From Mycobacterium sp. 050128 (GTDB lineage Bacteria > Actinomycetota > Actinomycetes > Mycobacteriales > Mycobacteriaceae): a DNA stretch of 64,000 nt. The notes beneath the pieces were generated by a model, which worked only from the letters and a program-made list of their open reading frames with translations, had not been told where the DNA came from and did no database searches. Shown in pieces: positions 1 to 64,000 of this stretch. The position numbers and the translations under genes were made by a program. Each line of letters starts with the position of its first letter. Positions within the stretch are counted from its first letter, which is position 1. Location: positions 532,308-596,307 of the forward strand of contig NZ_JAZGLW010000003.1 of NCBI RefSeq assembly GCF_036409155.1. Direction: 5' to 3'.

Positions 1-1
1 T

Positions 2-1120
2 CAGCGCGGCAACGGTTTCCAGGTCGTCGAGAGCCGCAACCCCGCGTCGCAAGCCCTCCATCGCGATATCTTCGACCTGCATTCCGCCCATGCCCGCGGT
101 GATCAACGGGGCGACATACGCATACAGCGCACCCTGCCGGTAGCGCAGCCAGAGGTCGTCGCCGTCCAGATCGGGTCCACCGGCCGCGGCCAGTGCCTGT
201 CGATAGATGTCGAGAAGTTCGCGCTGAGCGGTCTGGCGGTCTTCAGGCGTCAGGCTGGTGATCAGCGTATAGGCCAGTTCGCGGGACGGATGGCCGCGTC
301 GCACGGCCTGCCAATCCAGTAGCCCGGCCTCGCCATCGCGGAAGTACATGTTGCCCGGGTGGGCGTCGCCGTGCATGACGGTATGCGGTGCAGTGTCGAT
401 GACCGCGGCGACCGCGCGGTAGTTCTCGGCGATGAAGCGGCCGTTCTCCACCGGGATCGAGGTCCGCCCGCTGAGTCGCTTCATCGAGGTGGTCATCAGT
501 GAACCGGTCAACAGCGAGGTGACGTCGCCCGACGGCGTGTAGAGCCAGCCCAGCGGCCCGCGCCCGGTTGGGCGCATGCGGTCCCAGAAGGTTCCGTGCA
601 GGGTCGCCAGCAACTCGACGATAAGGCCGGCCTGATCGGTGGACAGCGGGTGCAACGTGTCGGGAAAGACGCACGACTCGGGCAGGTCTTCCAGCACCAG
701 TAGGTAGCGACCGGTCCAGGTGTCGAAGGCCGCGCCATAGGCGGCCGGGACGCCGGAGAGTTCGGGGGCGAGCTGACTGTAGAAGCGCACCTCGGTATTG
801 CCCAGCCGGCCCAGCTCACCCATCAACCGGGTGGCGGCGGTCTGCGCCGTGATCTTGACGAAGACCGACTCCGGGACGTCATCGCCGGTCAGCACCAGCC
901 GGGCGCGCGATGATGTGCCGGCATCGCTGTTGAGCACCCGGATCGACCTGATATTGCGGCCCACCACGCGCGAAAGCGCCGCGGTGTTGAGGTCGCTGAC
1001 CGTGCGGGGCAGTCCCGCTCGGCTGCCGACGACCGCGTCGGCGGTCACCCGGCCGATTCCCCGGCCGAGGTGTGCGGCCAGCCCGACGACGGAAATGGCC
1101 TGTTCAACCGTGTTTGTCAT
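2..1120 (-). CDS. Phosphotransferase (aminoglycoside phosphotransferase/ecdysteroid-kinase-like), C-terminus cut by window edge
   Basis: About 373 residues are visible and the frame is still open at the window edge, so the last residues lie outside. The kinase-like catalytic core is seen as HGDAHPGN at about residues 250-257, followed by LLDWQ with the metal-binding Asp near 269. These are the Brenner and DxD-type motifs of the APH superfamily. The family phosphorylates small hydroxylated substrates; in mycobacteria such genes commonly sit beside acyl-CoA dehydrogenases, but the substrate here is unknown. The ATG at 1118-1120 is the first start in frame and follows a short promoter gap holding a palindrome at 1203-1219. 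The adjacent TetR gene on the same strand is the likely regulator. Confidence 0.75.
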   Translation of the reverse strand, partial: MTNTVEQAISVVGLAAHLGRGIGRVTADAVVGSRAGLPRTVSDLNTAALSRVVGRNIRSIRVLNSDAGTSSRARLVLTGDDVPESVFVKITAQTAATRLMGELGRLGNTEVRFYSQLAPELSGVPAAYGAAFDTWTGRYLLVLEDLPESCVFPDTLHPLSTDQAGLIVELLATLHGTFWDRMRPTGRGPLGWLYTPSGDVTSLLTGSLMTTSMKRLSGRTSIPVENGRFIAENYRAVAAVIDTAPHTVMHGDAHPGNMYFRDGEAGLLDWQAVRRGHPSRELAYTLITSLTPEDRQTAQRELLDIYRQALAAAGGPDLDGDDLWLRYRQGALYAYVAPLITAGMGGMQVEDIAMEGLRRGVAALDDLETVAAL

Positions 1121-1202
1121 GACTGTTCCATCCCTGGGTGCGCCGCCGCCGGATCCAGGGAGTGGCGCGCGCGTATGAGTTGCCAAGACAAAAATAGCTC
1201 AA

Positions 1203-1219
1203 TGTCTGGACATCAGACA
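1203..1219. promoter_or_regulatory. Candidate TetR operator upstream of the phosphotransferase
   Basis: The sequence TGTCTG-GACAT-CAGACA is a perfect 6-bp inverted repeat with a 5-bp spacer. A further half-site, ATGTCTGAT, lies at about 1231-1239 and overlaps the end of the TetR gene. It sits about 85 bp before the phosphotransferase start, where an operator would be expected. Binding by the neighbouring TetR protein is inferred only from position and symmetry. Confidence 0.4.
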
Positions 1220-1227
1220 AAGTGAGA

Positions 1228-1917
1228 CTAATGTCTGATCTGTGGCACCAGGGCCCGTACCAGGAATTGCTCGACGAATTCGCGCTTGTCAGCAACCGGG
1301 CGGAGTCGCCACGCCGGCGCCAGCAGGAACAACGTCGTCGTGCTCAGCCATTGCACGATTGAGCGGGGGTCGAGGTCGGTGTAGAGCTTGCCCGCGTCCT
1401 TCCACCGCTGCAGCAGCGGGCCGTAGTGCGCCAACATCAACTCCACCATCGGGTCGGACCCCAGCTGCAGAGCCGCGGGTACGGCGGTGCTCTCCGCGGC
1501 GAACAGTGCCTCGTTCAACGGGTTGCCCGCCACCGACTCCACCCGCGCCAACACCATCTCGGGTAACGAGCGCACCGGGTCGTCGGGGTGCCGCAGCGAG
1601 CCGACCAACTCGCCCAACGCCGTGTCGACCCGCGCCAGCATCAAACCCAGCAGGACCTCGTCGCGGTTGGGGAAGTAGCGATACACCGTCGAACGGGATA
1701 CCCCAGCCTCATCGGCCACCTCGGCCATTCGGATCTGGGCGTTGCCCCGACGCACGATGCAGCGGCCCGCAGCGTCCAGCAGACGCCGCCGCGCCTCCTC
1801 GTCATCGAGGATCGCGCGGTCGTCGCCCCACCACCGGCTCGGCTCCATTGCAGCGATAGTAGGGGATGTGTTGTGCCATTGAGTATCTGATGCGCGAGTT
1901 TCGTCAAAAATTTCCAT
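1228..1917 (-). CDS. TetR-family transcriptional regulator
   Basis: A 229-residue protein with a classic N-terminal TetR helix-turn-helix: RMAEVADEAGVSRSTVYRYF lies at about residues 63-82. The rest is a helical ligand-binding domain without a recognisable ligand signature. An alternative start at ATG 1846-1848 would remove 23 unusual N-terminal residues and still keep the whole HTH; neither start has a good ribosome binding site. It is divergent from the hypothetical gene at 1985 and upstream of the phosphotransferase on the same strand, so it probably controls one or both. Confidence 0.85.
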   Translation of the reverse strand: MEIFDETRASDTQWHNTSPTIAAMEPSRWWGDDRAILDDEEARRRLLDAAGRCIVRRGNAQIRMAEVADEAGVSRSTVYRYFPNRDEVLLGLMLARVDTALGELVGSLRHPDDPVRSLPEMVLARVESVAGNPLNEALFAAESTAVPAALQLGSDPMVELMLAHYGPLLQRWKDAGKLYTDLDPRSIVQWLSTTTLFLLAPAWRLRPVADKREFVEQFLVRALVPQIRH

Positions 1918-1984
1918 CGATCTGGCGTGATCGCTAAAACCGTTCGATGACAGTCGATTTCGTTATCAGGCAGAAAGGCAATTC

Positions 1985-3112
1985 ATGGGTTACAGCGCCG
2001 CCGACGAGTCATTCACCCATCAGCTGCCAACGACATTCGATCAGGTGCATGATCCCGATCCGACATGGTCGGACCGCTGCTACTTCTTCGCCGCCTCGCC
2101 CGACGGCACCCTGCTGCTGGCCAGCGGGTACGGCAACAACCCGAACACCGGCACCGGGTTGGGATACGTCAAGGTCAGCCTCGCCGACGGCCGGCACTGG
2201 GATCTGCTGGCTGGCCGCCCCATCGGCGACGATCGCGGCGATCTGAGTGCCGGGCCGATGCGCTGGACCTGTGTCGAGCCCCTGAAGAAGTGGCGTCTCG
2301 ACGTGGAGCCCAACGACTCCGGCATCGCGTGGGAGCTCTATTACGAGCCCACCGCGCCGATGTGGGAGTTGTTGCCGATGAAGGTGCACGACTCCGACGG
2401 CCGGATGCTGGCCGACATGTACCACATGAAAGAGCCGGGGCGCTGGACCGGCTGGGTACAGATCGACGGCGAGCGGATCAGTGTCGACGGCTTCCATGGC
2501 GGGCGGGATCGCACCTTCGGGGTACGTGTCTCGGACAAGATTGATTTCTGGTTGTGGCTCGACGCCGGCTTCGAAGACCGTGCGATCGAAGCGTGGATCA
2601 TCGAATCATCCGATGGCACAGTCAACTACGTGGACGGCGGTATCACCCACAGTGACGGCACGCTGTCGAAGCGGTTCGTCAAAATCGAGCACGACGTCGA
2701 ATTCGACGGCGACCGCAAGCGGCCCGCCCGCGCGGTGCTGGTTTTCACCGACGAGGACGGCAATGCCTACCGGGTCACTGCCGATACCCCGCATCAAGAC
2801 GTCAACGCCTACTACGGTCTGCCGATGGCGCACTGCCAATATCAGGACCTCGGCGGCGGTGCGTACTTCATTCACTTCCAATGGGACAGCAACGATCCCG
2901 CGCAACTCGGCGAGACCGAGGACAAATCGATGGCGCTGGATCAGCTGATGCGTTTCGAACTCGACGGCGACACGGGGTGGGGCATCTTCGAGTTGCTGAT
3001 GGGCGGCCAGGGCTACGTCCGCTATCCGAACTGGGCGGCGATGGACATGTCGGCCTTCACCCAGGACAGAACTCTGGTCGAACGGTTGGCCGACGATGGA
3101 GTACGCCAGTGA
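1985..3112 (+). CDS. Conserved hypothetical protein, possibly CrtC/AttH (lipocalin-like) fold
   Basis: A 375-residue, Trp- and Asp-rich soluble protein with no signal peptide or membrane segment. The alternation of short beta-like segments and conserved Trp/Gly-Asp turns resembles the two-lobed lipocalin-like proteins related to hydroxyneurosporene synthase/AttH, but no catalytic motif is recognised and no reaction is assigned. The ATG start follows AGAAAGG. Its stop codon overlaps the GTG start of the next gene (GTGA), so it is translationally coupled to a phosphotransferase. That pairing suggests a shared small-molecule or terpenoid/steroid-like substrate (inference). Confidence 0.7.
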   Translation: MGYSAADESFTHQLPTTFDQVHDPDPTWSDRCYFFAASPDGTLLLASGYGNNPNTGTGLGYVKVSLADGRHWDLLAGRPIGDDRGDLSAGPMRWTCVEPLKKWRLDVEPNDSGIAWELYYEPTAPMWELLPMKVHDSDGRMLADMYHMKEPGRWTGWVQIDGERISVDGFHGGRDRTFGVRVSDKIDFWLWLDAGFEDRAIEAWIIESSDGTVNYVDGGITHSDGTLSKRFVKIEHDVEFDGDRKRPARAVLVFTDEDGNAYRVTADTPHQDVNAYYGLPMAHCQYQDLGGGAYFIHFQWDSNDPAQLGETEDKSMALDQLMRFELDGDTGWGIFELLMGGQGYVRYPNWAAMDMSAFTQDRTLVERLADDGVRQ

Positions 3113-4173
3113 CACCGGACACCGATGTCGCTGGGCGCTTGACCGCCTGGCTGCGCACCCAACTTGACGCCGCGGACGTCCGCATCGAGGGTCTCGACCG
3201 GGTGAACTTCGGCCATTCCGCCGAGATGATGGTGCTCACGGTCGTCACCGGGGACAGCCGCCGCGATGTCGTACTGCGGCTGTGCCCGAAACCGCCGGCG
3301 CTGCTGGAACCCTACGACCTCGCACGTCAGTTCTCGATCCTGCGTGCGTTGCAGGACAGCGCCGTTCGTGTTCCGCCCGCGCTGTGGCTCGAGGACAGCG
3401 GCGAGGTCCTGGGACGGCCGTTCTTTGTGATGGAGCGGGTCGGCGGCGACGTCTACGAAATGGAAGCACCCACCGACGCGCCGGGCGCGATGGTGGTGCG
3501 GATGTGTCAAAGCCTGGCCGAACAGCTTGCGGCCATCCATTCCGTCGACCTCGAGCAGACCGGGCTCGACGCCCTCGACGACGGCAGCAATCACCTGCGC
3601 CGCGAACTCGACCATTGGGCAACCGAAATGGACCGGGTCAAGCGGGATTCACTGCCCGCGCTGGAACGGCTCCTGCAGGCACTGCGTGACAGCCAGCCGG
3701 AGCCGTGCCCGAAAGTCGCCCTGGTGCACGGGGACGCCAAGCCAGGCAACTTCGGATTCATCGGCGGCGAGGTCAGTGCGGTCTTCGATTGGGAGATGAC
3801 CACCGTCGGTGACCCCCTGACCGACATCGGCTGGCTCGAACTGCTATGGATGCAGCCCGTCGGCATCACCAGTCACCCTGACGCGCTGGACATCGAGGCA
3901 CTTCTCGAGCATTACCAAGCGGCCAGCGGCATCACCCTGCAGAACCGATCCTGGTATCGCGCGTTCAACGCGTACAAGATGGCCGTCATCTGCCTGATCG
4001 GCGCCATGCTCGTCGACGGTGGGCACAGTGACGATCAAAAACTGATGCTCGCCGCGTATGGCACGTCGATGCTCACCCAGGTCGGGCTGTCAGAGCTGGG
4101 TATCACCGAGCCGATCGACGACGGTCCGGTTCTGCCGCGCGCGGAACGCATCCAGCAACTGCAGGCCCGCTAG
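3109..4173 (+). CDS. Phosphotransferase family protein (APH / ACAD10-11 kinase-like)
   Basis: A 354-residue APH-fold kinase. The catalytic loop LVHGDAKPGN is at residues 205-214 and the metal-binding Asp is in VFDWEMTTVGDP at 227. This sequence pair is typical of the kinase domain related to acyl-CoA dehydrogenase family 10/11, which phosphorylates hydroxyacyl groups ahead of dehydration and beta-oxidation; whether this protein does so is inference. The GTG at 3109 is preferred because it overlaps the previous stop as GTGA and because residues before it are low-complexity out-of-context sequence. Immediately after its stop the same frame runs into an epimerase remnant. Confidence 0.8.
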   Translation: MTPDTDVAGRLTAWLRTQLDAADVRIEGLDRVNFGHSAEMMVLTVVTGDSRRDVVLRLCPKPPALLEPYDLARQFSILRALQDSAVRVPPALWLEDSGEVLGRPFFVMERVGGDVYEMEAPTDAPGAMVVRMCQSLAEQLAAIHSVDLEQTGLDALDDGSNHLRRELDHWATEMDRVKRDSLPALERLLQALRDSQPEPCPKVALVHGDAKPGNFGFIGGEVSAVFDWEMTTVGDPLTDIGWLELLWMQPVGITSHPDALDIEALLEHYQAASGITLQNRSWYRAFNAYKMAVICLIGAMLVDGGHSDDQKLMLAAYGTSMLTQVGLSELGITEPIDDGPVLPRAERIQQLQAR

Positions 4174-4335
4174 AGCCTGGGGCGCGACCTTCCATTCGCC
4201 TATGCCGGAATGCGAATGGCCGAACTGATGTCGCCCCTGGACCACAGCAAGGCCGAACGCGAACTGGGATGGACGCCGGAACCGGTCGAAGACTCGATCC
4301 GCAAAGCCGCGGTGTTCTTCGCGTCGCGCAACTAG
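4174..4335 (+). pseudogene. Remnant C-terminus of an NAD-dependent epimerase/dehydratase
   Basis: Directly after the phosphotransferase stop, in the same frame, 53 sense codons encode a typical tail of an extended SDR/epimerase (SKAERELGWTPEP followed by VEDSIRKAAVFFASRN) and then a stop. There is no Rossmann domain or credible start of its own. The TAG stop overlaps, within CTAG, the stop of the convergent full-length epimerase. It is best read as a leftover of a deleted gene. Confidence 0.6.
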
Positions 4336-5447
4336 TCCGCTTGCTTATCGGCATGGGCCAGCGCCGCTGGGCCGTATTTGTTTTCGATCATCGCCCACGG
4401 GTCGGCGTAGGGACCACGGCCCTCGGCACGGTTCTGCACCTTGATCAGGATGCGCAGCACCGGCCGCAGTATCGGACCCAGCACGCCTAAGACGATGCGC
4501 ATTTTGCCCTGGGATTCGGCTACCCAGTCCATGGTCTGCTGCCAGTCGTGCTTTTGAAAGTCAAGCAGCGCTTGCGCTTCCGTGGTGTCGTACCAGCCGG
4601 TGAAACTCCAGCCTCGGTCGTCGTCGGGATCGCCGGTCAGACCCGCCGACGGACCCAGGCGACCCAGGCCGACGGCGGTCATCAGGTCGCCCTCGAGTTC
4701 GTGCTCGAGCATGACGCACGTTTCGTTTCCGCCGATCAACAGTGCCTTGCCGGAAATCGTGGCTCCGCGATCGACGCCGTTGGCAAATGCGAGAGCCGCA
4801 TCTCGTGCGTCCACCGTGTGCAGCCGGTTGTCGACTGGCATCGACCGCATGATCACCAGGTTGTCGCCGTCGACACCACCCGATTGGGTATCCGGTGAGA
4901 TGACCCCGGCCAGTCGGTACAGCGCGTGTGGGAGACCGCTGGCCCGGATCGCGGCCTCCGCCAGCACCTTGTCCTGCCCATACTGATCGATGGGGTTCAC
5001 CGGGGTATCGGGGGTGATCCGTTCCGGATGCCGGTACGGATTTCGCGAGCCGTAGACCGCGGCACTGGACGCCATCAGGAACAGCGGTGGCCGCGGCAGG
5101 GCGGTGGCCGCCGCCAACAGGTTCTCGGTGCCCCCGACGTTGACCTTTCGTGCCAACGCGGGATTGCGGTATGACAGCGGTGCGACCACCGCGGCCAGGT
5201 GAATGATGGCTCCCGGCTGGTGGGTCATGATCAGCTCGCGCACCGCGTCGGCGTCGGTCAAGTCGACGTAGGCGGGAATCAGCGCCTCAGGTTTGGCGTT
5301 GGCCGACAATTCTTCTTGCACCGCAACGGTTTTGTCGTTTCGAAGGTCGGTCGCGATGACCGTTCGGCCCCGCTCGAGCAGAATCTGTGCGCATCGCTTG
5401 CCGACCTGTCCGAACGCGCCGGTGACCAGGATGGTGTCGACAGTCAT
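4332..5447 (-). CDS. NAD(P)-dependent epimerase/dehydratase (extended SDR)
   Basis: A 371-residue extended SDR. The nucleotide-binding motif VTGAFGQVG lies at about residues 8-16 and the active-site YGQDK (YxxxK) at about 160-164. The C-terminal third departs from sugar epimerases and resembles reductases acting on hydrophobic substrates; the substrate is not known. The start at 5447 is supported by AGGAGAC just upstream. It lies 9 bp downstream of the SnoaL-like gene on the same strand and is probably co-transcribed with it. Confidence 0.8.
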   Translation of the reverse strand: MTVDTILVTGAFGQVGKRCAQILLERGRTVIATDLRNDKTVAVQEELSANAKPEALIPAYVDLTDADAVRELIMTHQPGAIIHLAAVVAPLSYRNPALARKVNVGGTENLLAAATALPRPPLFLMASSAAVYGSRNPYRHPERITPDTPVNPIDQYGQDKVLAEAAIRASGLPHALYRLAGVISPDTQSGGVDGDNLVIMRSMPVDNRLHTVDARDAALAFANGVDRGATISGKALLIGGNETCVMLEHELEGDLMTAVGLGRLGPSAGLTGDPDDDRGWSFTGWYDTTEAQALLDFQKHDWQQTMDWVAESQGKMRIVLGVLGPILRPVLRILIKVQNRAEGRGPYADPWAMIENKYGPAALAHADKQAD

Positions 5448-5455
5448 GAAGTCTC

Positions 5456-5986
5456 CTATTTCTCCAGCAGTCGGTTGGCGAACCTGGCGGCCGTGTTGCG
5501 AATCCGGTTGGAGATGTACAACGAGAAAACCGGCGTGACGATGTCCTCGCGCAGCCGAGTCAGCTTGGAGCTCTTGATAAGCCACCGCCCGGTCACGTTT
5601 TCGTAGGTCTCGTGGTAGTGACCGTAGCCCACCAGGCTCACGCCGGGCCCGAATCGCACGACGTCTTGCAGCGCCCACACCCCGCGCGCCGTCGTCGCGG
5701 AGGTGAGGTCGATCTCGGGGGCGTGTACCTGGTGTGCGGTGGCCTGTGCGGGGCGTCCGATGCTCTTGCGGGTGAACGCGACGAAGTCGTCGGCGCCGGC
5801 GATCAGCTTGCCGCCCGCCTCGGAGGTGTCGCTGACGAAGTCGTCGGCGAAGATCGTCCGCCACGCGACCCAGTCCTTGGTGTCCAGGTACCGGCAGTAA
5901 CGGGCCTTGAGTTGCTTGATTGACTCGATCGCCAGCAGGGTGGCGGCCTGGTCGTCAGAGATCACATCGTTCGCGCGCTCAGTCAT
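5456..5986 (-). CDS. SnoaL-like / NTF2-fold protein
   Basis: A 176-residue protein with the NTF2-like cone pattern: an N-terminal helix with IKQLKARYCRYLDTKDW, then the beta-sheet core with GYGHYHETYENVTGRW. Proteins of this type include polyketide cyclases, ring-hydroxylating dioxygenase small subunits and bile-acid dehydratase-like enzymes, so a dehydratase or isomerase acting on a cyclic or steroid-like substrate is possible but unproven. A second ATG seven codons upstream (6005-6007) is an alternative start. It is paired with the downstream epimerase. Confidence 0.7.
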   Translation of the reverse strand: MTERANDVISDDQAATLLAIESIKQLKARYCRYLDTKDWVAWRTIFADDFVSDTSEAGGKLIAGADDFVAFTRKSIGRPAQATAHQVHAPEIDLTSATTARGVWALQDVVRFGPGVSLVGYGHYHETYENVTGRWLIKSSKLTRLREDIVTPVFSLYISNRIRNTAARFANRLLEK

Positions 5987-6071
5987 TGCGGCTCGATTCT
6001 GGTGCACCGGTGTTTCTCGAAGTCACGCCCAGCCTGACATTGAAGCGCCAGCCGCACATCAGTGGGGCCGG

Positions 6072-6884
6072 TCAGGCCTTGAAGTAGACGATCTGATGCG
6101 TGGTGGCCAGCAGCGCGCCGTCGCGACTCCATACTTGCGCGCTCTGATCGGAATATCCGTGGCTGAACCGATCGGCGTGAGCGCAGGCCAGGACGAAGTC
6201 GCCGCCAAGTGCGTCCAGCTCCTGCCGATCGGCATGGAAGTAGGTCGTCATCGAGATGGTCCCGACCGGGACGACGCCGCCGCGGCGCTGAAACACCCGC
6301 GGGTAGAACACGTCGCACAGGGCGGCCAGCGCCGGGTAGTCGACCGGGCGCTGCTCGCGGTCGCGCACCCACAGTGCGGTCTCCGATGCCGGGCTGGGCT
6401 GGGCGCCGGGGCCGGGAAACGCACCCTCGGCGAACCGCATGTCGTACAGGCGGGCCCAGGCGACGACGATCTCCGGGCCGCCTCCGGGGGTGAGTTGTTC
6501 CGGGGGAGGGGCGCTCGGTGGCCGCGCTTCGGTGTCGGCCCAGGTATCGCGCCGGATACCGAATACCGCGGTCGCGGTGGTCTTGACGTCACCGTCCTGG
6601 CTGAGTTCGGCAATCCAGTGCTGACTGCTGCGGTTGGTACGTGGAGTTCGAAGCGAGATGTCGAAGTCGCCGTCGGCGACGGGACCGGCGAAGTTGACGG
6701 TCACCGCCAACGGCTCACCGATGCAGCCGGGATGAGTCTCGATGGCATGCAGCAGGACTGCCGCGGTGATACCGCCGAACGGGCCGACCATGTTGGCCCA
6801 CTCCGGATGCGTCCGCCCGCGTCTGGTGTCGGCGTGGAGGACATCGAGCTCGAGGGCCCTGTCGAAAGGATGGGTCGGCGTCAT
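6072..6884 (-). CDS. Thioesterase-like (double hot-dog, TesB-type) protein
   Basis: A 270-residue protein with two hot-dog repeats. The first half has the GPFGGITAAVLLHAIE helix typical of acyl-CoA thioesterase-like proteins; the second ends with DGALLATTHQIVYFKA, a common C-terminus of the TesB-like family. The role would be hydrolysis or binding of acyl-CoA; chain length cannot be read. It is transcribed away from the acyl-CoA dehydrogenase at 7098 and shares an intergenic region of about 210 bp with it, consistent with joint control in fatty-acid or sterol catabolism. Confidence 0.75.
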   Translation of the reverse strand: MTPTHPFDRALELDVLHADTRRGRTHPEWANMVGPFGGITAAVLLHAIETHPGCIGEPLAVTVNFAGPVADGDFDISLRTPRTNRSSQHWIAELSQDGDVKTTATAVFGIRRDTWADTEARPPSAPPPEQLTPGGGPEIVVAWARLYDMRFAEGAFPGPGAQPSPASETALWVRDREQRPVDYPALAALCDVFYPRVFQRRGGVVPVGTISMTTYFHADRQELDALGGDFVLACAHADRFSHGYSDQSAQVWSRDGALLATTHQIVYFKA

Positions 6885-7031
6885 GCTGGGGGCAGACTAC
6901 TTCGCGGCGACTCGAACTCCGGACACCGGGGTTATCACATTTGCCGCCGACGCGGGGCAGCGTGAAGCTATCTCATGGCCACGGACGCCCGCGCCGCGGA
7001 AGCAGGGCGTTGCGTTGAAGCATGACACCAT

Positions 7032-7046
7032 GATTACACTGTGATC
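7032..7046. promoter_or_regulatory. Imperfect palindrome in the divergent promoter region
   Basis: GATTACACTGTGATC is a near-perfect inverted repeat (one mismatched pair) about 52 bp before the acyl-CoA dehydrogenase start. It lies in the gap between that gene and the divergent thioesterase-like gene. It could bind one of the TetR regulators encoded nearby; the rest of the 6885-7097 gap shows nothing else. Confidence 0.3.
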
Positions 7047-7097
7047 TCGCTGTAAGGAAGTCCGGCGCCGCGAGCGCGACCGATGGTGAGGAACGCG

Positions 7098-8393
7098 ATG
7101 GCATGGGATTTCGAGACCGATCCGGATTTCGCTGAAAAGCTTTCCTGGATGCGCGATTTCATCGATTCCGAGGTCATCCCGTTGGAACCCGTCCTCGCCG
7201 AGATTTCGCCCGACGAGTGGCAGCCGGTCAAGCGCTACCTGCAGGACAAGGTCAAGGCGCAGGGGTTGTGGGGTTTGTTCCTCGATCCCAGCCTGGGCGG
7301 CGCGGGACTGGGCCAGCTCAAGCTCGCACTGATGTCGGAGATCATCGGCCGGTGCATGGTGTCAATGGAGCTGTTCGGGGTCCAGGCACCCGACAGCGGG
7401 AACATGGAGTTGCTGGCGCACGGCGCGACCGACGCGCAGAAGCAGCGCTGGTTGTATCCCAACCTCAACGGGGAGATATCCAGCGCGTTCGCGCTGACCG
7501 AACCTTTCCTGGCCGGCGCCGACCCGACCGTCATCGCCACCACCGCCGTGCTCGACGGCGAGGACTGGATCATCAACGGCCACAAGTGGTTTACCACCAA
7601 CGCGTCCTGTGCCGACATCATCTTGGTGGTTGCGGAGACGGACCCGGCCGGCCGACCACACCGGCACGCGTCGATATTCGTGGTACCGGCCGCAACGCCG
7701 GGGTGCAACATCGTCCGGGACATTCCGACCATGGCGCATCCCGACCCGGAGTTCGGCCGGCGTGGCAACCATGCCGAGGTGGTGTTCACCGACTGCCGGG
7801 TTCCCGCGGATCACCTGATCGGCCCGCGTGGCGGCGGATTCGTGCTGGCGCAACAGCGTCTCGGCGGCGGCCGTATCCACCACTCGATGCGCTGGCTCGG
7901 GCAAGCGCAGCGCGCCCTGGACATCATGGGTGAACGCGCGGTCTCGCGCCGGTCGCACGGTCGCCTGCTGGGCGAACATCAGATGGTGCAGGACTATATC
8001 GCGCTGTCGCACACCGAGATTCAGGCAGCAAGATTGCTGACTTTCCAGACCGCCTGGAAGATGGACCGTTTCGGCGCGGGGGAGGTGCGTGCCGAGCTGG
8101 GCATGATCAAGGCCCACGTATCGAAGGTGGTGCTCGCGGTGCTCGATCGCACCATCCAGGTGTGCGGGGCGCTGGGGTACTCCGGTGACCTGCCGGTTGA
8201 ATCCTGGTATCGGATGACGCGATTCGGATCGATCGGCGACGGTCCCGACGAGCTGCACAAGTCGGTGCTGGCCCGGCACGTGCTCAAGAAGTACCTTCCG
8301 GTGGAAGGTTGGCCGACCGATCACCTTCCTTCGCGGCGGCCGGCAGCGGAACAGAAATGGCAGGCACTACGCCAGGAGGCAGGCGTCGCATGA
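7098..8393 (+). CDS. Acyl-CoA dehydrogenase
   Basis: A 431-residue FAD-dependent acyl-CoA dehydrogenase with the usual three-domain plan. The middle domain carries ALTEPFLAGADPT and WFTTNASCADI for flavin and substrate binding, and the C-terminal helical domain contains QVCGALGYSGDLPVES and a GDGPDELH segment. It catalyses alpha,beta-dehydrogenation of an acyl-CoA of unknown chain type. The ATG at 7098 is chosen over the one at 7083 because GTGAGGA lies at proper spacing before it. Its stop overlaps the start of the alcohol-dehydrogenase-like gene (ATGA), so the two form an operon. Confidence 0.9.
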   Translation: MAWDFETDPDFAEKLSWMRDFIDSEVIPLEPVLAEISPDEWQPVKRYLQDKVKAQGLWGLFLDPSLGGAGLGQLKLALMSEIIGRCMVSMELFGVQAPDSGNMELLAHGATDAQKQRWLYPNLNGEISSAFALTEPFLAGADPTVIATTAVLDGEDWIINGHKWFTTNASCADIILVVAETDPAGRPHRHASIFVVPAATPGCNIVRDIPTMAHPDPEFGRRGNHAEVVFTDCRVPADHLIGPRGGGFVLAQQRLGGGRIHHSMRWLGQAQRALDIMGERAVSRRSHGRLLGEHQMVQDYIALSHTEIQAARLLTFQTAWKMDRFGAGEVRAELGMIKAHVSKVVLAVLDRTIQVCGALGYSGDLPVESWYRMTRFGSIGDGPDELHKSVLARHVLKKYLPVEGWPTDHLPSRRPAAEQKWQALRQEAGVA

Positions 8394-9409
8394 GTATTCC
8401 GGACCGTCAGCGGGCCATCGTCATGACCGGGCCCGGCGAGCCCGTGCGGACCGACGAAATGCCGGTGGGCGAGCCCGGTCCCGGGCAGGTGCTGGTCAAG
8501 GTCCACGCCTCGAGCCTCAACTTCCACGACAACGTCAATCTGATGGGCTTGCTGCCCGGACCCTGGCCGCGGGTTCCGCTGACCGATGGCGCCGGGGAAG
8601 TGGTGGCAATCGGGCCGGGAGTCGACGAGTTGCGGCCCGGGGATCGCGTCATGGGCGCGTTTCACCCGGGCTGGCACGACGGCCCGCCCAATCCGCAAGC
8701 CAAGCGTGAAGTGCCCGGCGACACCTGCGACGGGTGGCTGCAGCAATACCGGGTCGAACATGTCGCCGGCCTGGTCCGCACGCCTGCGCACCTCAGCGAT
8801 GTCGAAGCCGCGACGATCCCATGCGCGGGCGTCACGGCGTGGAGTGCGTTGGTGGAAGCCAACATCGGCGAGGGTGACGTGGTGGTGACCCAGGGCACCG
8901 GCGGGGTATCGCTGTTCGCCGTCCAACTAGCCCGGGCGCGCGGCGCCACCGTAATCCTGACCTCGTCGTCCGACGACAAACTGAAGGTCGGATCGGATTT
9001 GGGGGCAACGCATCTCATCAACTACCGAACCGCCCCGGACTGGGAGACGCAGGTCAAGGAACTGACCGCCGGTCGCGGCGCCGATCTGGTCGTCGACCTC
9101 GGCGGCCCCGCGACGCTGCCGCATTCGCTCCACGCTGCCGCCATGGGCGGCACGATCGCGGTGATCGGTGTGCTCAGCGGATTCGACATGGCGTCCATCG
9201 CGGTCGCCGAGGTGATGCTGAACAATCTGCGCGTCATCGGAATCACGGTGGGCAGCGTGCGCGCTCACCGCGAGATGTGCGAGGCGGTGTCCAAGGCCGG
9301 CATCAAACCGCAGATCAGCCACGTCCTCGACTGGGAGCAGCTCGACGAGGCGCTTCGGGTGATGCGGGCGAACGAACACATCGGCAAAATCGCCCTGACT
9401 ATCCGCTAG
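8390..9409 (+). CDS. Zinc-type alcohol dehydrogenase/quinone oxidoreductase (MDR family)
   Basis: A 339-residue medium-chain dehydrogenase/reductase. The N-terminal GroES-like part has GPGQVLVKVHASSLNFHDNV and a GAGEVVAIGPGV turn. The Rossmann motif is seen as VTQGTGGVSLFAVQLAR, followed by GATVILTSSSDDK. No clear catalytic-zinc cysteine set is visible, which points to a zinc-independent enoyl-type or quinone reductase. It is translationally coupled to the acyl-CoA dehydrogenase upstream (ATGA) and probably acts on the same pathway intermediate. Confidence 0.85.
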   Translation: MSIPDRQRAIVMTGPGEPVRTDEMPVGEPGPGQVLVKVHASSLNFHDNVNLMGLLPGPWPRVPLTDGAGEVVAIGPGVDELRPGDRVMGAFHPGWHDGPPNPQAKREVPGDTCDGWLQQYRVEHVAGLVRTPAHLSDVEAATIPCAGVTAWSALVEANIGEGDVVVTQGTGGVSLFAVQLARARGATVILTSSSDDKLKVGSDLGATHLINYRTAPDWETQVKELTAGRGADLVVDLGGPATLPHSLHAAAMGGTIAVIGVLSGFDMASIAVAEVMLNNLRVIGITVGSVRAHREMCEAVSKAGIKPQISHVLDWEQLDEALRVMRANEHIGKIALTIR

Positions 9410-9427
9410 CGTGCGAGGAGTGCTGAC

Positions 9428-10012
9428 GTGCCCAGCGAATTGGAGCTCGACGCGGACCAGATCGTCGCTGCCGCAGTGGAAATCATGCGGGAAAGTGGTC
9501 TGGACGCGATCAGCATGCGCAGCGTGGCTAACCGGTTGGGCGTCACGCCGCCACCGGTCTACTCCCGAATCGGCAATAAGGACGCACTGATCGATGCGGT
9601 CGCCGAGCATGTGCTCGACGATCTCGCTCCGGAGCTCAAACGCGACGAATCGTGGCCGGACTACGCGCGCCGCTGGACCCGCCAACTCCGCCTACGACTG
9701 ACTGACGCGGCCGACAGCCGGCTCTTCCTGCAGGCGAAGCGCCCGGCCTATCTGAAAGCGTCCCGCCCATTGCTGAAAAGCATGCGGCGCGACGGTATGT
9801 CGACCGATATCTCGGTGCGGGCCTGCCGGCTGTTGACGTGGGCGGCCGTGGGTTTCGTCGCGATGGACCATCCGCCCAGCACCAACGCGACGCGCCGGCG
9901 GGGGCGCCTTGCCGGCAGCGACCCCGCCGGCGTGACTCGCGAAGAAGTCGACGAGTTGTTCGCCGCGCACATCGACTACCTGATCGAAGGTATTCGCCGC
10001 GACAGCGCTTAG
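9428..10012 (+). CDS. TetR-family transcriptional regulator
   Basis: A 194-residue TetR protein starting at GTG 9428, 18 bp after the oxidoreductase. The helix-turn-helix is SMRSVANRLGVTPPPVYSRI at about residues 35-54, and the C-terminal domain resembles the tetracyclin-repressor-like class. It lies at the end of the acyl-CoA dehydrogenase operon and is followed closely by a second TetR gene, so a local autoregulatory role is likely. Confidence 0.85.
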   Translation: MPSELELDADQIVAAAVEIMRESGLDAISMRSVANRLGVTPPPVYSRIGNKDALIDAVAEHVLDDLAPELKRDESWPDYARRWTRQLRLRLTDAADSRLFLQAKRPAYLKASRPLLKSMRRDGMSTDISVRACRLLTWAAVGFVAMDHPPSTNATRRRGRLAGSDPAGVTREEVDELFAAHIDYLIEGIRRDSA

Positions 10013-10052
10013 CCTGCGATGTCGGCAGGGTCAGGGCTTGTACGATGCAGCG

Positions 10053-10637
10053 ATGGCCAAGCCGCTGATCCCGGCCGACGACATCCTCACGCACGCGCTG
10101 GACATGCTGGATTCCGAAGGCATCGAGGCTCTCAGCGTTCGTCGACTATCGGCCGCACTCAAGATCTCACCGCGGACGCTGTATCAGCAGGTCGGCAATC
10201 GCGAAGCATTGATCAGGGCGCTGGTCGCACGCCACTTCGCGCAGCTGAAACTCGACTTCAAGGAATACGACACCTGGGAGTCGACGGCACTGCACTGGTG
10301 TCAGGCATTGCACAACGCCCTTCGAGCGCATCCGTTTCTGACCGAACTGATGACCATCGACGACCGCAGCGCCGTTGCCGAGTATGTCAACGCCCTACTC
10401 AAAGCCACTCTGCAAGAAGGGATTCCACGACCGCTTGCTACCGAGTGCTGCCGCGGCCTGGCGCACATGACCATCAACCATTCCATCGTCGAGGTGCGCG
10501 GGCTGCGTGAACCGAAGCGCTCGGACTCCGAGACGGCCAAGATCGAACAGAATTTCCCCCGGCTGGTCGAGTGGGTGATCTCCGGGGTGCGGGCCGAGGC
10601 CGGGGGCGTCGATCCCTCGGCGAAGCGGCCGCACTGA
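10053..10637 (+). CDS. TetR-family transcriptional regulator
   Basis: A 194-residue TetR protein. The HTH is seen as SVRRLSAALKISPRTLYQQV at about residues 29-48. The ATG at 10053 fits the family N-terminus better than the upstream TTG at 10038. It is only 40 bp from the preceding TetR gene, and the two share little sequence beyond the HTH, so they are not a recent duplication. The gene converges on the SDR at 10638 with no spacing. Confidence 0.82.
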   Translation: MAKPLIPADDILTHALDMLDSEGIEALSVRRLSAALKISPRTLYQQVGNREALIRALVARHFAQLKLDFKEYDTWESTALHWCQALHNALRAHPFLTELMTIDDRSAVAEYVNALLKATLQEGIPRPLATECCRGLAHMTINHSIVEVRGLREPKRSDSETAKIEQNFPRLVEWVISGVRAEAGGVDPSAKRPH

Positions 10638-11402
10638 TCAGCCCGAGACGCCGCCGTCAATGGTCATGAGTGACCCGGTGGTGTAACTCGACGCGTCGGA
10701 GAGCAAATAGACGACGGCCCCGACGATCTCGCCGGGGCGGCCCACCCGCCCGAGCGCGATGCGGCGCACCAGTTCCGGCAGCAGGTCGGGGTTGCGGACG
10801 AATCCCGACGCCGCGTCGGTATCGAAGGTGCCGCAGATGATCCCGTTGACCCGCACACCGACGCCGGCGTATTCGATGGCCGAGGCGGTGGTCAGCGCGT
10901 TCAGGCCGGCTTTGGCCGCCGCGTAGACCGTGGTGACTGGCGTGGGTTTCACCGACGCCAGCGAACTGATGTTGATGATCGATCCACCGCCGGTCGCGGC
11001 CATTGCCGTGGCAGCCAGCGCCGTCAACCGGGTCGGGCCTTTCAGGTTGACGCCGATCACCTTGTCGAACAACACTTCTGAGGTTTCCAGCAGCGAGGGC
11101 GCAAGCGGGCTCATCCCGGCGTTGTTGACCAAGCCGTCCAACCGGCCCCACCGGGCAACGGCGGCCTCGACGACGCCGGGCAACGACTCCCAATCGCCGA
11201 CATGGCATGCCAACGGGTGGGCCTGCCCGCCCGCGTCGGTGATCGTGGCGGCCAATGCGTCGCACGACTCGATTTTTCGGCTGGCGATCACCACTCGTGC
11301 GCCGCGCGCGGCCAGCCCGACACTCATCGCGGCGCCCAGGCCGCGGCTGCCGCCGGTGACCAGAATGACCCGGCCGGCCACGTCGAACAGCTCGTCGGTC
11401 AT
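10638..11402 (-). CDS. Short-chain dehydrogenase/reductase
   Basis: A 254-residue classical SDR with TGGSRGLG at about residues 16-23, NNAG at about 92-95, the catalytic Ser in IINISSLAS, YAAAK as the YxxxK pair near 159-163, and the C-terminal GSLMTIDGG. It would oxidise or reduce a hydroxy/keto group with NAD(P), for example the 3-hydroxyacyl-CoA step of beta-oxidation. Its start overlaps the stop of the upstream phosphotransferase (ATGA), so the two are made together. Confidence 0.88.
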   Translation of the reverse strand: MTDELFDVAGRVILVTGGSRGLGAAMSVGLAARGARVVIASRKIESCDALAATITDAGGQAHPLACHVGDWESLPGVVEAAVARWGRLDGLVNNAGMSPLAPSLLETSEVLFDKVIGVNLKGPTRLTALAATAMAATGGGSIINISSLASVKPTPVTTVYAAAKAGLNALTTASAIEYAGVGVRVNGIICGTFDTDAASGFVRNPDLLPELVRRIALGRVGRPGEIVGAVVYLLSDASSYTTGSLMTIDGGVSG

Positions 11403-12430
11403 TGCGCGAACCTCCTTGCACGGCTGAGCAGTTCATCGATGACCGCCCCGAAGAACTCATGGACCGGATTGCGGGACTCACCGCGCAGAAACTTCGCGTA
11501 GGACGCCTCCAGGACGATCGCCAGCTTCCACGCACTGAACACCTGATACCAGCCGAAGTGTGACAGGTCGCGGCCGGTGGCCTCGCCATAGCGCTCGATC
11601 AGTTGATCCGGTGTCTGGCAGTGGTCGCGATCAATGCCATGTGGTGCGTCCGGCGACCCCAGCGCAATGGGATTTCCGGCCTCGGGCCAGAAGATCATCG
11701 CCCATGCCAGGTCGATCAGGGGATCGCCCACCGTCGTCATCTCGAAGTCGACCACGCAGGCGATCCGCGGTGGCGGCGCCGGCGCCCAGATGACGTTGTC
11801 CAGCTTGTAGTCCCCGTGCATGACGGTGAGATCGCCGTCGGCGGGCAGATTCTCGCGCAGCCAGCCGGCGAGCTCGTCCACGCCGTCCAACTCGCGGGCC
11901 CGATAACTCTGCAGTTGCGCGAGCCACCGATCGACCTGGCGCGGCAGAAACCCTTGCGGGTGCGATAATTCGGCCAGCGCCGTGCCCGTCCAGTCGACGG
12001 AGTGCAGAGCGACCAGGGTGTCGATCAGCTGTTCGCCGATCAAGTTGTGTGACGACGGAGCCCGATGCAGTGCTTCGGGAAGTCCGTCGCGGCGGATCAC
12101 CCCGCCGTCGACGTAGGACATCACGAAAAACGGGGCGCCCAGAATGGCGGGGTCGTCGCTGCGAGCCAGCACCGTGGGCACCGGTATGCCGGCCGCGCCC
12201 AGCGTCTCCATGATGCGCGCCTCGCGGATCACCTGGTGAGCGGTGTCAGAGACCGTGGCCAGTGGCGCCCGGCGCACCACCCAGGCCCGCCCCAGCCGGT
12301 CGACGCGGAACATCTCGCAGCTGCCGCCTCCGCGAATGGGCATCACCGACACATCCGCCGCCTCGCCTGTTGCCTCGGCCAGCCAATCGCGAAACCGGGG
12401 AACGTCGAAACCCGTTGCGGCAGCACCCAT
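11399..12430 (-). CDS. Phosphotransferase family protein (APH-like kinase)
   Basis: A 343-residue APH-fold kinase. The catalytic loop MHGDYKLDN is at residues 204-212 and the metal-binding Asp is in VVDFEMTTVGDP at 228; the N-lobe Lys region is VVRRAP. It is closely similar in plan to the kinase at 3109 and likely belongs to the ACAD10/11-like group. The ATG at 12430 is preferred; the open frame upstream to 12604 encodes Arg-rich sequence unlike the family. It is coupled to the downstream SDR and divergent from the acyl-CoA dehydrogenase at 12661. Confidence 0.82.
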   Translation of the reverse strand: MGAAATGFDVPRFRDWLAEATGEAADVSVMPIRGGGSCEMFRVDRLGRAWVVRRAPLATVSDTAHQVIREARIMETLGAAGIPVPTVLARSDDPAILGAPFFVMSYVDGGVIRRDGLPEALHRAPSSHNLIGEQLIDTLVALHSVDWTGTALAELSHPQGFLPRQVDRWLAQLQSYRARELDGVDELAGWLRENLPADGDLTVMHGDYKLDNVIWAPAPPPRIACVVDFEMTTVGDPLIDLAWAMIFWPEAGNPIALGSPDAPHGIDRDHCQTPDQLIERYGEATGRDLSHFGWYQVFSAWKLAIVLEASYAKFLRGESRNPVHEFFGAVIDELLSRARRFAQ

Positions 12431-12660
12431 GCGCCGATCCTCCGATCGCCGGTTAGAATAGCGCCGATTCCGTAAACGTACCAGCTCCGGAGACATAATC
12501 GGCCAGGACGCGCACTCGTTGACCTGCGGCCCCGCGCCGTCGATGTGTACAGTCATTAGCCGGGCGCTGTACGGTCGCCCAGCACCAGCTCGAGGTTTGG
12601 ACACGACAACGGCGTCGGGAGGTCAGCGACGATGACGCACAGACGAATTCGGCACTCCTG

Positions 12661-13893
12661 GTGACCCACGAGACCGTAGCGGAGTTTCGCGGCCGGGCCA
12701 GGGCCTGGTTGGCCGAGAACATGCCGCGGCAGGGCCCCGCGGAAGCAGCGCTGCTCGAGCGCGATGCGGAGGCGTCCTGGCACCGGGCGCGCGAACTGCA
12801 AAAGAAGTTGTACGACGGCGGTTTCGCCGGTATCTGTTTTCCCCGGGAGTACGGCGGTCTCGGGCTGGGCTACGAGTACAAGAAGGCCTTCGACGCCGAG
12901 GCGCAAGGCTATGAAACGCCGTTGCTGCTCAACGTGCCGTCCTTCGCCATCTGCTGCGCCACCATCCTCGACATGGGGAGCGAGGAGCAGAAGCGCACCC
13001 ACATCCAGGCGGCGCTGCGTGGCGACGAAGTGCTGGTCCAGTTGCTGTCCGAGCCGAGCGGGGGATCGGACCTCGCGGGCGTCATCACCCGTGCCGACCG
13101 CCGGGACGGGCGGTGGATCATCAACGGCGCCAAGACATGGAGCACCTGGGCGTTCGCTGCGGATTACGGGCTGTGCCTCGCCCGGACCGATTGGGACGCA
13201 CCAAAACACGAGGGGCTGACGATGTTCCTGGTGCCGCTTAACCAGCCCGGAATAACGATCAACCGCATCCAGCAGATCAACGGCTCCATCGAATTCTGCG
13301 AGGAGTTCTTCGATGACGTCGAGGTGGGCGATGACGCCGTCGTCGGTGAACCGGGCAAGGGGTGGGAAGTCGCCTCGCGACAGCTCTACCATGAACGCCG
13401 CAGCATGGGCGACGGTTCGGAGTACACCAGCGGCCCGGGAATCTCTGAGGCCGAAGATGTTTCGATCGACCTGCTGGCGCTGGCGGAAAAGACTGACCAG
13501 CTGGACAACGAACGCATCGGTGAAATGATCGGACGTGCCCTGGTCCACCGAACGGTGGCGCGTCAACTCAGCGAGCACGTCTTCCACGCCGTGGCCGGCG
13601 GCGCGCTGCCGCCGACCGCGGGATCGATCATTCGGTTGCAGATGGCCGCGGTCCACGACGTCGAAATCGATACCGCGATTGCCGTGACGGGGACGTCCGC
13701 CGTCGTCGAGGACGACGCGGAGCTACTCGATATCGGCATCCGGTACCTGGGCCGCCAGATCGCCAGCATCGGCGGCGGCACCACCGAAATGGCGCGCAAC
13801 GTGATCGGCGAGCGGGTGTTGAACTTCCCCCGCGAGTACGCCGCCGACCGCGGCGTGCCGTTCAACCAAGTGCGGCGAAACAGACTGTCATGA
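12661..13893 (+). CDS. Acyl-CoA dehydrogenase
   Basis: A 410-residue acyl-CoA dehydrogenase starting at GTG 12661. The N-terminal helices contain FPREYGGLGLGYEYKKAFD, the middle beta-domain has LLSEPSGGSDLAG and WSTWAFAADY, and the C-terminal domain ends with GGTTEMARNVIGERVL, typical of FadE proteins. It is followed 34 bp later by a hot-dog-like protein in the same direction. The divergent kinase-SDR pair suggests one catabolic unit in which a hydroxyl is activated and then oxidised (inference). Confidence 0.9.
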   Translation: MTHETVAEFRGRARAWLAENMPRQGPAEAALLERDAEASWHRARELQKKLYDGGFAGICFPREYGGLGLGYEYKKAFDAEAQGYETPLLLNVPSFAICCATILDMGSEEQKRTHIQAALRGDEVLVQLLSEPSGGSDLAGVITRADRRDGRWIINGAKTWSTWAFAADYGLCLARTDWDAPKHEGLTMFLVPLNQPGITINRIQQINGSIEFCEEFFDDVEVGDDAVVGEPGKGWEVASRQLYHERRSMGDGSEYTSGPGISEAEDVSIDLLALAEKTDQLDNERIGEMIGRALVHRTVARQLSEHVFHAVAGGALPPTAGSIIRLQMAAVHDVEIDTAIAVTGTSAVVEDDAELLDIGIRYLGRQIASIGGGTTEMARNVIGERVLNFPREYAADRGVPFNQVRRNRLS

Positions 13894-13927
13894 CGGGACG
13901 CGAAGTCCGGGAGAGAGGTGGCCGAAA

Positions 13928-14794
13928 GTGAGCGACCAACTGCGAGACATCCGAGAGTTGGCCGGCGACGCCGATGCCTATCGCGATGAGCTGTACCGCC
14001 GCTGGACGGGTCTGCTCAGTTACCGCTACATCGGTCGCAGGCACTCGTCGATGGACATCGGCGACGTCGACGACACCGTCGTGATCCGCCGCGACATGCG
14101 CAACGAGGCAGGCGGCATTATGGTTGCGCCGCTGGCCATCTCGTCGCCCGAGGGGTGTCAGACCGACATGGTCGCGGTGCCTAATCCGGTCATCGCGTCA
14201 GTGCAGATCATCGACCCCGGCTACGACGTCTCTCACGTCGAGATCGTCGGCTCCGGCATTGTGCACCAAGGCCGGACCATGGGGTACGGGCGGTGCAAGA
14301 TCGTCGACGCCGACAACCCGGACCGGGTGATCGCGTTCAACGAGGGCCAGGGCGCGATCATCGGGATCCCGCCGGAAGGGCTTGACAGGATGGATGTTTC
14401 GGGCACCGAGCTGGTTGTCGAGGACTCGCCCGACCTGCCGCCGCTGTGGGCCGCGTTCGGTGCCTCCAGACGCGACGACGGGCACTGGATACTGCCCGCC
14501 CTCAGCCTCGAACTCGCCTCGCCGGACGCGGCGCTGCACATCGGGCCCCAGCACGTCGTACTGGAGACCGCGGCGATCGACCTGGCCGCCGATCTCGCCG
14601 GCACCCGCCAGGTGCAGGTCGTCAGCTGGCACGTCATGTTCATGTCCCGCGGGAAGGTCGGGCCGTTCCGGGTGGAGGGCACCGCCCACGCCGGTGGTCC
14701 CGGACGTATCGGCGTGCGCATGCTGCTGCACGACGAAGGCAACGCGGACAAGGCGGTTACATCGGCCGCGGCGATCTTCGAGGTGGTCGGCTGA
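13928..14794 (+). CDS. Conserved hypothetical protein, possible double hot-dog thioesterase/acyl-binding protein
   Basis: A 288-residue protein starting at GTG 13928 after GAGAGGTGG. The two halves each have a hot-dog-like pattern: a helix followed by DTVVIRRDMRNEAGGIMVAPLAIS in part one and QVVSWHVMFMSRGKVGP near the end. This suggests a thioesterase or dehydratase-like acyl-CoA binding role. No catalytic residue can be named with certainty. It is probably co-transcribed with the upstream acyl-CoA dehydrogenase. Confidence 0.65.
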   Translation: MSDQLRDIRELAGDADAYRDELYRRWTGLLSYRYIGRRHSSMDIGDVDDTVVIRRDMRNEAGGIMVAPLAISSPEGCQTDMVAVPNPVIASVQIIDPGYDVSHVEIVGSGIVHQGRTMGYGRCKIVDADNPDRVIAFNEGQGAIIGIPPEGLDRMDVSGTELVVEDSPDLPPLWAAFGASRRDDGHWILPALSLELASPDAALHIGPQHVVLETAAIDLAADLAGTRQVQVVSWHVMFMSRGKVGPFRVEGTAHAGGPGRIGVRMLLHDEGNADKAVTSAAAIFEVVG

Positions 14795-14815
14795 CCGCGC
14801 CGCAGGGCTGCTGAG

Positions 14816-15994
14816 ATGTCGGGCTTCGGCTTCGACACGCTGGCACTGCTGGCCGCGGTAGGCTTCGCCGGCCCGCTGGTGGCTTCGCTGCCGCGCCTGC
14901 GGATTCCGCTGATCGTCGGTGAGCTGCTCGCGGGACTTCTGCTCGGCAAGACCGGTTTCGGCGTGCTCGACGAGTCGAACCCCACGTTCCAGTTATTCGC
15001 GAACATCGGCTTCGCGCTGGTGATGTTTGTCGCGGGCACGCATGTGCCGGTGCGAAATCCTGAGGTGCGCGGGGCGCTGCCGCGGGCGCTGGCGCGAGCG
15101 GTGCTGTGCGGCGTCGTCGCAACGGCCCTCGGTGTGGCGTTGGCGTGGTATTTCGGTACCGGCCATGCGGCCCTGTACGCGGTGCTGATGACGTCGTCGT
15201 CGGCGGCGCTGGCACTACCGGTGATCGGCTCGCTGCGCCTGCAGGGGCCGCCCGTGCTCTCGCTCACGGCGCAGATCGCGATCGCCGATACGGCATGTAT
15301 CGTGTTGCTGCCCTTGGTGATCGACCTGAGCAGGGCGCCAACGGCAGCCCTCGGTGCGCTCGCGATCGCGGCGTGCGCGGGACTGGTATACCTGGTTCTG
15401 CTCGCGGTCGATCGCCGGGGCTGGCGCCAACGCGCGCACAACTTTTCCGAAGATCATAAATTCGCGCTGGAGTTGCGCACGAATCTGCTGGTGCTGTTCG
15501 CATTAGCGGCACTCGCGCTGAGCACCCACGTGTCGATCATGTTGGCCGGCTTCGCATTGGGTTTGGTGATCGCGTCGGTGGGCGAACCGCGACGGCTTGC
15601 ACGCCAACTGTTCGGGATCACCGAGGGATTCTTCGGTCCACTGTTCTTCATCTGGCTGGGCGCCTCGCTGCACGTGCGCGAGCTGGGTGCGCACCCGAAA
15701 TTGATTCTGTTGGGCGTCGCGCTAGGGCTGGGCGCCGTGTTGGCGCACTGCGTGGGCAGGCTGCTCGGCCAGCCGATAACCCTGGCCGTGCTCTCGGCCG
15801 CCCAGCTCGGTGTGCCGGTGGCCGCGGCCACGATCGGGAACGAGGAAAACCTGCTCGCGCCGGGCGAAGGTTCGGCGCTGATGCTCGGTGCCTTGCTGAC
15901 GGTTGCGGCCACCTCGATCGCCGGCGCTTTGGCGGCACGCGGACAGCGAGCTACCGGCGCGGATGGCACAGTACCGAACGACAAACGCGGGTAA
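14816..15994 (+). CDS. Cation:proton antiporter (CPA2 family)
   Basis: A 392-residue integral membrane protein with about 11-12 hydrophobic helices. The early segment RLRIPLIVGELLAGLLLGKTGFGVL is the signature of the Na+/H+ exchanger (KefB/CPA2-like) fold, here without a C-terminal TrkA domain. The proposed role is exchange of Na+ or K+ for H+ across the cytoplasmic membrane. It lies 21 bp behind the hot-dog gene and 114 bp before the metal ATPase, so it sits at the border of the dormancy island. Confidence 0.85.
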   Translation: MSGFGFDTLALLAAVGFAGPLVASLPRLRIPLIVGELLAGLLLGKTGFGVLDESNPTFQLFANIGFALVMFVAGTHVPVRNPEVRGALPRALARAVLCGVVATALGVALAWYFGTGHAALYAVLMTSSSAALALPVIGSLRLQGPPVLSLTAQIAIADTACIVLLPLVIDLSRAPTAALGALAIAACAGLVYLVLLAVDRRGWRQRAHNFSEDHKFALELRTNLLVLFALAALALSTHVSIMLAGFALGLVIASVGEPRRLARQLFGITEGFFGPLFFIWLGASLHVRELGAHPKLILLGVALGLGAVLAHCVGRLLGQPITLAVLSAAQLGVPVAAATIGNEENLLAPGEGSALMLGALLTVAATSIAGALAARGQRATGADGTVPNDKRG

Positions 15995-16004
15995 CGGGCC
16001 GCTA

Positions 16005-16018
16005 CGGTCCAAGGTCCC
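16005..16018. promoter_or_regulatory. Weak candidate DosR box
   Basis: CGGTCCAAGGTCCC matches 10 of 14 positions of the DosR core GGGACTWWAGTCCC, about 90 bp before the hemerythrin-ATPase start. It is weaker than the boxes further into the island. Confidence 0.35.
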
Positions 16019-16108
16019 CCGACTAACGGGTATTACGGCACTTGCCAGGGAAATCGGCGAACTGTTCGAATTTGATCACGAAAGTAGTTGTTGCCGAAGG
16101 GATCCGTC

Positions 16109-18460
16109 ATGGGCAGCGGTCCAGCTGGCCGCCTTTTCCATCGGGCGCGCTCGTGGGTCGAACCAATCTTGGCGGTATTCACGTTCGCCGCCTTGGCGGC
16201 CGGGGGCGTCGCCTGGCTGGCCAGTTGGCGGGAGGTGGCCGACGGCTGCTGGATCGCCGGTACCGCAGTCGCGATCGCGCCGGCATCGGTGTGGGTGGTA
16301 TCAGGGTTGCGGCGCAAGCGCGGTGGCGTTGACATTATCGCGGTGTTGTCGCTGGTCGGAAGTCTGTTGGTCGGCGAGTATCTGGCCGGCGCGCTGATCG
16401 CAGTGATGCTGGCCAGTGGCCGTGCGCTGGATTCGGCGGCCGAACGTCGCGCGGCACACGATTTGCGTGCCCTGCTCGAGCGCGCCCCCCGATTCGCGCG
16501 GCGACGGACGGGCACGCAAGTCACGACCATACCTTTGGCGGACGTGCGTGTCGGCGACTTGCTGGTCGTCGGCCCCGGCGAGGTGGTGCCTGTGGACGGG
16601 CGGATTGCCGACGCTGTGGCGGTGCTCGACGAGTCCGCGCTGACGGGCGAATCGATGCACGTCGAGCGCCGCATCGGCGAGCCCGTCCGCAGCGGCGTGA
16701 TCAACGCGGGCAGCCCTTTCGAACTGGATGCGACCGCAACGGCTGACCAGAGCACATATGCGGGCATTGTGCGATTGGCGCAGCAGGCAGGCGCGGACAC
16801 CGCGCCGGTGGTGCGGCTGGCGGACCGTTACGCGACATGGTTTCTTCCTGCGGCGTTGATACTCGCCGCCGCGGCGTGGTTAGCGAGTGGGTCGGCCGTG
16901 CGCGCCGTGGCGGTGCTGGTGGTGGCGACCCCATGTCCGTTGTTGCTGGCAGCTCCGGTCGCAATTGTTTCCGGGTTGTCCCGGGCATCTCGTGACGGCG
17001 TGGTCATCCGCGGCGGCGGGGTCCTGGAAAACCTCGGCCGTGCGACGACGTTGGTGATGGACAAGACCGGCACCCTGACGGTGGGACGGCCCACGGTGGT
17101 CGACGTGGTAGCCGCTCCTGGTTGCGACGCGACATCGCTGCTGCGACTGGCCGCTTCGGTCGACCAGTTCTCTCCGCACGTAATGGCTGAGGCCATCGTC
17201 ACCGAAGCGCTCAGCCGCGGCCTGCGGCTGTCGCTGCCCGCCGATGTGCTCGAGCAGCCGGGCAGCGGAGTTACCGCAACCGTCGACGGATGTCGGGTTT
17301 CCGTCGGCCAACTGCCCGCGGACGCGATGACCGCCCCCTGGACACGAACGGTGCTCAATCGTGCTCGCCTGGACAGCTCAGCCATCGCGTGGGTCTGCAC
17401 CGAGAATCAGGCGGTGGGTGCCGTTTTCTTGCGAGATCCGCTGCGCCGAGAGGCGCCGCGCACCGTGCGGCGACTGCGAGAGGCGGGACTGAATCGGTTG
17501 ATCATGTTGACCGGCGACCGATTCGAGCCCACCCGCGACATCGCTGCTGTCTTGGGACTGGATGAGGTCTTTGCCGAACAGACACCGGCCGACAAGTACG
17601 CCGCGGTGCGCGCCGAAAGTGAACGGGCACCGACGGTGATGGTCGGCGACGGAGTAAATGACGCTCCCGCGTTGGCCGCCGCCACCGTCGGTGTGGCAAT
17701 GGGTGCCCGCGGCGCCACCGCCTCCTCGGAAGCCGCCGACGTGGTGTTGACCACCGATCGCATCGATCGCCTCGCTGATGCGATGGACATTGCCCGCTGG
17801 TCTCGCCGGATCGCGGTGCAAAGTGCGGTCATTGGTATGACTTTGTCGGTGCTCGCCATGGGGATTGCCGCACTGGGCTGGCTCCCGCCGGCAGCGGGGG
17901 CCCTGCTGCAGGAAGGCATTGATGTCGCGGTGATCATCAATGCGTTGCGGGCTCTGCGAGGCAATCGGGCCACCGAGGTGCCATTGACCACCGGCACCGA
18001 AGAGTTGCTGCAGCGCTTCTCCGCCGAGCACGACGAACTCCGCGACGCCATCGGGCTGCTGCGCGACAGCGCGGATCGGCTTGTTGCAGGTTCCGATGCC
18101 GTCGCGTTGGATTCGCTTGCCGCGGCACACGCCGTACTGATCGACCGGGTGCTGCCCCATGAACTGGCCGAGGAAACGCAGCTTTACCCGGCGCTGGCCA
18201 AGCCCTTGGGCAGCGAAGCCACCCCGACAATGAGCCGGACGCATGCCGAGATCCGGAGGCTCTCCGACCGCATCGGAACGCACCTAGCCATCGCGCAAGC
18301 GCAAGGGCGGATTCAGCCCGACCAAGTCGATGACTTGCTCGCGTGCCTCTACGGTCTGTACACGCTGCTGCGGCTGCACTTCGTGCAAGAAGAAGAGAAC
18401 TACTTCGTTCTAGCCGAAGATGAGACCGACCGCCACGAAAAGCACTGTCCGGCAAGCTGA
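16109..18460 (+). CDS. P1B-type heavy-metal ATPase with C-terminal hemerythrin domain (P1B-5/CtpD-like class)
   Basis: A 783-residue P-type ATPase. The actuator-domain TGE lies in DESALTGESM, the transmembrane TPCP motif is at about residues 274-277, the phosphorylation site DKTGTLT at about 318-324 and the hinge GDGVND at about 513-518. There is no N-terminal metal-binding domain. The last 150 residues form a hemerythrin-like four-helix domain with the diiron-type ligands HDE (about 641), HELAEE (684), THAEI (712) and LHFVQEEE (757). A TPC motif plus a hemerythrin tail is the hallmark of the P1B-5 subgroup, linked to Fe/Ni/Co export. The ATG at 16109 follows GAAGGGA; a TTG at 16088 is the alternative. 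The position beside dormancy genes and a weak DosR box suggest oxygen-linked control. Confidence 0.9.
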   Translation: MGSGPAGRLFHRARSWVEPILAVFTFAALAAGGVAWLASWREVADGCWIAGTAVAIAPASVWVVSGLRRKRGGVDIIAVLSLVGSLLVGEYLAGALIAVMLASGRALDSAAERRAAHDLRALLERAPRFARRRTGTQVTTIPLADVRVGDLLVVGPGEVVPVDGRIADAVAVLDESALTGESMHVERRIGEPVRSGVINAGSPFELDATATADQSTYAGIVRLAQQAGADTAPVVRLADRYATWFLPAALILAAAAWLASGSAVRAVAVLVVATPCPLLLAAPVAIVSGLSRASRDGVVIRGGGVLENLGRATTLVMDKTGTLTVGRPTVVDVVAAPGCDATSLLRLAASVDQFSPHVMAEAIVTEALSRGLRLSLPADVLEQPGSGVTATVDGCRVSVGQLPADAMTAPWTRTVLNRARLDSSAIAWVCTENQAVGAVFLRDPLRREAPRTVRRLREAGLNRLIMLTGDRFEPTRDIAAVLGLDEVFAEQTPADKYAAVRAESERAPTVMVGDGVNDAPALAAATVGVAMGARGATASSEAADVVLTTDRIDRLADAMDIARWSRRIAVQSAVIGMTLSVLAMGIAALGWLPPAAGALLQEGIDVAVIINALRALRGNRATEVPLTTGTEELLQRFSAEHDELRDAIGLLRDSADRLVAGSDAVALDSLAAAHAVLIDRVLPHELAEETQLYPALAKPLGSEATPTMSRTHAEIRRLSDRIGTHLAIAQAQGRIQPDQVDDLLACLYGLYTLLRLHFVQEEENYFVLAEDETDRHEKHCPAS

Positions 18461-18517
18461 TCCATGGCCATCTCACGGCTCGCTGCCGAACACAGGGCCG
18501 TTGATTGCGGTCGTCGA

Positions 18518-18531
18518 AGGTCCTTGGACCC
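18518..18531. promoter_or_regulatory. Candidate secondary DosR box for the Rv2628-like gene
   Basis: AGGTCCTTGGACCC is a palindrome of the DosR type (GGTCC-TT-GGACC) lying 9 bp before a stronger box. Paired strong and weak sites are usual at DosR promoters. Confidence 0.45.
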
Positions 18532-18540
18532 CCGGGTTCG

Positions 18541-18554
18541 GGGACCAAAGGCCC
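18541..18554. promoter_or_regulatory. DosR box upstream of the Rv2628-like gene
   Basis: GGGACCAAAGGCCC matches 12 of 14 core positions, flanked by TTCG and CCGAG as in the published 20-bp DosR consensus. It is about 125 bp before the Rv2628-like start. Confidence 0.7.
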
Positions 18555-18678
18555 CCGAGGTCGGGACTTCGGCGTAGCCGTCGAGACGACCGAAGCACCC
18601 CTCGCTGGATTCGTTCGCCTCTATCGGCCGAATCGGCCAACTGGTCGACTGGTCTCAAGGCCGGTCGAGGAGGCTGCG

Positions 18679-18930
18679 ATGAGGTTCGCAAAGCACACAA
18701 CGCATATTGGGCGGATGTATTGCGTTACCGATCGCCTGCACGGTGGCCGCACAGTTCAAGTGCACGGCGACGAGATCGCATCCATCGTCACGACGTGGCT
18801 GTGGGAGCTGGGTGCCTACAGCCCGCTGGTTGAGGACCTCGCGCGCGCGGCGTGCGTCGGCGACTGGTCTATGGCTTACGCCGTAGGCAACCTGTTGTCC
18901 GTTGAAGTGACCCTTGCCTCGGATGCCTAG
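18679..18930 (+). CDS. Rv2628-like DosR-regulon protein of unknown function
   Basis: An 83-residue small protein starting at ATG 18679 with GAGGAGGCT before it. The central stretch YCVTDRLHGGRTVQVHGDEI, then WLWELGAYSPLVEDLARA and a final GDWSMAYAVGNLLSVEV, parallels the M. tuberculosis dormancy protein Rv2628 as I recall it; that protein is longer at the N-terminus. No catalytic motif or membrane helix is visible and the function is unknown. Two DosR-type boxes upstream support hypoxic induction, and the next gene is an Rv3131-type nitroreductase. A longer reading from 18505 would translate through the DosR box and is rejected. Confidence 0.75.
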   Translation: MRFAKHTTHIGRMYCVTDRLHGGRTVQVHGDEIASIVTTWLWELGAYSPLVEDLARAACVGDWSMAYAVGNLLSVEVTLASDA

Positions 18931-18969
18931 CGCCTGCGCCCCGGACAGCGTGTCTTTCGCGCCGGGACG

Positions 18970-18983
18970 TGGCCCAAAGTCCC
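18970..18983. promoter_or_regulatory. DosR box upstream of the Rv3131-like nitroreductase
   Basis: TGGCCCAAAGTCCC matches 11 of 14 core positions with a perfect AAAGTCCC right half, about 85 bp before the nitroreductase ATG. Confidence 0.65.
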
Positions 18984-19067
18984 CGGAGTTAAGGTCGTCG
19001 TCCCCTCGTCCGGTGGCGGCAAACCCGGAATCGTCGACATCAGAATTTCTAGAAAGGGCGAACTGCG

Positions 19068-20063
19068 ATGAACGCGCGCTTTCCCGATGCGGGCACGATC
19101 CGCACCGTCCTGGCTCTGGCATCTCGAGCCCCCTCCGTCCACAACACCCAACCGTGGCGATGGCTGGTCGGCGAGCAGAGCCTGCATCTCTACTCCGACG
19201 CAACCCGACAACTACCCAACACCGATCCGGACGGGCGGGACTTGATCTTGAGTTGCGGCGCGGCGCTGAATCACTGCGTCGTCGCATTCGCAGCGGTCGG
19301 ATGGCACGCCAAAGTGTCCCGCTTACCCAACCCTGCGGATACGAATCACCTTGCCGCAATCGAACTTTCACAGCACAAGGCGGACGCCTCAGACATTGCG
19401 CTCGCCGCGGCGATACCACGGCGGCGAACCGACCGCCGGCACTATAGCTCCTGGCAGGTACCCGTCGGCGACATCGCGCTGATGGCGGCGCGATCGGCGC
19501 GCCATGGTGTGACACTTTGCCAGGTCGAAGACACCGACAAGCTGCATAAGATCGTGGCGCAGTCCGTGTGGGATCACATGAACCATGACTATCTCGCCGA
19601 GCTCACGGAGTGGAGCGGCCGCTACGGCTCTCTCGCCGGCGTTCCGGCTCGCAACACGCCAAAGTCCGATCGTGATGCCACGATTCCTGGCCGGTACTTC
19701 GCCGGTCCGGTACTCGCCGAGCCGCCCGGCTCGTCATCCGCCGAAGACAACGCCGTGGTTCTCGCCCTCGGAACGCGTGCCGACGACCGGTTGGCGCGGC
19801 TGCGCGCCGGCGAGGCCACCAGTACTGTTCTGCTCACCGCTACGTCGACGGGCTTGGCCAGTTGTCCGGTTACCGAACCCCTCGAGATCCCGGAAACACG
19901 CGAGGCGGTGCGCTCCGAGATTTTCGGGAGCGCCAGTTATCCGCAGATGCTGCTGCGAGTGGGTTGGGCGCCGATCAACGCGGATCCGTTGCCATCGACA
20001 CCGCGGCGCGAACTCGCCGATTTCGTCGGGTGGATGTCGGACTTTGCAGATGTCGGCGAGTAG
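19068..20063 (+). CDS. Acg-type putative NAD(P)H nitroreductase, Rv3131-like
   Basis: A 331-residue protein of the mycobacterial Acg/nitroreductase-like family. The N-terminal SRAPSVHNTQPWRW at about residues 18-31 is the family's FMN-site signature. Further blocks are LILSCGAALNHCVVA and, near the C-terminus, YPQMLLRVGWAPINADPLP, which match Rv3131 rather than Rv2032/Acg. Family members are FMN-binding proteins strongly induced by hypoxia and nitric oxide; their substrate is unsettled and some may sequester flavin instead of reducing nitro groups. The start follows AGAAAGGGCG. It stands alone between two intergenic regions, with a DosR box upstream. Confidence 0.88.
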   Translation: MNARFPDAGTIRTVLALASRAPSVHNTQPWRWLVGEQSLHLYSDATRQLPNTDPDGRDLILSCGAALNHCVVAFAAVGWHAKVSRLPNPADTNHLAAIELSQHKADASDIALAAAIPRRRTDRRHYSSWQVPVGDIALMAARSARHGVTLCQVEDTDKLHKIVAQSVWDHMNHDYLAELTEWSGRYGSLAGVPARNTPKSDRDATIPGRYFAGPVLAEPPGSSSAEDNAVVLALGTRADDRLARLRAGEATSTVLLTATSTGLASCPVTEPLEIPETREAVRSEIFGSASYPQMLLRVGWAPINADPLPSTPRRELADFVGWMSDFADVGE

Positions 20064-20283
20064 GCGCCAAACACGAAACGCTCTGGTGTGCAAGGGATTT
20101 GAGATGAAGACGTTTACGCTTGACCCACGCTGCCGGTCGATCGCTCCCATTTTTCGGTCGCAACGCCCTGCTTCGCCGATCCGACCGCAAGGAAGCTCAC
20201 ATTGATCGTGTTCGTCATGTCGCTGCTGGCGATTCCCGGTCGCACGCGCCGTTGGGCACGTGGTCGATATGGCAGTGGTGCTA
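20064..20283. other. Intergenic region with no convincing gene
   Basis: This stretch of 220 bp separates the Rv3131-like gene from the DUF302 gene on the other strand. It contains a 33-codon open frame at 20104-20205 (start MKTFTLDPRCRS) with a weak AAGGG upstream and no family resemblance. No terminator or operator was identified. Confidence 0.4.
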
Positions 20284-20691
20284 TCAACCGCAACTAGCGT
20301 TGAGCGAGGCGATCGCGGCGCCCAGCTTGGCGGTGACCTCATCGGCGATCGCGATCAGCCCCGGCTCGCCGGTTACCTCCACCAATAGGCTCGGATTCAT
20401 CGCCTCGACGATTGTCGTGCCACGATTGTTCGGGTCGGCGCGCAGCAAGATATTGCAGGGGAGCAGCAATCCAATCTCTCGATCGATATTGATCGCTTGG
20501 TATGCCAACGCCGGGTTGCACGCACCAAGTATCAAATAGTCCTCCAGGTCCACACCGAGCTTCGTCTTCAGCGTCGCTTTAATGTCGATTTCGGTTAGCA
20601 CGCCAAACCCGTGTTGCGCAAGGGCTTCTCGGGTACATTTGACCGCGCGGTCAAAGTCCATATCCAGGTGGGTCGATAGCGCAACGCTCAT
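20284..20691 (-). CDS. DUF302 domain protein
   Basis: A 135-residue protein covering a single DUF302 domain: FDRAVKCTREALAQHGFGVL near the start, then ILGACNPALAYQAI and IGLLLPCNILLR. DUF302 proteins are small soluble proteins of unknown biochemical role, often found beside redox or metal-stress genes. The ATG at 20691 is preferred over 20718 because the domain starts right there. A strong DosR-type box lies about 40 bp upstream, so it is probably part of the hypoxia response, although I do not recall a DUF302 member of the M. tuberculosis DosR regulon. Confidence 0.82.
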   Translation of the reverse strand: MSVALSTHLDMDFDRAVKCTREALAQHGFGVLTEIDIKATLKTKLGVDLEDYLILGACNPALAYQAINIDREIGLLLPCNILLRADPNNRGTTIVEAMNPSLLVEVTGEPGLIAIADEVTAKLGAAIASLNASCG

Positions 20692-20728
20692 GGCAGTTAT
20701 TCGATCCTTATGCACCATGGCTGTGGTA

Positions 20729-20742
20729 GGGGCGAAAGTCCC
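20729..20742. promoter_or_regulatory. DosR box upstream of the DUF302 gene
   Basis: GGGGCGAAAGTCCC matches 12 of 14 core positions. It lies 38 bp before the DUF302 ATG and just behind the stop of the MgtA-like ATPase gene on the same strand, so the DUF302 gene probably has its own promoter. Confidence 0.65.
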
Positions 20743-20787
20743 AAGACGTCACATTCCGCACGGCGAGCGAAAACTCGCAGCCCCCGC

Positions 20788-23451
20788 TCAGGCAATCGGT
20801 GTTGGAAGAGGGCCGGAGTGGCTGAAGCGGGACGCTCGCCGGTGAATGCGGTGCACCTGTCCCCGGGTTCGGCGTAGTCGATCCGCGACGTGCATTGGTT
20901 GCGAGTAGAACCATTTCTTGGTGATCTCCACCAACACCATGTAGCAGAGGGTGAGTCCGACGAGCGCGGCGAAGAATTGCCACGGCAGCGGGCGGAATCC
21001 AAGGTTGGCGGCGAGTGGCGACACCGTCAGGATCACTCCGAGCGCGACGATCGACAGCGTGGCTGCGGTGAGTAGTGCGCCCGGTCTGCTGCGTAGGAAC
21101 GGCACCCGCTTGGTTCGGATCGCGAAGATGATGAGCGTTTGGGTAGCAAGGGATTCGACGAACCAACCGGTGCGAAACTCGATCGGCCCCGCGTGCAGGA
21201 CACCAAGCATCAGGCCGAAGGTGAGGAAGTCGAACAACGAACTGATCGGGCCGAACGACAGCATGAACCGGCGAATGAATGCAATGTTCCAGTGTGCGGG
21301 TGCCTGTAGCTGCTCGTCGTCCACCCGGTCGGTGGGAATCGCGAGCTGCGAGCTGTCGTAAAGCAGGTTGTTGAGCAAGATTTGGCTGGGCAGCATCGGG
21401 AGGAATGATAGAACGGCCGACGCCGCTGCGGCACTGAACATATTGCCGAAATTGCTTGAAGTGCCCATCAATACGTATTTGATGGTGTTAGCGAAGATGC
21501 GCCGGCCTTCGGCGACGCCTTCGGCCAATACGCTGAGGTCCTTTTCCAGAAGGACGACGTCAGCGGCGTCCTTGGCGACATCGGTGGCTGTGTCGACCGA
21601 GATGCCGACGTCGGCCGAATGGAGGGCCAGCGCGTCGTTCACCCCGTCTCCGAGGAATCCGACCGAGCGGTGGGATTGCCGCAACGAGGAAATGACGCGA
21701 GCTTTCTGCTCCGGCGAAATGCGCGCGAAGATAGTGTGGTTGCGGGCTGCCGTGGTGAGTTCTTCGTCATTGAGCTGTTGCAACTCGGCGCCGGTGATGG
21801 TGCCCTTTGAGGTTAATCCGACGTCGGTGCAGACTTTTTCGGCGACTCGGGGATTGTCGCCGGTTGCCACCTTGACCTCGATGCCCAGGGCCCTGAGCCG
21901 ATCCAATGAATCGTGCACGTCGGCTTTCGGATTGTCCGCGAAGACCAGGAAGCCCTCAAGCGTCAGACGCGCCTCGTCGGCGGCCAGCAACGTTTCCTGG
22001 CCGGGGGACGCCTTGCTGGCTACCGCGACGACACGACGACCGTCGGCAAACAACCGCGTCAACGTTGGATTGGCGGCCTCGGGAATGGCTTCGCAGCGCG
22101 CCATCACCTGTTCGGGTGCGCCCTTGACGATGATGCGCCTAGTGCCGGCACGATCGATGAGCGCCGAGGTGGCCCGACGGGTGTGGTCGAAGGGCAGCGT
22201 CGCCAGGCGCGTGACCCCGGAAACCGGAACTTGATTGCGCCATAGCGCGGCGTCGAGGTCGTTCGCGCTCACCCCGCCTGCCGAAGGGTCGACGTCGGTG
22301 GCAAGCAATCCGGAGCCCAGCACCGAGTCTGCGTGCACGCCGGCGACGTCGACGGCGTCGAGCAACTCAAGCCGGCCATCGGTCAGCGTGCCGGTCTTGT
22401 CGGTCATCAAGATGTCGATATCGCCAAGGTCCTCGATGCACACAAGGCGCTTCACCAGTACCTTGCGGCGAGCCAGCCGTCGTGAACCCGAGGCCAGGCT
22501 TGTACTGACGACAGCCGGAAGCAGTTGGGGCGTGATGCCGACCGCGATGGCCAACCCGAACAGCGCCGAATCGATGAGCGGACGTTGCAGTAGAAGATTG
22601 GTGACGATGATGACGACGGTAAGTGTCAGCGCTACTTTCAGAAGCAGATAGGAGAAGCGCCGCAGTCCTCGCTGGAAGTCGGTTTCGGGTTGGCGCTCGC
22701 CGAGCCCGACAGCGATGCGGCCGAATTCGGCGGTGGGACCCGTCGCATAGATCACCCCAACCGCCTCGCCCGCACTGACCACGGTGCCCATGAATGCCAA
22801 ACTGGATGCATCGGTGATGGTTGCACCGGGTGCGGCGGGTTCCGCGGACTTCTCCGATGGGGTCGACTCGCCGGTGAGAATGCTTTCGTTGCACTCCAAT
22901 CCGTTCACCGTGATCAGTCGCACGTCAGCCGGTACCACTTCACCGAGCTGTAATCGGATCACGTCTCCGGGAACCATCGCGGTGACATCAACGCGAGCGA
23001 ACTGACCGTCGCGACGGACCACCGCCGTATGACGCACCCGGTCGTGCAGAGCGGCCGCGGCCCGTTCTGCGCGGTATTCGTTGAAAAACGAAAGGCCGAC
23101 GCTGATCAGCAAGATGGCGCCGATGATTGTGGCTTGCGTTCCGTCGCCCAGAAAGAAGGACAGTACGGCGGTAACCGCCAATAGTGCCAACACGGCGTTG
23201 TTGAGCTGGCGCACAAGCACTGCCAAAGCGCTGACCCGATGTGTCCGAATCGAATTCGGACCGATCGTTGTCAGCCTGGCGTCCGCCTCGAGGGTCGACA
23301 GTCCGTCTTCAGAGGTACGCAACGAGCGCATCACGTCGATCAGCGGCGCGCTCGCGACGTCCTGCAGCGATCGGGCAGAGACTAGATGGGCATCGTCGCC
23401 AAGATCCGACCCATTGGTTCTGTCCGCGTAGCCGACATGAGGGGTGCCCAT
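20788..23451 (-). CDS. P-type ATPase, MgtA-like (P3B, magnesium-transport type)
   Basis: An 887-residue P-type ATPase. Motifs in order: actuator loop ILTGEST at about residues 191-197, transmembrane GITPQLLP at 305-312, phosphorylation site DKTGTLTDGR from 351, KGAPEQV in the nucleotide-binding domain and GDGVNDALAL in the hinge. The C-terminal WNIAFIRRFMLSFGPISSLF block is characteristic of MgtA/MgtB magnesium importers, not of the calcium-type CtpF. Membrane M4 has Gln where MgtA proteins usually have Glu (TPE). It shares its promoter region with the divergent rip3 gene, where two DosR boxes lie, and so resembles ctpF of M. tuberculosis in regulation but not in subtype. Confidence 0.87.
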   Translation of the reverse strand: MGTPHVGYADRTNGSDLGDDAHLVSARSLQDVASAPLIDVMRSLRTSEDGLSTLEADARLTTIGPNSIRTHRVSALAVLVRQLNNAVLALLAVTAVLSFFLGDGTQATIIGAILLISVGLSFFNEYRAERAAAALHDRVRHTAVVRRDGQFARVDVTAMVPGDVIRLQLGEVVPADVRLITVNGLECNESILTGESTPSEKSAEPAAPGATITDASSLAFMGTVVSAGEAVGVIYATGPTAEFGRIAVGLGERQPETDFQRGLRRFSYLLLKVALTLTVVIIVTNLLLQRPLIDSALFGLAIAVGITPQLLPAVVSTSLASGSRRLARRKVLVKRLVCIEDLGDIDILMTDKTGTLTDGRLELLDAVDVAGVHADSVLGSGLLATDVDPSAGGVSANDLDAALWRNQVPVSGVTRLATLPFDHTRRATSALIDRAGTRRIIVKGAPEQVMARCEAIPEAANPTLTRLFADGRRVVAVASKASPGQETLLAADEARLTLEGFLVFADNPKADVHDSLDRLRALGIEVKVATGDNPRVAEKVCTDVGLTSKGTITGAELQQLNDEELTTAARNHTIFARISPEQKARVISSLRQSHRSVGFLGDGVNDALALHSADVGISVDTATDVAKDAADVVLLEKDLSVLAEGVAEGRRIFANTIKYVLMGTSSNFGNMFSAAAASAVLSFLPMLPSQILLNNLLYDSSQLAIPTDRVDDEQLQAPAHWNIAFIRRFMLSFGPISSLFDFLTFGLMLGVLHAGPIEFRTGWFVESLATQTLIIFAIRTKRVPFLRSRPGALLTAATLSIVALGVILTVSPLAANLGFRPLPWQFFAALVGLTLCYMVLVEITKKWFYSQPMHVADRLRRTRGQVHRIHRRASRFSHSGPLPTPIA

Positions 23452-23531
23452 GCGTCCACAATGGCCACTGCGCCGGTGTCGCTCTAGCGCCGGAAGGCCG
23501 ATTACCTGTCGCTGAAAGTCACGAGGTGTTA

Positions 23532-23545
23532 GGGCACTAAGTCCC
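23532..23545. promoter_or_regulatory. DosR box in the mgtA-like/rip3 divergent promoter
   Basis: GGGCACTAAGTCCC matches 11 of 14 core positions and lies 15 bp from a stronger box. It could serve either divergent gene. Confidence 0.6.
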
Positions 23546-23559
23546 TTGTTCGGCCCTAT

Positions 23560-23573
23560 GGGACTTCAGTCCC
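23560..23573. promoter_or_regulatory. Strong DosR box in the mgtA-like/rip3 divergent promoter
   Basis: GGGACTTCAGTCCC matches 13 of 14 core positions, the best site in the window, with an ATG...TTT flank. It is about 95 bp before rip3 and 110 bp before the divergent ATPase. Confidence 0.8.
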
Positions 23574-23666
23574 TTTCCAAAAGCACGGGAAGACGATCGG
23601 ATGAAGTTCGGAGGTTGCCGGCTGACCTTCGAGTCATGCAGCGCACACGCTTTCGGAGGTTCCAAG

Positions 23667-24848
23667 GTGTCTGAGGCAATTCCGTTGGGACGATTTGCGG
23701 GTTTCGCGGTGAAGGTCCACTGGAGCGTGATTGTGATCCTGTGGCTTTTCACGTGGAGTCTGGCGACCACATTGCCGCACACCGTTGCGGGATATTCGCG
23801 GCCGGCTTACTGGGTGGCCGGAGCGTGTGGCGCAGTGGTACTGCTGGCTTCGCTGTTGGCCCACGAACTCGCCCATGCGGTGGTGGCCCGTCGATCAGGG
23901 GTACCCGTCGACGACGTAACACTATGGCTCTTCGGCGGTGTGACGAGCCTGCAAGGAGAGGCGAAGAGTCCGAAGGCCGCCTTTCGTATCGCATTTGCGG
24001 GCCCGGCCACCAGTCTGGTCCTATCTGCGATGTTCGGCGCAGTCGCGGTGGCACTGACTACCCTGCACACCCCGACCATCGTCGGCGGCGTCGCGTGGTG
24101 GCTGGCCAGCGTCAACTTGCTGCTCGCACTGTTCAATCTGTTGCCAGGTGCCCCATTGGACGGTGGGCGGCTGGTGCGCGCCTACTTATGGCATCGCCAT
24201 GGCGACAGTGTGCGAGCGGCGATCGGTGCCGCGCACGCCGGCCGGGTGGTCGCAATCATTCTGATTGTGTTGGGGCTGGCGGAGTTTCTGGCTGGTGGTC
24301 TGATCGGTGGCGTGTGGTTGGCGTTCATCGGCTGGTTCATCTTCGTCGCCGCCCGCGAGGAAGAAGCGCAGGCGACCAGTCAGCAGATCTTCGCGGGCGT
24401 GCGGGTGGCCGACGCGATGACCCCGCAGCCGCATACCGCTCCTGGCTGGATCACGGTCGAGGATTTCATCCAGCGTTATGTGCTCGGTGATCGGCACTCG
24501 GCGTACCCGGTTGCCGACCCGGACGGGTCGATCACCGGGTTGGTCACGTTGCGGCAGTTACGCGAACTTGCATCCCATCAGCGCACCACCACGAGCGTTG
24601 GCGAGATCGCCCTGCCGCTGCAGAGCGTGCCGACTGGGGCACCGCAAGAGCCGCTTCAAGATTTGTTGCGTCGGATGACGCCCGTCGGTCCTCGCAGTCG
24701 CGCCCTGGTGGTGGACGGGGGCACGGTCGTCGGCATCGTCACGCCAAGCGATGTGGCGCGCCTCATCGAGGTGTATCGGCTAGCCCGACCCGCTTCGGAC
24801 GGAGTCGCGGATCGTCACGATACGGACAGCTATTCGGGTACCGGGTGA
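23667..24848 (+). CDS. rip3: Site-2 metalloprotease with CBS domains (Rip3/Rv2625c-like)
   Basis: A 393-residue intramembrane zinc protease. The HELAH active-site motif is at residues 66-70 within a hydrophobic helix, and the second zinc ligand is in [12 protein letters not shown] near 157-168. Several transmembrane helices precede two CBS motifs from about residue 240 to 380. The length equals that recalled for Rv2625c, a DosR-regulon member. The GTG at 23667 is preferred because CGGAGGT stands just before it; the ATG at 23601 lacks this. The enzyme would cut membrane-anchored regulators, with the CBS pair sensing nucleotides. It heads an operon with a universal stress protein. Confidence 0.9.
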
Positions 24849-24882
24849 GTCGGCATTGATGGCTGGGGAAGGAGTACGGACC

Positions 24883-25677
24883 ATGAAACCTATCGTCGTG
24901 GGTATCGACGGCTCACAGGCCGCGATCGCAGCCGCGATCTGGGGGGTCGATGAAGCCATTGGGCGCGGTGTCCCGCTCCGCCTGATCTCGGCCATCAAAC
25001 AGACGCACGCGTCGCCGGATGACTACGCTCGCGATCTCGAGCACGCCGAGAGCTCGCTTCGCGAGGCACGATCCGCGGTCGAGGGGAGCGGAAAGCTTGT
25101 CAAAATCGAAACCGACATTCCGCGTGGGCCGGCTGGATCGGTCATGGTGGCGGCGTCACGCGATGCCGAGCTGGTCTGCGTCGGCTCGATAGGCATCGGG
25201 CGCTACGCCCGCGCGCTCTTGGGCTCCACGGCAACGGAACTCGCCGAAAAGGCGCACTGCTCGGTTGCGGTGTTGCGGACGGATCCGGATCAACCGCCAC
25301 CCGACGTGAACTGGGTCGTGGTGCGGATGACCGATGCGCCCGACAATGACTCCGTCGTCAAATATGCTGCGTGGGAGGCGAAGTTGCGCAGGGCGCCCAT
25401 GTTGGTCCTCGGCGGTCGGCCCGAAGACCTTACCGAGCAAGCCGACGGCGGTTTCGAACAGCGAGTGCAGGATTGGCGGCGCCGTCATCCCGAGGTGCGC
25501 GTATACCCGATTACCACCAAGTACGCGATCGCCAGCTTCCTGCGCGTCAACGTGGAGCGAGTGCAACTCGCTGTGATCGGCGCCGCCGAGGCCGCTCAAC
25601 TCGCGCAACTGGTAGGTCCTTCCGGGCATCCGCTCTTCCACCACCCCCAATGTTCAGTTCTCGTCGTTCGCGAGTAA
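24883..25677 (+). CDS. Universal stress protein (Rv2624c-like)
   Basis: A 264-residue protein with two Usp domains. The first has VVGIDGSQAA at the N-terminus and the ATP-binding pattern VGSIGIGRYARALLGSTA near residues 104-121. The second has lost the glycine-rich ATP loop, as in other Rv2624c/Rv3134c-type proteins. The ATG at 24883 follows GAAGGAG. It is the second gene of the rip3-usp-DUF2156 operon, 34 bp behind rip3, the same adjacency as Rv2625c-Rv2624c. Usp proteins of this type bind ATP and modulate growth arrest in hypoxia. Confidence 0.88.
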   Translation: MKPIVVGIDGSQAAIAAAIWGVDEAIGRGVPLRLISAIKQTHASPDDYARDLEHAESSLREARSAVEGSGKLVKIETDIPRGPAGSVMVAASRDAELVCVGSIGIGRYARALLGSTATELAEKAHCSVAVLRTDPDQPPPDVNWVVVRMTDAPDNDSVVKYAAWEAKLRRAPMLVLGGRPEDLTEQADGGFEQRVQDWRRRHPEVRVYPITTKYAIASFLRVNVERVQLAVIGAAEAAQLAQLVGPSGHPLFHHPQCSVLVVRE

Positions 25678-25721
25678 GTGGGCCCTCCGTGAAGATCAAG
25701 CACCGAAGTGGTGAAGCTGCA

Positions 25722-27116
25722 ATGGCGAATGCCGGCGGGCGGGTGCTGGTCAGAAGCGATGTTCCGCTGGGCCGCTTCGTCTGCGGGGTGACGATGTTGT
25801 GCGTGGCGGCGTGGACGGCGGCGCTGGTCGTCAGCGACCACTTCGGCTACCACCCGGTTGCCCCCGGCCGATTCGGTTGGTCGCTCGCGCTACTTGCCGC
25901 GGTGGCATTGATCGCGCGAGGGGTTTTTCTCGGCCGCCCGGTGACGAGTAGGCATGCGATGGCCGCGGCTGCGAGCGTGTGTTTAGGGCTTGGCGCGCAT
26001 TTCTTGTCATTCGGAGCCCTGGGCAACATTCTGCTGGGTGGCAGTGGACTCGCTCTGATGTGGCCCACGACGGCGCGACCTCAGCCCGAGCTACTGCAGC
26101 AGGTGTGGGCTCTCGTCGACGTCACGCACGGGGATCCATTGGCCCCATTCGCCATGCACTCGACCAAGAGCTATTACTTCAACGTCGACAGGACCGCGGC
26201 TATCGCCTATCGCACCCGGCTTGGGTTCGCCGTAGTCAGCGGCGACCCGGTCGGTGACGATACCCAATTCCAAGCTTTGGTTGATGATTTCACCCACATG
26301 TGCCGCAGTCGGGGCTGGCGGATTCTCGTGTTGGCTTGTGGTGAAAGGCATCTGAAACTATGGCGCAGCAAGACGGGTGGACGGCGCAAGCTCGAGGTCC
26401 CGATCGGGCGCGATGTCGTCGTTGACGTTCGTCACTTCACCCTGAAGGGGAGACGCTTTCGCAACCTGCGCCAAGGTGTGCAGCGCACCCACAACTGCGG
26501 GATTACCACCGAAATCGTTGACGAGCAGGAGATTTGCGGTCGGCTGATCGGCGAACTGACCGAGGTCCTGTACGCCGCGCATCATGCGGCCGGTACCGAG
26601 CGCGGTTTTTGTATGAGTCTGGACGGAGCCTTGCAGGGCCGATTCCCGGGGGTCAAGTTGGCCATCGCTCGCGACGGCGGCGGGAGGGTCGTGGCGTTCC
26701 ACCGATACGCTACTGCCGGGCACGGAACCGACGTGACACTCGATGTGCCGTATCGCCGACCAGACGCGCCCAACGGTGTTGACGAGCGGCTCACCATTGA
26801 CATGATTGCCGCGGCGAAAACCCAGAGTGCAAACCGGCTTTCGCTCGCATTCGCAGCGTTCCCGGAAATCTTCCAAGCCGCTCATCACGGCCCGATGCAG
26901 CGTGTCGCGTATCGGTTGATTCATTTGCTGGACCCGTTTATCAGGCTTGAATCCTTGTATCGCTATCTCCGCAAATACCACGCGCTGGGTGGGCGCCGAT
27001 ATGTCGTGCTACATGCCCGTCAGATCCCGGCGGCGCTGCTGGTATTGCTGTCGCTGGAGTTCACGCCACGGCCGCACCACCAGCGGCCGGTTCGGACCGC
27101 AGTGGTGCACGCCTAG
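25722..27116 (+). CDS. DUF2156 / phosphatidylglycerol lysyltransferase-like C-terminal domain protein
   Basis: A 464-residue protein. Four hydrophobic segments fill roughly residues 15-115 and are followed by a DUF2156 (MprF/LysX C-terminal-like, GNAT-fold) domain containing YYFNVDRTAAIAYRTRLGFA, then VVSGDPVGDD and FHRYAT. MprF-type enzymes transfer aminoacyl groups to phosphatidylglycerol; whether this shorter protein does so is unknown. A GTG at 25689 in the same frame is an alternative start. It is the last gene of the rip3 operon and therefore probably DosR-controlled; I do not recall an equivalent gene in the M. tuberculosis regulon. Confidence 0.75.
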   Translation: MANAGGRVLVRSDVPLGRFVCGVTMLCVAAWTAALVVSDHFGYHPVAPGRFGWSLALLAAVALIARGVFLGRPVTSRHAMAAAASVCLGLGAHFLSFGALGNILLGGSGLALMWPTTARPQPELLQQVWALVDVTHGDPLAPFAMHSTKSYYFNVDRTAAIAYRTRLGFAVVSGDPVGDDTQFQALVDDFTHMCRSRGWRILVLACGERHLKLWRSKTGGRRKLEVPIGRDVVVDVRHFTLKGRRFRNLRQGVQRTHNCGITTEIVDEQEICGRLIGELTEVLYAAHHAAGTERGFCMSLDGALQGRFPGVKLAIARDGGGRVVAFHRYATAGHGTDVTLDVPYRRPDAPNGVDERLTIDMIAAAKTQSANRLSLAFAAFPEIFQAAHHGPMQRVAYRLIHLLDPFIRLESLYRYLRKYHALGGRRYVVLHARQIPAALLVLLSLEFTPRPHHQRPVRTAVVHA

Positions 27117-27134
27117 GGCAGCCGGGGTGCTCGG

Positions 27135-27578
27135 TCAGATGTGAATGGACTGTTCCATTGGCGGCGAACCGAATTGGAACCGGCGGCCCGTCACCATCTC
27201 CGGAATCACCCGTACATAGTGCGACTTCTCAGAAGTCGTCCACGGCAACACCTGGGCACGCTCCGCATCCTCGATCTCCTCATCACTACGAAGAGAGCGC
27301 GCGGTGCCGCGCACGATCACACTCCAGCCCCCGGCGACGTTATGGTCGTCGACCTCGAATACCACCTCGTTGTTTATCGCGGTACTGACCAGCTTCGTGC
27401 CCACCGCGGTGCGAAACAGGATCGTTCGCCGCTGGACGGCATAGTTGACCGGAAAGATCTGTGGATGGCCATCCACGCTCGTGACCAGCCGTCCCAGCGT
27501 GACACCTGAGAGCAGGTCCCAACACTCGTGCGCGGGCAAGATGATCGCGCCGTCATCGGTTCGGGTTTGATTCGTCAT
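27135..27578 (-). CDS. Pyridoxamine 5'-phosphate oxidase-like flavin-binding protein (Rv3129-like)
   Basis: A 147-residue split-barrel protein. The LGRLVTSVDGHPQIFPVNY segment is the PNPOx/F420-dependent-reductase type flavin site, followed by ILFRTAVGTKL and VEVDDH-type blocks. The second half (DDHNVAGGWSVIVRGTAR, then AQVLPWT and VRVIPEMVTGR) matches the dormancy protein Rv3129 as recalled, but this protein has a complete N-terminus where Rv3129 is shorter. The substrate is unknown; the family binds FMN or F420. It lies 10 bp behind the Acg-type nitroreductase on the same strand and so probably shares its DosR promoter. Confidence 0.85.
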   Translation of the reverse strand: MTNQTRTDDGAIILPAHECWDLLSGVTLGRLVTSVDGHPQIFPVNYAVQRRTILFRTAVGTKLVSTAINNEVVFEVDDHNVAGGWSVIVRGTARSLRSDEEIEDAERAQVLPWTTSEKSHYVRVIPEMVTGRRFQFGSPPMEQSIHI

Positions 27579-27588
27579 GGGGATGACC

Positions 27589-28644
27589 TTATTGACGAAA
27601 ACCGTCGATCTCGCCTGCCGAAGGTCCTGCCCCGTCGGGACCAAAGTTGGTCGACCCTTGCTGGTGCACCTGGCGAACCTTCAAGACGTCGTGGAGCGGG
27701 CGCCGCGGCGTGGGGGCCGCAGGACGATCCATCGACGGTGCTATACCGACTCTGATCAGGACCTGGGGCTCGCCGGCCTGGCCGATCAGGTCGCGAACGA
27801 TGTCGCGGCTTTCGTCCAGCTCGATGAGGTGCGTCAGGGGGCAGGTTGCCATGCCGGCCATGGTGCATTCCAGCAATACAGTCGACAACGCTTCGCCGGA
27901 TCTCAACCAGTCCGCTCTGTCGTCCTCATCGGTGCAGAGTACGAGTATTTTGGACCAGTCGGCCTCGAGCTCTGGGCGCCGATCGGTATGGATCCTGACG
28001 GGGAATTCCCGTCCGACGTCTACGCGCTGGTGTTCTTTGTCGGATGCGAGAGCGCTGGGAGGGATGCCCTCGCTGACCGCATAAGGTGTTGTCCACCAAT
28101 CTAATTCGGCGAGGTAGAGCCAATCGCCGTTACGGATGTCTTCGGTGAGTTTCGCCGCTTCGGCCAGCTGTGGTCGCGAGTCATCGCCGAGCACATGCAG
28201 GTGCACTACACGGTCATCGACGGCGTCGTACAGTGCGCGTTCGAAGAAATCCCAATATGCCGGTTGTCGCAGTGGAAGCCGATCGGTTCTGCGCTGCAGA
28301 ATCGCCAGGGTGCGCTCACGCTGAGCGCCGGTGACCAGTGCGGGGCTGAATTTCATCGACGCGAGCTCATCGGGATCCGTTTTGTCGGGGAACCGCGTGA
28401 TGTCCGCTTGCCAACCTTCGGCCAGCATGGCGATACGAAGGTGATCGAGGACTGCGCCGCAACTGATGATCGCGTCGCGGTCCAAGCTGTCCGTGCCGGG
28501 GACTGTGCGATTACGATCGATGAATAAGTGCAGCGCCGCGCCTTGCGCCACCCACCGCCAAGGCTGGCTGTTATGCACGGACGGAGCCCGGCACGCCAAT
28601 TGCACCGCTCTTTTCAAGACCTGGGTATCCAGCGTCGGATGCAT
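27589..28644 (-). CDS. Acg-type putative NAD(P)H nitroreductase (Rv3127/Rv2032 type)
   Basis: A 351-residue Acg-family protein. CRAPSVHNSQPWRW at about residues 17-30 is the FMN-site signature, and DAIISCGAVLDHLRIA, LAELDWWTTPYAVSEGIP and PQVLIRVGIAP follow in family order. The C-terminal 25 residues after PTPRRPLHDVLKVR are an extra tail. The start is ATG 28644; an upstream ATG at 28680 would add 12 residues. It heads a two-gene operon with the Rv3129-like protein, preceded by a DosR box. Family members are induced by hypoxia and NO; the true substrate is not settled. Confidence 0.87.
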   Translation of the reverse strand: MHPTLDTQVLKRAVQLACRAPSVHNSQPWRWVAQGAALHLFIDRNRTVPGTDSLDRDAIISCGAVLDHLRIAMLAEGWQADITRFPDKTDPDELASMKFSPALVTGAQRERTLAILQRRTDRLPLRQPAYWDFFERALYDAVDDRVVHLHVLGDDSRPQLAEAAKLTEDIRNGDWLYLAELDWWTTPYAVSEGIPPSALASDKEHQRVDVGREFPVRIHTDRRPELEADWSKILVLCTDEDDRADWLRSGEALSTVLLECTMAGMATCPLTHLIELDESRDIVRDLIGQAGEPQVLIRVGIAPSMDRPAAPTPRRPLHDVLKVRQVHQQGSTNFGPDGAGPSAGEIDGFRQ

Positions 28645-28712
28645 GACGTCAACCCCTCGTCCATAGTTGCGACTCGACATCGACGTTAGGGTGTCGTCGG
28701 GCTTAACGCCTA

Positions 28713-28726
28713 GGGTCGTATGTCCC
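28713..28726. promoter_or_regulatory. DosR box upstream of the Acg-type nitroreductase operon
   Basis: GGGTCGTATGTCCC matches 11 of 14 core positions, about 70 bp before ATG 28644. It overlaps a perfect small hairpin GTCCC-TGC-GGGAC (28722-28734) that touches the stop of the ACP gene. Confidence 0.6.
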
Positions 28727-28733
28727 TGCGGGA

Positions 28734-28994
28734 CTAGGCCGTTGGACTGCTCTGCCGGCTCTTTTCAACGTAGCTGACCACGTCGGACAACGTCCGCAGC
28801 GATGCATAGTCGGATTCGGGGATATCCACGCGCAACCGCTGATGGATGCCGCGGAGAAAGTTCAGCCAGTCCATAGAGTCAAGATCGACTTGGTCACGGA
28901 GTAGGACGTCGTCGCGAAGGTCGTCCGGGTCGATTTCCGGAGCGATGGTGGTCAGCACCGACAGAATCGTGCCGCGGGTGTCCTCGTTAGTCAT
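28734..28994 (-). CDS. Acyl carrier protein
   Basis: An 86-residue acidic helical protein with the phosphopantetheine site LDSMDWLNFL (Ser at residue 40). The length and charge pattern are those of a free-standing acyl carrier protein. It lies six bases behind the dehydrogenase E2 gene, as the last member of an acsA-E1alpha-E1beta-E2-ACP operon. The presence of a dedicated ACP suggests that the acyl group made by this operon is handed to a fatty-acid or polyketide-type synthase, not simply released as CoA ester (inference). Confidence 0.88.
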   Translation of the reverse strand: MTNEDTRGTILSVLTTIAPEIDPDDLRDDVLLRDQVDLDSMDWLNFLRGIHQRLRVDIPESDYASLRTLSDVVSYVEKSRQSSPTA

Positions 28995-29000
28995 GGCTCA

Positions 29001-30209
29001 TCACTTCTCCAGGAGGTCGGGCTGCTGCAGCAGGTCATTGATTGCGCTGAGGAACAATGCTCCTCGGTGACCGTCACTCGCGCGATGGTCGGCTGCAAGC
29101 GTCGCTTGGACCGCGGTGACGACCCGGATGCCACCGTCAATGACCGCGACTCGTTGAGTTGGCCTGCCGAAACCGACGATCGCTACCTGCGGTGGGTAGA
29201 TCACGCCGAAGACCGTGTCGACGCCCTTGTCGCCCAGGTTGGTGACGGTGATGGTCGGGTCGGACATCTCTGAGCTTCGCAGTGAGAAGGAGCGCGCCCG
29301 TGCCACGAGGTCGGCGAGATTATGCATCAATTCGTCAAGCTTCTTGTCCGGAACATCATGAATCGCCGGCGCGACGAGACCGCCGCCGCGCAGCGAGATT
29401 CCGACGCCAACATGAACTCCGGTCGCGGGCTGGAATCCGTCGTCGCGCCAGAACCCGTTGAACTCGCCGAACCGCTGCGCGGCGACGCCAACCGCCTTGA
29501 GCAGTAACGCGGCCGGCAGTACGCGTTCGTCGATCGAACGCTGCGCATTTCGCGTCGTCAGCCAGGTCATCGAGCTGTCCAACAGGATTTCGTCGGCGAG
29601 GTAGTAGTGCGGAATCTCGCGCTTCGCACGGCTCATGGCGGCCGCGATCGACTTTCGCATCTGTGCGGCACGGTCGGCGGCTGTTGGCTTGGATGTCGGC
29701 TTGCTTATCGGTTGTGCCGGCTCTTTTGGCGCGGCGGCGTGCTCGACGTCGCGTATGGTGACCGCGCCCTGCGGACCGGTGCCGCTAACGGTGTCGAGAT
29801 CGACGGTGAGAGTTTGGGCCAGCCGTCGGGCCGCAGGTGATACCCAACGACGTCGTTGCAAGACGGACGGCGCAGTGATCACGCCGGTCGCCGTGTCGGC
29901 CGGCGCCGCCGGTTCGGCCGTTGCTTTCCTCGGATGCCGCCGCTGGCGCGGCGACGCCTTCACCGCGGTCTCATCACGTTCCAACAGGGTCGCCAATACC
30001 GTTCCCACTTCCACGGTTTCGCCGACAGGTACGAGCAATTCGTTAACCGTGCCTTCCTGCCAGCATTCGATTTCGACTGCGGCTTTGGTGGTGTCGACGA
30101 CCGCCACGATTTGGCCTCGGGTTACCTTGTCGCCGGGCTTGACCAACCACTCATCCAGGGTGCCCTCGTCCATGTCGGCCCCAAGTGCCGGCATTTTGAA
30201 CTCGATCAT
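29001..30209 (-). CDS. 2-oxoacid dehydrogenase complex E2 (dihydrolipoyl acyltransferase)
   Basis: A 402-residue E2 with the full domain order: an N-terminal lipoyl domain with the modified Lys at 42 in [10 protein letters not shown], a peripheral-subunit-binding domain containing [12 protein letters not shown] near 130, an Ala/Pro-rich linker, and a catalytic domain ending with the active-site DHRASDG. It transfers an acyl group from the E1-bound intermediate to CoA. Its ATG overlaps the E1beta stop (ATGA). No E3 is encoded nearby, so it must share a lipoamide dehydrogenase from elsewhere. The specific 2-oxoacid or acetoin substrate cannot be read from sequence. Confidence 0.9.
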
Positions 30210-31183
30210 TGCCGGTCGCCGAACAGGTTCTGCACGGCCGTGACGATTTTTTGAGGCTGGGGTAAGGCAGCCTGCTCGAGGTGCTTCGCGTATGGCATGG
30301 GAACCTCGGCGCTGCACACGCGAGCAACCGGGGCATCGAGGTCGTAGAACGCTTCTTCCATGATCCGCGCCGTGATCTCGGCCGCCAGACTGCCACTGCG
30401 CCAAGCTTCGTCGATCACGACCGCCCGATGTGTCTTGCGCACAGAATCGAGAAATGCGTCATCGTCAAGCGGCCGTAAGACCCGCAAATCGATGACCTCG
30501 CAGTCGATTCCGGCCAGCGACAACTCGTTGGCGGCGTCGAGCGCCTTAGGAAGACAGCCGCCGTAAGCGATCAGCGTGACGTCGGTGCCCTTGCGGCGGA
30601 TGGCCGCTCGCGAGATGTCGGTGGTAGCAAGAACATCGATATCGGATGAGGTGTTGTAAAGCTGGACGTGTTCGAAGATCACCACCGGATCTGGGTCTGC
30701 CAGGGCTGGGGCGAGCATGCCGTAGGCATCTTCGACGGTGGCCGGTGCCAACACTTTGATGCCCGGGATGTGGGCGTACCACGGCTCGAGGCTGTGCGAG
30801 TGCTGGGCTGCGAGCTGACGCCCCGCCCCGGTCGCCATTCGGACGACGAGCGGTACCGAGAACTGTCCGCCGGACATGTGGCGAAGGGCCGCAGCGGTGT
30901 TGACGATCTGGTCGAGCGCCAGCAGGCTGAAGTTGACCGTCATGATTTCGACGATTGGGCGTAGGCCGTTGATTGCCGCGCCGATTCCGATACCGACGAA
31001 CCCCAATTCCGAAAGCGGTGTGTCGCGCACTCGGTCGGGACCGAATTCTTCCAGTAGCCCTTTGGAGGCCGCGTAGGTTCCGCCGTAACGTCCGATGTCT
31101 TCGCCCATCACCACAACACGCGGATCGTCGCGCAGGGCATCGCGAAGGGCGTCGTGCACAGCGGTTCGGTAGCTGGTCTTCAT
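30206..31183 (-). CDS. 2-oxoacid/acetoin dehydrogenase E1 component, beta subunit
   Basis: A 325-residue transketolase-like E1beta. The start region has [20 protein letters not shown], then [20 protein letters not shown] and FEHVQLYNT. The C-terminal domain has [19 protein letters not shown]. Together with E1alpha it forms the ThDP-dependent decarboxylase. Pyruvate, branched-chain 2-oxoacid and acetoin enzymes look alike at this level, so the substrate is left open. It overlaps both neighbours by four bases, indicating a tightly coupled operon. Confidence 0.9.
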
Positions 31184-32151
31184 CGCGAGCACTCCACAGT
31201 CAGCACGTCGCGCCCGAGATCCGCAACATCTTCCCACGTTCCGGCCTCGGCGAATGCCACCGCCGCCTCGATCTCGGCCGCGGCGGCATCTTCGATCTCC
31301 TGCACGTCGGCGTCGGTGAGCGCGCCATCGCGCACGCATTGCTCGGTAAACGACCGGATCGGGTCACGTTCGCGCCACTGCGCGACCTCGGCCTTATCCC
31401 GATACAGTTCTGGATCGAACATCGAATGCGCGCGGAACCGATAGGTGCGGAACTCGATGAAAAACGGCCCGCCGGTGTCGCGGACGTGATCGACACCCTG
31501 CTGGGCGGCCGCGTGGCACGCCTGCACATCCATGCCGTCGACGGCCAGCGTGGGAACTTGGTACGACGCCGCCTTGACGGTGAGATCGGTCTGCGACTGT
31601 GCGCGCTCCAAGGCGGTTCCCATGGCGTAAAGATTGTTCTCGCAACAGAACAACACCGGCAGGTTCCATAGCGCGGCCATGTTGAGCGACTCGTGAAATG
31701 CGCCCTCGGCCACCGCGCCGTCGCCGAAGTAGCAGGCGGTTACCCGCTTCCGCTGCAACATGGTGTCGGCCAGAGCGATACCGACCGCGAGCGGTAGTCC
31801 ACCGGCGACGATCGCATTACCGCCGTAGAACCGCTTGGACGCATCGAAAAGGTGCATCGACCCTCCGCGTCCGCGTGAGCAGCCCTCCTGCTTGCCGAAC
31901 ATCTCGGCCATGATCGAGGTCATCGGGATGCCGCGCAGCAGTGCGTGTGCATGCTCGCGGTAGGTAGCGACGACCGCGTCGTCGTCGGCCAGTGCGCGCA
32001 GTGACCCGGCGGCGACGGCCTCTTCCCCGACATAGAGATGCAGAAATCCACGAATTTTGGCCGCGCTGTAGAGCTCCGCGCACTTCTCTTCCATTCGGCG
32101 CACGCGAATCATGTCCGACAGGAGTTCATGGGCCAGCTTTGTATCGGTCAT
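31180..32151 (-). CDS. 2-oxoacid/acetoin dehydrogenase E1 component, alpha subunit
   Basis: A 323-residue E1alpha. The ThDP-binding motif runs from GDGAVAEG at residues 143-150 to ENN at 171-173, and the phosphorylation-loop-like [18 protein letters not shown] segment is intact. Length and motif order fit the short E1alpha of AcoA/PDH-type complexes. It lies between the acetyl-CoA-synthetase-like ligase and E1beta with four-base overlaps on each side, so all three are produced as one unit. Confidence 0.9.
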
Positions 32152-33953
32152 GACGGCACTCCCTCGGCGCGGCGGTCAGCTTGACGCTCGATGGTCGAGG
32201 TATCGCCCTCGGGCAGGCCCAGTTCGCGAGCCTTGAGCAGGCGACGCATAATTTTGCCGCTGCTCGTGTGCGGCAACGCATCTGCGAACTCGATCTCTTT
32301 GGGTGCCACCGCGGCCCCGAGCCGCTTGCGTGCGTGGCCGAGCAATTCCAGGCGCAAGCCTTCGTCACCTACCATGCCATTCTTCAGAGTGACGAAGGCT
32401 TTCACGGTTTCACCGACTGTCGGGTCGGGCTTGCCGATGACAGCGGCCTCGGCAACCGCCGGGTGGTCGGTGAGCGCGCTTTCAACCTCGAACGGACCGA
32501 TGAGATGTCCCGCGGACTTGATTACGTCGTCTTTGCGTCCGACGAACCAGAAATAGCCGTCGGCGTCTTTCTTGGCGAGATCTCCGGTCAGGTAAAGACC
32601 GCCCGCAAAGGACTTTCGGTATCGCTCTTCGGCGTGCAGATAGCCGCGGAACATCGACGGCCATCCCGGTTTGAGCGCGAGTTCGCCCTCGACCCCCGGT
32701 TCAACGACGACCGAAGTCGTACCATCGTCGTTGTGGCGCAGTATGTATGCGTCCACACCCGGCAGCGGTCGCCCCATCGAACCGGGCTTGATGTCGAATG
32801 CGGGGGTGTTGGCGATCATGATGCCGCCCGTTTCGGTTTGCCACCAGTTGTCGTGAATCGGCAAGCCCAGCACCCGCTTTCCCCACCAGACTGCTTCGGG
32901 GTTGAGCGGCTCACCCACGCTGGCGATGAATCGCAGCCGCGGAAAGTGGTATTTTGCCGGCATTTCCGGCCCGGCCTTGATCAGCATCCTTATTGCGGTC
33001 GGTGCCGTGTACCACACCGAGACGCCCTGATCCTGCAGTATTCGATACCATCGCTCAGCGTCGAACTCCGCTTCGTCGACGATGGAGGTGACGCCATGCA
33101 GCAGCGGACTGATAATGCCGTAGGACGTTCCCGTGACCCAACCGGGATCGGCAGTGCACCAATAGATGTCGTCGGAATGGAGGTCCAGCGCGTACAGACC
33201 GGTGATGTAGTGCATCGCGACGGCCCCGTGCACGTGCATGGCGCCCTTGGGCGTCCCGGTGGTGCCGCTGGTGAAGTGCAGCAGCGCTGGATCCTCGGCG
33301 GTCGTCGGTTCGATCGGTGTCGTTTCGCTGGCGGCATGCATCCACTCCCAGAAGTTGAGCGTTCCGGGTATTTGTTCGCCGGCTCCCTCGTCGTCGACTA
33401 CGAGGATGTGCCGAACGGAGGGCATACTTTCGCGAATCTTGGCGATCTTGCGCTGATAAATCGCCTTGGTCGTGACCAACACATCGGCTTGTCCGATATT
33501 CACTCTGGTGGCGATCGGTTCGGGGCCGAACGCTGAAAACAGCGGCGAAACGACGCTGCCGTTACGCAGTGCACCAAGCATCGTGATGTAGAGCTCGGGG
33601 ACGCGGCCCATGATCGTGAACACCCGGTTGCCTTTGTTGATACCGAGCGCCCGCAACACCCCCGTGAAGCGCCTGGCGAGGCGGTCGAGTTCGGCGTAGC
33701 TGAGATCTCGGGTGGCGATCGCACCGTCCCGGCCTTTGTCGGTGATGAAGCGCAGCGCCGTCCGACTGGCGGCCGGGCCCGCCGCGTGTCGGTCGACGGC
33801 GGCATAAGCGATGTTGCAGCCGCCCGGCCCCATTTCGCCGCACAGGTTGGGAACGTCGGCCCAGCGGAATTTTGCGCGTGCCTGCTCGTAGTCCAACAAG
33901 TTGGGCTCGACAAGGTGGTCGCGGGGCGTTTTACGAATGACATCCGCGGTCAT
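32148..33953 (-). CDS. Acetyl-CoA synthetase-like acyl-CoA ligase
   Basis: A 601-residue ANL-family adenylating enzyme. The ATP-binding P-loop is [12 protein letters not shown], the A5-type motif NWWQTETGG is present, and the catalytic Lys lies in [11 protein letters not shown] near the C-terminus. It is shorter than typical 650-residue Acs and resembles the AcsA/AcuA-linked ligase of acetoin and acetate utilisation. The reaction is carboxylate + ATP + CoA to acyl-CoA. The ATG at 33953 is favoured by AAAGAGG upstream; ATG 33986 is an alternative. It heads the ligase-E1-E2-ACP operon, and a weak DosR box lies about 170 bp upstream, shared with the divergent acg gene. Confidence 0.88.
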
Positions 33954-34123
33954 GACCGCCTCTTTCCCTTGGTTGGGCGTCTTCATCGTTTTCCGCGCGC
34001 GCATCCACGCAATAGAGACGAAGGTCACCAGTCAGTACGCGCTTTTGTCGTCGGGTCGAAGGGAGGGGGTCGACGGGCGAGCGCGCGCCACCGGTCTCAC
34101 GAAGGTCGGATGACCCACCGTCG

Positions 34124-34137
34124 GGGACCAAGGACTC
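34124..34137. promoter_or_regulatory. Candidate DosR box between the acyl-CoA ligase operon and acg
   Basis: GGGACCAAGGACTC matches 10 of 14 core positions with a good left half, preceded by TCG. It lies about 60 bp before the acg start and about 170 bp before the ligase operon in the divergent gap. Confidence 0.5.
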
Positions 34138-34194
34138 TGGCGTCAGGCGTCGGCGGGCACGAGTCTTAGCCATAACGGACGAAGGGCGGCGACG

Positions 34195-35181
34195 ATGGCG
34201 GAAACGCTGGCCGATACGAAGGTGATCACGACGGCAGTCGAGCTGGCCTGCCATGCACCCTCGCTGCACAACAGCCAGCCTTGGCACTGGATTGCCCACC
34301 GCAACAGTGTCGATCTGTTCGTTGATCCCGAGCAAAAAGTACGTGCAGCCGACAGTTCCGGTCGCGAAGCGATTATCAGCTGCGGCGCTGCGCTCGATCA
34401 CTTTCGCACTGCGATGGCCGCCGGCGGGTGGGCGACGAAGGTCGATCAGTTCCCCAACCCGAGCGATCTCGACCACTTGGCAACCGTCGATTTTGCGCCG
34501 GTCGACTACGTAGCACAGTCGCGGCGTGACCGCGCGAACGCGATACTGCGTCGCCGGACCAACCGATTACCGTTTGGTCCGCCCAAGCACTGGGCGTCGT
34601 TCGAGCCCGTGCTGCGCAGCTCGTTCAACAATGACTTGGTCAGTCTGGACGTACTGCCCGCGGAGGTGCGACCGCGCCTCGCCGAGGCGGCCCGACTCAC
34701 CGAAGCCTTACGTCGTTATGACGACCTGTATCACGCCGAGTTGCGTTGGTGGACAGGGCTGGCGGAAGGATCGGAAGGAATACCGGAAAGTGCGCTGCCG
34801 TCGGAGTCCGACGATCGGAGGGTCGACGTGAACCGCCGGTTCCCGGTTGATCCGTCGAACGAGCGGAGCTCAGCGGGCACTTACGACCTAGCGAAGATTC
34901 TCATGTTGTCCACGCTTGGCGACACTCGTGTCGATGCCCTCAACTGTGGCGAGGCGCTTTCGGCGATCCTGCTGGAGTGCACGATGGCCGGACTGGCCAC
35001 CTGTCCCGTCACCCACGTCACGGAGCTGGAAGCCAGCCGGGACATGATCCGCGACCTCGCGACCGGTCTCGCCGCGGTACCGCAGGTGTTGATCAGAGTC
35101 GGCATCGAACCGGAAGGCGAGCTGGCTCCCGAACCGACGCCGCGCAAACCGGTACACGAGGTGTTGGAGATTCGTGGCTAG
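34195..35181 (+). CDS. acg: Acg-type putative nitroreductase (Rv2032-like)
   Basis: A 328-residue protein with the FMN-site signature CHAPSLHNSQPWHW at about residues 19-32, then EAIISCGAALDHFRTAMAA, YHAELRWWTGLAEGSEGIP and LECTMAGLATCPVTHVTELE. This order and the C-terminus PTPRKPVHEVLEIRG match Rv2032/Acg, the acr-coregulated gene. It is the third family member in the window, after those at 19068 and 27589. The start follows GGGCGGCGACG. In M. tuberculosis acg lies next to hspX; here hspX is 1.7 kb further on. Confidence 0.88.
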   Translation: MAETLADTKVITTAVELACHAPSLHNSQPWHWIAHRNSVDLFVDPEQKVRAADSSGREAIISCGAALDHFRTAMAAGGWATKVDQFPNPSDLDHLATVDFAPVDYVAQSRRDRANAILRRRTNRLPFGPPKHWASFEPVLRSSFNNDLVSLDVLPAEVRPRLAEAARLTEALRRYDDLYHAELRWWTGLAEGSEGIPESALPSESDDRRVDVNRRFPVDPSNERSSAGTYDLAKILMLSTLGDTRVDALNCGEALSAILLECTMAGLATCPVTHVTELEASRDMIRDLATGLAAVPQVLIRVGIEPEGELAPEPTPRKPVHEVLEIRG

Positions 35182-35222
35182 GGGATGACCTCGCATCGGA
35201 AAAGTCTTGGCGTGTAGCGGGT

Positions 35223-35615
35223 TTAGGTCTGTTCGGACTTCACCTTGAGGTAATTCTGTATTCTGAACAGGTCGTAGGTGCGTCGCCGCTCGGGCCGAAG
35301 CTGGGGGGTTGCCGATGCGGCGGAGATGATTTCGGGTTCGACCACTCGATAGCTTTGCCCATCAGCCCGGATGGTCGCGTGCCCGGCGGCAAGGACATTC
35401 CGGAGCCAATCGACGTCGACCCCATAGGGCAGCGGAACGATGAACCCGTCCGACACCCGTTCCGTGGCTACCGGAGTCGCATAGTGCGCGCCGGAACGCC
35501 GGCCGGTGTGCTCAATCACCGACGCATACTAGTGCTTTCGCCCGGCCAGATGCAGCATCAGTGGATTGAGTAGACGCTTGTTGAAGACCCGGACGTGGTC
35601 GAGGATCGTCACCAT
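35223..35615 (-). pseudogene. Ddn-like deazaflavin (F420)-dependent nitroreductase, broken by an amber codon
   Basis: Reading from ATG 35615, the protein begins VRVFNKRLLNPLML-HLAGRKH, meets TAG at 35529-35531, and then continues in the same frame with YASVIEHTGRRSGAHYATPV. This is the standard Ddn/Rv1558-type deazaflavin reductase sequence, where a Trp (TGG) is normal between His and Tyr. A single TGG to TAG change therefore splits an otherwise complete 130-codon gene. No frameshift is present. A GTG at 35519 could restart translation but has no ribosome binding site. The family uses reduced F420 to reduce nitro compounds or quinones. Either a recent pseudogene or suppressed by read-through. 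Confidence 0.75.
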
Positions 35616-35777
35616 CTCTGTTAATCCTTCCCGCGATATGAGAGCGAATAGTGCTGTGGCGCAGTAACTTGCATAACCATCTCCATATCGTCTCCGCACC
35701 GTCCATGTGCTGGCGTGCCCGAGTGAGAGCGGACATCGCAATGGCGCAATCCGATCAGCTCGCTGCGTCCGCGGGTA

Positions 35778-35791
35778 GGGCCCGAAGTCCC
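35778..35791. promoter_or_regulatory. DosR box between the Ddn-like pseudogene and a usp gene
   Basis: GGGCCCGAAGTCCC matches 11 of 14 core positions, with GTA before and AAG after, 130 bp upstream of the usp start at 35921. It could also serve the broken Ddn-like gene on the other strand. Confidence 0.6.
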
Positions 35792-35834
35792 AAGAGTTGC
35801 GTCAACCCTCGTCCGCCGAACGGATCCACAGATG

Positions 35835-35848
35835 AGGACCAACGCCTC
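35835..35848. promoter_or_regulatory. Weak candidate DosR box near the usp start
   Basis: AGGACCAACGCCTC matches 9 of 14 core positions, lies within a GAGG...CCTC palindrome, and resembles the site at 46350. It lies about 73 bp before ATG 35921. Confidence 0.4.
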
Positions 35849-35920
35849 TGATCTGCCAGGTCACGACGCCGTAGCGTCCTGAATAGCATCTCGAAACGCT
35901 ATTGGTCGCCAGGAGTTCTC

Positions 35921-36721
35921 ATGTTTGATCGGTACCCACCGAAGTCCGTCGTCGTTGGGGTGGACGGTTCGGCAGCCGCGATCCGGGCCGCTCGGTGGGC
36001 GGTCGATGAAGTCGCCGGGACCGACATTCCGCTGCGTCTGCTCTACACCAAGAGCGACGACAATGCCAGTCCGCGGCAAGCGCGACTGGCCGTGGCCGCG
36101 GCGGAGCAGGTCGTCCGCGACGCATACGACGCGGTTGAACAGATCGGCAAGCCGGTCAAGGTCGAAACGGAGATCGTCGACGGCGGGCCGGTGGCGGCAC
36201 TCATCGCTGCTTCGCGATCCACGACGTTGCTGTGTGTCGGAGACACCGGGGCCTCGATGCGCCCGAACGTCTGGCTGGGTTCGACTGCGAAAGAACTCGC
36301 ACAATCGAGCCACTGTTCGGTGGCTATCGTCCGGGGAGATCCTCGCGACACCGGCGCCCGCTTGATCGTGGCGTACGTAGACGAATCGCCGGAAGGCACA
36401 GATGTTCTGGAGCTGGCGATTCACGAGGCCCGACATCGCGGCGTCCCACTGCGGGTGCTGGTAGCAACGCCGCCGCGATCCGGTGACTCGCATCTGAAGC
36501 GTTGTACGGACAACTACCCCGAGGTCGACATCGACACGGTTGTTCTGCAAGTGTCCCTCGTCGACTACCTTGCTGCGCATGCCGAAGCCATTCAGTTGGT
36601 CGTAGTCGGCGCCGCCCCGACCCCGGCAGTCGAGCAATTGCTCGGCACTCCCGGCGCTGAAGCTCTGCGGGAAAGCGACTTGTCCTTGCTTGTGGTCGGT
36701 TTCCAGCGGCCTGGCCGCTAA
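35921..36721 (+). CDS. Universal stress protein (Rv3134c/Rv2624c type, two Usp domains)
   Basis: A 266-residue protein. The first Usp domain begins [20 protein letters not shown] and has a modified ATP loop, VGDTGASMRPNVWLGSTAKE. The second domain lacks a glycine-rich loop. The start ATG 35921 follows AGGAGTTCTC. It stands alone behind two DosR-type boxes and just upstream of hspX on the same strand. A role in slowing growth during hypoxia or redox stress is the family expectation. Confidence 0.87.
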   Translation: MFDRYPPKSVVVGVDGSAAAIRAARWAVDEVAGTDIPLRLLYTKSDDNASPRQARLAVAAAEQVVRDAYDAVEQIGKPVKVETEIVDGGPVAALIAASRSTTLLCVGDTGASMRPNVWLGSTAKELAQSSHCSVAIVRGDPRDTGARLIVAYVDESPEGTDVLELAIHEARHRGVPLRVLVATPPRSGDSHLKRCTDNYPEVDIDTVVLQVSLVDYLAAHAEAIQLVVVGAAPTPAVEQLLGTPGAEALRESDLSLLVVGFQRPGR

Positions 36722-36780
36722 GCACGCTCGTCGCAGCGAACGCCTCCAGCAGGAGCGCTGACAAACGACCTACGACCTTT

Positions 36781-36794
36781 GGGACTTCAGCCTC
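36781..36794. promoter_or_regulatory. DosR box upstream of hspX
   Basis: GGGACTTCAGCCTC matches 11 of 14 core positions and carries the flanking TTT, about 70 bp before the hspX start. Confidence 0.7.
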
Positions 36795-36861
36795 TTTCCC
36801 GCATTTCGGCCGACTGGTCGGATAGACATCACCAGTAATCCTCGCAATCTAGGAGACAGCG

Positions 36862-37293
36862 ATGAACACTCTTGCCGTTCGGCGCCACCCCGCGTCGATC
36901 TTCCCTGACCTATCAGAACTGTTCGCAGGCCTTCCCACGATGGCCGGATTGCGCCCCGCCTTCGACACCCGCGTGATGCGGCTGGAGGACGAGATGAAGG
37001 ACGGCCGCTACATCGTGCGCGCGGAGCTGCCGGGGGTCGACCCGGCCAAGGACATCGACATCACAGTGCGCGAGGGCCAATTGAGCATCAAGGCCGAGCG
37101 CACCGAGAAGAAGGATTTTGATGGACGCTCGGAGTTCTCTTACGGGTCGTTCGTTCGGACCGTGTCGTTGCCGGCGGGCGCTGACGAAGACAACATCCAA
37201 GCCACCTACGACAAGGGCATCTTGACGGTTTCGATGGCGGTTTTGGAGCCGAAGGCAACCGAACGCCGCGTCACGGTGCAATCCGCGAACTGA
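36862..37293 (+). CDS. hspX: Alpha-crystallin-type small heat-shock protein (HspX/Acr/Hsp16.3)
   Basis: A 143-residue Hsp20-family chaperone. The alpha-crystallin domain spans about residues 40-135, with [19 protein letters not shown] and the conserved [12 protein letters not shown] beta-strand motif. The N-terminus [18 protein letters not shown] fits M. tuberculosis HspX/Acr, the hallmark hypoxia-induced dormancy protein. The ATG follows AGGAGAC. It binds unfolding proteins as an ATP-independent oligomer. Seven bases later begins the Rv2030c homologue, so the two form the classical acr operon, driven by the DosR box at 36781. Confidence 0.95.
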
Positions 37294-37300
37294 CACCGGT

Positions 37301-39346
37301 GTGATGACTAGAGCAGCTGATATCACCCGGCGCTCGCCGCGCCGGGTGTTCCGCGACCGTCGCGAGGCAGGCCGGGTGCTGGCAAACCTCTTGAGCGCCT
37401 ACCGCGACCAACCCAACGTCGTCGTCCTGGGGCTGGCCAGGGGCGGGCTGCCGGTGGCATGGGAGGTGGCGGCAGCGCTGCACGCACCGTTGGACGCCTT
37501 TATCGTGCGAAAGCTCGGCGCTCCCGGGCATGAAGAATTCGCGGTCGGGGCGTTGGCAAGCGGTGGCCGAGTAGTGGTCAACGACGACGTGATTCGGGCC
37601 TTGCAGATCTCGCCGGGACAATTGCGTGCCGTCGCCGAGCGTGAAGGCCGCGAGCTGGTCCGCCGTGAGGCCGCATATCGCGGCGGACGCCCGCCCCTCG
37701 ACGTGACCGGCAAGACGGTCATCCTCGTCGACGACGGGTTAGCCACCGGCGCAAGCATGTTCGCGGCGGTACAAGCGCTCCGCGAATCTGAGCCCGCTCA
37801 GCTCGTAATCGCGGTGCCGGCGGCCCCGGAATCTACCTGCCGGGAATTCGCGGGCCTGGTCGACGATGTGGTCTGCGCGAGTATGCCCACCCCATTCCTC
37901 GCGGTGGGGGAGTCGTTCTGGGATTTTCGGCAGGTCACGGACGACGAGGTTCACCAGCTGCTCGCCACTGCGACGACGGATCAAACGACAACGTCGGCAC
38001 AGGTGCTGACGGCCGCCGAGGTGCTCAGCAGCGTGGCCATCGATGCTCCATCGGGTGTTCCGCCGCGCGCGACGCTGGAGGAGTTGATAGGTGACGCTCG
38101 AATCGTGTTGATCGGCGAGAGTTCGCATGGGACGCACGAGTTTTACGAGGCTCGGGCAACCATCACGAAATGGCTGATCGAGGAGAAGGGATTCTGTGCC
38201 GTAGCCGCCGAGGCCGACTGGCCCGATGCCTATCGGGTGAATCGGTACGTGCGGGGTCTCGGCGTGGACGAGACGGCCGACGCAGCGTTGCTCGGGTTCG
38301 AACGATTTCCGGCCTGGATGTGGCGCAACACGGTCGTTCGTGACTTCGTCGATTGGCTGCGCGTACGCAACCAGCAGTGCGAGTCAGGGCGTCAGCGGCA
38401 AGCCGGCTTTTACGGACTTGACCTCTACAGCCTGCATCGGTCCATCCAGGAAGTGGTGACCTACCTGGATAGAGTCGACCCGAAGGCGGCGATGCGAGCC
38501 CGAAATCGTTACGCATGCTTCGATCATGCTTCGGCGGATGATGGTCAGGCCTACGGCTTCGCGGCGGCGTTCGGGGCCGGTCCGTCGTGCGAAAGCGAAG
38601 CGGTCGAACAGCTGGTTGACATTCAGCGCAACGCCTTGTCCTATGCGCGCCGGGGCGGACTGCTTGCCGAGGACGAGCTTTTCTACGCCCAGCAAAATGC
38701 ACACACGGTACGCAACGCCGAGGAGTACTACCGTGCGATGTTCAGCGGTCGGGTGAACTCGTGGAACCTGCGCGACAAGCACATGGCCGAGACGCTCGAC
38801 GCGCTGTTGAGGCACCTGGACCGTCACGACGGCGCTCCACCTGGTCGAATAGTGGTGTGGGCGCACAACTCTCATGTGGGCGACGCGCGGGCCACCGAGG
38901 TGTTCTCTGAAGGACAACTCACGCTGGGGCAACTGGTCCGGCAGCGATATGGCGATGAGTCACGCCTGATCGGATTCAGTACGTACGCAGGCACCGTGAC
39001 CGCCGCGAGCGATTGGGGCGGAATCGCGGAACGCAAAGCTGTGCGGCCCGCGCTGAACGGCAGCATCGAAGAACTGCTACACGAGACGGGTCGAAGCTCC
39101 TTCCTGGTGTCGGCAGACCTGCGCCCGGAAGCCGCCGATCCGCTCAGCGTCGTTCGGTTGGGCCGCGCCATCGGGGTGATCTATCGGCCGGAAACGGAGC
39201 GGCAAAGTCATTACTTCCATGTCCGGCCCGCGGACCAGTTCGACGCGATGATCCATATCGACCGGACTCGGGCACTCGAACCGCTGGAGCCGACGAGTCT
39301 GTGGATCGCCGGCGAAACACCGGAAACATACCCGTCCGGGTTGTAA
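37301..39346 (+). CDS. Phosphoribosyltransferase-erythromycin esterase-like fusion protein (Rv2030c-like)
   Basis: A 681-residue two-domain protein. Residues 1-210 form a phosphoribosyltransferase fold with the PRPP motif DDGLATG at 144-150 after VILV. Residues 240-680 form an erythromycin-esterase-like hydrolase domain with [16 protein letters not shown] and [11 protein letters not shown] carrying the active-site histidines. The length equals that recalled for Rv2030c. The GTG at 37301 and the ATG at 37304 are equally possible starts. The enzymatic reaction is not established. It follows hspX by seven bases and is followed directly by a pfkB remnant, reproducing a degraded Rv2031c-Rv2030c-Rv2029c order. 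Confidence 0.92.
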
Positions 39347-39590
39347 CGATGAGTCAACGGATATGGTCGTATTGATGTCATTGGGATCGCATGGCGCGCT
39401 TCTTGTGACACCCTCTGCGAATCAACGGTTTTCGGCGATTCCTATGCGTGGTGGAAGTGGCGTCGGGGCGGGAGACGCGATGGTCGCGGCGATGCTGATG
39501 ACGCCCGGCACGGCTGTCTGTGATCGAGCGGATATCGAGAAGCTGTTTGCGCTCTCGCCCGAGCCTTGCGATGTCACGCTCTGCGACTGA
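39347..39590 (+). pseudogene. pfkB (phosphofructokinase B, Rv2029c) remnant
   Basis: Immediately after the Rv2030c stop an open frame (ATG at 39363) reads MSLGSHGALLVTPSA, then SGVGAGDAMVAA joined directly to MLMTPGTAVCDRADIEKLF. GAGD is the catalytic/anion-hole motif of PfkB-type ribokinase-family enzymes. Compared with the full protein of about 339 residues recalled for Rv2029c, the first 230 or so residues are absent, and about 24 residues between the GAGD helix and MLLTPGTA are missing. A functional kinase is impossible. This is what remains after one large and one small deletion behind the hspX-Rv2030c operon. Confidence 0.75.
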
Positions 39591-39629
39591 GGCATGAGCC
39601 TCGCCCGGGACGAATGGCTGCCTTACCAG

Positions 39630-39643
39630 GGGTCTAAAGGCCC
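39630..39643. promoter_or_regulatory. DosR box upstream of dosR (autoregulation)
   Basis: GGGTCTAAAGGCCC matches 12 of 14 core positions inside the longer palindrome AGGGGTCTAAAGGCCCCT. It is about 107 bp before the dosR start, giving positive autoregulation. Confidence 0.75.
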
Positions 39644-39749
39644 CTCCGCAAAGAATGCCAGCTCAATACCCTGGCATTTGAACTGCGCGTGAACCTTGGC
39701 GATTATCGATCATGTGCGATATTGAGGGCAGGGGCAGGAAGGACTCGCA

Positions 39750-40406
39750 ATGGTAAAGGTATTCCTGGTCGACGACCACGAAGTCGTTCGTCGCGGACTT
39801 GCCGACCTGTTGGCAGCGGACCCCGAGCTCGAGGTCATCGGCGATGCGGGCTCCGTGTCAGAAGCGCTGGTCCGCATACCCGCGTTGCAACCCGACGTCG
39901 CGGTGCTCGACGTGCGCCTTCCGGACGGCAACGGCATCGAATTGTGCCGCGACCTGCTGTCTGACCTTCCTGAGTTGCGCTGCCTGATGTTGACTTCGTT
40001 CACCTCTGACGAGGCGATGCTCGAGGCGATCCTGGCCGGCGCCAGCGGTTATGTCGTCAAAGACATCAGGGGCATGGAATTGGCGCAGGCAATCAAGGAC
40101 GTCGGCGCCGGGAAGTCACTGCTCGACAACCGGGCGGCCGCCGCCTTGATGGCGAAGCTGAGGGGCAACGCCGAGCAGAAGGATCCGCTGTCGGGATTGA
40201 CCGACCGCGAGCGAACCCTGCTCGGGCTGCTCAGCGAGGGATTGACCAACCGGCAGATCGCCGCGCGAATGTTCCTGGCCGAGAAGACGGTGAAGAACTA
40301 CGTATCCCGGCTGCTGGCCAAGCTCGGCATGGAGCGGCGGACCCAGGCAGCAGTATTCGCCTCGAGGCTGGACCAACGACCCACGCGGCCGACCACGAGT
40401 ACGTAA
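39750..40406 (+). CDS. dosR: Hypoxia response regulator DosR/DevR
   Basis: A 218-residue NarL/LuxR-class response regulator. The receiver has VDDHE at 8-12, the phospho-acceptor Asp54 in [11 protein letters not shown], and Lys104 in YVVKD. The DNA-binding domain spans about 148-205, with [20 protein letters not shown] and the recognition helix containing Lys179, Lys182 and Asn183 in AEKTVKNYV, the residues known to contact DNA in M. tuberculosis DosR. Thr198 is kept; position 205, a Thr in M. tuberculosis, is Ser here. It activates the dormancy regulon on phosphorylation by DosS/DosT. It is preceded by its own box and the pfkB remnant, not by an Rv3134c-type usp gene. Confidence 0.97.
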
Positions 40407-40587
40407 CCTGCAGGCGCGTTACCGCAGCTAGACTGGCCCGCACGGGTGAGGCAGCGTCGACTTGTTGGGTTGCCATCCCGATACGACTAAGCTGGGCCAC
40501 GGCCTCTTCGTGTTGCTCGCGTTGTGTTGGCTCTTTGGACAACACGTGGCTGCCCGGGGGGGCTGAATTGCCGGAGGTGTCAGGCGA

Positions 40588-42303
40588 ATGGCCAGCGACG
40601 ATGGTGGCTCGGCGTTTGCCGGACTCGGCCAGCGTGGGCTGCTCAGCAGGATGCACCAGCAACTCGACGAGTTGCTGGCATCGCGCGATCAGATGGAGCG
40701 GCTGCTTGAGGTGATCGTCGAGATCGGCTCCGATCTCGACGATCTCGATGCAACCCTGCGTCGCATCGTCGTCGCGGCTCGGAAGCTGACCTCTGCGCCG
40801 TACGGCGCCCTGGCGATACGTGACCGCGATGGAATGTTGATCTCGTTTGTTCACGAAGGAATCGATGTCGACCATGCGCGACGAATCGGCCATCTGCCGG
40901 TTGGCAAGGGAGTTCTCAGCCTGTCGCTGTTCGACACGCCGGCTCTGCGTTTGGATGACCTGACACGGCACCCGGCCGCGGTTGGGTTCCCCGAGCACCA
41001 TCCTGCGATGCAAGCCTTCCTTGGCGTGCCGATCACCATCCGCGGAAAAATATTCGGCAACCTCTATCTCACCCACGACGAGCCGGGTTGCCTATTCTCC
41101 GAATCCGACGAAATGGCAGCTCGCGCACTGGCATTCGCGGCTGCGGTCGCCATCGACAATGCGCGACTCTTTGAGCGTGAGCGCACGGCGGCGAAGTGGA
41201 TGGAGGCAAGCCGCGAAATCACCACCGCGCTTCTGTCTACCGTCGGACCCAGCCGGACTCCGCTGCAAATAATCGCCGAAAAGGCTTATGCGCTAACCGA
41301 AGCCGAACAGGCGATCGTGCTTGTTCCGGACGATGACGATTTGCCGATAGACGAAATTGACACGCTGGTCATCTCCGCAGCGGTAGGATTGAACGCCTCA
41401 GAGGTTATCGGCCAACGGATTCCGGTGGATGCTTCCACCAGCGGCGCGGTGTTCCGCTCCGGTGAACCACTGATCACCGAAGCCCTGAGTTACCCGATCC
41501 AGGCATTCACCGACGTAGGACAGCGAAGCGCAATCTTAATGCCGCTGCGCGCCCAGGACCAGGTCGCCGGGGTGATTGTCGTCGCCCGCGGCTCGGAGCG
41601 ACAACCGTTCGATGACACCTACCTGGACCTGGTAAGCGATTTCGCAACACACGCCGCGATAGCGCTGATGCTGGCGGCGGGTCGCGAGAACACGCGGCAA
41701 CTGACGCTGGTGGCCGAGCGAGAGCGCATTGCCCACGACTTGCACGACCATGTCATCCAACGGCTATTCGCCGCGGGGATGGACCTACAGGGCACGGTGG
41801 CCAGGGTGCGTTCAACCGAGGTTGCCGACCGGCTGAACCGCACCCTCGACGATCTCCAAACGATCATCGAGGAGATCCGCACGACCATCTTCCAGCTGAA
41901 GTCGCCGTCCGGAAATGGCGGTGGATTTCGAAATCGCATTCAACGAGCGGTTGCCGACCTCACCGAGGGCCGCGACATCGTCACGACGGTGCGGATGCAC
42001 GGACCGATGACCGCGATCGGCGGCGATCTCGCCGACCACGCGGAGGCAGTGACCGCCGAAGCCATCAGCAACGCGGTTCGCCACTCCGGTGCTTCACGTC
42101 TCACGATCGAGGTCCATGTCGGAGACATGCTGACGGTTGAGATCGTCGACAACGGTTGTGGCATACCCGTTGACAATCCCCGCCGCAGCGGCCTGGCGAA
42201 TATGCTCTACCGCGCCGAGCAGGTCGGCGGTCGCTGCGACATCAGCAACGCGCCCGGTGGCGGTACCCGAGTCTGCTGGACCGCCCCCTTGACCGATCAC
42301 TAA
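40588..42303 (+). CDS. dosS: Oxygen/redox-sensing histidine kinase DosS/DevS (or DosT)
   Basis: A 571-residue kinase with two GAF domains and a HisKA_3-HATPase module. GAF-A (about 50-195) keeps the proximal heme His in HHPAMQAFLGVP (His138 by position) and the distal Tyr in FGNLYLTHDE. GAF-B spans about 220-360. The phospho-acceptor His386 lies in ERIAHDLHDHVIQRLF, the N-box in AEAISNAVRHSG and the G-box in GSGLANM-like RRSGLANMLYRAEQVGG. Heme in GAF-A senses O2, NO and CO. Start ATG 40588 with GGAGGTG. Unlike M. tuberculosis, 181 bp separate it from dosR. DosS and DosT cannot be told apart with certainty from sequence alone. Confidence 0.93.
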   Translation: MASDDGGSAFAGLGQRGLLSRMHQQLDELLASRDQMERLLEVIVEIGSDLDDLDATLRRIVVAARKLTSAPYGALAIRDRDGMLISFVHEGIDVDHARRIGHLPVGKGVLSLSLFDTPALRLDDLTRHPAAVGFPEHHPAMQAFLGVPITIRGKIFGNLYLTHDEPGCLFSESDEMAARALAFAAAVAIDNARLFERERTAAKWMEASREITTALLSTVGPSRTPLQIIAEKAYALTEAEQAIVLVPDDDDLPIDEIDTLVISAAVGLNASEVIGQRIPVDASTSGAVFRSGEPLITEALSYPIQAFTDVGQRSAILMPLRAQDQVAGVIVVARGSERQPFDDTYLDLVSDFATHAAIALMLAAGRENTRQLTLVAERERIAHDLHDHVIQRLFAAGMDLQGTVARVRSTEVADRLNRTLDDLQTIIEEIRTTIFQLKSPSGNGGGFRNRIQRAVADLTEGRDIVTTVRMHGPMTAIGGDLADHAEAVTAEAISNAVRHSGASRLTIEVHVGDMLTVEIVDNGCGIPVDNPRRSGLANMLYRAEQVGGRCDISNAPGGGTRVCWTAPLTDH

Positions 42304-42314
42304 TACCCGGCGAC

Positions 42315-42333
42315 GTCCCTGACGCCCAGGGAC
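42315..42333. terminator. Stem-loop after dosS (possible terminator)
   Basis: GTCCCTG-ACGCC-CAGGGAC forms a perfect 7-bp stem 12 bp after the dosS stop. There is no T-tract, so intrinsic termination is uncertain; the arms also resemble a DosR half-site. Confidence 0.35.
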
Positions 42334-42357
42334 TCGTGGACCAATGGCGCCACAGTG

Positions 42358-42371
42358 GAGTCTAACGGCCC
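42358..42371. promoter_or_regulatory. Candidate DosR box upstream of the GNAT gene
   Basis: GAGTCTAACGGCCC matches 10 of 14 core positions, about 78 bp before ATG 42449. A weaker TGGACCAATGGCGC lies about 22 bp further upstream. Confidence 0.4.
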
Positions 42372-42448
42372 TGCCGAACGGAGCGGACCGCAAATAACGT
42401 CGTGTCAAAGCCGGGCACGCATGTCCATGGCGGCCTTCAGGAGGGCTC

Positions 42449-43006
42449 ATGAGTCATCAGTTGGCGGAATACTCCGCCACTGCTCGACTGCTCGACGGAC
42501 GGCTGGTGTCGCTGCGCCGCCTCACCGCTCAAGACGCCGATGCGACATTGGCGCTTCATCAGCATCTCACCGAGTTCGAGCGCTACTACCGTTTCTTCAC
42601 GCTGAACCAGATCGATCTCGAGCACCTCGTCCAAACTATTACCGAGCCTTCCCAAGATCGATACTCGCTCGGCGCATTCGACATCGACCGGTTGATCGGT
42701 GTGGCACACTACGTCGCCGTCCGCGATGATCCCGAAGTTGCCGAAATCGCAATCGCAGTCGCCCACGACGATCACTCGCTCGGCGTGGGAACAGCCTTAC
42801 TCAAGCATCTCGCGCATGTCGCGCGTGCTCACGGAATTAAACGATTCACAGCCGATATTTTGAGCGAGAATCATCTCATGCTCACCGTGCTGTTCGGCCT
42901 TGGCTGGCGTTGTAACCCAACGTATTACGGAGCGATTCACCACGTCGAAGTCGAGTTACCAGATGACCTCGACGAGTTGCCATCGGGTGCGCAAGCGATC
43001 TCGTAG
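42449..43006 (+). CDS. GNAT-family N-acetyltransferase
   Basis: A 185-residue single-domain GNAT protein. The N-terminal SLRRLTAQDADATLALHQHL and YYRFFTLNQ are typical of the protein-lysine acetyltransferase (Pat)-related subgroup. The acetyl-CoA loop is seen as HDDHSLGVGTALLKHLAHVA. The cyclic-nucleotide domain of mycobacterial Pat is absent. The substrate might be a protein lysine, for instance in an acyl-CoA ligase such as the one encoded at 32148, but this is speculation. It is followed 13 bp later by a usp gene and so probably forms a two-gene operon. Confidence 0.82.
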   Translation: MSHQLAEYSATARLLDGRLVSLRRLTAQDADATLALHQHLTEFERYYRFFTLNQIDLEHLVQTITEPSQDRYSLGAFDIDRLIGVAHYVAVRDDPEVAEIAIAVAHDDHSLGVGTALLKHLAHVARAHGIKRFTADILSENHLMLTVLFGLGWRCNPTYYGAIHHVEVELPDDLDELPSGAQAIS

Positions 43007-43019
43007 CTAGGAGAACGAA

Positions 43020-43904
43020 ATGTCGGAAACCACAAAGAAACACGGAATATTGGTCTGCGTCGACGGATCGGAGGCATCCGACGCTGCGGTGGCCTGGGCG
43101 GCCCGCGAGGCGGGAATGCGCCACACCGCTATCACGCTGATGCATGCCGTTGCGCCGATCGTTGTCGGCTTCCCGGTGGGCCGACTGTACGACGAAATGC
43201 CCGGCTGGCAGAAAGAAACCGGACAGCACGTCATCGATCAGGCCCAAAAAACGCTCAGCGCCAGCCTGGGCAAATCCGAGCCACCCGAAATACGTTCTGA
43301 GATGGTCTATTCCAACGTCGCACCCGCACTGATTGAGGCATCCAAGGATGCCCGGATGATCGTGGCGGGCAGCCAGGGCCTTGGCGCGTTGGGGCGGCTA
43401 CTGCTGGGCTCGATCACCACGTCGCTGGTCCACTACGCCCATTGCCCGGTCGCGGTCATTCATTCCGATGGTGACCCGGCTCCTGATCGCAGCGCTCCCG
43501 TCCTCGTCGGCATCGACGGTTCACCGGCCTCGGAAGCGGCGACCGCGTTGGCTTTTGACGAGGCCTCGCGTAGAGGGGTTGGTTTGGTGGCGCTGCATGC
43601 GTGGAGCGACGTCGGGGTGTTTCCGATGCTCGGCATGGACTGGAGGGATAGCGAGGCCAACGGGGAGGAAATACTTGCCGAACGCCTCGCCGGTTGGCAA
43701 GAACAGTATCCGGATGTGCACGTGAAGCGAGTCATCTGCTGTGATCTGCCCTCTCGATGGCTGTTAGAGGAGTCGAAGCACGCGCAGCTGGTGGTGGTCG
43801 GAAGCCACGGGCGTGGGGGCTTTGCCGGCATGCTGCTCGGCTCGGTCAGTTCCCATGTCGCGCAATCGGCAACCGTTCCGGTGATTGTCGTCCGGGGCAA
43901 CTAG
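43020..43904 (+). CDS. Universal stress protein (Rv2623/Rv1996/Rv2005c type)
   Basis: A 294-residue tandem Usp protein with both ATP-binding loops intact: first domain GSQGLGALGRLLLGS, second domain GSHGRGGFAGMLLGS. The second domain begins VLVGIDGSPASEAATALAFD. Length and block pattern match the Rv2623 group, ATP-binding proteins that promote entry into slow growth. The ATG 43020 follows TAGGAGAAC. It is probably expressed with the GNAT gene. Confidence 0.9.
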   Translation: MSETTKKHGILVCVDGSEASDAAVAWAAREAGMRHTAITLMHAVAPIVVGFPVGRLYDEMPGWQKETGQHVIDQAQKTLSASLGKSEPPEIRSEMVYSNVAPALIEASKDARMIVAGSQGLGALGRLLLGSITTSLVHYAHCPVAVIHSDGDPAPDRSAPVLVGIDGSPASEAATALAFDEASRRGVGLVALHAWSDVGVFPMLGMDWRDSEANGEEILAERLAGWQEQYPDVHVKRVICCDLPSRWLLEESKHAQLVVVGSHGRGGFAGMLLGSVSSHVAQSATVPVIVVRGN

Positions 43905-43917
43905 ACGCGTTCGGGGA

Positions 43918-43931
43918 GGGTCTTTGGTCCT
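43918..43931. promoter_or_regulatory. DosR box upstream of fdxA
   Basis: GGGTCTTTGGTCCT matches 11 of 14 core positions, 59 bp before the fdxA start. Confidence 0.65.
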
Positions 43932-43989
43932 CGATGTCGAGGCCATCGGTCGAGTGCGTAGTGCGCTACCGGCTCGTTAGCGTAGATCT

Positions 43990-44349
43990 ATGACGTATGT
44001 GATCGGTGCCGACTGCGTTGACGTGCTGGATAAATCCTGTGTTCAGGAGTGCCCCGTCGACTGCATTTACGAGGGCGCCCGGGCGATGTATATCAATCCC
44101 GACGAATGCGTGGACTGCGGCGCGTGCAAGCCGGCATGCCGCATGGACGCGATTTACTGGGAGGGAGATCTGCCCGCCGACCAGTCACAGCACCGGGACG
44201 ACAACGCCTTCTTCTTCAGCCTTCCGCTCCCGGGTCATACTGCGCCACTTGGCTGCCCGGGCGGCGCTGCCAACGTTGGTCCGCTCGGTGTGGACACACC
44301 GTTGGTGGCTGCGATGCCCGTACGTGAGGGCGGGTTAGACCCGCACTGA
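43990..44349 (+). CDS. fdxA: Seven-iron ferredoxin FdxA (Rv2007c-like)
   Basis: A 119-residue ferredoxin. Cysteines at 9, 17, 21 and 25 and at 40, 43, 46 and 50 (CVDCGACKPAC) give one 3Fe-4S and one 4Fe-4S cluster. The opening block and the Gly-rich tail with GPLGVDTPLVAAMPV correspond to M. tuberculosis FdxA, a DosR-regulon protein induced by low oxygen. It carries low-potential electrons for unknown partners. It stands alone with its own DosR box and converges on the usp gene at 44361. Confidence 0.95.
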   Translation: MTYVIGADCVDVLDKSCVQECPVDCIYEGARAMYINPDECVDCGACKPACRMDAIYWEGDLPADQSQHRDDNAFFFSLPLPGHTAPLGCPGGAANVGPLGVDTPLVAAMPVREGGLDPH

Positions 44350-44360
44350 CGATCGACTTG

Positions 44361-45176
44361 TCACGGGCGCACGACGAGCACCGAGCATCCGGCGTGTCCG
44401 AAATGTGGGTTGACCGGACCCACCATACTGGCGATCTTGTCGGCGTCCGAGCTGTCCACCACCGCTAGTTGTACGGGTTCGGTTGTGCTGGCGAGGAATT
44501 CAGCGGCTCCGCTTCGCGCGGCAGCCGGAAGGACGTGCACCTCACGATACTCAGACACCCACGCGCTGAGGCGCTGATCCAATTGAGAATACGGGATTTC
44601 ACCTAGCCCCCAACGCCAGACTCCCATCGCCAACACCGGTGCGTCGCGTAGGCGCGCTTCCCGGAAACCGTGCTCGAGCACAGCGTCGTTGTCGGGTTTG
44701 TCGTCGACGACGACGGCAACCCATCCCGAGCCGACGTCTTCGCCGTCGCGGTTGTGACGGATGATCGCCACCGGGCAATGCGCATTCTCGGCGACGGTCG
44801 CAGCCGTCGAGCCGAGTACTCTGCGGGCGACCCGCCCGATCCCGATCGAGCCCAGGCAAACCATTGCCGCGTGGGCGGATTCGTCGATCAACGCGTTCCC
44901 GATCGATCCGCGCACCAGGTCGGTTTCGACCTTGACCTGCTTACCCAGCGCATTGACCGCGGCGCAGGCGGCGCGCAGCGCTGTTTCGCCGTATTCGATA
45001 TCGAGGCTGTCATCGCGTGCGGTGCCATCGGACTCCCGTTCGGGGATCGCATGAACCAGACGCAGCGGAACGTCTCGGCTGATCGCCTCGGTCACCGCCC
45101 ATCTGGCCGCATTGATGGCGGCATCAGAGCCGTCGATACCCACGACGACCCGCTGCGATGATTGCGGACGATTCAT
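44361..45176 (-). CDS. Universal stress protein (Rv3134c/Rv2624c type)
   Basis: A 271-residue two-domain Usp protein. The first domain begins VVVGIDGSDAAINAARWAV and has the ATP loop LGSIGIGRVARRVLGSTAA; the second domain has no intact loop. The ATG at 45176 is preferred: the 40 codons upstream are not family-like and contain promoter sequence. It is divergent from the usp gene at 45449, with separate DosR boxes facing each. Confidence 0.88.
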   Translation of the reverse strand: MNRPQSSQRVVVGIDGSDAAINAARWAVTEAISRDVPLRLVHAIPERESDGTARDDSLDIEYGETALRAACAAVNALGKQVKVETDLVRGSIGNALIDESAHAAMVCLGSIGIGRVARRVLGSTAATVAENAHCPVAIIRHNRDGEDVGSGWVAVVVDDKPDNDAVLEHGFREARLRDAPVLAMGVWRWGLGEIPYSQLDQRLSAWVSEYREVHVLPAAARSGAAEFLASTTEPVQLAVVDSSDADKIASMVGPVNPHFGHAGCSVLVVRP

Positions 45177-45255
45177 TGCATTCTCCGATCGAACCAACGC
45201 TGGCGGGAAACCCCGCTTCATCGGCGATGTTATGAGCCTTAACTGATTCTCGGCA

Positions 45256-45269
45256 GGGCCCTTCGGCCC
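45256..45269. promoter_or_regulatory. Candidate DosR box for the minus-strand usp gene
   Basis: GGGCCCTTCGGCCC matches 10 of 14 core positions and is a strong palindrome, 80 bp before the usp start at 45176. It is followed on the plus strand by GTTTTT, so a hairpin terminator is the rival reading; no plus-strand gene ends here, which favours the operator. Confidence 0.5.
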
Positions 45270-45381
45270 GTTTTTGTCGCTATTGTCCCCAGGCAACGTG
45301 GGGGACCAGTTCGATGACTTTGCGGCAACCGTTCCGGGTCACGCTTATTCGCCGGTTGAGGGTCTCTCGTCCACGCAGTTG

Positions 45382-45395
45382 GGGACGAAAGTCTC
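45382..45395. promoter_or_regulatory. DosR box for the plus-strand usp gene
   Basis: GGGACGAAAGTCTC matches 12 of 14 core positions with TTG before it, 54 bp ahead of ATG 45449. Confidence 0.7.
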
Positions 45396-45448
45396 ATGAC
45401 CGATCAGTGTTTGGACCATATCGTTCTCGATGAAGCGAAGGAGAAACC

Positions 45449-46357
45449 ATGTCAGCGTCCGCGAAGCGTTACGGAATCGTCGTCGGAGTCGACGGATCGC
45501 CCGCGTCGGATTTCGCGGTCTGCTGGGGTGCGCGGGACGCGACGTTGCGTGGTGTCGGTTTGACCTTGGTCCACATGGTGAACCTGGCCGCGCCGGTGTG
45601 GCCGCCAATGCCTCTCACCGCAGATACTCCGATATGGCAGGAAGACTATGGACGTCGCATCCTCGAAGAGGCGGAGAAGATCGCCGAAGATGCCTCAAAA
45701 ATCCATGGCCGCATCGATATCGCTACAGAGCTGATGTTTACGTCGCCGGTTGCTGCGCTGGTCGAATTGTCCGGCGAGGCAGAGATGGTCGTCGTGGGCA
45801 GTAACGGGCGCGGAGCACTGGCCCGGACGTTCCTGGGCTCGGTCAGCTCGGGCGTGGTGCGCAGCGCGAGGTGCCCGGTCGCGGTCATCCGTGACGAAGA
45901 TCTGTCGATGCCGAACCCGCTTGACGCACCTGTGCTGGTGGGCGTCGACGGCTCTGCGGCGTCGGAGCTGGCGACGGCGATTGCTTTCGACGAAGCGTCC
46001 CGGCGCGGCGTCGAACTGACGGCTTTGCATGCGTGGAGCGACGTCGGAGTGTTCGAACTTCCAAAGCCGGAGTGGCCCGCGGTGCGGGCTCAGGCCGAGG
46101 AGATCCTGGCCGAACGCCTTGCCGGTTGGCAAGAACGCTACCCCGACGTAACGGTGCATCGACTTGTCGTGTGCGACCAACCTGCTCGGCAGCTGATCGA
46201 GCAGTCGGAGTCTGCCCAGCTGGTCGTCGTCGGCAGCCACGGCCGAGGTGGCTTGGCCGGCGCGTTGTTGGGTTCGGTCAGCAATGCGGTCCTGCATGGG
46301 GTCCGGATGCCGGTGATCGTCGCACGGCCATCTATCGGCCACCCAGATGAGGACTAA
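45449..46357 (+). CDS. Universal stress protein (Rv2623/Rv1996/Rv2005c type)
   Basis: A 302-residue tandem Usp protein. Both domains keep the ATP loop: [15 protein letters not shown] in the first and [15 protein letters not shown] in the second. It is close to the protein at 43020, sharing [11 protein letters not shown] and [10 protein letters not shown] in the second domain, so the two are paralogues. The start ATG 45449 follows GAAGGAG. Its TAA stop lies inside a DosR-type box that faces the next, shrunken usp gene. Confidence 0.9.
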
Positions 46358-46363
46358 AGCCTC
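46350..46363. promoter_or_regulatory. DosR box overlapping the usp stop codon
   Basis: AGGACTAAAGCCTC matches 11 of 14 core positions in a GAGG...CCTC palindrome. The TAA stop of the usp gene is inside it. It would drive the mini-usp and the Rv2004c-like gene. Confidence 0.6.
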
Positions 46364-46416
46364 ATGATCGACGACCGCGCAGGCAATAGCGTCTTCCATG
46401 ACGGATGGAGGGCGAA

Positions 46417-46575
46417 ATGACGGCATTCGAGAAGCGCTGCGGGATCGTCGTCAGAGACCGGCCGGGCCGCCAGCTGATCGAGCAGTCGAAGTCGGCGGAA
46501 GCGAAGCTGAGTTCGGTGAGCAACCTGGTCGTTCACGCGATCCACCCGCCGGTGATTGTGGCGCGTCACTCCTAG
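46417..46575 (+). pseudogene. Universal stress protein remnant (52 codons)
   Basis: The open frame starts FEKRCGIVV, equivalent to the first beta-strand of the usp at 45449. It jumps at once to RPGRQLIEQSKSAE, equivalent to the end of that protein's second domain, and then to LSSVSNLVVHAI and PPVIVARHS, the last strand. About 240 residues in between are gone, in two deletions that kept the reading frame. Start codon, a GGAGGG ribosome binding site and an upstream DosR box are intact, so a 52-residue peptide may still be made. A complete Usp fold is not possible. Confidence 0.7.
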
Positions 46576-46612
46576 AGCCCCAACGAATCCTCGTCGACAG
46601 GAATGTAGAGTC

Positions 46613-48151
46613 ATGAACGTTACGATTGCCGCTGACCGGCCTAGCCAAGCGCCGGCGGCAGTCGCATCGCCCTACATCGATGTCCGCGAAACCCACACCG
46701 GCATGGTGGTGCTCGCCGGGGATCGCGCCTTCAAGGCAAAGAAGCCGATCGCGACCCACTTCCTGGATTTCCGCACAACCGAGCTGCGCGAACGTGCATG
46801 CCTGCGAGAGATCGAGCTCAACGGCCGGCTGTCGCCTGAAAGCTATCTTGGCATTGCGCATCTCACTGATCCCTGCGGAGGACCGGCCGAACCGATCGTC
46901 GTCATGCGGCGCTACCGCGAAGAGGACCGGCTGACCTCCTTGATAACTCGCGGCCCCGACGACGCGGCCCGCGACGTGCTGGACACCATCGCTGACGTGC
47001 TGGCTCGATTCCACGCCCGCGCCGAGCGGAGCCTCGAGATCAGCGCCGAGGGCAAGTTGTCCGCGGTTGATGGGCGCTGGCGCCAGAACTTATCGGAACT
47101 GAACAGCTCTGTGGGCAAGCCGTTTTCAGAGATATCCTTTAAGCCGTTGGCGCGCGTTCAGCGCCTTGCTGCTGAATTCGTTTCGGGTCGGGCCCCGTTG
47201 TTCGCCCGTCGAGTCGAAGAAGGATGCATCGTCGACGGCCATGGCGATCTGCTCGCCGACGACATATTTTGGGCTGAAGGCAAGCCGGCGTTGCTCGACT
47301 GCCTGGAATTCGACGACAAGCTGCGCCATATCGACCGCATCGACGACGCGGCATTTTTGGCAATGGATCTGGAGTTCATGGGCCGCAAAGACCTTGGTGA
47401 CTATTTCGTCCAACGCTACATCGTCCACTCGGGTGACAGGGCGCCGACATCGTTGTGGGACTTCTACATCGCGTATCGCGCCGTGGTGAGAGCCAAGGTG
47501 GACTGCATTCGGCAGTCACAAGGCAACGCCGAGGCCGCCAGAGACGCGGGCCGGCACCTGGCCATTGCCGTTCGGCATCTAGAACACGGTAGCGTCCGCA
47601 TGGCGCTGGTCGGTGGGAATCCAGGAACCGGCAAGTCGACCGTCGCGCATGCACTCGCCGAAACGGTAGGAGCGCACCTGATCTCGACCGATGACGTACG
47701 TAGAGAGCTAGTAGATTCGGGCGTCATCACCGGGGGCGCGGGCATACTGAATGGGGGCTTGTACCGGTCCAGGAACGTCAGGCGGGTCTACGAGGTGGCT
47801 CTGGATCGGGCCCGCGCGCTTCTCGGCGATGGCTACTCAGTCATCCTCGACGGTACCTGGCGGGATCCACATCTACGTGCTTACGCCTATTTGGTCGCGT
47901 CCGAGATGTCCTCGGCTGTCGCGGAACTCATGTGTGTAGCAGGCGTCGAGACCGCTGCCACGAGAATACTGACCCGCCGACCAGGTAACTCCGAGGTGAC
48001 GCCGGAAATCGCGGCAGCGCTGGCGCGCGAACACAACGGCTGGGACACCGCGAGTGCGTTGGACACATCTCAGCCGTTCGAGCAAACCATCCAACAGGCA
48101 CATGCCATCTGGCGTCGGTCGGTCGCCGCTGGAATCAGCGTGTGGCCGTGA
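46613..48151 (+). CDS. Rv2004c-like protein: APH-type domain plus P-loop AAA kinase domain
   Basis: A 512-residue two-domain protein. Residues 1-330 form an aminoglycoside-phosphotransferase-like domain with FKAKKPI near the start and VDGHGDLLADDI carrying the catalytic HGD. Residues 340-512 form a P-loop kinase domain with Walker A GGNPGTGKST, then STDDVRREL and VILDGTWRD. The architecture matches Rv2004c, a DosR-regulon gene of M. tuberculosis. The substrate is unknown; the P-loop half resembles gluconate- or zeta-toxin-type kinases. The start ATG 46613 is 38 bp behind the mini-usp, and the gene leads into the ketoacyl synthase-tgs1 genes. Confidence 0.88.
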   Translation: MNVTIAADRPSQAPAAVASPYIDVRETHTGMVVLAGDRAFKAKKPIATHFLDFRTTELRERACLREIELNGRLSPESYLGIAHLTDPCGGPAEPIVVMRRYREEDRLTSLITRGPDDAARDVLDTIADVLARFHARAERSLEISAEGKLSAVDGRWRQNLSELNSSVGKPFSEISFKPLARVQRLAAEFVSGRAPLFARRVEEGCIVDGHGDLLADDIFWAEGKPALLDCLEFDDKLRHIDRIDDAAFLAMDLEFMGRKDLGDYFVQRYIVHSGDRAPTSLWDFYIAYRAVVRAKVDCIRQSQGNAEAARDAGRHLAIAVRHLEHGSVRMALVGGNPGTGKSTVAHALAETVGAHLISTDDVRRELVDSGVITGGAGILNGGLYRSRNVRRVYEVALDRARALLGDGYSVILDGTWRDPHLRAYAYLVASEMSSAVAELMCVAGVETAATRILTRRPGNSEVTPEIAAALAREHNGWDTASALDTSQPFEQTIQQAHAIWRRSVAAGISVWP

Positions 48152-48187
48152 ATAACTGAGCACACGTTCACCGCAGGAGTAAGGCAG

Positions 48188-49291
48188 ATGGCTCGGCATT
48201 GGTTGGTGATGGAGGCATCCGGCGACGGGCCTCCGGCACCGTTCGTCGCCCGGCTGGCAGGTGCCGGACGGCATTTGCCCCAGACCCACCTGACCACAGA
48301 CGAACTGATGGCGACCACACGCCACCGTACCCACATCGATCTGGAACGATTGACCGGGATCCACGAGCGGCGAGTTTCGGTGGGGGACGAGGATTCCTAC
48401 ACCCTGGCCACCTCGGCAGCACTGAATTGTCTTGCCGCCGCGCAACAGGATCCGGCATCGCTTGAGGTGGTTATCAGCTGTAGCATCACCAAGCTTCGTG
48501 GCGGTCTGACCCAATGGCTCGAGCCGTCGATGAGCAGCGCGATAGCCCGTGGGATTGGGGCGCCGCAGGCAATGACGTTCGATGTGTCGAATGCATGTGC
48601 TGGGATGCTCACCGGGGTAACGATTTTGAACAATTGGATCCGGCAGGGCATTGTCGAGCGCGGGCTGGTGGTCAGCGGAGAGTACATCTCCCAGCTCGGG
48701 CACAACGCGGCGCGCCATATCCGCAACATTATGAGCAAAGAGCTGGCGTGCCTGACCCTCGGCGATGCCGGCGCGGCACTTCTGTTGGAGCGCGCGCCCG
48801 CCGGCTCAGCGGGAATCAGCCTCGCCGGGTTCACCACGGTCGCCGACTACAGCCGGCTCTGTTTGGCTTATCCAAAAGGCCACGATCCGGGCGCGCGGAT
48901 GTTCACCAATTCCCGCGCCATTCAGAAGGCCGCGATCGCCAATACTCCGCTGCTGCTACACGAAGTACTTGACACTGTTGGTATTTCGATTCACGACATC
49001 GACCATGTCATCACGCATCAGACTTCAGCACGTGCCATCCGCAAGGGGATGGCCCGAATGTCGGAGTCGTTTGGCGACAGTCCCCGGCACGACGCCGTGA
49101 TCACCGTCGACCGGTACGGCAACACGGCATCGACGACCCATACGGTGGCCCTCGTCGAGGAACTCGAGGCGGGACGAATCGAGGCTGGAGAAAGGATCGC
49201 GCTGCTCGCGTTGGCTTCGGGATTAGAGATCGGCGTGGTCTTGCTGACCGTGGATGAGGATTTGGTGAGCCGTTATGGGCACAGTCATTGA
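48188..49291 (+). CDS. Beta-ketoacyl synthase III-like protein (thiolase superfamily)
   Basis: A 367-residue KAS III/FabH-type protein. The catalytic triad appears intact: Cys137 in FDVSNACAGM, His277 in HVITHQTSARAIRKG, and Asn312 in RYGNTAST. Typical FabH condenses an acyl-CoA starter with malonyl-ACP; OleA-type relatives join two acyl chains head to head. A long insert around residues 225-245 differs from housekeeping FabH. It follows the Rv2004c-like gene by 36 bp and overlaps the next, related gene by 17 bp, which implies co-translation and perhaps a heterodimer. Confidence 0.85.
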   Translation: MARHWLVMEASGDGPPAPFVARLAGAGRHLPQTHLTTDELMATTRHRTHIDLERLTGIHERRVSVGDEDSYTLATSAALNCLAAAQQDPASLEVVISCSITKLRGGLTQWLEPSMSSAIARGIGAPQAMTFDVSNACAGMLTGVTILNNWIRQGIVERGLVVSGEYISQLGHNAARHIRNIMSKELACLTLGDAGAALLLERAPAGSAGISLAGFTTVADYSRLCLAYPKGHDPGARMFTNSRAIQKAAIANTPLLLHEVLDTVGISIHDIDHVITHQTSARAIRKGMARMSESFGDSPRHDAVITVDRYGNTASTTHTVALVEELEAGRIEAGERIALLALASGLEIGVVLLTVDEDLVSRYGHSH

Positions 49292-50171
49292 ACGAGCCGA
49301 CGTCGCGCACTCGCGGTGGCGTGACCGGCACAGCGCGCTGCGTCTGGCGGTCAGCGTCGCCAAGGACTGTCTGCTGCACGCCGGATGCGAGCCAAATGAG
49401 TTGGATCTGGTAGTCAACGCCGGGATTTACCGCGATCGCAATCTGGGGGAGCCCGCGCTCGCCGCGCTCATTCAGGATGACATCGGAGCCAACACCGAGG
49501 ATCCGCACGCCGACGCACACGGCACGTTTTCTTTCGATGTCGCCAACGGCTCCTGCGGGCTATTGACTGCGCTGCAGATCGTCGACGGATTTCTGCGAAC
49601 GCGCAGCATCCACCGCGCCCTTGTCGTGGCCAGTGATGCCGATCCGGGCCATGGCATGAGCGAGCACTTTCCGTTTTCGGCCGCCGGTGCGGTGCTGCTG
49701 TGCGGATGGACTGACGACAGTTATGGTCTCAGCGGCGTCTCCTGGGTGAACGACGCGGTCGATGGCGACGAAGTATTCTCCGCAACAGTCGGATTCGCAG
49801 ACGCGCGTAACGTTCTTAGGTTCAATCAGTCGGCCGCGATGGATGAGCGATTCGCCGCGGCGGCCACCGAGGCGGCGCGAGCATGCCTGGATGCGCAATC
49901 GGTGCGGCTTTCCGATATCGACATGATCGTCGCCGCACCCGCGCGGCACGGCTACCGCAGCGCGTTGAGCGTCCGGCTTGGGGTGCCGATCGAGAAGATC
50001 AGTGTGGCTGACGATGAACGGATGCATACCGGCGCACTGGCGGCTGCCTTCGAGCAACAGGCTGCTCGGCTGCCGGCGGGCGCGCAAGTACTGCTCGTGG
50101 TTGCCGGTGCGGGCGTCACGGCCGGCGCCGCCTTGTACCGCCAGCCACCACCACAGAAGACGGTGTCGTGA
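49275..50171 (+). CDS. Second KAS III-like protein with altered active site
   Basis: A 298-residue thiolase-fold protein related to the preceding KAS III. The nucleophile region reads FDVANGSCGLL: compared with FDVSNACAGML of its partner, the Cys is moved one position downstream (Cys94) and Ser stands in its place. The catalytic His block is replaced by APARHGYRSAL and the GN-type Asn motif is absent. It may be a non-catalytic or differently acting subunit. It overlaps the partner's end and is followed by tgs1 with overlapping stop and start, so all three are co-expressed. The GTG/ATG spelling of its start is ATG 49275. Confidence 0.75.
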   Translation: MGTVIERADVAHSRWRDRHSALRLAVSVAKDCLLHAGCEPNELDLVVNAGIYRDRNLGEPALAALIQDDIGANTEDPHADAHGTFSFDVANGSCGLLTALQIVDGFLRTRSIHRALVVASDADPGHGMSEHFPFSAAGAVLLCGWTDDSYGLSGVSWVNDAVDGDEVFSATVGFADARNVLRFNQSAAMDERFAAAATEAARACLDAQSVRLSDIDMIVAAPARHGYRSALSVRLGVPIEKISVADDERMHTGALAAAFEQQAARLPAGAQVLLVVAGAGVTAGAALYRQPPPQKTVS

Positions 50172-51556
50172 TGGAGCATTTGAGCGCTTTCGATGCCACT
50201 TTCCTCGAGGTTGAAGACTCCGATCCGCACGTGAGTTTGGCGATCGGCAGTGTCTCGATTATGGAAGGCCCTGCTCCGAGCTACGAGGAGTTCGTTTCGA
50301 CCTTCGCCGAACGGGCACCGCAAATTCCGCGCTGCCGACAGGTCCTGCGGACGCACCCGCTAGATCTCGGCTCACCCGAATGGGCTGACGACCCGCATTT
50401 CGACGTCTCGCGGCACCTGCATCGTCTCGCCCTGCCGCACCCCGGCGACGACGCGGCGTTATTCGAGATGGTCGCGTCTGTAATGGAACGACGGCTCGAT
50501 CGCGAGCGCCCACTCTGGGAGTGCTGGATCTTCGAGGGGCTGAGCGGGGACCGGTGGGCCGTTTTGACCAAAGTCCATCACTGCATCGCCGATGGGATCG
50601 CGACAACGCAGATCCTGGCAAAATTCAGCGATAGCGGCGGCGGCGACAGCTTCGCGACCGCGATTCGTGCAGCCAGGGAGCCGGTCCGCCATGGCCTGGG
50701 CCTGCCGAAGATCAGCTTGAACCCGGTGAAGTGGGTCAGCGGGATAGCACGAAGCGCGTTTGCCGCGGCGGCCGCGGTCGAACACATGGCGATGGGTGCG
50801 GCCGAGCTGACGGCCGGTGTGCTGAGCGCGGCGCCCGATTCGTCGCTGAACGGACCGGTTACGTCGCTGCGCCGCTACAGTGTGGCCCGGGTTCGGTTGG
50901 CTGACCTGCAGGAGGTTTCTCGGGCATTCGGCGTGACGCTCAACGATGTAGCGCTGGCGGCGATCACCGACAGTTACCGCAAGATTTTGCTGGCGCGCGG
51001 TGAGCGGCCCGGCCACAACTCGCTGCGCACGCTTGTTCCGGTTTCGGTCCGCCCGGCGAATCACTTCAACATGGCCGACAATCAGGTCTCGGCAATGCTG
51101 CCGTTGCTACCGGTCGACGAGGCGGACCCAGTGAGCCAGCTGCAGGTGGTGCACAGTCGGCTCACCCGGGCCAAGGCGAGCGGCCAACGCGAAGGAGGCA
51201 CTGCGCTGACCTCGGCAGCTAAGAATGTCCCGTTCGCGTTCACGGCATGGGCCATCCGGTTGCTGTCCCGACTTCCGCAAAAGGCAGTGGTCGCGGTGGC
51301 GACCAACGTTCCCGGTCCTCGGGAGGGGCAGAAGCTGATGGGCCGGCGGGTGCTGGAGATCCTTCCGATCCCGCCGATCGCTCTCAACGTGCGTACCGCC
51401 GTCGCGATGCTCAGCTACGCCGACCAGTTCATTTTCGGCATCACCGCGGACTACGACACTGCGCCCGACATCGACGCGCTGGCCGCAGGAATTGAGGATG
51501 GGGTTTTACACCTCGTCAAGGCCAGCGGCATGCACCGAGGCAGAGCACGTTCGTAA
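50171..51556 (+). CDS. tgs1: Triacylglycerol synthase (WS/DGAT family), Tgs1/Rv3130c-like
   Basis: A 461-residue wax-ester synthase/diacylglycerol acyltransferase. The catalytic HHxxxDG motif is HHCIADG at residues 136-142; the second conserved block is SLNGPVTSLRRYSVARV, and later NVPGPREGQKLMGRRV. It matches Tgs1, the main hypoxia-induced triacylglycerol synthase of the DosR regulon, which esterifies diacylglycerol with acyl-CoA to store lipid. Start is ATG 50171 or GTG 50168, both overlapping the previous stop. It is translationally coupled to the two KAS III-like genes, an arrangement I do not recall from M. tuberculosis, where tgs1 is separate. Confidence 0.93.
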   Translation: MEHLSAFDATFLEVEDSDPHVSLAIGSVSIMEGPAPSYEEFVSTFAERAPQIPRCRQVLRTHPLDLGSPEWADDPHFDVSRHLHRLALPHPGDDAALFEMVASVMERRLDRERPLWECWIFEGLSGDRWAVLTKVHHCIADGIATTQILAKFSDSGGGDSFATAIRAAREPVRHGLGLPKISLNPVKWVSGIARSAFAAAAAVEHMAMGAAELTAGVLSAAPDSSLNGPVTSLRRYSVARVRLADLQEVSRAFGVTLNDVALAAITDSYRKILLARGERPGHNSLRTLVPVSVRPANHFNMADNQVSAMLPLLPVDEADPVSQLQVVHSRLTRAKASGQREGGTALTSAAKNVPFAFTAWAIRLLSRLPQKAVVAVATNVPGPREGQKLMGRRVLEILPIPPIALNVRTAVAMLSYADQFIFGITADYDTAPDIDALAAGIEDGVLHLVKASGMHRGRARS

Positions 51557-51612
51557 CCAAGCGAAGGGTTGCACAACCGCTGTGGTACAGCTGACGAAGG
51601 TCCTCCACGCTA

Positions 51613-51626
51613 GCGACTTCGGTCCC
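51613..51626. promoter_or_regulatory. Candidate DosR box downstream of tgs1
   Basis: GCGACTTCGGTCCC matches 11 of 14 core positions with TTTC after it, 37 bp before the small open frame at 51663. No annotated large gene follows closely. Confidence 0.5.
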
Positions 51627-51662
51627 TTTCAAGGGCTTTCGAGAATTGCTGGGATAGAAGTT

Positions 51663-51833
51663 ATGGCTCGTGTTGCAGGAGCGAAAGTAATTGTCCTCCA
51701 GTCACACCCGGTTTGGATTGCCGCTCAACAGCTTGCGCGCGAGCGTAGCGAAGCGATGCGCCGCCATCCCTCATTCGGCGCCCATCAGCGTGCGGTCGGC
51801 CAGGGGGATGTCGGACTTCCCGGGAGCCGTTGA
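51663..51833 (+). CDS. Small hypothetical protein (56 aa)
   Basis: A 56-codon open frame starting MARVAGAKVIVLQSHP and continuing with the Arg-rich RERSEAMRRHPSFGAHQRAV. It has a mediocre GGGATAGAAG ribosome site. A DosR-type box stands 37 bp upstream, at the spacing seen for real DosR promoters, which is the main support. No family is recognised and there is no membrane helix. It may be a genuine small dormancy protein or the remains of a longer gene. Confidence 0.35.
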   Translation: MARVAGAKVIVLQSHPVWIAAQQLARERSEAMRRHPSFGAHQRAVGQGDVGLPGSR

Positions 51834-51921
51834 CAGCTTGCACGCCGTTGCGTGAAGGCGTCGACGTCGCAATGCCATTCGCGGCGCCCGGCGATTGACG
51901 GGTATTCCGTCATACACGCAC

Positions 51922-51931
51922 ACATATATGT
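51922..51931. promoter_or_regulatory. AT-rich palindrome in the SDR promoter
   Basis: ACATATATGT is a perfect 10-bp palindrome flanked by CATACA and ATG, 83 bp before the SDR start. It could be a -10-like element or an operator. Confidence 0.25.
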
Positions 51932-52013
51932 ATGGTGACGATTGGGCCGGAGTAGCGTGTTTCGGCTTAGCCTATTCAGACCCGGATGACGCACCACATG
52001 ACAGGAGAACGCA

Positions 52014-52796
52014 GTGGCAGAACGGCTGGCGGGCAAGGTGGCGCTGATTAGTGGGGGTGCGCGGGGGATGGGTGCCTCGCACGTGCGGATGCTGGTGGAT
52101 GAGGGAGCCAAGGTCGTGTTCGGCGACATCCTCGACGACGAAGGCAAGGCAGTAGCGGCGGAGGTCGGCGACTCGGCTCGTTACCTGCATCTCGATGTGA
52201 CGAAGCCCGACGACTGGGATGCCGCGGTAGCCACCGCGCTGCACGAGTTCGGCAGCGTCGACGTGCTGGTGAACAACGCCGGCATCATCAACATCGGCAC
52301 CTTTGAGGACTACGCGCTCATGGAATGGCAGCGGATCCTCGACATCAATTTGACCGGTGTGTTTCTCGGCATCCGCGCCGTGGTGGCACCGATGAAGGAA
52401 GCCGGACGCGGCTCGATCATCAACATCTCTTCGATCGAAGGTATTGCCGGTACGATCGCCTGCCACGGTTACACGGCAACGAAATTCGCTGTCCGGGGTT
52501 TGACAAAGTCGGCGGCGCTGGAGCTCGGACCCAGCGGAATCCGAGTGAACTCAATCCATCCCGGCCTGATCAAGACCCCGATGACCGAGTGGGTTCCCGA
52601 CGACCTCTTCCAGACCGCGCTCGGCCGGGCTGCCGACCCCAAGGAGGTCTCCAGTCTGGTGGTCTATCTGGCCAGCGACGAGTCCAGCTATTCCACGGGT
52701 TCGGAGTTCGTGGTCGACGGCGGCACCACCGCCGGCTTGGGGCACAAAGATTTTTCCGCCGTGCAGACCGATGCGCAACCGGAGTGGGTTACGTAG
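52014..52796 (+). CDS. fabG3: Short-chain dehydrogenase, FabG3/Rv2002-like (3alpha,20beta-hydroxysteroid dehydrogenase type)
   Basis: A 260-residue classical [18 protein letters not shown] at the Rossmann turn (about 12-26), NNAGI near 87, ISSIEG with the catalytic Ser near 138, YTATK (about 153-157) as the active-site pair, and [11 protein letters not shown] at the end. It is close to M. tuberculosis Rv2002/FabG3 throughout, an NADH-dependent hydroxysteroid dehydrogenase. Start GTG 52014 follows AGGAGAACGCA. In M. tuberculosis Rv2002 lies near Rv2004c-Rv2007c, so its position at the end of this island is in keeping. Its stop overlaps the convergent mmpL stop by eight bases. Confidence 0.92.
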
Positions 52797-55701
52797 CGGC
52801 AGTTACCGATTCGGGTTCCGCGGCGGGCTTGCCATTTGGATCAGGCCATGGCGAGGGGAGCGGGCGTTGCCGCACTCGTTGCGGCCACCAGAACCACTTA
52901 CCCAACAGCGCGGCAATCGATGGCGTCATCAGCGACCGCACGATCAGCGTGTCGAAGAGCAGGCCCAGACCGATGGTGGTACCTACTTGGCCGATGACGG
53001 TCAGCTCGCTGACCGCCATGGTCATCATCGTGAAGGCGAAGACCAACCCCGCCGAGGTGACGACCGAACCGGTACCGCCCATCGACCGGATGATTCCGGT
53101 GTTCAAGCCGGCGTGGATCTCCTCCTTGAACCGCGCCACCAGCAACAGGTTGTAGTCAGCGCCCACGGCAAGCAGGATGATCACCGACATCGCGAGCACC
53201 ATCCAGTGCAGCTCAATGCCGATGATGTGCTGCCAGATCAGCACCGACAGCCCGAACGACGCACCCAGCGAGAGCAACACGGTTCCCACGATGACCGCTG
53301 AGGCCACCACGCCTCGGGTGATGATCAGCATGATGATGAAAATCAGGCAGAGCGAAGCAATTCCAGCGATCAGCAGGTCATAGGTGTTGCCGTCACTGAG
53401 GTCTTTGTATATTGCCGCGGTGCCCGCGAGGTAGATCTTGGAGCCCTCCAGCGGCGTGCCCTTGAGTGCTTCGTAGGCAGCCTTCTTGATCGCCGCGATG
53501 TGCGAAATGCCTTCTTGAGACATCGGATCGCCGTCGTGGCTGATGATGAAACGCACGGCGTGGCCGTCGGGGGAGATGAAGTTCTTCATGCCCTTTTTGA
53601 ATTCGGCGTTGTTGAAGACCTCCGGCGGCAGGTAGAACGAGTCGTCGTTCTTGGACGCGTCGAACGCCTTACCCATGGCGTTCGAGTTCTTCTGGGCCTC
53701 GTTTTGCTGATCCTGCAGACCCTTTTGCGTCGAATACATGGTCAGCATCGTGGTTTTCATGGCCTTCATGTTTTCGATCATGGAAGGCATCAGCGCCACC
53801 ATCTGGGGCATCAGGGTGTCGAGATGATCCATGATGGGCAACAGGCTTTCGATGTCGTCGGTCATCGTGTCGATGCCGTCGAGGCCGTCGAAGACGGAGC
53901 GCAGCGACCAGCAGATCGGGATGTCGAAGCAGTGCTTCTCCCAGTAGAGGTAGCTGCGGACCGGGCGGAAGAAGTCCTCGAAATCCGCCATGTGGTCGCG
54001 TAATTCGTTGATGTCGATGGTCATGTCGTGCATCTTTTTGACCATCTGGTGCATGTCGTTGGCCATCTGCACGGTGATGCTCGACATCTTCTCCATGCTG
54101 TCGATCGTCGTCTGCATCATGTCGGCCTGCTTGAGCATGTCGGCCATCTGGTCTTCTTGATACTTCTGGTTCATCTGCTGGCTGACGCCCTGCATGCTGA
54201 TCTGGAATGGGATCGAGGTGTGCTCGATCGGTGTGCCCTCGGGCCTGGTAATGGACTGCACGCGGCCGATTCCCGGCACCCGGAAGATCGTCTTGGCGAT
54301 CTTGTCGATGACCAGGAAGTCCGCGGAGTTCCGCAGATCGTGATCGCTTTCGATCATCAGCACTTCGGGGTTCATCCGCGCGTGCGAGAAGTGTCGGTCC
54401 GCGGCTTCGTAACCCTCGTTCGCGGGCAGGTCGGCAGGCAAATAGTTGCGGTCGTTGTAATTGGTGCGGTATCCCGGCAGCGTCAGCAGGCCGACGAGCG
54501 CGACCCCGATCGTCATGACCAGGATCGGCCCGGGCCACCTCACCACGACGGCGCCGACCTTGCGCCACATGCGAATACGTTGCGTGCGCTTGGGCTCCAG
54601 TGTCTTACCGAAACGTGTTGCCACCGCGACGACGGCGGGACCGAGCGTCAGTGCCGCTGCCACCACGACTACCATGCCGATGGCCAGTGGGATGCCCAAC
54701 GTTTGGAAGTAGGGCAGGTTGGTGAAGTGCAGGCAGAACGTGGCGCCGGCAATGGTCAAGCCGGAGCCTGCCACCACATGCGCGGTGCCGTGGAACATGT
54801 CGTAGTACGCATCTTCGCGGGAGTTGCCTTTACCCCGGGCCTCCTGATACCGGCCGATCAAAAAGATCGCATAGTCAGTGGCGGCCGCGATCGCCAACGT
54901 GACCAACAGGTTGGTGGCGAAGGTAGAGAGCCCAATGATGTTGTGATAGCCCAGAAAGGCGACCATTCCGCGCGCGGCCGACAGCTCCAACACCACCATC
55001 ACCAGCGTCAGCAACAGCGTGACGATCGACCGATAGACCAATAACAGCATGGCGATGATCACGGTGAACGTGCACATCGTGATGAGTTGCACGCTGCGGT
55101 CACCGGCCATGTGCTGATCCGCTGAGAGCGCGGCAGGCCCGGTGACGTAGGCCTTCACCCCGTTGGGCGGGGGCACACTTTTGACGATGTCTTGGACGGA
55201 CTCGACGGAGTCGTTGGCCAACGCTTCGCCTTGATTACCGGCGAGGTAGACCTGAACGTAGGCGGCCTTGCCGTCATTGCTCTGCGCGCCCGCACCGGTC
55301 AGCGGGTCGCTCCACATGTCTTGAACGTGCTCAACGTATTTGGTGTCGGCGTCGAGCTTCTTGACGATCGTGTCGTAGTAGGCGTGAGCGTCGGCGCCGA
55401 GCGGTTTTTGGCCCTCGAGCACGATCATGATCGAACTGTTGGACTTGTATTCGTTGAACACCGCACCCATGCGTTTGGTCGCGACCACCGATTGCGCATC
55501 GTCGGGGGCCATCGAGACCGAGCGCATCTTCCCGACGGTGTCCAGGTCGGGGACGATGGTGCTGAGCACCGCGATGAGCCCAATCCAGCCCAGGATGATG
55601 ACGATGGCGAATTTCCGGATGAAACGCGGGATCTTTTCGCGCACCGGCTCTGCGGCCGTGGGGAGCGTGTCGGTGCGAGCGTCGTTAAACGTTGTACTCA
55701 T
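52789..55701 (-). CDS. MmpL-family RND transporter (MmpL4/5-like)
   Basis: A 970-residue RND transporter. A transmembrane helix at about 30-50 is followed by a large periplasmic domain and a first block of helices with [19 protein letters not shown]. The second half holds a Met-rich coiled-coil-like insert (about 510-670), then a second helix block with [15 protein letters not shown]. The GxxxDYxxF and GADYNLL motifs hold the proton-relay Asp-Tyr pairs. MmpL4/5 proteins export siderophores or other lipids with MmpS. The start overlaps mmpS (ATGA), and a TetR gene with candidate operator lies upstream. Confidence 0.93.
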
Positions 55702-56132
55702 GCGGATTTCACCAGGCAGAAGGTCAGGGCGTGCACGCCGGTGGTTATCTTCTCGTCCTTGACTTCGTCATCGATGGTGATTCGGCAACCGAGGTAGTCG
55801 CCGTCGCTTTGCGCCGAGAGGTTCGGGAAGACGGACGGGGCGGTTGTGGTGAGGACGAGTGTCCATGGCAACGGCGCGCCGTCGACCCGTGTCGGGTCGG
55901 CGGACAGGTCCAAGTAGTTCACGTTGGCGTGGCTTGCCGAGCCGAAGACCTCGTACTTGACGACCTTGGGCTTGAACGGCTTGGAGTCATCGAGTCGCGG
56001 ACTGGTCAAGACGCCGGTGTCGTGGAGGCCGAAGAAGGACTTGACCCGCACCACGGCAAAGCCGCCGACCACCACCACCGCCACGATCAAGAGCGGCAAC
56101 CACGCGTTCCGCACAATCTTCGATAGCAGCAA
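55698..56132 (-). CDS. MmpS-family membrane protein
   Basis: A 144-residue protein with one N-terminal transmembrane helix ([19 protein letters not shown]) and a periplasmic beta-domain, with [20 protein letters not shown] and [20 protein letters not shown] in the standard order. MmpS proteins act with MmpL transporters in export. The two genes overlap by four bases. The 280-bp region upstream holds a palindrome at 56375. Confidence 0.93.
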
Positions 56133-56374
56133 CTACGCGCGTCCTTTTCTCGTCACCATGGCCACCGCCCGCACAACTCGCGGGCTCGGGTGCACACGAG
56201 CCGCATGACTCAGCATCGGATTTCGGCCCTTGCCGTGACGTGCGCGCCCGATCGTTCCGTGCGGATGAAGCTGACGGCGCGCGCCGGCGGTCGTCCCCGA
56301 GCACCGACGCGTGCCTCGCTTTGCGGAAGCGTCCCCGAACACCGCCACCAGCGCATACTACATGATCTGCATAT

Positions 56375-56391
56375 CTTGCACATCATGCAAG
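56375..56391. promoter_or_regulatory. Candidate TetR operator upstream of mmpS
   Basis: CTTGCA-CATCA-TGCAAG is a perfect 6-bp inverted repeat located between the TetR stop and mmpS. Related TTGCA half-sites recur at 57032-57056 in the promoter of the TetR gene itself (GTTGCACGTTC, then TGCACATTTTGCA), as expected for an autoregulating repressor of mmpS-mmpL. Confidence 0.55.
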
Positions 56392-56412
56392 ATTTGCCCG
56401 CGGTGTTTCAGA

Positions 56413-57021
56413 TCACTTTGTGAAGATGCTGTTCACGAGCGCGGCGGCCCGCTCGACATACGGCATCGGCGTGTCGTCGGGATCCACCGGCTCGCTACCT
56501 GCCCACTTTTCGATGCCGGAACGGACCGCGGTCAGGGCCAGCGCGGAAATCAGGGCGGCCATCTCGTCGTCCGGCTTCATGTCCTGGCGGCGCACGATGA
56601 TGTCGGTCAGCTGAAGCTGAAAGCGCTCCAGGTCCGCGAGGAACGCGGCCAACACCGCGGGGGAGGTCTTGGCGAGTTCGAGCATGTGGGCGGCCTGCTC
56701 GCGAAGGGGCGGCACGTCGCGCAGATGGTGCGCTGCCAGCGTGATCAGCTCTGCCAACACCACCGAGTAGGGGGCGGGTCCGGCCGCGACGAAATCCGCG
56801 ACCAGCTCGGCAGGAATGTCCGATGGGCCGTAGGCGATGGCGGACTCTTTGTTCGGGAAGTAGTTGAAGAAAGTGCGCGTCGAGATACCGGCTTCGGCGC
56901 AGATTTCCTCGATGGTCACCTTGTCGAAGCCGCGCTCAAGGGCCAGCCGCACCGCGGCATCGCGGATGTCTGCGCTGGTCTCGCGCCGACGCCGCTCACG
57001 CAGTCCCATCGGGTTGGCCAT
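56413..57021 (-). CDS. TetR-family regulator of the mmpS-mmpL operon (probable)
   Basis: A 202-residue TetR protein. The HTH is TIEEICAEAGISTRTFFNYF at about residues 35-54, followed by a helical effector domain. The ATG 57021 is preferred to the upstream frame opening at 57048, which starts with Cys-rich non-family residues and overlaps promoter half-sites. It lies directly upstream of mmpS-mmpL on the same strand, and TTGCA-type inverted repeats occur both before it and before mmpS, supporting control of both. Confidence 0.87.
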   Translation of the reverse strand: MANPMGLRERRRRETSADIRDAAVRLALERGFDKVTIEEICAEAGISTRTFFNYFPNKESAIAYGPSDIPAELVADFVAAGPAPYSVVLAELITLAAHHLRDVPPLREQAAHMLELAKTSPAVLAAFLADLERFQLQLTDIIVRRQDMKPDDEMAALISALALTAVRSGIEKWAGSEPVDPDDTPMPYVERAAALVNSIFTK

Positions 57022-57031
57022 ACCCCCATAG

Positions 57032-57056
57032 TTGCACGTTCTGCACATTTTGCAGT
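57032..57056. promoter_or_regulatory. TTGCA-repeat cluster in the tetR promoter
   Basis: Three half-sites, TTGCAC, TGCAC and TTTGCAG, occur within about 25 bp immediately before the TetR start. They share the TTGCA core with the palindrome at 56375 and are a probable autoregulatory operator. Confidence 0.4.
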
Positions 57057-57078
57057 CAACTAGCTCGTAGAGGCGCCC

Positions 57079-58020
57079 TTACCCGGGCTGGTCCTCCCCG
57101 GGCGACGCCAAAGCAGCCCAGAGATGATCGCGCTGGCTGGCGAAGAATTTCGCCGAGATCGGCGCCTTTTCCACGATGTTGTCGAACGCGTGAAACGCGC
57201 CGGGGGCGATTTCCAGATGGACGGGCACGCCCGCCTCGCGCAGCCGGCGCGCGTAATCGAGGCACTCTTGATAGAAGAGGTCCAACGTCCCGACGCCGAT
57301 CCACGCCGGCGGGAGCCCGGACAGATCCGCTCGACGCCCCGGGGCCGCCACGATGGGATCCGCTCCGTCGAGGTACCACCGCCACGCCTGTTGGTTGTCG
57401 TCTTCGGTCCACATGATGCGCTTGCGCCCGTCCCCATTTGCGCCGGTGCGATCGTCGAGCATGGGATACACCAGCATCTGGTAAGCGAGTTCGACGTCAT
57501 TCCGGTCGTGTGCGCGTTGGGCCAGTGCTGCGGCGAAATGCCCACCGGCGCTTGCGCCGCCCACGGCGATTCGATCGGGGTTGACCCACGGCTGGCGGGC
57601 CAGCCACAGCAGCGCCGCATAGCAGTCGTCGACCGGTGTCGGGTACGGGTGCTCGGGTGCGAGGCGGTATTTGACGGCTGCCACTGCGACGCCGGTGAGG
57701 CGAGATAGTTTGCGGCAGAACTTGTCGTCCTGCACGGGGGTTCCCATGATGGTGCCGCCGCCATGGATCCACAACAGCGCGGGCGCCCGGTCGGGGAGGC
57801 CCGCCGTACGGTGCATGCGGACTTTGACGTGTTCGTTGACCGCGACCACTGGTACATCGCGGAGCCGGCCGGCGTTGCCGAGGATTCCCATGATGGCTCG
57901 CTGGAACTTGTAGCCGCGATGCAGGGCGTATCCCCGGGGTAGAAAGCGCGCCACCTTACGCAGATCGGGATCCACGGCTTGTGGTCCGGTGAAGGCATTC
58001 TCGGGCAAGACATTCGCCAT
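57079..58020 (-). CDS. Alpha/beta hydrolase, hormone-sensitive-lipase (Lip) family
   Basis: A 313-residue esterase/lipase. The oxyanion-hole motif is HGGG in LLWIHGGGTIMG (about 86-89), the nucleophile elbow is GASAGG (Ser near 157), the Asp is in GTLDLFYQECL and the His in GAFHAFD. This places it in the HSL/LipN-type family that hydrolyses short to medium acyl esters. The ATG at 58020 starts the recognisable protein; 58041 is a longer alternative. It is transcribed toward the TetR gene but has a 58-bp gap with regulatory repeats. Confidence 0.87.
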   Translation of the reverse strand: MANVLPENAFTGPQAVDPDLRKVARFLPRGYALHRGYKFQRAIMGILGNAGRLRDVPVVAVNEHVKVRMHRTAGLPDRAPALLWIHGGGTIMGTPVQDDKFCRKLSRLTGVAVAAVKYRLAPEHPYPTPVDDCYAALLWLARQPWVNPDRIAVGGASAGGHFAAALAQRAHDRNDVELAYQMLVYPMLDDRTGANGDGRKRIMWTEDDNQQAWRWYLDGADPIVAAPGRRADLSGLPPAWIGVGTLDLFYQECLDYARRLREAGVPVHLEIAPGAFHAFDNIVEKAPISAKFFASQRDHLWAALASPGEDQPG

Positions 58021-58093
58021 GGGTGTTCTCTGTTCCCTCACGCCGGCAGGCCATTTTGACCATACACAGCGATAACACCGTTCCTACGAGGGG

Positions 58094-58714
58094 TTATCGG
58101 GCCGCGTCAGCAATCTGAACGGGGTATCCGGCGCGCAAGATTCGCACCGTGGACGGCGGGGTGAGCACCGTGGCCTGCCCGCTTGCAGGCCGAAGCAGCT
58201 TGTGCCGGTAGGCGTTGTCTCGGTCCCAGGCCGCGAGGTGGCCGCCGACGACGACGGCTGGTCCGGAGTCTGTGGCGACGAATACGCCGTCGGGCAGATT
58301 GGTCCAATTGGCGCGGTGGCCCGCCTTGCCGCGCCGTTCCCGATGTAGCTGGGCATCCATTTCTTTCGCGTAAATTGTTGTCCCGCGGTGCGTTTCGATC
58401 CATAACGATCGGTAGGCCAGGTAGGCGCGGTGTCGGCATTCGCCGCACGGGCGATGTCCGGCAGCCAGCGCGACCGCCTCGTCAAGGAAGAACAGCGGCG
58501 TGTAGCGGTTGGGTTCCCACTGCGCCACTCGGCGGCCCCGGAACGACAGCACACAGGTAATCCATGTCGTGTCCTGATGGTTGCGAACGACGTCGCGACC
58601 GGCGCGGCTCTCGTGCAGGCGCCCGCGGTTGCCCATCCAGGCGCCCCGGCCGGGGGCGGCGATGATCTCGCCCAGTGGTGAGACGCGATTGCGCGCCGGC
58701 CCGGCCGTCGTCAT
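58094..58714 (-). CDS. Conserved hypothetical protein with Ada-like CxxC motif
   Basis: A 206-residue protein of unknown function. Its middle contains EAVALAAGHRPCGECRHRAY, reminiscent of the zinc/methyl-acceptor Cys region of Ada N-terminal domains, but the full Ada Cys set is not present. The rest has many Arg and Trp residues and no membrane segment. It overlaps the methyltransferase gene upstream by four bases (ATGA), so it belongs to the sigma factor-methyltransferase operon. A role in alkylation damage is suggested by context only. Confidence 0.7.
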   Translation of the reverse strand: MTTAGPARNRVSPLGEIIAAPGRGAWMGNRGRLHESRAGRDVVRNHQDTTWITCVLSFRGRRVAQWEPNRYTPLFFLDEAVALAAGHRPCGECRHRAYLAYRSLWIETHRGTTIYAKEMDAQLHRERRGKAGHRANWTNLPDGVFVATDSGPAVVVGGHLAAWDRDNAYRHKLLRPASGQATVLTPPSTVRILRAGYPVQIADAAR

Positions 58715-59313
58715 CCCTCCCGCTCAAGGTCGAGCAGCATGCGTTTGGCGACGGGTCCGCCGCGGTAGGCGCCCACGGCTCCGTCGGATCGGATCACCCG
58801 ATGACACGGCACCACGATCGGGATCGGATTGGTCGCGCACGCGGTGCCCACCGCGCGCACCGCCTTGGGGGAGCCGGCGAGTCGCGCCAGCGCGGCGTAG
58901 CTGGCCGTGGCGCCGTAGCCGACGTCGTTGTTGAGGTGCTCCAGCACCGTGCGCCGAAACCCTTGCGACAGTGACCAGTCCAACGTGACGTCGAAGGTGT
59001 GCCGGCGACCGGCGAAGTATTCGTCGAGCTGTCGCACGATCGGGTCCAGCCGCGTCGGCGCCTCGAGCATCCGCGGACTGATCCGCTTCGACAGCGTTAG
59101 CAGCACGCCGTCTCGGTCCTCGTTCGCAAACGCCACCCTGACCAGTCCGAGCGGGGTGGCGGCCAGCAGCAGCGGCCCGACTGCGGAATCAACTGTGCGA
59201 TAGGCGATGTCGAGCAGATTGCCAGCCTGGGCATCCCGTTCGAGACGGGTGTGCAGGCGCTGCAGATGATCCGTATCGACGGGGTAGAGGTCGGCGAGGT
59301 CAGTCGAGGTCAT
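58711..59313 (-). CDS. O6-alkylguanine-DNA alkyltransferase-like protein
   Basis: A 200-residue methylated-DNA-protein cysteine methyltransferase. The acceptor Cys170 is in IPIVVPCHRV, preceded by ASYAALARLAGSPKAVRAVG, the DNA-binding wing, and followed by GAYRGGPVAKRMLLDLE. The N-terminal 40 residues are an extension with DTDHLQRLHTRLERDAQAG. Start ATG 59313 is supported by AAGGA seven bases upstream. It overlaps the end of the ECF sigma gene by 14 bp. It removes alkyl groups from guanine by irreversible transfer. A second, shorter methyltransferase is encoded at 59967. Confidence 0.88.
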   Translation of the reverse strand: MTSTDLADLYPVDTDHLQRLHTRLERDAQAGNLLDIAYRTVDSAVGPLLLAATPLGLVRVAFANEDRDGVLLTLSKRISPRMLEAPTRLDPIVRQLDEYFAGRRHTFDVTLDWSLSQGFRRTVLEHLNNDVGYGATASYAALARLAGSPKAVRAVGTACATNPIPIVVPCHRVIRSDGAVGAYRGGPVAKRMLLDLEREG

Positions 59314-59815
59314 GTTCATTCCTTGTGGTGTCGATAAGGGGATAGGTGCGCCGCAGGGTGGCGATGCCATCCGCTGCGGCCCGGCGGGCGGCGTTAACGC
59401 TGCTGTCGAGGATCGTTGCGATCTCGGCGTAGGGCAGGCCTGCCAGATAGTGGTAGGCCACGGCCTGACGTTGCTTGGGCGGTAGTGCACTTACGGCCGC
59501 GTCCAGGTCGAGATCGTGACCATCGGCTCGTTCCCCGGCGGGGGAGTCGGGGGCATCGGCGACCGGGATGGCCCGCCGTGCCGCCGCGCGAGTGATGTCG
59601 ATGGCTTTGCGGTGAGCAATAGTGACCAGCCACGCTTCGACATTGGCGTCGGCCGGCAGTTGCGGGTAGGCCTTCAACGCGGCCAGGAAGGTGTCCGACC
59701 AAGCGTCGTCTGCGTCGCTGTGGCCGACCACGGCGCGCACCACCCGCAACACCGTCGCGCCGTGCTGTGCCACGACGGCCTCGAACGGCATCTTCACCTG
59801 CTGTTCGGCCTTCAC
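59300..59815 (-). CDS. ECF-type RNA polymerase sigma factor
   Basis: A 171-residue sigma factor with region 2 (WSDTFLAALKAYPQLPADAN, AWLVTIAHRKAIDITR) and region 4 (LPPKQRQAVAYHYLAGLPYA, EIATILDSSVNAARRAA). It is short, with no extra C-terminal domain, and no anti-sigma gene is adjacent. It begins at GTG 59815 and overlaps the alkyltransferase gene downstream, which implies that it controls or is co-induced with DNA-alkylation repair. The divergent gene at 59967 is also an alkyltransferase, with a shared 150-bp promoter region. Confidence 0.85.
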   Translation of the reverse strand: MKAEQQVKMPFEAVVAQHGATVLRVVRAVVGHSDADDAWSDTFLAALKAYPQLPADANVEAWLVTIAHRKAIDITRAAARRAIPVADAPDSPAGERADGHDLDLDAAVSALPPKQRQAVAYHYLAGLPYAEIATILDSSVNAARRAAADGIATLRRTYPLIDTTRNEHDLD

Positions 59816-59966
59816 CGTGATGTCACCGATGGGTGTGACTGATCATGGGATCTCCTCTTGCTCCTGATGTGAAGACGTCGGCGGAACGTGAAATGTGAGA
59901 AATCAATTCGCACCCCATCTCACGCTTCCGGACCGGTCATCGTCTACCGGTAAAGGAGGTTCAACG

Positions 59967-60479
59967 ATGACAGCACGACACACGGTGATCGATAGCCCGT
60001 TGGGCGAGCTGACCCTGGTCGCCGGCGACGACGCTCTGACGGGTGTGTATTTCCCGCATCATTGGCGCCCGCCTGCCGCGGCTGCCCTCGGCGAGTACGT
60101 CGAACCGGCCGCCGACGACCTGTTCCGTCGCACCACCGAGCAGCTGAATGAGTATCTCGACGGAGAGCGCACCCGATTCGACCTTCCCATCGCGTTGGTG
60201 GGCGACCCGCTTCGGCGTCGGGTCTGGGATCGGCTTGTCGGAATCGGCTACGGCCAGACGAAGACATACGGCGAGCTGGCCGCGGAACTGGCCGGCGGCA
60301 CGACCGCGTACGAAGTGGGCCAGGCGGTCGGGCGCAATCCGCTGAGCATCGTCGTTCCGTGCCATCGGGTCGTCGGAAAGGACGGCGCGCTAACCGGTTA
60401 CGCGGGCGGCCTGAAGCGCAAACGATACTTGTTGGAGTTGGAGGCGCCGGCACCCGCGGTGGCTGGCAAGCTGTTCTGA
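59967..60479 (+). CDS. ogt: O6-methylguanine-DNA methyltransferase (Ogt)
   Basis: A 170-residue methyltransferase. The active-site Cys132 is in IVVPCHRVVG, with GYGQTKTYGELAAELAGG as the helix-turn-helix DNA-binding part and GYAGGLKRKRYLLELE at the end. It has an excellent ribosome binding site, AAAGGAGGT, at 59952-59960. It repairs O6-alkylguanine by suicide transfer. Its stop overlaps the start of the 2OG-Fe oxygenase gene (TGATG), so the two are translated together; it is divergent from the sigma factor. Confidence 0.94.
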   Translation: MTARHTVIDSPLGELTLVAGDDALTGVYFPHHWRPPAAAALGEYVEPAADDLFRRTTEQLNEYLDGERTRFDLPIALVGDPLRRRVWDRLVGIGYGQTKTYGELAAELAGGTTAYEVGQAVGRNPLSIVVPCHRVVGKDGALTGYAGGLKRKRYLLELEAPAPAVAGKLF

Positions 60480-61192
60480 TGGTGTCGACCTGGCGCACGC
60501 GCGTCGACGCCGCGGATTGGGACGCGGTAGCCGCCGACATGGACGACGTCGGCGGTGCACTGCTGCCGGAGCTGATCACGCCTGCCGAGTGCGCCTCAAT
60601 CATCGATTTGTTTTCTGACGACAGTCGTTTTCGCGCGATCGTCGACATGGGGCGACACCGCTACGGACAAGGCGAGTATCGCTATTTCAAACAGCCCTAT
60701 CCGCCTCCGATAGACGATCTGAAACAGGCGCTCTACCCGAGGTTGTTGCCGATCGCCCGAGACTGGTGGACAAAGCTCGGGCGGCAGGCTCCGTGGCCCG
60801 ACACTCTCGACGAATGGCTGGACACGTGCCATCGCGCCGGCCAAACCAAGCCCACCGCGCTGATGCTCAAGTACGGCCCGGGCGATTGGAATGCGCTGCA
60901 CCGAGACCTCTACGGAGACCTCATCTTTCCGCTGCAGGTCGTCATCAATCTCAACGAGCCTGGCGTCGCGCACACCGGAGGCGAGTTCCTGCTCGTCGAG
61001 CAACGGGCCCGGGCTCAATCACGAGGGACAGCCACGACACTGCCGCACGGACACGGCTACGTCTTCACGACACGGGAACGGCCTGTGCGATCGACGCGAG
61101 GATGGTCGGCGGCCCCGGTACGCCATGGTGTGTCCGCCGTCCGCTCCGGCCAGCGCTACACACTGGGACTGATCTTCCACGACGCGGCCTGA
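60479..61192 (+). CDS. 2OG-Fe(II) oxygenase family protein
   Basis: A 237-residue non-heme iron oxygenase. The iron ligands are His141 and Asp143 in NALHRDLYGD and a distal His near 216 in VRHGVSAVRSGQRY, whose Arg fits the 2-oxoglutarate carboxylate site. The order HxD...H...R is that of the prolyl-hydroxylase/AlkB-type superfamily. Translational coupling to ogt suggests a DNA- or RNA-alkylation repair function like that of AlkB, but sequence alone cannot exclude a protein hydroxylase. The reaction consumes O2 and 2-oxoglutarate and yields succinate and CO2. Confidence 0.8.
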   Translation: MVSTWRTRVDAADWDAVAADMDDVGGALLPELITPAECASIIDLFSDDSRFRAIVDMGRHRYGQGEYRYFKQPYPPPIDDLKQALYPRLLPIARDWWTKLGRQAPWPDTLDEWLDTCHRAGQTKPTALMLKYGPGDWNALHRDLYGDLIFPLQVVINLNEPGVAHTGGEFLLVEQRARAQSRGTATTLPHGHGYVFTTRERPVRSTRGWSAAPVRHGVSAVRSGQRYTLGLIFHDAA

Positions 61193-61227
61193 ACATAGCC
61201 GTCGCCGGTTGCGGCACCATGGTGGGC

Positions 61228-61893
61228 ATGGAGTTGTACGACGCTATGCGTTCTACCGCGGCAGTGCGCGAATTCACCGACGACCCGCTACCCGATGACG
61301 TTCTCGAGCGCATCCTCGATAACGCGCGCTTCGCACCGACCGGCGGCAACCGGCAGGGCGTGCGCGTCATCGTGCTTCGTGACAAGGACACCCGATCTGC
61401 GTTGGCCGATCTCGGGCTTACCGCGGCTCGCCGCTATACGGCGCAGCTCGCCAATGGCGAGGCGCCATGGAACCCGTTGCAGCCGACCAGCTTAGATGCG
61501 TCCGCGATCGAGGCGGCGCAGGTGCCTGCACAAATGTGGGCGCCGTTTCGTGAGGCGCCGGTCGTGTTGATGTTCCTTGTGAATCTCGGCGTTGTCGCCG
61601 CGACTGATCAGGATCTCGATCGCATCGCGGTGGTACCCGGTGCTTCCGTGTACCCGTTCGTGTGGAACGTGTTGCTGGCCGCGCGCAATGAAGGCTTTGG
61701 CGGAGTGCTGACAACCATGGTTGTCGCCGAGGAGCCGCGGGTGAAAGATCTTCTCGGCATTCCCGACTCGTATGCCATCGCCGCACTGGTGCCGTTGGGC
61801 AAACCGGTGCGCCAACTGTCGAAGTTGCGGCGCCGGCCGGTCTCCGAGTTCGCCACCTGCGACCGGTTCGACGGAGTACCCTTCGTCGGCTAG
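61228..61893 (+). CDS. Nitroreductase family protein (FMN-dependent)
   Basis: A 221-residue classical nitroreductase, distinct from the Acg family. FMN contacts are seen in MRSTAAVREFTDDPLPDDVL near the start, FAPTGGNRQGVRVIV (about 35-49), and the C-terminal LLAARNEGFGGVLTTM. It reduces nitro groups or quinones with NAD(P)H. A second ATG nine bases upstream (61219) is possible. It follows the oxygenase gene by 35 bp and so may share its operon. Confidence 0.85.
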   Translation: MELYDAMRSTAAVREFTDDPLPDDVLERILDNARFAPTGGNRQGVRVIVLRDKDTRSALADLGLTAARRYTAQLANGEAPWNPLQPTSLDASAIEAAQVPAQMWAPFREAPVVLMFLVNLGVVAATDQDLDRIAVVPGASVYPFVWNVLLAARNEGFGGVLTTMVVAEEPRVKDLLGIPDSYAIAALVPLGKPVRQLSKLRRRPVSEFATCDRFDGVPFVG

Positions 61894-61965
61894 CCGGGTG
61901 TTCCCTGAAGCGAACGGGCAACCGGGATGTGGGGCGTCGGGGGCAAGCGGTTTTCCCACCGGCTC

Positions 61966-62535
61966 TTAGGCTGCGACTGCCGCGTCGTCGCCTGCGCGGA
62001 TGTATCGCTGCTCAATCGCGAAGTCCATCAGCAGCTTTCGCATGTTCTTGCGCCCACGGTGGATGCGAGACATGACTGAACCCAGTGGTATGTTCAGGAC
62101 TTCGCTGATTTCCTTGTATTGGAAGCCTTCCACGTCGGCGTAGTAGACAGCCAGCTGCTGCGACTCGGGAAGCTGCTGAAGTGCCTGGCGTACCTCGGGA
62201 TCACCGATCGAGTCGAGCACGACGGTCTCAGCCGACAATCGTCCCGCAGTCGACTGTGAGGGTCCCGCGGGAATCAGAAAGTCGCTGATGTCACCGGCCA
62301 GCCATTCCGTTGGCCGACGATTGGCGGTGCGGTAGTGATTGATCCGCGTGTGGTTCATGATCGTGAAGAGCCACGCGCGCAGGTTCGTGCCTTCCCTGAA
62401 GGACCCAAATCCGACGTACGCCTTGATCATGGTTTCCTGGACGAGGTCTTCGGCGTCGGCGTGGCTTTGGGTGTACCTGCGTGCCGCACGGAATAGCTGA
62501 TCCCGCAGCGGAATGACGTCGCGTTCGAACCGCAT
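61966..62535 (-). CDS. SigH-like ECF RNA polymerase sigma factor
   Basis: A 189-residue sigma factor. Region 2 has [38 protein letters not shown] and [19 protein letters not shown]. Region 4 has [20 protein letters not shown] and [17 protein letters not shown]. The motifs are those of SigH/SigR-type redox sigma factors, but the N-terminus is shorter than in M. tuberculosis SigH and no RshA-type anti-sigma gene follows. A paralogue of SigH is therefore more likely than SigH itself. Confidence 0.85.
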
Positions 62536-62760
62536 CGCGAGGTCGTCGAGCTGAGGGCCCTGCGGGGGACCGCGACATGATCATCAACCTCGTAATCTCT
62601 GAGCTCGGTTGTGTCTCTTCATCAGAGCAACCAAGGATCATCGTGTCCAATGAATGGTTCTGATCCAACCCATCAAAGATAGAGATGAGGGTTCGTCCCG
62701 CCTGCTTTGGGAATTATGTCACTGTGACGGAATACGTTGGGGCGCTAGGCCTTTTAACTG
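62536..62760. other. Intergenic region upstream of the SigH-like gene
   Basis: A 225-bp gap between the CobW-like stop and the sigma-factor start. A perfect palindrome GTCAC-T-GTGAC lies at 62718-62728; no clear gene or sigma consensus was recognised. Confidence 0.4.
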
Positions 62761-63789
62761 TCAGAGGCTGCGTCGGCGATACAGCCTGAGGCGGTGAATA
62801 TTGGTCAGAGTGGCCGGACCCGCGAACGGCCGCAATGCGGCATCAAGTCGAGCGCGTACCGCATCGGTGTCGAGGCCGATCCCGATCGCAACGAGGCAGT
62901 TGGCCGACAACCCGGGGGGCGCGATCGCAAGGTGAATTGCCGTCCCGACCAGATTGACCGCATAGGTCTGTGTGGTCGCGCCGTAACGCATCGCGACTGC
63001 GCCCTTGATCCGATATGCCCCGGCCGGCGGATCCTCGAGTAAGTCGATCAGCGCGCCCGGGTCGATTTCGCCCTCGCTCGTCGCGGTGACCGAATCGGCG
63101 TGTGAGTTGTCGTGGTGGTGGGCGATCGGGTCGGTCGTGGCATCGACGAATAGGTCGCGCAATGAGAGCTGGCCCGTCTCCTCGGGCGTTCCCGCTACGT
63201 CGTACAGCAGTGTGGGGTCGACTTGGCCGCCGACTGTACCGACGACGGTCGCGCGCGGATTGCGCTCTCGCACGCGGCGTTCCACCCGCTTGACCGTCGC
63301 GGCGCGATCGTCGCGGGGGACTCGGTCGAGTTTGTTGACGACGACGAGAGAGGCTACGCCATAGCGGGCGGGCGCGGTATGGCCGACGTCGACGGTATCG
63401 AAGTGGGCCGCGGCGTCGATCACATCGACAAGTCCGCCGAAGCGCACGCCCGGGACTTCGCTGAAGCCGATGATTCGCGCGACCGAAACGGGTTCGGCTA
63501 GACCGCTGGCCTCGACGATGACCGCGTCCAGATTCAGCCGGGGGTCGGCAAGCTTGGTCAATGCCTCGTCGATCCCGCCGTCATCAGGCAGGCAGCAGAT
63601 GCATCCGCCGGCGATGGAGGCAGGCTCGTCGACCTGCCCGGTCACCAGCATGGCATCGACGTTGAGTTCACCGAAGTCATTGATGATGACGCCGACTCGC
63701 GCTCCCGGGCTACGTAGAACATGGTTGAGGAGACTCGTCTTGCCTGCGCCAAGATGGCCCGTCAAGCAGATGACAGGGATCGCTCGCAC
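62761..63789 (-). CDS. CobW/ZNG-type GTPase, probable zinc metallochaperone
   Basis: A 342-residue G3E-family GTPase. P-loop GHLGAGKTS at 11-19, metal-binding GGCICC at about 61-66, Walker B-type VIVEASGLAEPV, and the NKLD base-recognition motif in VVVNKLDRV. A short His-rich stretch, AHHHDNSHAD, follows at about 218-227, and the CobW C-terminal domain ends with ITNIHRLRLYRRR-type sequence. Such proteins hand zinc or cobalt to client enzymes under metal shortage. A site resembling the mycobacterial Zur box lies about 37 bp upstream, supporting zinc repression. Confidence 0.88.
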   Translation of the reverse strand: MRAIPVICLTGHLGAGKTSLLNHVLRSPGARVGVIINDFGELNVDAMLVTGQVDEPASIAGGCICCLPDDGGIDEALTKLADPRLNLDAVIVEASGLAEPVSVARIIGFSEVPGVRFGGLVDVIDAAAHFDTVDVGHTAPARYGVASLVVVNKLDRVPRDDRAATVKRVERRVRERNPRATVVGTVGGQVDPTLLYDVAGTPEETGQLSLRDLFVDATTDPIAHHHDNSHADSVTATSEGEIDPGALIDLLEDPPAGAYRIKGAVAMRYGATTQTYAVNLVGTAIHLAIAPPGLSANCLVAIGIGLDTDAVRARLDAALRPFAGPATLTNIHRLRLYRRRSL

Positions 63790-63825
63790 ATTGTCCTTCC
63801 TGTCTCACGGATCGCAGCGGTAAGC

Positions 63826-63848
63826 GTAATGCTAATGATTTTCAATAA
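63826..63848. promoter_or_regulatory. Candidate Zur box upstream of the CobW-like gene
   Basis: Read on the minus strand the site is TATTGAAAATCATTAGCATT; its left half, TTGAAAATCATT, agrees with the known mycobacterial Zur consensus. It lies about 37 bp before the start codon, a position suited to repression when zinc is plentiful. Confidence 0.65.
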
Positions 63849-63913
63849 GCCCCACCGAGTCGGGCCCGGATTCGGCCGGCATGCCTCGACCGATGCAAGC
63901 ACGCCTGTCCGTT

Positions 63914-63973
63914 CTCATTGAATCTGGGGCACATTTACTAGTCTGACCTGCATTGCCCCAGATTGGATGAGAA
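63914..63973. repeat. Long inverted repeat near the window edge
   Basis: The left arm at 63914-63931 contains AATCTGGGGCA; the right arm at 63954-63973 begins TGCCCCAGATT. The inner 11 bp are exactly complementary, and the arms extend to about 18 bp with two mismatches (CTCATTGAAT against CTCATCCAAT). The loop is 22 bp. The motif CTCATTGAAT recurs at 63991-64000, where the window ends. It could be the end of an insertion sequence or a paired terminator/operator. Confidence 0.55.
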
Positions 63974-64000
63974 TTTCGATCGCGACGTTTCTCATTGAAT

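Follow-up and report, generated by a model that had tools for sequence, protein, structure and literature searches.

The genes of the Mycobacterium tuberculosis (Mtb) DosR regulon are dispersed over the genome, and mycobacterial dormancy work uses Mtb DosRST as its model. The Mtb regulators DosR, DosS and DosT correspond to Rv3133c, Rv3132c and Rv2027c (PMC5322544). In Mycobacterium smegmatis, a contiguous DosR supercluster (msmeg_3926-3955) was reported in 2010, with a 31-gene cluster induced at low oxygen (PMC2799521). In Streptomyces coelicolor, OsdR recognizes the palindromic site AGGGCCGATCGGCCCT (PMC5069765). Burkholderia cenocepacia carries the lxa locus (BCAM0275-0323), a 50-gene low-oxygen block that its authors liken to the DosR regulon (PMC6127331).

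The window considered here, that is, the whole stretch of 64,000 nt that was analysed (Mycobacterium sp. 050128, contig NZ_JAZGLW010000003.1, positions 532,308-596,307), comes from a slow-growing mycobacterium in which about 30 low-oxygen survival genes are gathered in one 36-kb block. With high confidence, we read this block (~16.0-51.6 kb) as an island of the DosR type for survival of hypoxia/NO that carries a two-component pair of its own; the pair is not orthologous to Mtb DosRS, and relatives share the clustering. A DosR/NarL-type response regulator and a DosS-type GAF kinase are present (Pfam; structure matches), the kinase with DosT/DevS GAF matches of 154-161 bits; effectors of the Usp, HspX, Acg/Rv3131, FdxA, Tgs and Rv2030c types are found at the family level; and DosR-type boxes stand in the promoters at a density above background. 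Five ORFs in the block encode Usp proteins (Pfam), and Rv3131/Acg-type FMN oxidoreductases lie at 19068, 27589 and 34195 (NCBIfam NF047509, 318-338 bits). The original prediction of one contiguous 36-kb DosR-type block is borne out by the family-level gene matches together with the block's own boxes. Most of the gene names hold at the family level (Pfam, NCBIfam and solved-structure searches), the remaining Rv names being domain-level matches, but Rv2628 as the identity of ORF 18505 finds no counterpart in Pfam or NCBIfam, and support for the name HspX (ORF 36862) reaches the HSP20 level only (PF00011). In window coordinates, the features are:

16002..16021, no strand: DosR-type box ahead of the P-ATPase/hemerythrin gene, marking where the regulated block begins on the left (9.6 bits)
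16088..18460, +: fusion of a heavy-metal P-type ATPase and a hemerythrin domain (PF00122, PF00702, PF01814; NCBIfam)
18505..18930, +: small protein, earlier called Rv2628-like (no Pfam/NCBIfam match); start probably too early, because box 18538-18557 (13.1 bits) falls within the called 5' end
19068..20063, +: Rv3131/Acg-family FMN oxidoreductase (NF047509, 338 bits)
20284..20718, -: DUF302 protein (PF03625; box 20726-20745, 18.1 bits)
20788..23451, -: cation P-type ATPase, presumably CtpF-like (Pfam; boxes 23529-23548, 15.8 bits, and 23557-23576, 19.3 bits)
23601..24848, +: M50 peptidase with CBS domain, presumably Rv2625c-like (PF02163, PF00571)
24856..25677, +: universal stress protein (PF00582)
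25371..27116, +: LPG_synthase_C protein (PF09924); start uncertain, because its 5' end overlaps the preceding Usp gene
27135..27644, -: pyridoxamine-phosphate-oxidase-like (PNPOx) protein, which we take to be Rv3129-like (PF12900)
27589..28680, -: Acg nitroreductase (Acg structure 2YMV, 340 bits; box 28710-28729, 18.7 bits)
28734..28994, -: module gene 5, stand-alone acyl carrier protein (PF00550; DSM serine motif)
29001..30404, -: module gene 4, dihydrolipoyl acyltransferase E2, called start probably too early (PF00198, PF00364, PF02817)
30206..31339, -: module gene 3, PDH E1 beta, called start probably too early (NF006667, 401 bits)
31180..32151, -: module gene 2, PDH E1 alpha (TIGR03182, 444 bits)
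32148..34028, -: module gene 1, acetate-CoA ligase-like AMP-binding enzyme, FACL (NF003313/PRK04319, 905 bits)
34121..34140, no strand: box in the divergent FACL/nitroreductase promoter (9.5 bits)
34195..35181, +: third Rv3131-family oxidoreductase (NF047509, 318 bits)
35223..35519, -: deazaflavin-dependent nitroreductase-family protein (TIGR00026)
35921..36721, +: universal stress protein (PF00582; box 35775-35794, 17.9 bits)
36862..37293, +: HSP20, HspX-like (PF00011; box 36778-36797, 10.7 bits)
37301..39346, +: phosphoribosyltransferase and erythromycin esterase fusion, Rv2030c-like (PF05139, PF00156)
39627..39646, no strand: box upstream of dosR (14.0 bits)
39750..40406, +: DosR, supercluster lineage (DevR structure 3C3W, 378 bits)
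40588..42303, +: DosS-type GAF-GAF-HisKA_3-HATPase kinase, supercluster lineage (Pfam domains; tree)
42449..43006, +: GNAT acetyltransferase (PF00583; box 42355-42374, 9.8 bits)
43020..43904, +: tandem Usp (PF00582)
43990..44349, +: FdxA ferredoxin (NF045480, 160 bits; box 43915-43934, 10.1 bits)
44361..45296, -: Usp (PF00582); start probably too early, because box 45253-45272 (15.1 bits) falls inside the ORF
45449..46357, +: tandem Usp, TB31.7-like (2JAX, 329 bits; box 45379-45398, 12.0 bits); we take TB31.7 to be Rv2623
46556..48151, +: AAA_33 P-loop protein, presumably Rv2004c-like (PF13671)
48188..49291, +: KAS III-like protein 1 with a Cys-His-Asn triad (PF08541/PF08545; residues judged by eye)
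49275..50171, +: KAS III-like protein 2, Cys retained and catalytic His and Asn not seen on reading the residues by eye (PF08541); perhaps a non-condensing partner
50168..51556, +: wax ester synthase/DGAT (WS/DGAT), Tgs1-like (TIGR02946, 416 bits)
51610..51629, no strand: last box, in the WS/DGAT-Rv2002 gap, 395 bp upstream of Rv2002 (14.4 bits)
52014..52796, +: Rv2002 SDR, border gene and candidate member (1NFF, 471 bits)

The regulator pair belongs to a lineage separate from that of Mtb DosRS. In the DosR tree, one branch (100/96) sets 32 rows of supercluster type apart from the rest. Three of these rows (L100, L137 and L175) received that label only after a first tree had placed them there, with neighbourhoods that fit it. 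Mtb DevR joins nine locus-1 copies (100/96). The DosS tree splits 24 rows from 23 (100/100), in groups set by identity to the window DosS (at least 50%). Mtb DosS and DosT were assigned by GAF identity, outside this tree, and their best GAF-A identities to the other lineage vs. the window lineage are 87% vs. 53% for DosS and 84% vs. 58% for DosT. As an orthologue of Mtb DosRS, the window pair was rejected on the DosR tree, the DosS split and the GAF-A identities. A search of the window genome yields a single DosR (E<=1e-50) and, for full-length DosS, nothing beyond the block's own copy (E<=1e-60); in the window's clade the supercluster pair holds the sole DosR found. One genome (G098) keeps a DosS of supercluster type with no DosR adjoining it.

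An alternative possibility, which we regard as rather unlikely, is that the Mtb regulon itself once had the form of this block, with Mtb DosRS as the direct descendant of the window pair and the genes scattered later. The window runs HspX-Rv2030, M50-Usp and FdxA-Usp-Usp-Rv2004 would resemble short runs in Mtb. However, the window DosR and DosS are of another lineage than Mtb DevR, DosS and DosT, and both DosR loci coexist in seven (G025, G067, G051, G149, G105, G084 and G152) of the 12 genomes chosen because a second DosR copy, or both copies, was sought there. For the effector genes, in contrast to the regulators, descent from a common block may still apply. What had been taken for a consolidated dormancy regulon is indeed a DosR-type block with its own boxes, but it is not simply the Mtb regulon, its DosR and DosS being of a separate lineage.

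The original prediction had also proposed a comparison of synteny and left the block as either ancestral or a later gathering. G404 proves collinear with the window over the entire block and M. ahvazicum nearly so, the block of G155 is contracted to 7 kb, and many named slow growers hold large parts of it. Within 20 kb, the 14 lineage copies are accompanied by a median of 17 of 31 block genes vs. 4 for 16 other copies, with contracted contexts inside the lineage (six genes in G155, three in G041 and seven in G004) and a few copies outside it with many block genes (11 in G054). Within its clade, the block is a common state gaining and losing genes. It is very improbable that the block was assembled late in this species alone or came in as an island by horizontal transfer: GC per 2 kb differs weakly (0.60-0.67 in the block vs. 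0.64-0.68 to the left and 0.61-0.66 to the right) and the Rv2002/MmpL neighbour occurs in only a subset of carriers, but G404 keeps both content and order, M. ahvazicum almost does, large parts recur in the slow growers, and the DosR and DosS trees each give one lineage across many species. Because the block is widespread and common in the clade and contracts in G155, a recent gathering in the window genome alone can be set aside.

The boxes are real, and their density is far above background. The matrix was trained on 60 seeds from loci L101-L137, with the window excluded and with a seeding core drawn from the Mtb consensus. At 8 bits or more, 16 boxes fall in the 36.9-kb block (0.43/kb) and one in the remaining 27.1 kb of the window, whereas 400 kb of background from the same genome has 21 (0.05/kb); at 13 bits or more, the corresponding counts are nine, zero and two. 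This is the DosR weight-matrix scan that had been suggested, and it confirms boxes in the promoter gaps while lowering their number from the roughly 19 claimed to 16 (at least 8 bits). The strict Mtb consensus has no window site with four or fewer mismatches, and two sites with three mismatches in the whole genome, both outside the window. In a set of 14 relatives, the first genes of units repeatedly have boxes (Acg 10/11, FACL 8/8, NTR34 12/13, GNAT 8/8, Usp444 10/12), and genes inside units lack them (Rv2004 0/13, KS1 0/10). The dosR-proximal box is not general, being found in only two of the 14, and in many relatives Usp genes intervene between Rv2030 and dosR. Position had been expected to reveal regulon membership; recurrent boxes agree for the FACL/PDH/ACP operon, GNAT, DUF302 and the nitroreductases but separate these from bystanders such as MmpL (0/5) and NhaP (1/5). 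That the boxes serve another NarL/LuxR-family regulator, the block being co-regulated with rather than by the window DosR, is also very improbable. In its favour, the Streptomyces OsdR site matches the core as well (PMC5069765), related regulators may overlap, and in G098 the cluster is present but its DosR is missing; against it, DosR lies within the block, the boxes are of DosR/OsdR type, and the genome has only the one DosR at E<=1e-50.

At the left border, the P-ATPase/hemerythrin gene has an upstream box of at least 8 bits in both genomes with the gene in reach. At the right, counterparts of the last box reach at least 8 bits in G404, G103 and G134 and 7.4 bits in G027, and four of the five genomes having the Tgs-Rv2002 gap carry a box 395-496 bp upstream of Rv2002. 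None of six genomes has a box within 400 bp upstream of Rv2002, and Rv2002/MmpL is the right-hand neighbour in only a subset of block carriers.

The five-gene operon runs in the order acetate-CoA-ligase/PDH-E1alpha/E1beta/E2/ACP, a module that the original prediction had overlooked. This order is kept in 71 of 80 loci, from mycobacteria to Betaproteobacteria. A box of at least 9.4 bits lies upstream of FACL in all 20 test loci (L081-L100), and DosR-type boxes are found in most mycobacterial module copies; near the Betaproteobacteria copies, there are weak hints of FNR-type sites. Once respiration ceases, the operon probably disposes of pyruvate carbon or supplies lipid synthesis with acetyl units. 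Starting from the gene content, the boxes with their recurrence and the lineage of the pair, all of which are observed directly, a mechanism can be proposed. The first GAF domain of the DosS-type kinase would serve as the sensor of low oxygen, NO or redox state, and the kinase would phosphorylate the adjacent DosR, which would bind GGGNCNNNNGNCCC-type palindromes at the starts of transcription units and induce the block. The induced set would comprise Usp proteins, HSP20, FMN oxidoreductases, two P-type ATPases, ferredoxin and wax ester/TAG synthase, along with the pyruvate-to-acetyl operon and its own ACP.

A wider reading is offered tentatively, as one that we find plausible while leaning slightly against it. 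In many slow growers, hypoxia survival would be run by a second DosRS lineage travelling with a large block, and the Mtb-type DosRS would have been replaced in the window's clade. The block would have absorbed a PDH/ACP/acetate-CoA-ligase cassette of five genes whose order is the same in Betaproteobacteria and other phyla; there it can adjoin small heat-shock genes and is maybe FNR-controlled, such that one anoxia cassette is wired to unrelated oxygen sensors. If slow growers commonly have the second lineage with its own gene block, and some of them have no other, a shared gene name is not enough to transfer results from Mtb, and DosR calls in these species need division into two lineages. The cassette is also a concrete candidate for the fate of pyruvate once oxygen is gone.

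Among known systems close to the block, the M. smegmatis cluster is likewise contiguous, with 31 genes that are mostly Dos-regulon homologues and an adjoining DevR/DevS copy (PMC2799521). According to the account of that cluster, its NiFe hydrogenase, P-type ATPase and PEP synthase are not Dos genes in Mtb; the 40 window ORFs scanned (Pfam) gave no match to a hydrogenase or to a PEP synthase family, and the PDH/ACP/ligase operon is the window's feature when set against the cluster as described (PMC2799521). The Mtb regulon resembles the window in effector families, regulator type and box type but differs in having a regulator pair of another lineage. In the S. coelicolor OsdRK system, too, the majority of the Usp genes lie near the two-component pair, as do several conserved targets, although it belongs to another order of Actinomycetota and has a developmental role and a looser neighbourhood (PMC5069765). 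The lxa locus shares with the window a set of stress genes (six Usp, an alpha-crystallin-type heat-shock protein and a flavin/nitro-reductase-like protein), and the word "pyruvate" does not occur in the main text describing it (PMC6127331). Taken together, a contiguous DosR supercluster was already known, and what is newer is the separate regulator lineage and the inclusion of a five-gene pyruvate module in the block's wiring.

The genome of the window (G000:C3:532308-596307) measures 6.73 Mb in 52 contigs, and the window's end is also the contig's end. From about 16.0 to 51.6 kb runs a series of DosR-regulon-type genes, as follows.

P-ATPase/hemerythrin gene PATPhr (16088-18460), three Rv3131-family oxidoreductases, DUF302, a CtpF-like pump and M50/CBS
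Five Usp ORFs, LPG_synthase_C, PNPOx and, at 28734-34028 on the minus strand, the PDH/ACP operon (ACP, PDH E2, E1beta, E1alpha and acetate-CoA ligase, FACL)
HSP20, an Rv2030c-type fusion, DosR, DosS, GNAT and FdxA
An Rv2004c-type P-loop protein, a pair of KAS III-like proteins (48188-50171) and WS/DGAT

Four names rest on matches to solved structures: Acg (2YMV, 340 bits), TB31.7 (2JAX, 329 bits), Rv2002 (1NFF, 471 bits) and DevR (3C3W, 378 bits). The remaining Rv names apply at family level, while the name Rv2628, used in the original prediction, was not confirmed. The P-type ATPase is of the heavy-metal type and carries its hemerythrin domain at the C-terminal end, an arrangement that could couple metal export to an O2- or iron-binding domain. 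The KAS III-like pair lies upstream of the WS/DGAT gene. By eye, the first protein keeps an intact Cys-His-Asn triad and the second retains only the Cys of that triad, so that, judged from these residues, one member may perhaps be a condensing enzyme and the other a partner that does not condense.

Related genomes carry the same block to varying extents. Relative G404 is collinear with the window from NhaP through MmpS, its genes matching at 88-100% with the exception of h185 (68%), and M. ahvazicum AFP003 (G366) is nearly collinear from DUF302 to the WS/DGAT gene, with one extra Usp and no match to HspX in the block comparison. Of 31 block genes sought within 20 kb of DosR in 30 genomes retrieved around a DosR copy, a median of 17 (3-27) was found in the 14 genomes of the supercluster lineage, to which the window's DosR and DosS belong, and a median of 4 (1-11) in the 16 others. 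NhaP and Rv2002 are 36.0 kb apart in the window, 35.8 kb in G404, 21.8 kb in G123 and 6.9 kb in G155. The last of these keeps the flanks of the window (NhaP on one side, Rv2002-MmpL-MmpS on the other; loci L025/L026) with a handful of block genes between them, and is best read as a natural contraction of the block. Collinearity, gene counts and contraction across these relatives show that the clustered state is common to the clade, and that the block has seen turnover both at its borders and within.

The block is also dense in DosR-type boxes. The strict M. tuberculosis consensus proved too strict for this genome, giving no good site in the window, and a matrix was used instead. Its 60 seeds come from 27 of the 37 loci L101-L137, all outside the window; because the seeds are exact matches to GGGNCNNNNGNCCC, it is biased towards that core. 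The 36.9-kb block holds 7 exact copies of the core and the remaining 27.1 kb of the window none, against 10 in 400 kb of background. With a threshold of 10 bits the matrix finds 12 sites in the block, none in the rest of the window and 6 in the background; at 8 bits or more the numbers are 16, 1 and 21, so that box density in the block lies above background. The presence of boxes was thus borne out, and the predicted figure of about nineteen becomes 16 at this threshold. Thirteen of the 16 fall outside called genes, and the other three lie at genes 18505 and 44361 and within the CtpF gene. Boxes within called 5' ends (18505-18557; 45253-45296) suggest that the true starts of genes 18505 and 44361 are further downstream.

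Recurrence of the boxes was assessed in 14 relatives, in the 400 bp before each gene at 8 bits or more, each denominator being the number of genomes that have the gene in reach; 21 of 900 background windows held a box. Recurrence was high before Acg (10/11), FACL (8/8), NTR34 (34195; 12/13), GNAT (8/8), Usp359 (35921; 4/4), HspX (4/4), FdxA (6/7), Usp444 (44361; 10/12) and Usp454 (45449; 10/13). Boxes also preceded M50CBS (3/4), DUF302 (3/3), CtpF (2/2), PATPhr (2/2), h185 (18505; 1/1), and NTR3131 (19068; 3/5). Counts were lower for Rv2030 (6/11), PNPOx (2/13), LPG_synthase_C (1/9), Usp430 (43020; 2/11), DosR (2/14) and NhaP (1/5), and within the same 400 bp no box was found before Rv2004 (0/13), the first KAS III-like gene (0/10), Rv2002 (0/6) or MmpL (0/5).

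An argument from the last count but one, that Rv2002 lies outside the regulon, was withdrawn as overstated after a 700-bp scan. That scan placed a box at 395-496 bp ahead of Rv2002 in four cases, the window (14.4 bits), G404 (14.4), G103 (9.9) and G134 (10.5), and gave G027 a weaker site (342 bp, 7.4 bits); it found no box in G123, and in G155 a 12.5-bit box, but positioned at the FdxA start. The right border of the original prediction, which takes in Rv2002, is thus a possible one. In the window the 14.4-bit box sits in the WS/DGAT-Rv2002 gap (51557-52013), about 400-500 bp before Rv2002, a distance that raises the question of a long leader, a small gene or a small RNA. Rv2002 borders on the block in G000, G155, G103, G027, G123, G134 and G404, and is on a different contig or far off in G090, G014, G093, G125, G152 and G067.

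The regulators themselves fall into two lineages, that of the supercluster and that of M. tuberculosis DevR, DosS and DosT. In a DosR tree of 65 rows, the window lies within a clade of 32 rows (support 100/96). The supercluster label of these rows was assigned by neighbourhood or DosS type; with the incomplete labels of the first tree the group needed 4 changes, and after three rows were relabelled by neighbourhood it needed 1. M. tuberculosis DevR groups (100/96) with 9 copies from genomes of the other DosR neighbourhood, which holds an other-type DosS together with varying numbers of Rv3131-type, WS/DGAT, PNPOx and Acg genes. The DosS tree separates 24 rows, the window included and all at least 50% identical to it, from 23 rows at 100/100. 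The best GAF-A identity of M. tuberculosis DevS is 87% to the other lineage and 53% to the supercluster lineage; for DosT the values are 84% (81-84% over the six best members) and at most 58%. Given the DosT values, the idea that this M. tuberculosis orphan kinase is left over from a supercluster DosS was rejected.

Some genomes carry more than one DosR. Both loci occur in 7 of the 12 genomes retrieved for second or both copies (G025, G067, G051, G149, G105, G084 and G152), and G117, G048, G003, G127 and G144 each have two copies, none of the supercluster lineage. Among 13 genomes searched at E<=1e-50, a supercluster-lineage copy is the sole DosR in nine (G000, G404, G366, G027, G134, G155, G103, G123 and G093), two copies occur in G125, G067 and G019, and the single copy of G098 is of the M. 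tuberculosis lineage. No M. tuberculosis-type DosRS locus was found in the window's own genome, a draft rated 100% complete, nor was a second full-length DosS, the only further match there being to a kinase over 230 residues; an additional DosS-type kinase is present in G134 and G093, at 57-58%. G019 was rejected as holder of an orphan supercluster-type DosS, its second DosR lying at 2780736, past the retrieved stretch. The complete 4.5-Mb genome G098 (L179, L214, L215) keeps an HspX-Rv2030-Usp-DosS run with no DosR beside it, and its block DosS is an orphan kinase, the one case remaining. This species may be near the M. tuberculosis complex.

The PDH/ACP operon extends well beyond the block. 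E1alpha is present in 57 of 158 genomes of the genus, the window's own included (E<=1e-120); it shares a contig with a listed DosR in at least 40 and lies within 60 kb of it in at least 34. Among the best 80 of 576 loci found in genome_contigs, which include Gordonia, Rhodococcus, Aromatoleum, Sulfuritalea, Binatia and others, 71 have the five genes in the same order and strand, and the other 9 are without one or two of them, some at contig ends. In a midpoint-rooted tree of E1alpha+E1beta, hand-thinned from 80 to 51 rows, the named mycobacteria form a single clade (100/100) with Gordonia adjacent, a binned Mycobacteriaceae contig (L136) falls outside it beside Rhodococcus rows, and the proteobacteria lie across the root with Agromyces among them. 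The ACP keeps its DSM serine. The cassette would be a variant pyruvate dehydrogenase that has a dedicated carrier, passing acetyl to lipid or yielding acetate and ATP via the ligase. A single pathway uniting it with the KAS III pair was weakened as a candidate, as G103 and G014 have the pair and no operon in the 40 kb retrieved.

A box of at least 9.4 bits precedes FACL in all 20 test loci (L081-L100), and one of at least 8 bits in 30 of the 37 loci L101-L137 (L117 at 8.0), which also supplied matrix seeds; the misses are L102, L104, L109, L127, L129, L136 and L128 (FACL off contig), and the background rate is 2.1% of 1020 windows. Nine mycobacterial loci (L107, L110, L112, L113, L120, L123, L127, L131 and L134) carry the operon without other block genes in up to 10 kb on each side; 8 of these have a box of at least 8 bits, again within the set that gave seeds. 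The same threshold is reached in 2 of 4 Rhodococcus/Prescottella loci (L139, L147), in Agromyces (L153, 13.8) and in a Deinococci bin (L155, 10.7), and in 0 of 10 Pseudomonadota loci. The motif TTGATNNNNATCAA is an FNR-type site. At up to 2 mismatches it occurs in 6 of those 10 (L140, L145, L149, L151, L152 and L160), against 9.2% of 469 background windows from the same loci, and was not found before the cassette in L141, L154, L157 and L158. L145 and L149 are near-copies, and several of the FNR-like sites lie at the aligned start, where the true start position is uncertain. Two mycobacterial loci, L081 and L105, have such a site too, at 1 mismatch. The sites are a hint, and no more, of FNR-type control of the proteobacterial cassette. 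An HSP20 gene lies near the cassette in at least 4 of the 10, by homology in L141, L145 and L149 and by Pfam in L149 and L158, the Pfam search covering 10 ORFs of four loci.

The literature searched, with most subscription papers outside it, held no report of a separate lineage as the sole DosRS in a slow-grower clade or of two DosR loci in slow growers, and nothing on point for the PDH/ACP cassette; a 2011 study by Gerasimova, cited in PMC10034137, may bear on the two loci. For M. kansasii, the genome paper gives one DosR (PMC5322544), and a slow grower with DosR and a DosT-like kinase, without DosS, is described (PMC11361433). For M. smegmatis, dosR1 and dosR2 are named (PMC6898941), and two clusters induced by hypoxia, one of 31 genes, are described next to copies of DevRS (Berney and Cook, PMC2799521). 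Since these clusters were already reported, the supercluster as such is not new.
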